A stretch of 32,108 bases of DNA from Mucilaginibacter sp. UBA4741 (GTDB taxonomy: Bacteria > Bacteroidota > Bacteroidia > Sphingobacteriales > Sphingobacteriaceae): assembly GCA_002403905.1 (NCBI GenBank), contig DHIR01000159.1:1-32108 (forward strand), written 5' to 3'. This document shows, in pieces, positions 1 through 32,108 of this stretch. How positions within the stretch are numbered: the first letter of the stretch is position 1; each line of letters opens with the position of its first letter. A program made the position numbers and the translations under genes. The notes under the pieces are model-generated. The model made no database searches, had not been told where the DNA came from, and was given only the letters and a program-made list of their open reading frames with translations.

Positions 1-83
1 TGGTTTATGATACGGCCTCTTTTTGTTTTTAGGTGGATTTTTTCGAAATTTATCACGGATGCTTAGACTATCCGCTATTTTAA

Positions 84-803
84 CTAATTAGCGATCCGTA
101 CAAAATCATATTGTTTAGCCCCATTCGGAGTTGTTTTTTCAATTTCGACCATTTCATAAAGTTGGGTCTTATCCGGAGTAATTGCCATTTTTCGTATTTC
201 TTCGGGTGGCAGACTAGAACACTCATTTTGAAGACTTGACCATACATTGGCAGACTTTATAGCTACCTTTTCTTTTAAAAAATTACATAATGAAAGAAAA
301 TCATCTAGTTTAGGCGGCATGTTAACAACATGCATTAGTTGCGAATTGACATCGATACCTAAAATTAGGTTGCTTTGATTAATGATAGTTCCTATCACCA
401 GACATTGATCATATTCAGCCCCAGTGTGCGCGACATACTCATGTCGTAAGTTCATAATTCTATCATGTTCATCGGAAAATTTTTGCTCAGAGTTTTTAAA
501 AATATCATCAAATGTAAGAGTTGGCCTGTTACCTTGATTTGAAGTAAATATTTTACCATACGTAACTATTGAAAAAAATAAAAGACTTTGTTGAATAATT
601 GTAATGTTGCTAGGATTTCTTAAATGGCTTATTGCTTCTATTATTTGATCGATGTCTCTATTCATGGTTACATAGCCAGCATATCGTCTTGTCTGAGGCG
701 TGTTAAGTATAAAAAAATCTCTGATTTTTCCAGTATTGTCAGTTGATAATCTTACGTAATTATTGTTCTCGATTTTAACGAATAAATTGTTATAGCTAAT
801 CAT
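84..803 (-). CDS. Hypothetical protein with HEPN-like R-x5-H motif
   Basis: I do not recognise a family for this 239-residue protein. It has no signal peptide or membrane segment, so it is probably cytosolic. It starts MISYNN at an ATG and ends in TAG. The middle is helical-looking and carries MNLRHEYVAHTG at about residues 117-128, where RHEYVAH fits the R-x(4-6)-H signature of HEPN-type helical proteins; several HEPN families are RNases of defence or toxin systems. That link is inference from one short motif. The gene is distinctly AT-rich compared with the PUL genes and lies beside a MITE-like element, so it may be acquired DNA. It has no partner gene in the window; one could lie to the left of position 1. 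The reading frame is confident, the function is not. Confidence 0.6.
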   Translation of the reverse strand: MISYNNLFVKIENNNYVRLSTDNTGKIRDFFILNTPQTRRYAGYVTMNRDIDQIIEAISHLRNPSNITIIQQSLLFFSIVTYGKIFTSNQGNRPTLTFDDIFKNSEQKFSDEHDRIMNLRHEYVAHTGAEYDQCLVIGTIINQSNLILGIDVNSQLMHVVNMPPKLDDFLSLCNFLKEKVAIKSANVWSSLQNECSSLPPEEIRKMAITPDKTQLYEMVEIEKTTPNGAKQYDFVRIAN

Positions 804-835
804 GCGGAATTCATTTTAATAAAGTATTGATATAA

Positions 836-1017
836 GAGCCTGTTTAAATTTGTTTTTGAAAACTTGTTATAGCTATAAAGTAGTACATTTTTACAAATAT
901 TGAAGATGATAAAGTTCTATAAAATTTAATTTTGGAGAGCAAAATCATCAATATCACACCAAAATTTATCTCTTTAGCACCTATAAAATTATTATTGATT
1001 AAAATTTAAACAGGCTC
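836..1017. mobile_element. MITE-like non-coding element with 16-bp TIRs and TAA target duplication
   Basis: The element starts GAGCCTGTTTAAATTT (836-851) and ends with its exact reverse complement (1002-1017), giving perfect 16-bp terminal inverted repeats around about 150 bp of AT-rich non-coding DNA. It is flanked on both sides by the trinucleotide TAA (833-835 and 1018-1020), as expected for a 3-bp target duplication of the T-N-A kind known from IS5-family elements of the IS1031 type. No transposase is encoded, so it would have to be mobilised in trans by a full-length relative. It sits 7 bp past the 3' end of the broken sulfatase gene. Confidence 0.75.
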
Positions 1018-1024
1018 TAAATTA

Positions 1025-2681
1025 TTACAACTTTAAATTCTTCTGCAAATTCTTTGCAGGCTCATCTTTATAAGGTGTCCAATAATTATACGGGTCACGT
1101 TTATAGCCGTATTGTCGTTTACCTTGTTTGTGCGGCATAGGTAACGGGTCTTGTGTGCGCAGGTCCCAGGTCATCAGGTCGCGCAGCAATTCATCCTGTT
1201 TCTTTAGATATTTATCGTCTCCAAACAAATTATTTAATTCTTCAGGATCAGTTGCCAGGTTATACAATTGTCCCGCGCCCTGCATATCATAAGCCAATTT
1301 CCAGTCGTCTTTACGCAACATCCGCATGCTGCCGCTTTGCGACCACGTGTTTAACTCATCCGCTTCCTGCCGGCCTTTAGTAACGGTGCCGTCCTGTGTA
1401 TAAGGGTCGTACTCCTCAAAATTAACATAGTTAAGCCCGCCATAACCCTGTTGTACCATCATGCTGGCAAACTCTTCTTTAGGATATGGTTTGCCGGTTA
1501 GCAACGGCCACAAGCTACGGCCCTGCACACCATCGGGGATAGGCGCGCCTATCATGGTGCAAATAGTTGGCATTATATCCACGTTGCTTACGTGCGCGCT
1601 ATGCGGCAATTTGCTTTTTACAATGCCCGGGCCATGCCAGATCATCGGTATACGGGTAAGGCATTCGGGCACCTCAACGCCTTTTTTTATCAGCCCGTAC
1701 TGGCCGGTAAAGTCGCCGTGATCGGCAACAAATATCACTACAGTGTTGTCATACAGGTCGTTTTGTTTAAGATAGTTCATCAGGCCGCGCATCTGGTCGT
1801 CTATCAGGCGCATCATGCCGTAATAATTACTGCGTATACGTGGTATCTGTTTTTCCGTAATCGCCATAACCCATGTGGAACAAACTACGCTGCAACGCCC
1901 ATTTGTTACCCTTGGTTTGCAGCGATGCGGCCCCCGCCTTAAATTGTGGCAGATCTTTAGCCGGGAACATAGAGTAATAAGGCTCAGACACATGGTAAGG
2001 ATTGTGTGGCTCGGGGATGGACAGGTACAGAAAAAATGGCTTGGTGCTACCAGCGGTTTTTTGGCTGGTTATCCACTCTTCGCCGGTTTTAATAATGCGC
2101 GATGGTTGCTGTAAACTTGCCGGAAAAGGAGCCGGTTTTTCGCTCATATAAAAATTGGTGCTGCCTAAAAATTTGTTCACCGCCAATTTTTCAGGGTCTT
2201 TTACCATTGGTTCGCCAAGGTGATCGTAATTATGCCAGTAGTCGAACATTTTTGGGGTAAGGTAAGTATGGTTTTTGCCCACAAAAGCGGTAGCATAGTC
2301 CTTTGATTTTAAAACACTCACCAAGTCCGTTTGGTAAGTTGCATCCACTATATTAAAGTTTGACCGGGTATGCGTAGCACTAGGGAACCTGCCCGTAAAC
2401 ATAGATATACGGCTGGGCGCGCAAATAGGCGCGGCGCAATAGGCTTTGTTAAACCAGATGCCGGTTTGGGCCAGGCTGTCCAAAAAAGGGGTGGTGTTTA
2501 ACGCAAAGCCTTCGCGTTTAGTGGCATCGGCGCGCCACTGGTCAACTATCACTAAAATAATATTAGGCGGCTTGTTTGCCTGTGGTTTAGATTTTGGTAA
2601 CGGCCCTTTTATAAAACTTAACAGCGATACAGCAATAATAGCCAGTACCGACAGGATAGCGATGTGTTTTGTTTTTAACAT
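1025..2681 (-). pseudogene. Secreted S1-family sulfatase, broken by a one-base frameshift
   Basis: A sulfatase of about 551 residues is split over two reading frames. The N-terminal part (from ATG at 2681) has a signal anchor (MLKTKHIAILSV...), the metal-binding region NIILVIVDQ at about residues 40-48, and the formylglycine motif C-A-P-S-R at 87-91 followed by ISMFTG. The C-terminal part, in the other frame, carries VADHGDFTGQYGLIKKG and the usual end of the fold. The frames join at a T5 run on the plus strand (1850-1854, A5 in the coding strand); with A4 the protein reads through as HMGYGDYGKQIPRIRS. This is either a real inactivating insertion or a homopolymer sequencing error. An intact enzyme would hydrolyse sulfate esters of a glycan in the periplasm. 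A further ATG upstream at 2825 is unlikely because it runs into the divergent gene. Confidence 0.85.
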
Positions 2682-2758
2682 AATATAGACCTTGTGAATG
2701 ATTGTATGGACTAAATTAAATAATTGCAAGTTAAAACCACTATAAAATAGGGATAGCC

Positions 2759-2766
2759 TATATTTG
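2759..2766 (+). promoter_or_regulatory. Possible Bacteroidetes -7 box (TAnnTTTG)
   Basis: TATATTTG matches the TAnnTTTG -7 consensus used by the Bacteroidetes primary sigma factor. It lies 7 bp before the ATG of the oxidoreductase gene, so a transcript from it would have almost no leader. No convincing -33 TTG element is seen at the right distance, so the call is weak. Confidence 0.25.
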
Positions 2767-2773
2767 TTACAAC

Positions 2774-4213
2774 ATGAGTTTAGAAAAACGCGATTACGAT
2801 GCCATAGTAATAGGCTCGGGGCCAAACGGGCTTGCGGCCGCTATATTGCTGCAGCAGCAAGGGTTATCCGTTTTGATATTGGAGGGTAAAGATGTTATTG
2901 GTGGTGGCCTAACCTCGGCCGAATTAACGTTACCCGGCTTTATACATGATGTTTGCTCGGCAATTCATCCATTGGCAGTTGCATCGCCATTTTTTAAGAC
3001 TTTATCATTGGCGGTACATGGGCTAGAATATATACAACCTACATTGGCAGCAGCCCATCCGTTTGATAACGGCACAGCCGCTATTTTAGATAACTCTATC
3101 AAAAAAACCGCCGATTACCTGGGCGAAGATGCACAAACCTATACCGCGTTGATGCGCTCGATAACCGGCGCATGGCCCTTAATTGATCAGGACGCTTTAG
3201 GCCCGCTGCATTTTCCGGCACACCCGCTGGCAATGGCAGAGTTTGGTTTGAAAGCATTAAGCAGTGCTACCACCTTTGCCAAACGTTTTAAAACTACACA
3301 GGCACGCGGTTTATTTGGCGGCATGGCGGCACACGCTATACAACCTTTAAGTAATTTAAGCACTACCGCAATTGGTTTAGTACTGATGGCTACCGGGCAT
3401 TTAAAAGGCTGGCCTATACCCAAAGGTGGGTCGGCCAGTATAGCAACGGCCCTGAGTAGTTATTTTAAGTCGATAGGCGGGACGATACAAACCGGAACCT
3501 ATGTGACTTCATTAGATCAGCTACCATCGGCACACGCGGTATTATTTGATGTTACACCAAAGCAAATCTTGCAGATAGCAGGACATAAATTCTCTACAAT
3601 TTACAAATGGCAACTGGAACGCTACCGCTATGGCATGGGGGTATTTAAAATAGATTGGGCATTAGATGGCCCTATACCTTTTACGGCTGACGAGTGCAAG
3701 CAAGCCGGTACCGTACACCTTGGTAATACTTTTGAGGAGATAGCAGAAGGGGAACTGATGACAAGCAAGGGCCGACAAACCGAAAAACCCTTTGTGCTGC
3801 TGGCTCAGCAAAGTCTGTTTGATAAAACGCGCGCACCCGAAGGCAAACAAACTGCCTGGGCTTATTGCCATGTACCCAACGGATCTACCCAGGACATGAC
3901 CACCATTATTGAAAACCAGGTAGAACGCTTTGCGCCGGGTTTCCGTGATAGGATACTGGCTAAACATACCATGAACACTGCCCAGGTTGAAGCTTATAAT
4001 CACAACTACATAGGCGGCGATATTAACGGAGGGATACTGGATATTGGCCAATTGTTTACCCGGCCTGCCTTGCGTTGGTCGCCTTATAAAACATCAGCTA
4101 AAGGGTTGTATATCTGCTCATCATCTACACCACCGGGTGGCGGTGTCCATGGCATGTGTGGGTATAATGCGGCTAAGAAGGCTTTGAAGGATATTTTTAA
4201 CCTGGAGGTTTAA
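2774..4213 (+). CDS. FAD-dependent phytoene desaturase-like oxidoreductase
   Basis: This 479-residue protein is a flavin-dependent amine-oxidase/phytoene-desaturase-type oxidoreductase. The N-terminus has the dinucleotide-binding Rossmann signature IVIGSGPNGLAAAILL at about residues 11-26, followed by the LILEGKDVIGGG segment that ends the FAD-binding beta-alpha-beta unit. The C-terminus has GLYICSSSTPPGGGVHGMCGYNAA, the second FAD-contacting region of this superfamily. There is no signal peptide, so it is cytosolic or membrane-associated. It resembles the NAD(P)/FAD oxidoreductases often annotated as phytoene dehydrogenase-related (PYROXD2-like) rather than a true carotenoid CrtI; no other carotenoid gene is present. 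It is transcribed away from the sulfatase across a 92-bp gap and is probably not part of the PUL. The substrate is unknown. Confidence 0.85.
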   Translation: MSLEKRDYDAIVIGSGPNGLAAAILLQQQGLSVLILEGKDVIGGGLTSAELTLPGFIHDVCSAIHPLAVASPFFKTLSLAVHGLEYIQPTLAAAHPFDNGTAAILDNSIKKTADYLGEDAQTYTALMRSITGAWPLIDQDALGPLHFPAHPLAMAEFGLKALSSATTFAKRFKTTQARGLFGGMAAHAIQPLSNLSTTAIGLVLMATGHLKGWPIPKGGSASIATALSSYFKSIGGTIQTGTYVTSLDQLPSAHAVLFDVTPKQILQIAGHKFSTIYKWQLERYRYGMGVFKIDWALDGPIPFTADECKQAGTVHLGNTFEEIAEGELMTSKGRQTEKPFVLLAQQSLFDKTRAPEGKQTAWAYCHVPNGSTQDMTTIIENQVERFAPGFRDRILAKHTMNTAQVEAYNHNYIGGDINGGILDIGQLFTRPALRWSPYKTSAKGLYICSSSTPPGGGVHGMCGYNAAKKALKDIFNLEV

Positions 4214-4661
4214 ATTATTGTTTTTTAATGGCTCTCTGCCTACAAACCTACCATTTCCCAGTAAAAAGTCGATCGCTTTTTGAATGTTTCTATCTAGGAT
4301 AGTGTCATGACCAACTTTTAATATTTAAAAGTAAAAAAGCCTCAAGACTTTCGACTTGAGACTTTCCAGTGATCCCTATGGTACACTTTTCGAACCATTT
4401 TATTGAAGAATTAAGAAAGATAGCTGACTTAAATTGGACATTCCAGAATCATTGACAAACTTGTTCCGGTACTACAAACAGCCAATTCCGAAACACTTTG
4501 ACCTTGCTAATTTATTGAATGTCAATTGCGATTTTCTAAATTACAGACACAGCTAGGTGCTCTACAGCGCACGGAGTTGTGTGGTTAAGCTTTCCGGAAT
4601 CTCCACAATATCCCTAATTCGCTAAACACGTTATAGTGTTTAATATGCCTCTAAATTGCAA
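4214..4661. other. Intergenic region with fragmentary ORFs and hairpins
   Basis: These 448 bases lie between the convergent oxidoreductase and GH105 genes. I see a terminator-like hairpin (4333-4360), a 25-codon ORF starting at 4378 (MVHFSNHFIEELRK...) and another short open stretch around 4457-4560 in a different frame (...LFRYYKQPIPKHFDL...). Neither is recognisable, and together they look like decayed coding DNA. A perfect 7-bp hairpin, TAAACAC-gttata-GTGTTTA (4623-4642), lies just past the end of GH105 and could help end its transcript, although it has no T-run. Confidence 0.4.
4333..4360 (-). terminator. Rho-independent terminator-like hairpin, minus strand
   Basis: On the minus strand CTCAAG-tcgaaagt-CTTGAG forms a 6-bp stem that may be capped by a GAAA tetraloop, followed by GC and a run of six T (A-run at 4333-4338 on the plus strand). 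It is oriented to stop transcripts arriving from GH105 but lies about 300 bp beyond that gene. It may originally have ended a gene now lost from 4380-4660. Confidence 0.5.
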
Positions 4662-5885
4662 TTACTTTTTAGCGTTCTTTTCTGCTTTTATCATTTCCGT
4701 GCCAGCCATTAAAAAAGCACCTAACACATGCGGGTCATTTAACTCTTTTGGGCGCGTATAATAAAAGCCGATATCGTCCTCCATATTGGTGCCAATGCAT
4801 ACATCCTCAATTTCACCATTGGCAGTTACTTTGGTTGACAATCCTTTCCAGCCTTCGCGGGCTATGGCTAAGTACTTGGGGTTTATCCAGCCTTCGTTTA
4901 CCGCATGGGCAACGGTGTAAGTAAACATCGCGGTAACCGAGGTTTCAAGGTATGAGTCGGGTTTGTCCAATACTTGGTGCCATAAGCCGGTTTGGTCCTG
5001 GTAGCAGGCGTAACCAACTATCTGCCTTAATAACAACCTGATCAGTTCTGCCCGTTTAGGGTGATTGGCAGGCAGGTTATCCAGTAACTGGGCCTGGGCC
5101 ATCGCTATCCAGCCATTTGCCCGGCCCCAATGGGCTACGCCGTTCATTTCCACATCTGAATAATAGTTATGAAAAAACAGGCCAGTACGATCGTCATACA
5201 GATATTTATTAAAGTTTTCAACTTGTTTAATGGCATCGTCAAAGTAGCTGTTATCGCCGGTTAGTTCCCCCATACGAGCCAAAAATGGCACACTCATAAA
5301 CAGGTCATCGGCCCATATAGTGCTGCTTCGTGGTTGAGGACGGCATAGCGTCCCGTCGGGCAGGCGAAGTTGTTTGTGCGATATATATTCGGCTGCTTTA
5401 TCCAGATAGGCGCGGTATTCTTTTTTATGGGCAAGCGCGTCAACATCACAAAGCCCTGCCGACATAGCCCCGCAGGCATCCAGATTGCTCATACCAAAAT
5501 ATGCGCCATACTCGGCTTTGGGGACTTTGGCTTTGTGCTGGGCTTCAAAATAAGCCAGGTTACTGAATATAAAATCAAAGTTATGCAATGAATAGTCAGA
5601 ATATTTGGGATCATTCAGCACCGTGGCAGTTTGCATCATGCCAATGGTTAATACGCCGTTTACATACGCCCACTTGTTGTAAGTGCTTTTGGCTTTTATA
5701 TCAGCAGTTGGGGCAAGCCCCTGGGTTGATGCGTATTTTTCGCCGGTTTTGCTGTTTACAAACTGGAATGATGTGTTTTGTATCACATGATTGGCTACAC
5801 GCCGTACCAACTCTTCGGTATTGGCTGTTTGCGCGAATGTTAAACCCGGACAGGCCATCGCCAAAAAGAATAATAGTTTTTTCAT
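4662..5885 (-). CDS. GH105 unsaturated uronyl (rhamnogalacturonyl) hydrolase, secreted
   Basis: This 407-residue glycoside hydrolase has an (alpha/alpha)6 barrel of the YteR/GH88-GH105 type. Such enzymes hydrate the double bond of the 4,5-unsaturated uronic acid left at the non-reducing end by polysaccharide lyases, releasing it as a keto sugar. A signal peptide (MKKLLFFLAMACPGLTFAQ) points to the periplasm and decides the start at 5885; an upstream ATG at 5906 would give an atypical N-terminus. Family motifs are IWADDLFMSVPFL at about 191-203, where the first Asp of DD matches the catalytic Asp of YteR, and HWGRANGWIAM at about 252-262. It lies on the opposite strand from the PUL core but logically completes the degradation begun by the PL6 and PL38-type lyases. 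The exact uronate and linkage cannot be told from sequence. Confidence 0.9.
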   Translation of the reverse strand: MKKLLFFLAMACPGLTFAQTANTEELVRRVANHVIQNTSFQFVNSKTGEKYASTQGLAPTADIKAKSTYNKWAYVNGVLTIGMMQTATVLNDPKYSDYSLHNFDFIFSNLAYFEAQHKAKVPKAEYGAYFGMSNLDACGAMSAGLCDVDALAHKKEYRAYLDKAAEYISHKQLRLPDGTLCRPQPRSSTIWADDLFMSVPFLARMGELTGDNSYFDDAIKQVENFNKYLYDDRTGLFFHNYYSDVEMNGVAHWGRANGWIAMAQAQLLDNLPANHPKRAELIRLLLRQIVGYACYQDQTGLWHQVLDKPDSYLETSVTAMFTYTVAHAVNEGWINPKYLAIAREGWKGLSTKVTANGEIEDVCIGTNMEDDIGFYYTRPKELNDPHVLGAFLMAGTEMIKAEKNAKK

Positions 5886-5937
5886 ATTATGGTTATATAA
5901 TTGCATTTTTTTTAGCTGCTACCCTTATCTTTTTCAC

Positions 5938-6354
5938 CTAGGCTAGGGTAATAGGAGTGCCTTTATTTTTAAAACTATTGCGTACATTAGGTTAAGACAT
6001 CCGCAAATTCCTGGTCTTTCAAAAAAATTATAAGGTAGCATATTGTTCGGGTATGATTCGCCGTCGATCTCATACCGGCTGCATAAAACCATTTAACACC
6101 ACTTTAATCAGGCGCGTTTTATCGCCGTTAATGTATGATGTTTTACTAAGCGGTGGGTTCATATTTGGCACGCCGCAGCCATCAACATGGTGACAAAATA
6201 AGCAGTATTGCGTGTAAACTTTTTGGCCGTTTGCAATTGAATTTGCTGATACCGCCCGGGTTTTTGAATGCGCTTTAACGGCATGGTTGGTTTGGGCATA
6301 TAATTGCGACAGGCCAAATGCAAATAATAAAGCGATTGTTAGTTTAATTTTCAT
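5938..6354 (-). pseudogene. Cytochrome c domain gene with three frameshifts
   Basis: The gene starts at ATG 6354 with signal peptide MKIKLTIALLFAFGLSQLYAQ and a haem-binding CLFCHH (C51, C54, H55) followed by DGCGVPNMNPPLSKTSY, typical of the small cytochromes c found next to sugar dehydrogenases. The first frame ends at 6070 (NGFMQPV stop), but the family sequence resumes in a second frame as EIDGESYPNNMLPYN and in a third as NFLKDQEFADVLT, then, after one more shift, YVRNSFKNKGTPITLA ending at 5938. Each break is explained by one extra base: near 6072-6074, in the A7 run at 6021-6027, and near 5986-5988. In its intact form it would carry electrons in the periplasm. Three independent lesions make this a real pseudogene rather than a single sequencing error. 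Confidence 0.85.
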
Positions 6355-6383
6355 TGAAATATAGAGAGTGTTAAATTACTGAA

Positions 6384-6482
6384 TTATTTTTTAGTGTATA
6401 TGATGCGATAGATGAAACCTTTTGAATCGTTGGTTACATATAATGGCCCATCGTTGCCTTGCTACAGGCCGTATGGGCGATG
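6384..6482 (-). pseudogene. 3' remnant of a PQQ-type (sorbosone-like) sugar dehydrogenase
   Basis: Reading the minus strand, the last 33 codons before TAA at 6384-6386 give HRPYGL-stop-QGNDGPLYVTND followed by SKGFIYRIIYTKK. This is the characteristic end of the beta-propeller sugar/sorbosone dehydrogenases (consensus of the type RP-GLA-GPDGSLYVSDD-KG-IWRI-Y). An in-frame TAG (6462-6464) interrupts it, and no recognisable dehydrogenase remains upstream. It sits 29 bp before the decayed cytochrome c gene on the same strand, the usual gene order for this enzyme and its electron acceptor. Most of the gene has been deleted or replaced. The short match limits confidence in the exact family. Confidence 0.65.
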
Positions 6483-6695
6483 AAAGATATTCAACGGTTC
6501 AGCTAATTGGTACACAAAGTTAAATGTGTCCCAATACCGAAATTATCTCATTTTGGCATTCTGTTCTATCAATTAGGCTTTGTATATTATGGGTATTGCA
6601 CAAAAACCAGGTGATAATAAGATTGATAAATATGCCAACAGCGCAAAATATTAGCTAATTGTTTATAGCGTAATTACTTGCTTGTTTACCAGCGT

Positions 6696-7955
6696 ATGAT
6701 TATAAACCAAAAAAGATTAGTTTTTGTAAGTTGCAAGTTGATTTTTTCCGTTTCATGCTTTTTGTTTTTATCATTTGCACTGCCTGCAAAGGCGCAAAAA
6801 ATGATCATAGAGAGCCTTGATGGCCCGGTTACCCTAAACGAGGTAAATGCATTTAAAGCGCACATTCAAAGTGTTGATGCCCCGCCGGGCAACGGGAATG
6901 TATGGGTTTTTGGTAATGGCGGTAAAAGCATTGAGGCTTGTGGTTTAATGTACGAAGTATCGCATGACAGGGCTGTTTTAAACAGAATGATCTATTACTG
7001 TGATGAAATGCTTTCGCGCCGTAATGACCTGTGGCCTGCTGAAAAAGGCGGCCAGCACATTGTATGGACAGGCAGGATAGAGCCGGTATGGCCGTCATCC
7101 AATCCGAATGTAACACCCGCCGGCGCGGGTATTGAGCAGGGCGATGAAATAGCGCACATGAGCTATTGCGCCAAACTGATACTGCTAAACCCGGCATTAT
7201 GGAACGAGAAAGTTGATATAGGCGACACTTATCAGTTTGGTGCCACTTATAAAGAACGGGCATTAAAATATATTAAAGAAGGCGATTACGTAATTGACAA
7301 CTGGATAATACCGCATTTTATCCGCACGGCAGAAAACAATCATTACTATTTTCCCGGCCCGCCAAACACCTATAAGGCCAATGAGCCTGCCCCCTGGAAC
7401 CAGGCTTGGATGCTCACCAATGCTTTGGTAAGGTTAGTGGAATGCCATTTAATTTTAAATGACGACCCGCAACGGGTTGCCCGTTATGACGCTATAATTC
7501 AGCCTAATATTAATTGGTTCAGGGCTAATGTACACCCTCAAAAATCAGCAAAAGGGACTTTATGTTATACCTGGGCTTACGCTTTGCCGCGAGGCATCGA
7601 AGACACTAATCATGCCGCTTATGATAGCGAAGGCCTTTGGATAGCTTATGAAAGCGGCCGGTATAAATTAACGTTTGATGATATGGTGCCTTTTGCCAAT
7701 ACCTATTGCGATGTGGTAATGGGTACGGTAACCAACGGAAAATTTGCTGGCAGAGTTGACGGAACTACTGGCACCGGCCATGCCGGCGGCGATAATTATG
7801 TTCGCGATGAATATATTTACCTTGCTGAGTTCAGGCCTGATATGTTTAATGATATGGCTAATGCGGAAATAAATACAGGAAAAATTGCGGTATCAATGCC
7901 TATTACAGCAAGATTATTATGGGAAAAGGACCGGCGTTATAGAAACAAAAAGTAA
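6696..7955 (+). CDS. Secreted protein of unknown function, candidate CAZyme
   Basis: I cannot assign this 419-residue protein to a family with certainty. It starts at ATG 6696 with a long signal peptide ending near LPAKAQ and is the first gene of a four-gene operon, 7 nt before the esterase. The mature part is helix-rich, Trp/Tyr/His-rich and looks like an alpha/alpha toroid: NGNVWVFGNGGKSIEACGLMYEVSHD near the start, IVWTGRIEPVWPSSNPN in the middle, then ENNHYYFPGPPNTYKANEPAPWNQAWM and PRGIEDTNHAAYDSEGLWIAYESGRY. The conserved-looking His, Tyr, Asp and Trp residues in GIEDTNHAAYD would suit a catalytic site of a lyase, epimerase or glycosidase. Context (PL6, GH3, esterase) suggests a role in breaking down the PUL glycan. 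Function is inference. Confidence 0.75.
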   Translation: MIINQKRLVFVSCKLIFSVSCFLFLSFALPAKAQKMIIESLDGPVTLNEVNAFKAHIQSVDAPPGNGNVWVFGNGGKSIEACGLMYEVSHDRAVLNRMIYYCDEMLSRRNDLWPAEKGGQHIVWTGRIEPVWPSSNPNVTPAGAGIEQGDEIAHMSYCAKLILLNPALWNEKVDIGDTYQFGATYKERALKYIKEGDYVIDNWIIPHFIRTAENNHYYFPGPPNTYKANEPAPWNQAWMLTNALVRLVECHLILNDDPQRVARYDAIIQPNINWFRANVHPQKSAKGTLCYTWAYALPRGIEDTNHAAYDSEGLWIAYESGRYKLTFDDMVPFANTYCDVVMGTVTNGKFAGRVDGTTGTGHAGGDNYVRDEYIYLAEFRPDMFNDMANAEINTGKIAVSMPITARLLWEKDRRYRNKK

Positions 7956-7962
7956 TATCTAT

Positions 7963-9156
7963 ATGAAAAAGACACTCTTTATTATATTATGCCTTTCTAC
8001 TGTGATAGCGAAGGCCCAGATCAAGGGTACACTATGGGATGTAAAGGGCATTTATGATATCCCCCAATATAAAACCGTAAGCGCCGACTCGGCCATTGGT
8101 ATTATTTACAGAGGGTTGACGTATAAAGGTAAGGCCCAAAATGTTTTTGCCTATTATGCAACGCCCGGTACATTAAGTGGCGACCGCAGTAAAGATAAAA
8201 ACCTGCCAATGGTAATATTGGTACACGGCGGCGGCGGGACAGCTTTTAAAGAATGGGCTATAATGTGGGCGAAAAAGGGGTACGCGGCCTTGTCAATGGA
8301 CCTGCGCGGCAACGGCCCCGGTAAAAAGCATATTGATGGCGGCTTTGATGAAGATAATGCTCAAACACCTTATTTTACCATAACACCCGGCATTAATGAA
8401 CAATGGATGTTCCAGGCAGTAGCAGATGTAATATTGGCTAATAACATGGTACGTAGTTTCCCCGAAGTTGACGTGAACCGTACGGCAATTACGGGTATTA
8501 GCTGGGGGGGTATTATCACCTGCATCATGACAGGTGTTGACGAGCGGTATAAAGTGGCCGTGCCAGTATATGGTTGTGGTTATTTGCTGCAAGGCAGTTC
8601 AATGCGAAAGGGTTTGTTGCAGTTGAATGAGCACGACAGGAAAACCTGGGTAAAACAATATGACCCGTCAAACTACATCGGTAAAACTAAAATGCCCATG
8701 TTGTTTTTAGACGGCGCTAATGACCCGCATTTTTACCTGGATAGTTACGCTAAAACATACAGGCTTGTAAAAGATAAAAACCTGTGTATCAAAATAGGTT
8801 TAAAACACAACCATCATTATGGCTGGGCAAATGACGAAATATTTGCTTTTATCAATAGCTACCTTAATAAAACTACACCTTTAGCTATAATTGGCGAACC
8901 TGAACTTAAAGGCAATACTATTACAGCCAAAGTAAGATCGGTAATACCAGTTAGAAATGCCTTTTTAAATTTTACCAGGGATACTACCCGCGTGTTAATG
9001 AACAGAAAATGGGAATCGGTAGCGGCAACATTTGATAAAGACCATATCAACGCGCCCGCCCCTCCACCGGGAAGTACCATCTGGTACCTCTCATTAACTG
9101 ATGATAAAGGCTTGCAGGTTTCGGGCCCATTACAATTTATTGAACCCAAATTATGA
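7963..9156 (+). CDS. Secreted alpha/beta-hydrolase, acetyl-xylan-esterase/dienelactone-hydrolase type
   Basis: This 397-residue protein has a signal peptide (MKKTLFIILCLSTVIAKAQ), which fixes the start at 7963 rather than further upstream inside the previous gene. The alpha/beta-hydrolase core shows the oxyanion region ILVHGGGGTAF, the nucleophile elbow GISWGG with Ser at about residue 180, an acid in FLDGANDPHF (about Asp254) and a His cluster KHNHHYGW (about 282-285) for the triad. The C-terminal ~110 residues form a beta-rich extra domain. The likely role is removal of acetyl or other acyl esters from the glycan in the periplasm so that the neighbouring lyase and glycosidases can act. A peptidase-like S9/S15 activity cannot be excluded. 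It is co-transcribed with its neighbours (7-nt and 33-nt gaps). Confidence 0.8.
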   Translation: MKKTLFIILCLSTVIAKAQIKGTLWDVKGIYDIPQYKTVSADSAIGIIYRGLTYKGKAQNVFAYYATPGTLSGDRSKDKNLPMVILVHGGGGTAFKEWAIMWAKKGYAALSMDLRGNGPGKKHIDGGFDEDNAQTPYFTITPGINEQWMFQAVADVILANNMVRSFPEVDVNRTAITGISWGGIITCIMTGVDERYKVAVPVYGCGYLLQGSSMRKGLLQLNEHDRKTWVKQYDPSNYIGKTKMPMLFLDGANDPHFYLDSYAKTYRLVKDKNLCIKIGLKHNHHYGWANDEIFAFINSYLNKTTPLAIIGEPELKGNTITAKVRSVIPVRNAFLNFTRDTTRVLMNRKWESVAATFDKDHINAPAPPPGSTIWYLSLTDDKGLQVSGPLQFIEPKL

Positions 9157-9189
9157 TCTATATAAATGTTTCAACTGATAACATATAAA

Positions 9190-11598
9190 ATGAAGTTAAC
9201 TACCGGCATTTGTGCCTTATTGTTAGTGCTGGCAACCACCCAAACTTTCGCGCAGCAAAAAAGTATTTACCACAAGGGGTGGATAGATTTTAACAAGAAC
9301 GGAAAAATGGACGTTTTTGAGGACCCCACGCAACCCATTAACGCCCGTATTGCCGACCTGCTTTCGCAGATGACCGTTGACGAAAAAACCTGCCAAACGG
9401 CAACTCTTTACGGCTATGGCCGGGTATTGAAAGACGAAATGCCCACCCCCGAATGGAAAACTGAAATATGGAAGGACGGCATAGCCAATATTGATGAAGA
9501 ACTGAACAGCCTGGCTTATAACCCCAAAGCCACCAGTAAATATTCATTCCCCTATAGCCGCCATGCCGAAGCTATTAATACCGTACAAAAATGGTTTGTT
9601 GAAGAAACCCGTTTAGGTATCCCTGTTGATTTTACCAACGAAGGCATACACGGTTTAAATCATGACCGTGCCACGCCGTTCCCGGCACCCATTGGTATTG
9701 GCAGTACCTGGGATAAAGCTTTGGTAAGGCACGCAGGCGATATTGTGGGCAGGGAAGCAAAAGCATTAGGCTATACCAATGTTTATACACCCATTTTAGA
9801 CCTTGCCCGCGACCCACGCTGGGGCCGTGTGGTTGAAAGTTATGGCGAAGACCCGTTTTTGGTTGCCGAACTTGGTAAGCAAATGGTATTGGGTGTGCAG
9901 GAGCAGGGCGTGGCTTCAACCTTAAAACATTTCGCGGTATATAGCGTACCTAAAGGTGGCCGCGATGGGAACGCGCGTACCGACCCGCATGTGGCGCCGC
10001 GCGAGCTTTATGATATGTATTTATATCCTTTTAGAAGGGTTATACAGGAAGCACATGCTATGGGTGTAATGAGCAGCTATAACGATTGGGATGGCGAGCC
10101 TATAACCGGGAGCTATTATTTTTTAACCGAACTGCTGCGTCAAAAATTTGGGTTTACGGGTTATGTCGTGTCTGATAGTGGTGCGGTTGAATTTTTATAT
10201 AGTAAACATCTTGTAGCTACTGATATGAAAGACGCGGTAAGACAGGCATTTGAAGCCGGGTTGAATGTGCACACAAATTTTACGCCTCCGCAAACCTTTA
10301 TTTTGCCCCTGCGCGAGCTGGTAAATGAAGGTAAAATTTCGATGAAAACACTTGACTCGCGGGTAGCTGATGTATTGCGTGTAAAGTTTGAACTGGGCCT
10401 GTTTAACGAACCTTATGTAAAAGACCCAAAGGCGGCCGACCAGATCGTATTTAACCATGATGCGGTTGAATTTACTAAACAAATATCTCGCGAGGAATTG
10501 GTGCTGCTTAAAAATGCCAACAACGCTTTGCCGGTTAACCGGGCAAACATCAGGAAGATATTGGTTACAGGCCCGATGGCTGCAGAAACAAACCATTCAA
10601 TAAGCCGCTATGGCCCGTCAAACGTGCATATCGTATCGGTACTGGAAGGGATGAAAGCGGTTGCCGGCAAAAACATCGAGGTAAATTATGTAAAGGGATG
10701 TGATGTAGTGGATAAAAACTGGCCCGAAAGCGAGATACTGCCCGAACCACTGGATGAGCAGGAAAAAAGCCGGATCGACTCGGCTGTAGCGGCAGCAAAA
10801 AAATCAGATATGGTTGTTGTAGCATTGGGCGAAACTGAAAAAATGGTTGGCGAAAGTAAATCGACCACCAATTTAAACTTGGCAGGCAGGCAATTGCAAT
10901 TATTGCAGGCATTACAGGCTACGGGCAAACCCATAGTGTTGGTTTTGATAAATGGAAGGCCGTTAACCATTAACTGGGCCAATAAATATGTACCGGCTAT
11001 TTTTGAAGCATGGTTTCCTGGGGCCCAGGGCGGCACAGCCATTGCCGAAGCCATATTTGGCGATTATAACCCCGGCGGTAAACTAACCATGACTTTCCCC
11101 AAAAGCGTGGGGCAGGTTGAGTATAATTTTCCGTTTAAACCGGCTTCGCAAGTAGGCCAGTCGGGCAAAGGGCCAAATGGAAGCGGTAGTACTTTAATTA
11201 CAGGTTCGCTATATCCATTTGGTTATGGGTTAAGTTACACTACTTTTCAATACAGCAATTTAAATATTACTCCCGAAATACAGCACACGCAAGGCGATAT
11301 ACAGGTTAATGTAGATGTGAAAAATACCGGGAAAGTTAAGGGTGATGAAATTGTTCAGCTTTATTTGAAGGATATGGTAAGCAGCGTAACCACTTACGAT
11401 ACACAGTTACGAGGTTTTGAACGTGTTACGCTGGAGCCAGGTGAAACCAAAACGGTTAAGTTTACGCTCCATCCCGATGATCTTTCGCTGCTTGATAAAA
11501 ACAGGAAATGGGTTGTTGAGCCCGGCGCTTTTGAAATACGTATGGGCAGCTCATCCGAAGATATACGGGTTAAAAAACAGTTTACTATTATCCAATAA
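9190..11598 (+). CDS. GH3 beta-glycosidase, secreted
   Basis: This 802-residue glycosidase has the full Bacteroidetes GH3 layout. A signal peptide ends near QTFAQ, so ATG 9190 is preferred over the in-frame ATG at 9166. After it come the TIM-barrel domain, with RIADLLSQMTVDEK, DLARDPRWGRVVESYGEDP and the nucleophile in GYVVSDSGA (Asp at about 329), the alpha/beta sandwich domain with PIVLVLINGRPL and AWFPGAQGGTAIAEAIFGDYNPGGKL, and a C-terminal fibronectin-III-like domain after YPFGYGLSYT. The family includes beta-glucosidases, beta-xylosidases and related enzymes; sequence alone does not fix the sugar. Within the operon it would trim non-reducing beta-linked residues from oligosaccharides in the periplasm. 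Confidence 0.93.
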   Translation: MKLTTGICALLLVLATTQTFAQQKSIYHKGWIDFNKNGKMDVFEDPTQPINARIADLLSQMTVDEKTCQTATLYGYGRVLKDEMPTPEWKTEIWKDGIANIDEELNSLAYNPKATSKYSFPYSRHAEAINTVQKWFVEETRLGIPVDFTNEGIHGLNHDRATPFPAPIGIGSTWDKALVRHAGDIVGREAKALGYTNVYTPILDLARDPRWGRVVESYGEDPFLVAELGKQMVLGVQEQGVASTLKHFAVYSVPKGGRDGNARTDPHVAPRELYDMYLYPFRRVIQEAHAMGVMSSYNDWDGEPITGSYYFLTELLRQKFGFTGYVVSDSGAVEFLYSKHLVATDMKDAVRQAFEAGLNVHTNFTPPQTFILPLRELVNEGKISMKTLDSRVADVLRVKFELGLFNEPYVKDPKAADQIVFNHDAVEFTKQISREELVLLKNANNALPVNRANIRKILVTGPMAAETNHSISRYGPSNVHIVSVLEGMKAVAGKNIEVNYVKGCDVVDKNWPESEILPEPLDEQEKSRIDSAVAAAKKSDMVVVALGETEKMVGESKSTTNLNLAGRQLQLLQALQATGKPIVLVLINGRPLTINWANKYVPAIFEAWFPGAQGGTAIAEAIFGDYNPGGKLTMTFPKSVGQVEYNFPFKPASQVGQSGKGPNGSGSTLITGSLYPFGYGLSYTTFQYSNLNITPEIQHTQGDIQVNVDVKNTGKVKGDEIVQLYLKDMVSSVTTYDTQLRGFERVTLEPGETKTVKFTLHPDDLSLLDKNRKWVVEPGAFEIRMGSSSEDIRVKKQFTIIQ

Positions 11599-11641
11599 GT
11601 TTAAATATCACTAAAATAATTTTTTATTTAATTTATAAAAC

Positions 11642-13000
11642 ATGATTGAGATGAACATACAAAATGCTAAAAAATGGGGCTTATTATTGTTGCTTGTATT
11701 GTTTTGGCAGATGCCACTTTTTGCAGACAGTATTAAAGTTACATCAATAGAAGCGCTTCAAAAGGCTATTAATAATGCCAGGCCCGGCGACGTGATCATA
11801 CTGGCAAACGGCACCTACACCACTACCGAAGATATTAGGGTTGACAGAAAAGGTGCACCCGGTAAGCCAATTACCATTTGCGCCGAAACCATTGGCGGGG
11901 CCGAAATTTCGGGACTTGGTGGGTTTGATTTGGTTAAACCGGCGGCTTATATTATTATCAAAGGCTTTAAGTTTACCCATAGATCGTCAAGAGCTAAAAC
12001 TGCCGGAGGCACGCGTTTTTGCCGGTGGACACAAAATATTTTTGAAAACACAGGCGATGGCGAGGATCTTACTATTGCCGGTAGCGACCATGAGATAGAT
12101 TATAATACTTTTCAAAATAAAAATGCAATGGGGCGGTTCCTGGCAATTCGTGGTACAGGCAGCCAGATAGCGGAGCGTTTGCACATCCATCACAATTACT
12201 TTAATAATTATGTAAGCCAGGGCGGCAAAAACGGCGCCGAAACATTACAGTTTGGATTAAGCGGCTTTAGCTTATCATCAAGCAACAGCGTGGTTGAATA
12301 CAATTTATTTGAGCACTGCGCCGGTGAGAATGAGCTGATATCTGTTAAAGCCTCAGCGGTAACGCTCAGGTATAATACCATCCGCGATTGCCCGGCGCAG
12401 TTTACGCTGCGGCACGGCAACAAAAGCAAGGTGTATAACAACTATTTCATTAACACACCTGGGTTGCGCATTTTTGGTGATGACCATTTGGTAAGCAGCA
12501 ATTATTTTGAAAACTGCAAACCGGCCATTTTTATAGGCAACGGTGATGGCGAAGTGGCAGACGGAGCCCGGCTTACGGTGCATGACAGGCCCGATAGGGT
12601 AGTTATTATTTATAACACGCTGGTTAATAATCGGCAAAACTTTGTGATGACCGCGCGCAAAAACGGCCTGGGGGCAACTTATACCACCTTTGCCAACAAT
12701 ATTATACAGGGCGGGGGCCCGGCAGCGGTAATAGCGGGACCTTATCCAGGTGCAAAGTGGGAAGGTAATATTTTATTCAATGTAATGGATGCAGGCAGTA
12801 TGCCATCAGATGGTTATACCACCGCCGACCCCAAATTAATGAAAACCAAGTGGGGTTACTATGTGGGCGGCAATAACCCCGCCGTTAAAAATAGCAAATT
12901 CTACTATCCAAATGTAAGGGCTGATTTAGACGATCACGGCCCCGTTGCAAATTATGTATTAACTCCTGAAGATGTAGGCTATAACGCTATTAAAAAATAG
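11642..13000 (+). CDS. PL6 polysaccharide lyase (alginate lyase / chondroitinase B family)
   Basis: This 452-residue protein has a signal peptide (ending near PLFAD) and a right-handed parallel beta-helix. Matches to PL6 are IEALQKAINNARPGDVIILANGTY near the N-terminus, NGAETLQFG at about 197-205, and the two catalytic regions ELISVKASA (Lys236, Bronsted base) and FTLRHGN (Arg257, acid). The 21-residue Lys-Arg spacing equals that of chondroitinase B (K250/R271). PL6 enzymes cleave uronic-acid polysaccharides by beta-elimination; characterised members act on alginate or dermatan. The product would carry the unsaturated uronyl end that GH105 removes. ATG 11651 (MNIQNAK) is an equally good start. 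It is the last gene of the first PUL operon, 43 nt after GH3 and directly before a strong terminator. Confidence 0.92.
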   Translation: MIEMNIQNAKKWGLLLLLVLFWQMPLFADSIKVTSIEALQKAINNARPGDVIILANGTYTTTEDIRVDRKGAPGKPITICAETIGGAEISGLGGFDLVKPAAYIIIKGFKFTHRSSRAKTAGGTRFCRWTQNIFENTGDGEDLTIAGSDHEIDYNTFQNKNAMGRFLAIRGTGSQIAERLHIHHNYFNNYVSQGGKNGAETLQFGLSGFSLSSSNSVVEYNLFEHCAGENELISVKASAVTLRYNTIRDCPAQFTLRHGNKSKVYNNYFINTPGLRIFGDDHLVSSNYFENCKPAIFIGNGDGEVADGARLTVHDRPDRVVIIYNTLVNNRQNFVMTARKNGLGATYTTFANNIIQGGGPAAVIAGPYPGAKWEGNILFNVMDAGSMPSDGYTTADPKLMKTKWGYYVGGNNPAVKNSKFYYPNVRADLDDHGPVANYVLTPEDVGYNAIKK

Positions 13001-13023
13001 CCTGTACCCATAATACAGAAACA

Positions 13024-13075
13024 GCCACATAATAAAGGCGCTAATTATTGTTAATCAGCGCCTTTATTATGTGGC
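13024..13075 (+). terminator. Very strong terminator, perfect 19-bp stem
   Basis: GCCACATAATAAAGGCGCT (13024-13042) is the exact reverse complement of 13057-13075, with a 14-nt loop and TTATTATTTATT behind. It lies 23 bp after the PL6 stop codon and closes the first operon. The AT-rich flank is T-rich on both strands, so it might work in both directions. Confidence 0.85.
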
Positions 13076-13243
13076 TTATTATTTATTAATACCCTATTAA
13101 TAAGCAATATGGCGATATTTTAATACGCATTTATAGGTTTTGTGTAAATATCGCTGAATGATTAGCCAATAGTATTCATAATACATAATCAAATAATTTG
13201 GTAATTGCATAACCAATTAACTCTTAATTAACTATTAAAAATT

Positions 13244-13312
13244 ATGATGAAAAAAAGCCATCACGCACATTTTCTGTTAAAAAATTTAATCAAAACTTTT
13301 TTAATTAACTAA
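13244..13312 (+). CDS. Possible 22-residue leader ORF upstream of susC
   Basis: Two consecutive ATGs open a 22-codon ORF reading MMKKSHHAHFLLKNL followed by IKTFLIN and TAA, ending 33 bp before the SusC start. It is basic and hydrophobic like the start of a signal peptide, but SusC has its own complete signal sequence. It could be a leader peptide, a remnant of an older SusC start, or chance. The rest of the gap (13076-13345) is AT-rich, includes the near-palindromic TTAATTAACTAACTAATTAATTAA (13301-13324), and must hold the SusC promoter, although no exact TAnnTTTG box is seen. Confidence 0.25.
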   Translation: MMKKSHHAHFLLKNLIKTFLIN

Positions 13313-13345
13313 CTAATTAATTAAATCCTAATCTAAAGTAGTATT

Positions 13346-16300
13346 ATGGTCAAACTATTTACAAAAAAAAACTTAAAAGCAGGCAAGCCGGCAATTTGGC
13401 TGCTTATGCTTGTAATTGTAATGCTGATACAAGCATCGGCATTACAGGCACAAAACCAACCCATTAAAGTTAGCGGTACCGTTGTCGATTCAAAAGGTGA
13501 AACAATAATAGGCGTTAACATTAAAGTAAAAGGCACCTTTAACGGTACTGTTACTGATATTAATGGTAAATTCAATATAACAGTGCCAAATGAGAAAGCC
13601 ATATTAGTGTTTAGCTATATTGGCTATGTTAACCAGGAACAGGTTGTTGGTACCCACCACGTTATTAACTTAACACTTACCGAAAGCTCAAACAGCCTTG
13701 ACGAAGTTGTAGTAACCGGTTATGGGGAAACCGTTCAAAAACGCGACTTAACCGGCTCAATTTCATCGGTTAGTGCCAAACAGATTAAAGAACGCCAACC
13801 AGTTACCCTTTTTGACGCGCTTGAAGGCCAGGCGGCCGGCGTTTTGGTGGCCAATGATAATGGCGATCCGAGCGGGGAAGGAACAATTACAATACGCGGT
13901 ACCGGAACGCTGAATTCAGGAACAGGCCCCTTGTATGTAATTGATGGTGTCATCAATTCAGATGCTAATTATCTTAATCCTGCTGATATTCAATCCATCG
14001 AGATATTGAAAGATGCTGCTTCAGCAGCAATTTATGGCTCCCGGGGGGCCAACGGCGTTGTCATTATTACTACAAAACAAGGTAAAGATGGTAAGCCGGT
14101 AATTACGGCGGCCTATTCTCATTTATATGGCCAGCTTGCACATCAGCTTCCAACAGCATCGGCCAATGATTTGCGTTACTACAGGAAAAACCGCGGCAAT
14201 GGTATCACCGGTGCAAATACCGACTCGGTTAACCATTACCTCAACGCTGACAATGACTACCAAAACCTGCTGTTTCATACAGCCAATAAAAACACTTATA
14301 ATGTAAGCGTAAGTGGTGGTCAAAAAGGCTTAACTTATTATGCCGGTTTAAATTATATTGATGACCAGTCAATAGTTATAAACAGCTATATTAAAAGAGT
14401 GCAAAGCACCATTAATGTAAATTACCAGGCCACTAATAAATTTAAGATCACAAATAATTTATCATTTTCTTACCAAACAGGTAATAATGTTCCGATCGGG
14501 ACAACTGTTCAACAAGTTTTTGAACGTAACCCCTGGACAACGATATACACCCCCGATGGATCATTGGCGGGTTATGTGGAGTCAAAGCGAAACCCGGTGG
14601 CTTATGCTTTGCTGGCAACCAACCTGGCCACAAGCTATCTCGTCCAGTATAATACAGCAGCTAATTATTTAATTACAAAAGACCTGCGGTTTACTACAAG
14701 TTTTAATGTGAAATTTAATAACCCAACAACCCAAAGTTTTACACCATCCTCATTAACCAGCGGCGGTACCGGGCTTGATGTAGGGTCTACAGGTAGCGAC
14801 AGGCAGTTTTCTTATGACCTGCAGTCGTTTTTCAATTACAGCAAAACTATCGGGAAGTTTAATAATATTACTGCTTCGGCAGGCTTTAGCCGGGAGTATT
14901 ACAGGGCTGATAATTTCACAATAGCCGATAATAACTATTTGAATGAGTCGATTTTTACGTCTAACGTAGGTACTGTTGACCTTACCAAAACTGGCACAGA
15001 CGCTACGGCGTTTACTACCGAGTCTCTTTTTGCCCGTATTGGCTATAACTACAAGGAAAAATACATAGTAACCGGTACTTACAGGCGTGATGGTTCATCA
15101 AGGTTTGGCTCCGCCAATAAATGGGGTAATTTTTACTCGGGAGGTTTTGCGTGGCGCTTTACAGATGAGCCCTTTATGTCATGGACAAAAAGTGTGCTTG
15201 AGGATGGTAAGTTACGGTACAGTATTGGCCAGTTGGGTAATGACCAGTTAAGCAACAATTACTTGTTTTCAACACTTTTGAATTTTGGCACCTCAAATCC
15301 ATTTGCATCTTACAATGGTAACAGTTCTGCCGCATTATCTTCTGTTTTAGGAAACTCAGCTATCAAATGGGAAACGGTAACTACCCAAAATTTTGGTATG
15401 GATCTTACCTTTTTGAAAGGGCGGCTAACCTTTACACCTGAATACTACATTAAAAACACAAGCGGCCTGCTTTATACGGCTGCACTGCCTGCCGAAACCG
15501 GTTTTAAAACGGTAACGGTTAACCTTGGAAATATACAAAATACAGGAGCAGAATTTACAATAGCCGGCACGCCGGTTGTGAGCAAAAATTTCACCTGGAA
15601 TGTGAGCGCTAATATTACCTTTCAAAACGCAGGGTTAATTAAGCAACTGGCTAACCATACGCCTTTTGTAACAGGCTCCTATATTATACAGGAAGGCGGC
15701 CATGTTGGCGATTTTTATATATATAAAAACTTAGGCGTTTACCAATATAATGTATCAAATGCTTATGCTGTTAATGGCGATAGGTTAACACCTGTAGGTG
15801 TAGGTAACAATGGTACTACTGCTACAAGCTACCTTGATAATGGACAGCCATATTCCGGCGCGATACATCAGCTTTATAGGAATGGGCTTTTATTAAAAGG
15901 CGGTAGCGTTATTTGGCAGGATGTTAATAACGATGGTGTGATAGATGCTAACGATAAGCAGATTTTAGGCAATGGCGTACCTAAATATTACTTTGGGCTT
16001 ACCAACTTTTTTACCTATAAACAGTTTTCGCTTAACGTAACCGTTAATGGGCAAGTTGGTAACAAGGTTTACAATCAAACTGCCAATAATCAAAATGCCA
16101 ACGGTTCAACTTATTCGCCTCCAACAGTTGATGCCATTTATCATTCGTGGCTCAATGAAGGCGACATAGCCAAATATCCGTTATTTACTAACAAGGATAC
16201 TTATGGAGATATTAGTAGCGGGCTTAACAGCCTTTACCTCCAGGATGGCTCATTTATCAGACTGGCTAATGTTAAATTTACTTATACCCTTGATCGGAAA

Positions 16301-16486
16301 ATAGCCGCGAGGATAAAGGCGAGGTCAGTAGCGTTTTATGTATATGGCGACAACCTGCTAACATTTACCAATTACACATGGTATGATCCCGAGTTTAGTA
16401 CAAGCAACGCGCTTACGCCGGGTATTGATAACGGAAAATATCCGAAAAGGAGAGAAATTGGATTTGGTGTGAATTTTGGTTTTTAA
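13346..16486 (+). CDS. SusC/RagA-type TonB-dependent outer-membrane transporter
   Basis: This 1046-residue protein is a SusC-like porin that imports oligosaccharides through the outer membrane, driven by TonB. In order there are a signal peptide (ending near LQAQ), a carboxypeptidase-regulatory-like domain at about 42-110 (SGTVVDSKGETIIGVNIKVKG), the TonB-box-like DEVVVTGYG at about 118-126, the plug domain (PLYVIDGVI, IEILKDAASAAIYGSRGANGVVIITTK) and a 22-strand-type barrel ending in an aromatic C-terminal Phe (FGVNFGF). It has no extra N-terminal signalling (STN) domain, so it is probably not itself coupled to a FecR anti-sigma factor. It is followed directly by SusD, with which it forms the lidded import complex. 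The glycan is defined by neighbours rather than by this sequence. Confidence 0.97.
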   Translation: MVKLFTKKNLKAGKPAIWLLMLVIVMLIQASALQAQNQPIKVSGTVVDSKGETIIGVNIKVKGTFNGTVTDINGKFNITVPNEKAILVFSYIGYVNQEQVVGTHHVINLTLTESSNSLDEVVVTGYGETVQKRDLTGSISSVSAKQIKERQPVTLFDALEGQAAGVLVANDNGDPSGEGTITIRGTGTLNSGTGPLYVIDGVINSDANYLNPADIQSIEILKDAASAAIYGSRGANGVVIITTKQGKDGKPVITAAYSHLYGQLAHQLPTASANDLRYYRKNRGNGITGANTDSVNHYLNADNDYQNLLFHTANKNTYNVSVSGGQKGLTYYAGLNYIDDQSIVINSYIKRVQSTINVNYQATNKFKITNNLSFSYQTGNNVPIGTTVQQVFERNPWTTIYTPDGSLAGYVESKRNPVAYALLATNLATSYLVQYNTAANYLITKDLRFTTSFNVKFNNPTTQSFTPSSLTSGGTGLDVGSTGSDRQFSYDLQSFFNYSKTIGKFNNITASAGFSREYYRADNFTIADNNYLNESIFTSNVGTVDLTKTGTDATAFTTESLFARIGYNYKEKYIVTGTYRRDGSSRFGSANKWGNFYSGGFAWRFTDEPFMSWTKSVLEDGKLRYSIGQLGNDQLSNNYLFSTLLNFGTSNPFASYNGNSSAALSSVLGNSAIKWETVTTQNFGMDLTFLKGRLTFTPEYYIKNTSGLLYTAALPAETGFKTVTVNLGNIQNTGAEFTIAGTPVVSKNFTWNVSANITFQNAGLIKQLANHTPFVTGSYIIQEGGHVGDFYIYKNLGVYQYNVSNAYAVNGDRLTPVGVGNNGTTATSYLDNGQPYSGAIHQLYRNGLLLKGGSVIWQDVNNDGVIDANDKQILGNGVPKYYFGLTNFFTYKQFSLNVTVNGQVGNKVYNQTANNQNANGSTYSPPTVDAIYHSWLNEGDIAKYPLFTNKDTYGDISSGLNSLYLQDGSFIRLANVKFTYTLDRKIAARIKARSVAFYVYGDNLLTFTNYTWYDPEFSTSNALTPGIDNGKYPKRREIGFGVNFGF

Positions 16487-16520
16487 AAAAAAGAAAGACA
16501 TGATTTTTAAAAAGAAAAAA

Positions 16521-18083
16521 ATGATGAAAAAATTGATAGGAATTACTGCTTTTATTGCTGTTATAACAATAATAAGCAGTTGTAAAAAAGATGTAACAGA
16601 AACGCCGCTTTCTTCTATTGCCGTATCCACTTACTTTAAAAGCGTGAAAGACATTACGGCATCATTAGCAGGCATATATGGTTCTTTCCAGGAAGAAATG
16701 ACCGGAGCCGGAACGAGTAAGGATGAAGGGTATGGGGGCAGATACCATTATTGGGGCGAATGCCGGTCCGATGATTTTGACCGTAGCCAATATGTAAGCA
16801 ATAACGAAACAGAATTGGCGTTTAACGCGCTCACCATTAATAATGCCGAGACTGATTGGTCGGGATTATACAGAACTATTGCAGATGCCAACCTGGCCAT
16901 TCAATATATTCCACAGGTTCCGAAATATGATCCACTCGCTACCCCATTGGTGGTTAATAATGCTTTGGCGCAATGTTATGCTTTGCGTGCCGAAAGTTAT
17001 TTTTACATTGTAAGGCTTTGGGGCGCGGCGCCTATGTGGACAACCCCATATCTGGATGCTACCCAACCCGTAGCAAAACCAAGAACTGCGGCTGCTAAGC
17101 TTATTGATTCGCTAATTATCCCTGATCTGCAAAAAGCGTATTCGCTCATTCAAAAAAACCAAACCCCAACCGTATGGTACGTTGGCGAAGGGGCTATATG
17201 CGCTATTCTTGCTGATGTGTATATGTGGAGGGCCGGGCAACCAGGTGGTGGCCAGTCCGACTATCAAAATGCTATTGCATGGACTCAAAAGCTATTTTTA
17301 GCCAAAGGCCCAACAGGTGCAGTGTATGCCGGTGCAACAGGTGCAAACCTGGAAACCACAGCCAACTGGAAAAACCTGTTCATTGCCCCTACGGGTTCAA
17401 TTGAACCTATATGGAGCATACACTGGGATAATACGGTAAATGGCTGCGCGTGCATACCCGTTTCGGTGGGAACAAGTAATAACCCTGTAAAAGTTGATTC
17501 AGCGGTTTATTTTAACTGGAAAGCAATTAAAGCGGATACCAGGTTTGCCAAAACATTGGATACTACGGTAGTTGCCTCTGTACCATCTACATCATTGGGC
17601 CACCAGGATAAATTATTAAAATATTATAACGCTACTAACGGTAGTCAGCTTAGTAAAGCGCCTGCCTCGGCCCTTACCTGGAATGTTTACCTGGTGATGT
17701 ACAGGCTTGGCGATGTTTATTTAACCTATGCCGAGGCTTTAAATCAAACCGGTGATATGACCAATGCGCTCAAGTACTTAAATTATATCCGTGTAAGGGC
17801 GGGTGTGCCTGCCTACACGGCCGCGCAACTGCCAACCATCAGCACCATGCAGGATGCAATTTTGCAGGAAAGGCAATATGAATTGTTTGGCGAGGGTAAA
17901 CGCTGGTTTGACCTGGTGCGTACAAATCATGTTCAAACTATTATGGACCCGGTAGTGTCAAGGCGGCAAAAAAGTTATGGTACAGCACAAACCGGCTTTG
18001 CCGATTTAAATAAGGTACTGTGGCCATTAAGCCAATATGTACTTAATGCCAATACTTTATTAACTCAAAATCCATCCTATTAA
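16521..18083 (+). CDS. SusD/RagB-type glycan-binding lipoprotein
   Basis: This 520-residue surface lipoprotein binds the glycan and acts as the lid of the SusC channel. The start is placed at ATG 16521 because it gives a proper lipoprotein signal (MMKKLIGITAFIAV...) with a lipobox IISSC and lipidated Cys21; the frame is open further upstream to ATG 16500, giving a Lys-rich run of KKKK that is unlikely at a signal peptide. SusD-family features include the TPR-like helical core (NALAQCYALRAESYFYIVRLWG) and the C-terminal block DVYLTYAEALNQ, LNYIRVRAGVP, AILQERQYELFGEGKRWFDLVRTN. It starts 34 nt after SusC and is surely in the same transcript. Confidence 0.96.
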   Translation: MMKKLIGITAFIAVITIISSCKKDVTETPLSSIAVSTYFKSVKDITASLAGIYGSFQEEMTGAGTSKDEGYGGRYHYWGECRSDDFDRSQYVSNNETELAFNALTINNAETDWSGLYRTIADANLAIQYIPQVPKYDPLATPLVVNNALAQCYALRAESYFYIVRLWGAAPMWTTPYLDATQPVAKPRTAAAKLIDSLIIPDLQKAYSLIQKNQTPTVWYVGEGAICAILADVYMWRAGQPGGGQSDYQNAIAWTQKLFLAKGPTGAVYAGATGANLETTANWKNLFIAPTGSIEPIWSIHWDNTVNGCACIPVSVGTSNNPVKVDSAVYFNWKAIKADTRFAKTLDTTVVASVPSTSLGHQDKLLKYYNATNGSQLSKAPASALTWNVYLVMYRLGDVYLTYAEALNQTGDMTNALKYLNYIRVRAGVPAYTAAQLPTISTMQDAILQERQYELFGEGKRWFDLVRTNHVQTIMDPVVSRRQKSYGTAQTGFADLNKVLWPLSQYVLNANTLLTQNPSY

Positions 18084-18179
18084 TATTAACTGGTAAAATA
18101 TGAATGCATCATGAGCGGTTGCTCAAAATCGAAATTGAAAATCGCTCATGATGACATTAATACCTTAAAAAATATTCAG

Positions 18180-18881
18180 ATGAAAAAAATCAAATATCAT
18201 ACAGCAATACTTTTTGTATTCCTGGCACTGGCAGTAGTTGTGCTGCCGGGTTGCCTTAAACTTAAACTGCAAAAGAATTTTCACAGGAGTACCACCGATA
18301 CAATCGACGCGCATTTAAATAAAACCTCGTGGCAATATTTAAAATCGCGCGCTTATGGCAGCTCAACTGATACCATTTTCAGGAGGATGTACGATGCCAT
18401 TATTTACTCGGGTATTGATACCAATTTGTATATGCAAAGCAATAAAACATATATATTTTTCACCAATACAATGGTAACCACCTCAAAAACAGGATTGTGG
18501 GCAGCTGTGTTAACTTCGGCAAACAAAGCAGCAACAAGCTGGAAAAGCTATTCGCCGGCCGATGTGAAAAATTACCTCGGATATTTGATCCTTAACGGCA
18601 CCTACTCACATTATAATTTGCCTGTACATGATGTAACGGTAACTACAAATGCAGCAGCAGGGGCGTATACCACAAATCCTCCGGGATTTAAAATACCCGG
18701 CTTTATCACAAATCCAAATTCAACCATGTATATCGAGGTGCTAGACGCGTCGCCGAGCAATACATCAAATTACCCAATTACGGTTAATGATGTTTATTAT
18801 ATTGCTACCAGCGACCTGTTAGCCACAAATGCCGTGGTTGATGTTATTGGCACACCTATATACCCTATTTTGCCCTATTAA
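18180..18881 (+). CDS. Fasciclin-like surface lipoprotein in SusE/F position
   Basis: This 233-residue lipoprotein has a lipobox LPGC (Cys25) when translated from ATG 18180; an ATG at 18111 would add an unlikely 23-residue hydrophilic leader. The mature part resembles a FAS1 (fasciclin) domain: KTYIFFTNTMVTT, VKNYLGYLILNGTYS, and the end block ITVNDVYYIATSDLLATNAVVDVIGTPIYPILPY, which matches the FAS1 H2 region (ATN-V-HVID). FAS1 domains mediate adhesion, and in Sphingobacteriaceae PULs such lipoproteins often follow SusD. I infer it acts as an accessory glycan-binding or complex-stabilising protein at the cell surface. It ends just before a terminator and so closes the SusCD operon. Confidence 0.75.
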   Translation: MKKIKYHTAILFVFLALAVVVLPGCLKLKLQKNFHRSTTDTIDAHLNKTSWQYLKSRAYGSSTDTIFRRMYDAIIYSGIDTNLYMQSNKTYIFFTNTMVTTSKTGLWAAVLTSANKAATSWKSYSPADVKNYLGYLILNGTYSHYNLPVHDVTVTTNAAAGAYTTNPPGFKIPGFITNPNSTMYIEVLDASPSNTSNYPITVNDVYYIATSDLLATNAVVDVIGTPIYPILPY

Positions 18882-18899
18882 TTTTATAAACATTTATTT

Positions 18900-18935
18900 A
18901 ACGGAGCAGTATGAGTACTGCCCCGTTATTTTTTA
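18900..18935 (+). terminator. Terminator of the susCD-fasciclin operon
   Basis: AACGGAGCAGTA pairs with TACTGCCCCGTT (18900-18927) with 11 of 12 base pairs and a TGAG loop, followed by TTATTTTTTAT. It lies 18 bp after the fasciclin-like gene and separates it from the GH95 operon, whose promoter must lie in 18936-19049. Confidence 0.85.
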
Positions 18936-19049
18936 TAAAAGTTAACACACACGCGTAACTTTAACACATACGGATAGAAACCACTAAAAGGCATTGATGT
19001 AGTGTGAATTAAGCGGCCGCCGGTGTTATAACCCTTTAAAACAGGAACA

Positions 19050-21614
19050 ATGAATTTACGCAGATACCTGGTTGTTTGTTTAATAGGCAGTTCAGCTGCT
19101 TTTGGCCAAACCAAAAGCAACGACCCCGATTTAAAGCTATGGTACAATAAACCGGCTGTAGCCTGGCAGGAGGCTTTGCCCTTAGGTAACGGCATTACAG
19201 GGACCATGGTTTTTGGCAGGGTTGGCAAAGAGCGGTTTCAGTTGAATGACCATACGCTATGGTCTGGCTATCCTGATGACGGCAATAATGCTAAAGGGCC
19301 TGAATACTTACCACTGGTACGGCAGGCTATATTTGCCGGCGACTATACCAAGGCCGCCGCGCTTTGGAAAAAAGGGTTACAGGGCCCTTACTCCGCGCGT
19401 TATTTGCCGTTGGGCGATTTAATACTTGATTTTAAATTAAAAGATACTTCGGCGAATAATTATTACCGTGACCTTGACCTCAACAACGCGATAGCTACTG
19501 TGAAATACAAAGCGGATGGCGTTAATTATACCCGCGAAACATTTATCAGTTACCCAGGCCGTGTTATGGTTATCAGGATAAAAGCTGATCAAAAAAATGC
19601 CGTAAGCTTTAGTGCAAGCTTGTCAAGCAAACTGCATTTTAATGTGGCAACCAAAGGGAACAATCAATTGGTATTAAAGGGCAAAGCCCCAAAATATGTA
19701 GCCAACCGCGATTATGAGCCCCAACAAGTGGTTTACGATGGGCCAAACGGCGAAGGGATGAATTTTCAGATAGACCTGGAAGTTAAAAACTCTGGCGGTA
19801 CAGTTAAAGCAAATGATAGCAGTGTTGAAGTTTCGGGAGCCGATGAGGTTACCTTGTATTTAACGGAGGCCACCAGCTTTAATGGTTTTGATAAATCGCC
19901 GGGTTTACAGGGGAAAGACCCTTCGGTTGAGGCAGATGCCGGTTTAAATAAAGCATTAACCTTAAACTATGGGCAGCTTAGATCAGCCCACGTTGCTGAT
20001 TATCAAAACCTGTTTAAAAGGGTAACCTTTGATTTAGGTGCCAATGCCGCGATGCTGAGGCAACCTACCGATGAACGTTTAAAAAACTTCGACAGCAAAA
20101 ATCCCGACAGGCAATTGCAAACGCTATATTACCAGTACGGGCGTTATTTGCTTATTGCCAGTTCCAGGCCCGGTACGCCGCCGGCAAATCTGCAAGGTAT
20201 ATGGAATGATGCCTTACAACCGCCCTGGGGCAGTAACTATACCACCAATATTAATACAGAAATGAATTACTGGCTGGCGGAGAACACCAACCTGTCTGAA
20301 TGCCACCAGCCTTTGTTCGATTTCATAAAAGAACTTTCAGTTAACGGTGCCAAAACCGCTAAAATAAACTATAACATCAACGAGGGTTGGGTTGAACACC
20401 ATAACTCTGATATATGGGCCAAAACTTCTACCGTAGGCAATTATGACAAGGACCCCAAAGTAAGTACCCGTTATTCGGCATGGCCTATGGGCGGGGCGTG
20501 GTTAAGCACTCATTTATTTGAACATTATTTGTTCACGGGCGATAAGGCGTTTTTGAGTCAAACGGGCTATCCTTTAATGAAAGGCGCTGCTCTTTTTATG
20601 CTCCATTGGTTAATTAAGGATCCCAAAACGGGCTACCTTATCACAAATCCGGGCGTATCGCCAGAAAACACGGTTAAAAAAGATGGAAAAGAATATGAGA
20701 TCAGTATGGCTACTACCATGGATATGTCTATCATCCGCGAGCTATTTAACAACTGCATATCATCAGCACAGGTATTAGGTATTGATAAGGATTTTGTTGG
20801 AAGGCTGCAAACCGCCGAAGCTAACCTATACCCATTGCATATAGGGCAATACGGGCAGTTACAGGAATGGTTTGAAGATTGGGACGACCCGAAGGATACG
20901 CATAGGCATATTTCACAATTATTTGGCCTGTTTCCGGGCAAGTTTATCACTGTTGATGGTACGCCCGAACTGGCCGCTGCGGCAAAACAATCAATGATAT
21001 TTCGTGGCGATGTAAGTACCGGTTGGTCAATGGCCTGGAAGGTAAACTGGTGGTCGCGCTTGCATGATGGCAACCATGCTTATAAAATACTGGCATCCGC
21101 GTTTACCTATATCGACCCATTAAAAGAAAAGGCGACAATGAGCGGTGGCGGTACCTACCCTAATTTATTTGACGCGCATCCGCCATTCCAGATCGACGGC
21201 AACTTCGGCGGTTCGGCCGGGATGACCGAAATGTTGCTGCAAAGCCATACTGGTTCAATTGAGCTACTGCCCGCCCTGCCTGATGCCTGGCCAACCGGAA
21301 ATATCAGCGGTATTAAAGCACGGGGAAATTTTGAGGTTGACATTAGCTGGAAGAATAGTAAGCTTACTAAAGCGATTATTTTATCAAATAATGGCGGCAA
21401 TTGCAGGGTAAGCAGCAATTTGCCAATTAAGGTTTTAGAAACAGCTTTTAAACCTGCCGTAGGCAACAATACCAATCCTTTAAACCAGGCCGAGCCAAAA
21501 CCGGCTTATGAGAAAAAGGATGGTGTGAAACTGGCCAGTTTATACGTACAAAAACAATATACTATTGATTTTGCTACAGAAAAAGGCAAAACCTACACTA
21601 TTATCCCCCAATAA
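19050..21614 (+). CDS. GH95 alpha-L-fucosidase (or alpha-L-galactosidase), secreted
   Basis: This 854-residue inverting glycosidase has a signal peptide (ending near AAFGQ). The N-terminal beta-sandwich starts with [16 protein letters not shown] and [12 protein letters not shown]. The (alpha/alpha)6 catalytic barrel holds the family residues: NINTEMNYW with Asn400 and Asn402, SPEN with Glu539 (general acid) and QIDGNFGG with Asp716, matching N421, N423, E566 and D766 of the bifidobacterial 1,2-alpha-fucosidase. Known GH95 enzymes act on alpha-1,2-linked L-fucose or, in some Bacteroides enzymes, L-galactose. It begins the third PUL operon and would remove terminal fucose-type caps from the glycan in the periplasm before other enzymes act. 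Confidence 0.94.
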
Positions 21615-21626
21615 AATTCTACGGGT

Positions 21627-22607
21627 ATGAAGCGTTATATTCTCCTCTTGTTCATGCTGTTAAGCATTGGTGTTAAAGCCCAGGAAAGAGCTGCCTGGTT
21701 AAAACAGGCAAAATTTGGTGTAATGACGCATTACCTGCCCGACTGGCTTTCAAAAACCGAGAATTTAAATATCAACGTTGCAAAATGGAACCAACTGGTT
21801 AATGCCTTTGATGTAAATAGGCTTGCCGATGAGGTAAAGTCTGTCAGTGCCGGGTACATGATATTTACCATAGGGCAAAACTCGGGTTTTTATGACTCGC
21901 CCAACGCCGCTTATGATAAGTTGGTTGGCATTAAACCCACTAAATGTTCAAAAAGGGATTTAATAGCCGACCTGGGTACCGCTTTACATAGCCGTGGGCT
22001 AAAACTGATAGTTTATCTGCCGTCGGGAGCCCCCAACGGCGACGCCATAGCTAAGAAGGCATTGGAATGGCAAAACGGCCCGTATCCCAATAAAGAATTT
22101 CAAAACAAGTGGGAACAAATCATCAGGGAATGGTCGGTTCGCTGGGGAGGTAAAATTGATGGCTGGTGGTTTGACGGCTGCTACTGGCCCAATATCATGT
22201 ACCGTACAGAAAACGCGCCAAATTTTAAAACTTTTGCCGAAGCGGCAAGAGCTGGCAATCCCAACAGTATAGTGGCGTTTAACATGGGTGTATTTTACCG
22301 TTTAACCAGTAGCACACCTTACGAGGATTATATAGCTGGCGAAATTAATAAGGATGACCTGGTAACAATAAATCATTCATATAATGGCAAAATAGATGGA
22401 GCGCAAATACACGGGTTAAGCAACCTGGGCGAAAAATGGGGGATGGGTAACCCGCGCTTTACTATTGAGCAAATAATAGGGTATACCAAAAAGATAAACG
22501 ATGCCGGGGGCGCTATGACCTGGGACGCACCTATCCAAAGCAATGGTTTAATATACCCGGCATTTATAATTCAATTAGATGCCATTGGTAAATCTATTCA
22601 TCAATAA
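21627..22607 (+). CDS. Compact GH29-like (alpha-L-fucosidase-related) secreted protein
   Basis: This 326-residue protein has a signal peptide (ending near GVKAQ) and a single TIM barrel related to GH29. Recognisable pieces are AAWLKQAKFGVMTHYLPDW (the FGMFIHWG region of GH29, changed to FGVMTHYL) and DGWWFDGCYW, where Asp183 occupies the position of the GH29 catalytic nucleophile (usually WFDG or WFDT). The usual KHHDGF motif is absent; IGQNSGFYDSP stands in its place. It lacks the C-terminal beta-sandwich of normal fucosidases and is much shorter than the ~450-630 residues usual for GH29. It lies in the GH95 operon (12-nt gap). It may be a divergent fucosidase, an enzyme with another specificity, or a non-catalytic relative. 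Confidence 0.8.
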   Translation: MKRYILLLFMLLSIGVKAQERAAWLKQAKFGVMTHYLPDWLSKTENLNINVAKWNQLVNAFDVNRLADEVKSVSAGYMIFTIGQNSGFYDSPNAAYDKLVGIKPTKCSKRDLIADLGTALHSRGLKLIVYLPSGAPNGDAIAKKALEWQNGPYPNKEFQNKWEQIIREWSVRWGGKIDGWWFDGCYWPNIMYRTENAPNFKTFAEAARAGNPNSIVAFNMGVFYRLTSSTPYEDYIAGEINKDDLVTINHSYNGKIDGAQIHGLSNLGEKWGMGNPRFTIEQIIGYTKKINDAGGAMTWDAPIQSNGLIYPAFIIQLDAIGKSIHQ

Positions 22608-22638
22608 ATCATAAGCCTAACAACTATTATAAGTATGT

Positions 22639-24792
22639 ATGTCACTATCTAAATATTCAATACTCTGCTGCCTGTTGGTTATTATTACCTGTAAATTAAA
22701 CGCCCAGCAATTAGCTTGGACGGAAGTTGAGCCCGGCATTTGGAAAGCTGTGGCTGGCAAACCTGAAGCATTTGACCTGCTTAAAGCTGCGGGTGCAATA
22801 CCCTACCATGCAGGTTTAGTGCAAATGGGCGATACGAGTTTCCCGTTGTCGAAAACTGAAATTACAGCAACTATGGTTGATGGTAAAACCTATCTCTGTT
22901 TCCCGTTAGACCGTACCGAACAGCTTTATGGTTTTGGCCTAAATTTTCAAACAGTACACCAGCGCGGCAGGATAATGACCCTGCACGTTGATAATTATGC
23001 CGGGAAAGATGATGGGCATACCCATTGCCCCACGCCTTTTTATGTATCATCAAAAGGCTATGGCGTTTTTATTAACTGTGCCCGCTATATTAAAGTTTAT
23101 GCAGGTACAGCGGTGCGGGTTAACAGCAAAACCCCTCCTGTAGTACAAGATAGAAACACAGATAAAAACTGGAACTCGCACCCCTACTCTGACGCGGTGG
23201 AAATGCTTGTACCGGCTGAGGGCGCCGAGATATATGTATTTGGCGGCCCTACAATGATGGACGCGGTGCGGCGGTACAACTTATTAAACGGCGGCGGGTG
23301 CCTGCCGCCACGCTGGGGGCTTGGCTTTACACAACGTATGCAGCGTTTAACTGATGCTGCGGGTGTTGCCGCAGAAGCCGAGGCATTTGAAGAAAAAGGG
23401 TACCCGCTTGATTTTATAGGGTTAGAGCCCGGCTGGCAAAGCAAATCATACCCATGTACATTTGAATGGGACAAAACTCGTTTCCCTGACCCGAAAGCGT
23501 TGATCAGGGATATGTTAAAAAAAGGTATCCGCATTAATTTATGGACGAACCCTTATGTATCTCCCGAAGCGCCTGTTTTTCCTTTAATAAAACCCTATGC
23601 AGCATCATATACGGTTTGGAACGGCGCGGTGGTTGATATCAGTATGCCCGAAGCTCAAAAAATATTCTTCGGTGCGCTGTCAAAAAACAAAGTGGATATT
23701 GGCGTAAGTGGCTATAAAATAGATGAGGTTGATGGCGGCGATACCTATTTATGGCCCGATGTTGCCATATTCCCATCTGGGCATAGCGCCGAGCAGATGC
23801 GGCAAACCTACGGATTGATGATGCAGCGTTATGTTACCGAACTTTACCACGAACGTAACCAACGCACGTATGGTTTGGTACGTGCTTCTAACGGTGGAGG
23901 AGCTTCTTTCCCCTATGTTATTTATAACGATTATTATAACCACCGGGACTTTATAACGGCCCTCATTAACAGCGGTTTTGCAGGCGTATTGTGGACGCCC
24001 GAAGTAAGAGCTTCAAAAACAGCCGAAGAATGGTTGCGGAGGTTCCAGTCGAATGTTTTTTCGCCTATGGCTATGATCAATGCCTGGGCAAGCGGCACCA
24101 AACCGTGGACCTTCCCCGAAGTAGCAGAGCAGGTAAAACAAATGGCAAACCTGCGTATGCAAATGATGCCTTATTGGTACAGCGAGTTTGCTAAATGTCA
24201 TTTCCAGGGCATCCCGCCGTTTAGGGCTATGAACCTGGAACCGGATTTTGCAGGGATGGAAGTGCCTAAAAAAGCTCCCAAAAAGAAAGTTGATCTGGAA
24301 ACAGACCCTTATGAAGACCTGTCAGCCGGTGAAATAAAAGACCAGTACATGGCGGGCGAAAATATTTTGGTTGCGCCCATGTTCACCGGCGAAACATCGC
24401 GTACAGTAATTTTGCCCAAAGGCAAATGGTATGATTTTTACACCGGCAAACTGGTGGGAGACGGACAAATGATAACTGTTACGCCCGGACTGGATAAAAT
24501 ACCGGTTTATGTAAAAGATGGGGGTATTATCCCGATGATGCCGGCCATGTTGCACGCCCCTAAAGCAGGCCAGAAGGTTGATATTGAAGTACGGTACTAT
24601 GGCGAAAAACCAGGAAGCTACAAGCTGTATGATGATGACGGTGAAACTTTTAATTATGAAAAAGGTGAATATACTTTTAGGGATATTAAAGTTGAGAAAG
24701 TAAATGGTAAAATTGTAGGAAATATTAGCGATGCGATAGCTGGAAAACCCAATACGGTTGGTAAAGTAACTTTTAAAATGATGACCGATTAA
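22639..24792 (+). CDS. GH31 alpha-glycosidase, secreted, with divergent active site
   Basis: This 717-residue protein has a signal peptide (ending near LNAQ) and the GH31 plan: an N-terminal beta-sandwich with QLYGFGLNFQ, a TIM barrel with CLPPRWGLGFTQR and GLEPGWQSK, the nucleophile in SGYKIDEVDGGD (Asp362), and a C-terminal beta domain with GKWYDFYTGKLV and IPVYVKDGGIIPMMP. GH31 includes alpha-glucosidases, alpha-xylosidases, alpha-galactosidases and others. The usual W-S-G-D acid/base segment reads VIYNDYYNHRDF (Asp431 the likely acid), and the DIGGF segment that normally follows reads LWTPEVRAS, so specificity is probably not that of a common alpha-glucosidase. It lies between the GH29-like and lyase genes (31-nt and 11-nt gaps) and acts in the periplasm. 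Confidence 0.9.
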   Translation: MSLSKYSILCCLLVIITCKLNAQQLAWTEVEPGIWKAVAGKPEAFDLLKAAGAIPYHAGLVQMGDTSFPLSKTEITATMVDGKTYLCFPLDRTEQLYGFGLNFQTVHQRGRIMTLHVDNYAGKDDGHTHCPTPFYVSSKGYGVFINCARYIKVYAGTAVRVNSKTPPVVQDRNTDKNWNSHPYSDAVEMLVPAEGAEIYVFGGPTMMDAVRRYNLLNGGGCLPPRWGLGFTQRMQRLTDAAGVAAEAEAFEEKGYPLDFIGLEPGWQSKSYPCTFEWDKTRFPDPKALIRDMLKKGIRINLWTNPYVSPEAPVFPLIKPYAASYTVWNGAVVDISMPEAQKIFFGALSKNKVDIGVSGYKIDEVDGGDTYLWPDVAIFPSGHSAEQMRQTYGLMMQRYVTELYHERNQRTYGLVRASNGGGASFPYVIYNDYYNHRDFITALINSGFAGVLWTPEVRASKTAEEWLRRFQSNVFSPMAMINAWASGTKPWTFPEVAEQVKQMANLRMQMMPYWYSEFAKCHFQGIPPFRAMNLEPDFAGMEVPKKAPKKKVDLETDPYEDLSAGEIKDQYMAGENILVAPMFTGETSRTVILPKGKWYDFYTGKLVGDGQMITVTPGLDKIPVYVKDGGIIPMMPAMLHAPKAGQKVDIEVRYYGEKPGSYKLYDDDGETFNYEKGEYTFRDIKVEKVNGKIVGNISDAIAGKPNTVGKVTFKMMTD

Positions 24793-24803
24793 AATTGAAA
24801 ACA

Positions 24804-25991
24804 ATGATTATAAAAAGATTTTTGATTTGCCTGTTGCTAATGGTTGCTGTTATTACCTGTATGAACTGTGCCCTGCAAACAAGCTCGCCTGAGTTTAAAC
24901 AGGAAATAATAGCAACCCTGCGCAAAAGCGTAATGGATGAGGCAGCCTGGGCCATGCAACAGCAGCCCATAACCGTTACCGCTCAAACCTACAGCCGCAG
25001 CGCCGGGGGGAAGCATGATTTTTTTTCAGAAGGTGATTATTGGTGGCCCAATCCTAAAAATCCCAATGGCCCGTACATACAAAAAGACGGCCTCACCAAC
25101 CCCGATAATTTTGTAGCGCACCGTTTGGCCATGATCCGCTTTAGCCGCATTATAGGCGCGTTATCATCGGCATATAAGCTTACGCATAATGCCAAATATG
25201 TTAAACAGGCTATCATTCACCTGCGGGCCTGGTTTATCAGCCCTGAAACTTTAATGAACCCCAACCTGCAATACGCGCAGGCGCTAAAAGGCATCACAAC
25301 CGGCAGGGGTATTGGCATTATTGATACCATACAACTCATGGAAGTGGCACAGGGCCTAATGGTGATGGAGAATGACCCTGCAATGGATAAAACTTTGTTA
25401 AAAGGTGTGCGTGATTGGTTTTGCCAATACTTAGTTTGGTTAAATACCAGCAAAAACGGGTTGGAAGAAAAGGCCGCTAAAAATAACCACGGTACCTGCT
25501 GGGTAATGCAGGTTGCCTGTTTTGCACGGTTTACGCATAATAAGGTGCTGACAGATACCTGCCTTAACCATTATAAAAACATCCTGTTGCCTAACCAAAT
25601 GGCCACCGATGGCAGCTTCCCACTTGAGCTAAAACGCACCAAACCCTTTGGTTATTCGATATTTGACCTTGATGCCATGACAACACTTTGCCAGATATTA
25701 TCAACATCCGAAAATAATTTATGGGAATATAAAACAGCCGATGGCCGCTCCATAAAAACGGGGATTTCATACCTGTACCCTTACCTTGCCGATAAAAATA
25801 AATGGCCGTTTGCGCATGACGTAATGTATTGGGACAACTGGTCGATAGCACAGCCTTCGCTAGTTTTTGGAGCTGTGGCTTATAATAACAAAGAATGGCT
25901 AAACACGTGGAAACGCCTTGACCATAACCCTAAAGTAGAAGAAGTGATCAGGAATTTGCCGGTAAGGCACCCATTGATATGGATAAATTAA
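24804..25991 (+). CDS. Alginate_lyase-fold polysaccharide lyase, PL38-like
   Basis: This 395-residue protein has an (alpha/alpha) toroid of the alginate_lyase domain type and most resembles PL38, whose members cleave glucuronan or alginate. Key segments are the N-terminal DFFSEGDYWWPNPKNPNGPY, FVAHRLAMIRFSRIIGALSSAYKLT, the central GITTGRGIGIIDTIQL, the catalytic-looking KNNHGTCW (Asn227, Asn228, His229) and ELKRTKPFGYSIFDLDAM with a conserved Tyr. A hydrophobic leader (MIIKRFLICLLLMVAVITC) sends it across the inner membrane; two Cys follow but neither has a clean lipobox. The frame opens at a TTG at 24795, but ATG 24804 is preferred. Beta-elimination by this enzyme would create the unsaturated uronyl ends that GH105 uses. 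It ends 2 nt before the GH29 gene. Confidence 0.85.
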   Translation: MIIKRFLICLLLMVAVITCMNCALQTSSPEFKQEIIATLRKSVMDEAAWAMQQQPITVTAQTYSRSAGGKHDFFSEGDYWWPNPKNPNGPYIQKDGLTNPDNFVAHRLAMIRFSRIIGALSSAYKLTHNAKYVKQAIIHLRAWFISPETLMNPNLQYAQALKGITTGRGIGIIDTIQLMEVAQGLMVMENDPAMDKTLLKGVRDWFCQYLVWLNTSKNGLEEKAAKNNHGTCWVMQVACFARFTHNKVLTDTCLNHYKNILLPNQMATDGSFPLELKRTKPFGYSIFDLDAMTTLCQILSTSENNLWEYKTADGRSIKTGISYLYPYLADKNKWPFAHDVMYWDNWSIAQPSLVFGAVAYNNKEWLNTWKRLDHNPKVEEVIRNLPVRHPLIWIN

Positions 25992-25993
25992 AT

Positions 25994-27895
25994 ATGATGA
26001 AAGCGAGAAGAATTTTTGTAATAACAGGCTATTTATTAGCCATATTATTAAGCGCCGGTGTAACCTTTGCACAGGATAAGGGCGATGAGGATAAAACAAT
26101 GGCAAACGAGGTGAAGAGCCGCGATAAAACAGCCATTGATGAAGCTGTAAACGGGTGGTGGACAGCCAGCATGAAAACACATGATGCCCGTATAGCGTGG
26201 TGGCGTGACGCGCGTTTTGGCATGTTTATTCATTGGGGCATTTATTCGTTGCCCGGCGGCGAATGGAAAGGTAAAAAGGTGGATGGTTATGCCGAACACT
26301 TGATGCGTAAAGAAAAAATACCCCGTGCAGAATACTTGGAATTGGCCCATCAGTTTGACCCGGTAAAGTTTGACGCCGATAAATGGGTAAAAACAGCCAA
26401 ACAGGCCGGTATGCGCTATTTGATCATCACCGCAAAGCACCATGACGGCTTTGCCATGTATAATTCTAAGGTTTCTGATTATAATATAGTTAAACAAACA
26501 GCCTGGAAGCACGACCCCATGGCTGACCTTTCGGCAGCTTGTAAAAAGTATGGATTGAAGTTTGGGTTTTATTATTCACAAGCTTTTGACTGGGAACACC
26601 CCGACGCACCGGGCAATGACTGGGATTATAAAAACCCGGGAGGCGACCTTAACCTGTATGGCGGGCGCGATTGGTACGACATTCACCCCGAATTGCTGCC
26701 TAAAGCTGTAAAGTATGTTAATGAAAAAGCTATACCGCAGATAAAAGAATTGCTGACCATGTACCACCCTGATATTTTATGGTTTGATACTCCGCAAAAA
26801 CTACCGCTGTCTGAAAATATCCGCATCCTTAAAGCTATCCGCGAAACCGACCCTAATGTTGTGGTGAACGGCAGGTTGGCCCGTGGCGCCAATAACTTTA
26901 ACATGGGCGATTACAAAAATACTGCAGACCGACCGGCTGAGTTTTTTCCGGTAGATGGCGATTGGGAGGCTATACCTACTACCAACGAATCTTATGGTTA
27001 TTCAAAATTTGACAAGAGCTATAAACCCGTAAGTTTTTTTATTCAGTTGCTGGCTAAATCAGCTTCGCGTGGTGGTAATTTGCTCATGAATATTGGCCCT
27101 ATGGGCGATGGTGAATTTGCCCCGGAGGACGTAAATATTTTAAACGGGCTGGCCAAATGGATGAATAAAAACTCGGAAAGTATTTATAAAACCACCAAAA
27201 CGCCGCTACCTTTTCAAAGCTGGGGCGTATCTACGTGCAAGGGCAACCTTTTATACCTGCACGTATTTAACTGGCCGCAAAATGGTAACCTTATAGTTGG
27301 CGGATTGAAAAGTGATATTAGCAAAGCGTACCTGTTAGCCGACCCAACCAAAAAAGCACTAACATTTAAACGCGTTGACCCGCTGGATATGGGCATCAAC
27401 CTTCCTTTGCAAGCGCCTGATGAGGTAAATACGATTATTGTTTTGGAAACCAAAGGCACTATTGAAACAGATACTACCCGTTTGCTCGCCAGCAGCGGTG
27501 TTACCAACCGTCTGCTTGCGTTTGACGCTGAGCTTATAGGTAAGGGTTTTGGTTTTGGCGATGGCAAGACTGATAGGTATTATGTGAATGGGTGGAGTAA
27601 AAAGAATCAGTTCGTCAAATGGAATTTTAGGCTGATACAGCCCGCTACTTATAAAATAGTATTAAAATATTTGGCTGATAAGGATGACGCGGGCAGTTAC
27701 GAATTTAAAGTAGGCAGCCTGGTTAAAAAAGGTGAGGTGCTATCATCAGCAAAGGGCGAAGTTAAAACCGTTGACTTGGGCGATGTCAGCCTACCGTCAG
27801 GAACGCATCTCCTGCAAATTAGCCCGGTTGAAATAACAAAAAGCGCGTTAATGAAAATCCTGGAAGTTCAGTTAATACCCATAGTGGCTAAGTAG
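25994..27895 (+). CDS. GH29 alpha-L-fucosidase with C-terminal accessory domain, secreted
   Basis: This 633-residue retaining fucosidase has a signal peptide (ending near GVTFAQ). The TIM barrel shows [12 protein letters not shown] at about 74-85, the substrate-binding AKHHDGFAMY at about 147-156, and the nucleophile in DILWFDTP (Asp265). A beta-sandwich follows, with RGGNLLMNIGPMGDGEF. The last ~140 residues (from about GFGFGDGKTDRYY) are beta-rich and resemble a carbohydrate-binding or jelly-roll module, not present in minimal GH29 enzymes. ATG 25994 is chosen, 2 nt after the lyase stop; ATG 25979 would overlap the lyase end. It is the final gene of the third PUL operon and would remove alpha-linked fucose from the lyase products. 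Confidence 0.93.
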   Translation: MMKARRIFVITGYLLAILLSAGVTFAQDKGDEDKTMANEVKSRDKTAIDEAVNGWWTASMKTHDARIAWWRDARFGMFIHWGIYSLPGGEWKGKKVDGYAEHLMRKEKIPRAEYLELAHQFDPVKFDADKWVKTAKQAGMRYLIITAKHHDGFAMYNSKVSDYNIVKQTAWKHDPMADLSAACKKYGLKFGFYYSQAFDWEHPDAPGNDWDYKNPGGDLNLYGGRDWYDIHPELLPKAVKYVNEKAIPQIKELLTMYHPDILWFDTPQKLPLSENIRILKAIRETDPNVVVNGRLARGANNFNMGDYKNTADRPAEFFPVDGDWEAIPTTNESYGYSKFDKSYKPVSFFIQLLAKSASRGGNLLMNIGPMGDGEFAPEDVNILNGLAKWMNKNSESIYKTTKTPLPFQSWGVSTCKGNLLYLHVFNWPQNGNLIVGGLKSDISKAYLLADPTKKALTFKRVDPLDMGINLPLQAPDEVNTIIVLETKGTIETDTTRLLASSGVTNRLLAFDAELIGKGFGFGDGKTDRYYVNGWSKKNQFVKWNFRLIQPATYKIVLKYLADKDDAGSYEFKVGSLVKKGEVLSSAKGEVKTVDLGDVSLPSGTHLLQISPVEITKSALMKILEVQLIPIVAK

Positions 27896-27958
27896 CTGTT
27901 TAAATTTAATAATGTCTTTTTTATTGTTATAATAGGCGTAGCCTCGTCAATATAATAA

Positions 27959-28116
27959 CAACGGATTAAAATCCGTTGAAAGGGACAAAGAGTATAGCAA
28001 GAAATAGTAGGTTAGATGCATATAACAGGAAGCAGGTAATTATATAGGCCGGGCCTATGGCATTCCTGTTTCTGTTTTTGTTTAATAACAATGGGTTAAA
28101 ACCGGTTGTTATTAAA
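27959..28116. repeat. Cluster of palindromic intergenic repeats
   Basis: Two related 20-nt palindromes, CAACGGATTAAAATCCGTTG (27959-27978, perfect 9-bp arms) and CAATGGGTTAAAACCGGTTG (28089-28108), share the frame CAA-n4-TTAAAA-n5-TTG. The second lies inside perfect outer arms TTTAATAACAA/TTGTTATTAAA (28081-28091 and 28106-28116). Between them AACAGGAA/TTCCTGTT (28024-28031 and 28063-28070) encloses ATAGGCC-g-GGCCTAT (28044-28058). The cluster fills the gap between two convergent genes and resembles REP-type intergenic repeats. It may also act as a two-way terminator. Confidence 0.6.
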
Positions 28117-28174
28117 TGCGCCGGGCCAATGGCTCTTTAGGAAATGACAAAGGGAAATGAATAGTACAAGCCTA

Positions 28175-30985
28175 CTATTTGGCACCTATCGTAATCTTTT
28201 TAGTTTGATAACCTATTTTACCGTTCAGGTCACTGCCTTCCATAATTATGGTGTAGGTGGTTGAGGTATCTGCCGCGTAAAATGAAACATTGGCTTGCCC
28301 GGTTTTATCAGTAACAACAGAGGGTTGCCAATGTATAGTTGAGCGAAGGTCGGTAAAGTTCCGGGTGCTGTTTTTTGCAGGGTATCTTGGTCTGTAAAAC
28401 TGTTTAGGCAAAGTAACAGGAACCGGCTTATAAACAAAAATACCAGTGGCGGTCCTGGTAAACGGCCCATTTCCTGATCGGGTGGTTATTTCTAAATAGG
28501 CGTTGTCAGATCCTCTCGGGCCGGTAACATCAATAGCTAATTGATCATCAATAGATAAATTTTGAGCATGATAGGCCGCGTTGTACCTGGAACTATATAG
28601 CACTTCTATACCTACAATATCCGCAGCTGTTAAATAATCAAGCGTTTCTTTCTGATATTCATAATGTTCATTCGCTGTTGCGCCGGTAGGCTGGTAAAAT
28701 CTGTCCAGGTCTATCCCATCAATAACAAACCTTACCCTTTTATCTTTCAAGAAATATTCAATATCGGTTGCTTTATGCGGATATCCGGTACGAAAGCCGT
28801 TAATTTTTTGCTGTATAAGATCAAGCAGGCTTGCCTTGCCTGCTTTTTCAATATCGGCCTCTGTAATTGTCTGATCTGAGTTACCTGCGCCATTAAGATT
28901 TTGCGAGCCTTTTATTATACTGCTATTTTTAATTTCTACTTCTTTTAATAAATGGTCGCCATATTTTCGTCTTTCCAGTTCATCGTTATAAGTGCTATTG
29001 TTTTTTGCATAATTAAGCATAGATGTATCTGTATTTACATACCATGGTTGGGGCATTACTTTAAAAGGGATATTAGCGTTTAATGCAGATACTTCATTAA
29101 TGGTAATGCCCGCGTTAATGGTGCGCCCTTTGGCATTACGTGCCTGTAATACGTATTTTGTATTATCAGCAGCCGGGATTTTATGAAAATAAAACTCGCC
29201 CCCGGCATTTGTAGTGGTATCCCTTATAAAATGGTATTTACCCGTAGCCAATAACAATACTTTCGAATTAGCAATGGGTTTATTTAGCAAATTGTCAACC
29301 TTGCCTTTAAGCGTATAATCAGGCTCGGGCGCAAATTGTGGCGATGGTGCCCTGTTTGCAATATCTTTCCAGTTATAACCTATCCATCCTTGGGTAAGCA
29401 AAAGGGCATCTAATGCTTTCCATGATCGGGCATTTTTCTCAAAATAATATGCGGGGTTTTCAATAAAGCCTTTAAGGTCTGACGAAAGCAGGAAGCTGGT
29501 AAGTATGTTGCCTGTATTATTTGTACCGCCCTTTATTTGCGCGTCATCAGTAACCGCTACCGAAAAACTGCCCAAAATGGGTTTTCCATCCTGGTCGGTA
29601 ACAGTAATATGGAGCGGTATGCTGTCCCTGGGAGAAAACGAGGCGTCAGAAGGCATAATATTGATCTTTAAATTATCATCATGATCAATAAAAGTTAGCC
29701 TTTCATTAACCGGTTGGTTGTTAGCATTAATGATGGTGAAATGCGCTACACCTGTAGGAAATAAAGCCGTTGGCACATGTAAATTTATAAACTGTTTATC
29801 CAATTTAAATGATGCGCCATAACACACTATCCCGCGCGATTGGCCAATAATATAATACGTTGCAGGGGAAAGCATGTCTTCGGTTGCCAATATGGATACA
29901 TCTAAGGTGTCCTGCGCGAAACCATTCTTTACTTTTAACAAAATGCCTGATTTTTTCAGTTCGGGCATATCAACTGTTTTAATACTGCCGTTTGGCAGGG
30001 TTATTTTAGCGGTATAAATTTCGCCCGGTTGAGGGGCCATGTTAAATACGCCCATCCCAGCTTTAAGGCTTTCAAATTTGGCTACGGTATTGTTTTCTTT
30101 ATCGGTTACTATACCTGTTACATTAATACCCTTTCCGTTTTCGCCAATAGCCTTAAAGCCGACTTGTGTGGGTAACGAGGCTATAAATGGGCCGCTCTCG
30201 GGCATAAATTGTATATCAACATCCTGCGCCCTTTCAATATCTAACGGAATTTGGGCAACTCTTTTACTGCTTTTTTTATCGCCGGCAACCAGCATTAAGT
30301 TTTTTGACGCTGTATTTTCGGGTAAGGTAAAATCTATATTTGCCGATCCGTCGGCCCCTGTTACAATCGCGTTTTGAAACAATGTTTTGCCCCCGTTAAC
30401 TAATTTTAACTGCAAATTTTGGTTGCTGAAGGGCGTTTTATTAATGCCGGTAAATTTAAGGCCAACTTTAACACTGTTGTTGTTTATGCTATTATTGGTG
30501 TTAATTATCCACGTGTTTGATGATATGTTGGAGATATAAAAACTTTGATAAAATAAGGCATCGTTACCAAAATTGCGCATCCAGTTGGTATATGCCCTTA
30601 TAGTGTAAGCGCCTTCACGCAAATTTTCATCTAAAGCGATATTGCCCCAGCTTAAACCAAACGACACCGGAAAAATAAAGTGCTTAACCACTTTGTTACT
30701 ATCATTTACCAGGTCAACATACAATCGGCTGCTTAAAGATGAGTAATTGAGGATAGAATTGGTCAAATATCCTTTGAACCAAATAGTATCTCCAATAAAA
30801 TAATAGGGTTTATCAAATTGTAGATATAATTTTTCTGCCGGAAGCTTAGCATTATAATCATCAACTTTACTAATTAGGGTTTTAATAGAAGCGGGTTGCT
30901 GTGCTTTGACAAGTAAACCGGATGCTATAAGCAAAATAGTTAATAAAAAAACAAATGTTTTTGGACAGGGGTATTTTTTAAGCAT
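28175..30985 (-). CDS. MG2/carboxypeptidase-regulatory/TonB-plug surface protein
   Basis: This 936-residue Bacteroidetes-type protein has no beta-barrel. From ATG 30985 (a TTG 9 nt upstream is less likely) it has a signal peptide (ending near LVKAQ) and an N-terminal macroglobulin MG2-like block (PAEKLYLQFDKPYYFIGDTIWFKGYL at about 52-77). Several Ig-like repeats follow, then a carboxypeptidase-regulatory-like domain (YTLKGKVDNLLNKPIANSKVLLLA at about 560-585) and a TonB-receptor-plug-like domain (SLLDLIQQKINGFR, VRFVIDGI, GIEVLYSS). The end is again macroglobulin-like (HWQPSVVTDKTGQANVSFYAAD...YTIIMEG). Its role is not established; such proteins may assist TonB-dependent export/import or act as surface scaffolds. 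It converges on the PUL and is probably transcribed alone. Confidence 0.85.
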   Translation of the reverse strand: MLKKYPCPKTFVFLLTILLIASGLLVKAQQPASIKTLISKVDDYNAKLPAEKLYLQFDKPYYFIGDTIWFKGYLTNSILNYSSLSSRLYVDLVNDSNKVVKHFIFPVSFGLSWGNIALDENLREGAYTIRAYTNWMRNFGNDALFYQSFYISNISSNTWIINTNNSINNNSVKVGLKFTGINKTPFSNQNLQLKLVNGGKTLFQNAIVTGADGSANIDFTLPENTASKNLMLVAGDKKSSKRVAQIPLDIERAQDVDIQFMPESGPFIASLPTQVGFKAIGENGKGINVTGIVTDKENNTVAKFESLKAGMGVFNMAPQPGEIYTAKITLPNGSIKTVDMPELKKSGILLKVKNGFAQDTLDVSILATEDMLSPATYYIIGQSRGIVCYGASFKLDKQFINLHVPTALFPTGVAHFTIINANNQPVNERLTFIDHDDNLKINIMPSDASFSPRDSIPLHITVTDQDGKPILGSFSVAVTDDAQIKGGTNNTGNILTSFLLSSDLKGFIENPAYYFEKNARSWKALDALLLTQGWIGYNWKDIANRAPSPQFAPEPDYTLKGKVDNLLNKPIANSKVLLLATGKYHFIRDTTTNAGGEFYFHKIPAADNTKYVLQARNAKGRTINAGITINEVSALNANIPFKVMPQPWYVNTDTSMLNYAKNNSTYNDELERRKYGDHLLKEVEIKNSSIIKGSQNLNGAGNSDQTITEADIEKAGKASLLDLIQQKINGFRTGYPHKATDIEYFLKDKRVRFVIDGIDLDRFYQPTGATANEHYEYQKETLDYLTAADIVGIEVLYSSRYNAAYHAQNLSIDDQLAIDVTGPRGSDNAYLEITTRSGNGPFTRTATGIFVYKPVPVTLPKQFYRPRYPAKNSTRNFTDLRSTIHWQPSVVTDKTGQANVSFYAADTSTTYTIIMEGSDLNGKIGYQTKKITIGAK

Positions 30986-31295
30986 TTGGAGCAAGTGTTT
31001 TATAGGTTAGATTTATTCTGTTAGATTATAAATGAATATTGGTTTTAATTAATATGAAATGATCTATGCACTAATATGGTTGCAGTTCAAAATGAAAGTA
31101 TTAAGTGCCTTTACAAATATAATGCATGTTTATTCAGTTAAATAAGCATATTAATGATGGATATTGGCAATATACAAGATGTAAGAATTGCTGAATAAAT
31201 AGCATATAGCCGCTAACAAATTCAGTATTAATAATTGCGATATTGCGGTAATCAATATAAACTAAAAAAATATCTCAATAAATTATTCGAAGACA
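30986..31295. other. AT-rich divergent intergenic region
   Basis: These 310 bases separate the minus-strand MG2/plug gene from the plus-strand GH29 pseudogene. They must carry divergent promoters. The only recognisable motif is a TATATTTG box on the minus strand (31114-31121). No ORF, RNA gene or repeat is evident. Confidence 0.4.
31114..31121 (-). promoter_or_regulatory. Possible -7 box (TAnnTTTG) for the MG2/plug gene
   Basis: CAAATATA on the plus strand reads TATATTTG on the minus strand, matching the Bacteroidetes -7 consensus, about 130 bp upstream of the MG2/plug start. No clear -33 TTG partner is seen, so the assignment is weak. Confidence 0.25.
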
Positions 31296-32018
31296 ATGAA
31301 GAGAATATTAGTCATTTTTACCGCTTTTATTTTATTTACTACTGCCGCTTCCGCGCAAAAAAAATTAACCCGCGACGAACGGATGAAATGGTGGCGCGAA
31401 GCGCGTTTTGGCATGTTCATTCACTGGGGCGATTATGCGTTATGGGGAGGAATGTACAAAGGGCACAAGGTTGCACACGGCGGTGAATGAATAATGAACC
31501 GGGCAAAAATACCGGTAGCCGAATACCAGGCCGCGGCTAAAGATTTCGACCCGGTAAAGTACAATCCTGATGCCTGGGTACGTATGGCGAAGGAGGCCGG
31601 TATGAAGTATATTGTCATCACCGCCAAGCATCACGACGGTTTTGCCATGTTTAAATCAAAAGCCAGCAAATGGAATATTGTTGATGCTACGATGTATGGT
31701 AAAGATGTATTAAAACCGTTGGCAGATGCCTGCAAAAAATATGGCATTAAGCTGGGCTTTTACTATTCGCAGGCGCAGGATTGGAACAACCCCGGCGGCG
31801 CTGTGATACGTAAGGTGGCAACAGACGGCTGGCCTAACCCCGATTCGGCAAGAATAGATGCCTATACTAAAGAACATAACGGACATTGGGACCCATATCA
31901 AACCACCGCGACCATGGGCGACTATATTGACCGCGTTGCCGTACCGCAGGTTAAAGAACTGTTAACCAATTATGGCGATGTAGCTCTACTATGGTGGGAT
32001 ACCCCTACGGGCTACTAA
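31296..32018 (+). pseudogene. GH29 alpha-L-fucosidase, broken by a nonsense codon and 3' truncation
   Basis: The frame starts with a signal peptide ([21 protein letters not shown]) and runs through [21 protein letters not shown], then hits TGA at 31488-31490. The same frame continues at once with IMNRAKIPVAEYQ, ITAKHHDGFAMF and the nucleophile region ALLWWDTPTGY, ending at TAA 32016-32018. GH29 proteins have Trp before I-M-N in this segment (E-W-I/L-M), so TGG-to-TGA explains the first stop. After the second stop a short family-like stretch (KQYQKMLKP) follows, then a terminator, so the rest of the barrel and the C-terminal domain are missing. The remaining part includes the active-site region but could not make a full fucosidase. 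It is the third GH29-type gene of the locus. Confidence 0.85.
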
Positions 32019-32039
32019 AAACAATACCAAAAGATGCTA

Positions 32040-32073
32040 AAACCCTGCAAATCAAACATTTGCAGGGTTTTTT
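32040..32073 (+). terminator. Strong Rho-independent terminator
   Basis: AAACCCTGCAAA (32040-32051) and TTTGCAGGGTTT (32059-32070) form a perfect 12-bp stem around a 7-nt loop, with three further T. It ends transcription 22 bp after the last stop of the truncated GH29 gene; it has been joined to, or evolved within, the broken gene. Confidence 0.85.
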
Positions 32074-32108
32074 GTTGGTATCAAAACACCATATTATGCA
32101 CCAAAACG

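Follow-up and report, generated by a model that had tools for sequence, protein, structure and literature searches.

Which polysaccharide is digested by a gene cluster in which two lyases for uronate polymers lie beside several fucosidase-type enzymes? The question is raised by positions 4662-27895 of the window, a stretch of 32,108 nucleotides from a draft Mucilaginibacter genome (4.07 Mb in 299 contigs, 80% complete). At this locus the nearest named relatives are Mucilaginibacter, and the host is a soil-type bacterium. Adjacent SusC and SusD genes (13346-18083) accompany the carbohydrate-active enzymes, and the locus is therefore a PUL.

Gene content of the locus

The plus strand carries, in order, genes for an (alpha/alpha)6-barrel protein, an esterase, GH3, PL6, SusC, SusD, a FAS1-fold lipoprotein, GH95, a short GH29-like protein, GH31, a PL38-like lyase and GH29, with a GH105 gene directly upstream on the minus strand (Table 1). 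A profile scan of the 19 window ORFs of at least 170 amino acids found every family named by the initial annotation in its place between 4662 and 27895, and seven of the eight window proteins compared by sequence with solved structures (PDB) had a family-consistent match. Together the gene families support the composition proposed in that annotation: a uronate backbone open to lyases, L-fucose-type side groups and acyl groups.

Table 1. Genes of the locus, with a GH29 remnant further along the window
Feature	Positions	Strand	Evidence and remarks
GH105/GH88-type unsaturated uronyl hydrolase	4662..5906	-	PF07470 271.9 bits; PDB GH105 relatives, best 3k11 207 bits
Protein with (alpha/alpha)6 barrel, no family assigned	6678..7955	+	TTG-start ORF; true start may be later
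AXE1-type carbohydrate esterase	7885..9156	+	PF05448 58.4 bits (cut-off 21); true start probably later than ORF start
GH3 beta-glycosidase	9166..11598	+	PF00933 204, PF01915 181, PF14310 91 bits
Short PL6-type lyase	11642..13000	+	PF14592 135.8 bits; PDB PL6 lyases
SusC-type TonB-dependent transporter	13346..16486	+	TIGR04056 789 bits (cut-off 368)
SusD-type glycan-binding lipoprotein	16476..18083	+	PF07980 125 bits
FAS1-fold lipoprotein	18111..18881	+	Alignment, structure model, Foldseek
GH95 alpha-L-fucosidase / alpha-L-galactosidase	19050..21614	+	PF22124 600 bits; PDB 2rdy 770 bits
Short GH29-like protein	21627..22607	+	PF01120 38.8 bits
GH31 alpha-galactosidase, PsGal31A type	22639..24792	+	Pfam 152 bits; 4xpo 1122 bits
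PL38-like polysaccharide lyase	24795..25991	+	PF05426 "Alginate_lyase" 301 bits; ORF starts TTG
Full-length GH29 alpha-L-fucosidase with C-terminal extension	25979..27895	+	PF01120 275.6 bits; 9rzy 278 bits
Remnant of a further GH29	31296..32039	+	tblastn

Three features had been overlooked: the (alpha/alpha)6-barrel protein, the FAS1-fold lipoprotein and the PsGal31A character of the GH31. The barrel protein has no sequence match among the solved structures and belongs to a family with 123 homologues; it is likely a carbohydrate enzyme. In the FAS1-fold lipoprotein, Cys48 is invariant in an alignment of 53 sequences, translation probably starting at Met24, and the structure model (pLDDT 82.7) leads Foldseek to FAS1 domains (best E 4.6e-06). 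It is likely a glycan-binding protein of the cell surface.

The short GH29-like protein bears a weak likeness to alpha-1,4-endofucoidanase structures (PDB 9pnj, 52 bits; 6dns, 31.6 bits). The remnant close to the contig end corresponds to residues 1-248 of a 474-residue protein of a sister locus, G079 (84% identity), with an internal TGA, a later TAA and its second half absent. Within 4662-27895 the profile scan found no sulfatase, as would be expected in a fucoidan PUL, the one interrupted sulfatase (1025-2825) lying outside the locus, and no match to PL17/PF07940. The locus is thus neither a standard alginate nor a standard fucoidan locus, in keeping with the initial annotation. No mannosidase family matched in the scanned ORFs. 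The same 80% complete genome has a KduI-type gene (PF04962) and no match to L-fucose isomerase (FucI, PF07881).

The GH31 and the galactose-fucose bond

PsGal31A of Pedobacter saltans (Pedsa_3617, PDB 4XPO) is an alpha-galactosidase captured with fucose at the +1 position, its specificity residues being W486, Y274, E366, R418 and Y432 (PMC9491548). At each of these five positions the window GH31 carries the identical residue (the numbering of the paper and of the chain differ by one), and its match to PsGal31A scores 1122 bits. Judged from these residues, the target likely contains alpha-galactose adjoining fucose. The bond cut by the GH31 would then be that of alpha-galactose on fucose, which would tie this enzyme to the GH95 and the GH29s.

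The lyases and the identity of the uronate

Both lyases belong to their families by site residues as well as by homology. In the PL6, residues N197, E229, E231, K236 and R257 are kept across 29 aligned sequences and have the spacing of the AlyGC site, which we take, with its residue roles and numbers, to comprise calcium ligands and a catalytic Lys/Arg pair; R241 of AlyGC is named in the title of a matched PDB entry. In the PL38-like lyase, residues N230, N231, H232, R281 and Y287 each reach a conservation of at least 97% across 43 sequences, and we take the N-N-H motif, the Arg and the Tyr to be the catalytic residues. Its structure matches (3nfv, 220 bits; 8bdq, 151 bits) are presumably PL38 entries and bear the name alginate lyase.

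These assignments leave the uronate itself less certain. Two characterised PL38 enzymes, CUL-I and TpPL38A, are described in PMC13027841 as beta-1,4-glucuronan lyases; the window lyase is placed in their family through its structure matches. A further PL38 was assayed on glycosaminoglycans, according to a figure legend (PMC11790493), and the characterised members also include alginate and glycosaminoglycan lyases (PMC13027841, PMC11790493). Because PL38 includes such lyases and the best PDB matches of the PL6 are alginate lyases, the uronate is not fixed by the lyases.

The sister loci add a hint. At G079 a GH2 stands where the window has its GH95, and this GH2 matches PDB 6d7j, named a beta-glucuronidase, at 1170 bits; since it is so close to a solved beta-glucuronidase, glucuronic acid is favoured, without proof. 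At 14 of 19 loci with PL38, drawn from across the phylum, a GH2 with 37-67% identity to it lies within the same stretch of about 20 kb. This GH2 has no counterpart in the window, and the 13 GH2-like matches in the same 80% complete genome do not exceed 33% identity. A protein of the PF14099 lyase family occurs in one sister locus, with homologues in three more and no match in the window's own genome (80% complete). That this genome has neither a close GH2 nor a PF14099 match speaks against glucuronic acid.

GH28 genes occur in the sister loci G024 and L008 (by Pfam), and BLAST matches to these, at 26-65% identity and assigned on the BLAST basis only, in G071, G022, G329, G246, G086, G297 and G034; such matches lie in six of the 40 GH31 neighbourhoods described below. 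GH28-type enzymes usually act on galacturonic acid, and their presence in several sister loci counts against glucuronic acid.

Recurrence across the order and the phylum

The combination had been thought singular, and this does not hold: PL38, the GH31 alpha-galactosidase, fucosidases and GH88/105 recur together. Most of the gene set is shared with three other Mucilaginibacter records, G079 (L018/L019, taken as Mucilaginibacter sp. L196), G024 (L020/L021, taken as M. rivuli) and L004, at 58-88% protein identity and in a similar, not identical, order, so it exceeds chance. In all three the GH105 is on the same strand as the other genes, unlike in the window. Each differs in content: G079 is without GH3, GH95 and PL38, G024 without the esterase, the short GH29-like gene and PL38, and L004 without GH3 and PL6, its record stopping inside GH95. 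The two closest sister loci, G079 and G024, thus lack PL38.

Of 400 genomes from the order, 91 hold a PsGal31A-type GH31, at 94 places in all. We examined 40 neighbourhoods of about 20 kb, picked for spread; five more loci (the window's own, G079, G024, G050 and G034) were covered besides, the other 49 places lying outside the sample. Tallies are BLAST best hits (E 1e-10; ORFs of at least 180 amino acids) with a floor of 40% identity, except for PL6, PL38, GH88, GH105 and GH2. The gene next to the GH31 is PL38 in 16 of the 40 and SusC in 10. GH95 occurs in 24 neighbourhoods and any fucosidase-type gene in 26 (none at 40% identity or more in the other 14), GH88 of the L010 type in 19, PL38 in 16, PL6 in 14 (mostly of a distant type) and GH2 in 12. 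Where PL38 is present (16 neighbourhoods), fucosidase-type and GH88/105-type genes each accompany it in 15, a GH2 does so in 10 and a PL6 in 9. The fullest order is that of L070: SusC-SusD-FAS1-GH2-GH95-GH29s-GH31-PL38-GH29-GH88-PL6-GH27-GH29. From the recurrence of GH31, PL38 and fucosidases we therefore recognise a recurrent collinear core, of which the window is one reduced, rearranged version. The presence, conservation and co-localisation of these genes and of their site residues are directly established.

Among 301 genomes of the family, 14 hold a window-type PL6 gene, and since only two of the 13 other places, all included, have PL38 nearby (G050, 79% identity; G123, 63%), the pairing is not general. 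L108 also has both lyases (PL6 67%, PL38 68% identity), and the PL6 genes near PL38 or GH31 elsewhere are mostly of a distant type, 26-32% identical to that of the window. PL38 itself is not bound to fucose, because 17 of the 19 loci from all other PL38 genomes, taken across the phylum, lack a fucosidase-type gene at 40% identity or more.

Candidate polymers and competing explanations

Polymer sources to be weighed are bacterial, algal, plant and fungal (Mucoromycota). The best composition match that we met is the glycuronan or exopolysaccharide of Mucoromycota, a fit by composition only. PMC6433966 gives Fuc:Man:Gal:GlcA as 5:1:1:6 for a Mucor/Mucorales glycuronan and describes a Mucorales exopolysaccharide as essentially beta-1,4-GlcA with 9-25% fucose and 4-13% galactose; PMC10481521 puts fucose in Umbelopsis walls at up to 25%. 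Mucoran, built of alpha-GlcA-(1->3)-Man repeats (PMC6433966), would need other enzymes. The mannose of the Mucorales polymers has no corresponding enzyme family in the window, which counts against the fungal match. It is a tentative suggestion, and less likely than not, that the cluster and its relatives form a widespread, undescribed system digesting fucosylated, galactosylated glucuronan of Mucoromycota walls and exopolysaccharides, the (alpha/alpha)6-barrel protein representing a new CAZyme family. PULs acting on Hyaloscypha necromass are treated in PMC11497827, in the available part of which the words Mucor, PL38, fucosid- and glucuron- do not appear.

An unlikely alternative is an exopolysaccharide of bacterial origin that resembles colanic acid or fucose-rich capsules, in line with the initial annotation, which had pointed to a bacterial or algal exopolysaccharide. 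Such polymers contain fucose, galactose, glucuronic or galacturonic acid and acetyl groups, and their fucose, galactose, uronate and acyl groups would suit the gene set; their uronates, however, are often not 4-linked. This explanation overlaps with the one that we prefer, in which the source is not fixed, so the likelihoods given to the explanations do not sum to one.

Rather unlikely is a plant or pectin-like acidic polysaccharide (a mucilage, or one resembling rhamnogalacturonan) with galacturonic acid and fucose or L-galactose, for which the lyases would have adapted to 4-linked GalA. Pectic products are substrates of GH105 relatives and GH95 can be an alpha-L-galactosidase, both of which would agree with this, as would the GH28 genes of G024, L008 and further loci. 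Yet the scanned window ORFs contain no GH28, GH78, GH106 or pectate/rhamnogalacturonan lyase, and the sister GH2 has a beta-glucuronidase as its closest match.

Least probable is an alginate locus with extra glycosidases, in which PL6 and PL38 would cut alginate while the fucosidases serve co-occurring algal fucoidan or a neighbouring system: PL6, PL17 and PL38 do stand together in the alginate locus of Bacteroides ovatus CP926 (PMC11381880) and the structure matches of both lyases point to alginate, but the PL17 partner is missing from the 19 scanned ORFs, fucosidase-type genes accompany all but one of the PL38-bearing GH31 neighbourhoods, and the sister GH2 again lies near beta-glucuronidase.

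Described systems share parts of this content. The CP926 locus (PMC11381880) has SusC/SusD, PL6 and PL38 in common with the window, which is without a PL17 match and adds fucosidases, an alpha-galactosidase, GH105 and GH3. Human-gut PULs with PL17, GH30_4, GH105 and GH2 follow a similar logic of lyase, GH105 and GH2, the GH2 here being present only in sister loci; they use another lyase family, and GH95, GH29 and PsGal31A-type GH31 are outside the set as described in the accessible part of PMC5966431. Among the matches listed in a full-text literature search, which did not extend to PULDB, we met no described PUL of the same gene content, as the initial annotation had supposed.

Proposed order of action

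Weighing these explanations, we consider the locus to be probably one form of a PUL type that recurs in Sphingobacteriaceae and serves a uronate-rich heteropolysaccharide, with 4-linked glucuronic acid as the most likely uronate, carrying L-fucose (or L-galactose), alpha-D-galactosyl-fucose branches and acyl groups. Against this reading stand the missing GH2, the absence of PL38 from the two closest sister loci and from 11 of the 13 other loci with this PL6 type, the 14 GH31 neighbourhoods and 17 PL38 loci that lack a fucosidase-type gene, the GH28-type genes of sister loci and the missing FucI match. Substrate, order of action and localisation are inferred from the enzyme families. The esterase would take off acyl groups, and PL38 and PL6, both acting by beta-elimination, would break 4-linked uronosyl bonds. 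SusD and the FAS1-fold lipoprotein may bind the resulting oligosaccharides for import through SusC. The GH31 is predicted to strip alpha-galactose from fucose, after which GH95 and the GH29s would remove the fucose-type residues. GH105 would free the unsaturated uronate that lyase action leaves behind, and GH3 and the (alpha/alpha)6-barrel protein may handle leftover linkages.

If this is correct, it would define a type of PUL that recurs in soil bacteria and targets a uronate polymer bearing galactosyl-fucose branches, with an enzyme order open to test and an (alpha/alpha)6 family of 123 homologues on offer. Should the polymer prove to be a Mucoromycota polyuronide, the bacterial turnover of zygomycete biomass would be opened up.

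Flanking genes and related loci

At the edges of the PUL (Table), the two parts of a sulfatase match consecutive pieces of PF00884 (1-192 and 200-300), and because of this either the gene is interrupted or the assembly contains an error. Close to the contig end, the GH29 remnant contains in-frame stops and lacks its second half, and is followed by a sequence that appears hairpin-like by eye; its counterparts in Mucilaginibacter sp. L196 and M. rivuli are full-length (474-475 aa). Mucilaginibacter sp. L196 also keeps the MG2 protein (77% identity).

Table. Features beside the PUL and in related loci
Feature	Location	Strand	Remark
Sulfatase, two overlapping reading frames	window 1025-2825	-	PF00884 profile
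MG2/carboxypeptidase-regulatory-like protein, 939 aa	window 28175-30994	-	adjoins PUL
Remnant of further GH29	window 31296-32039	+	
Second copy of unassigned (alpha/alpha)6 family	L022 4794-6053		own genome, contig C62; 76% identity
Proteins of 539, 545, 993, 689 aa	L018 8772-12067; L020 9049-12030; L055 9152-11221		adjoin sister PULs

The 23.8-kb contig with the second (alpha/alpha)6 copy has no match to SusC/SusD of the window, and the surrounding ORFs resemble those of locus L005 in size, lengths alone being compared. The four proteins adjoining sister PULs, which have no Pfam match, may be further unassigned CAZymes.

The same PL6 recurs in a second PUL type (loci L046/L047, L050/L051, L052/L053), alongside SusC/D, a FAS1-like gene, a GH28-like protein (27% identity), a beta-helix protein and GH29. 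In loci L095-L099, which lack fucosidase-type genes and PL38, GH31 adjoins GH105, followed by SusC/SusD, a FAS1-like gene and a distant PL6. Loci L095-L099 thus differ in composition from the PUL of the window but have the GH31 alpha-galactosidase in common with it.
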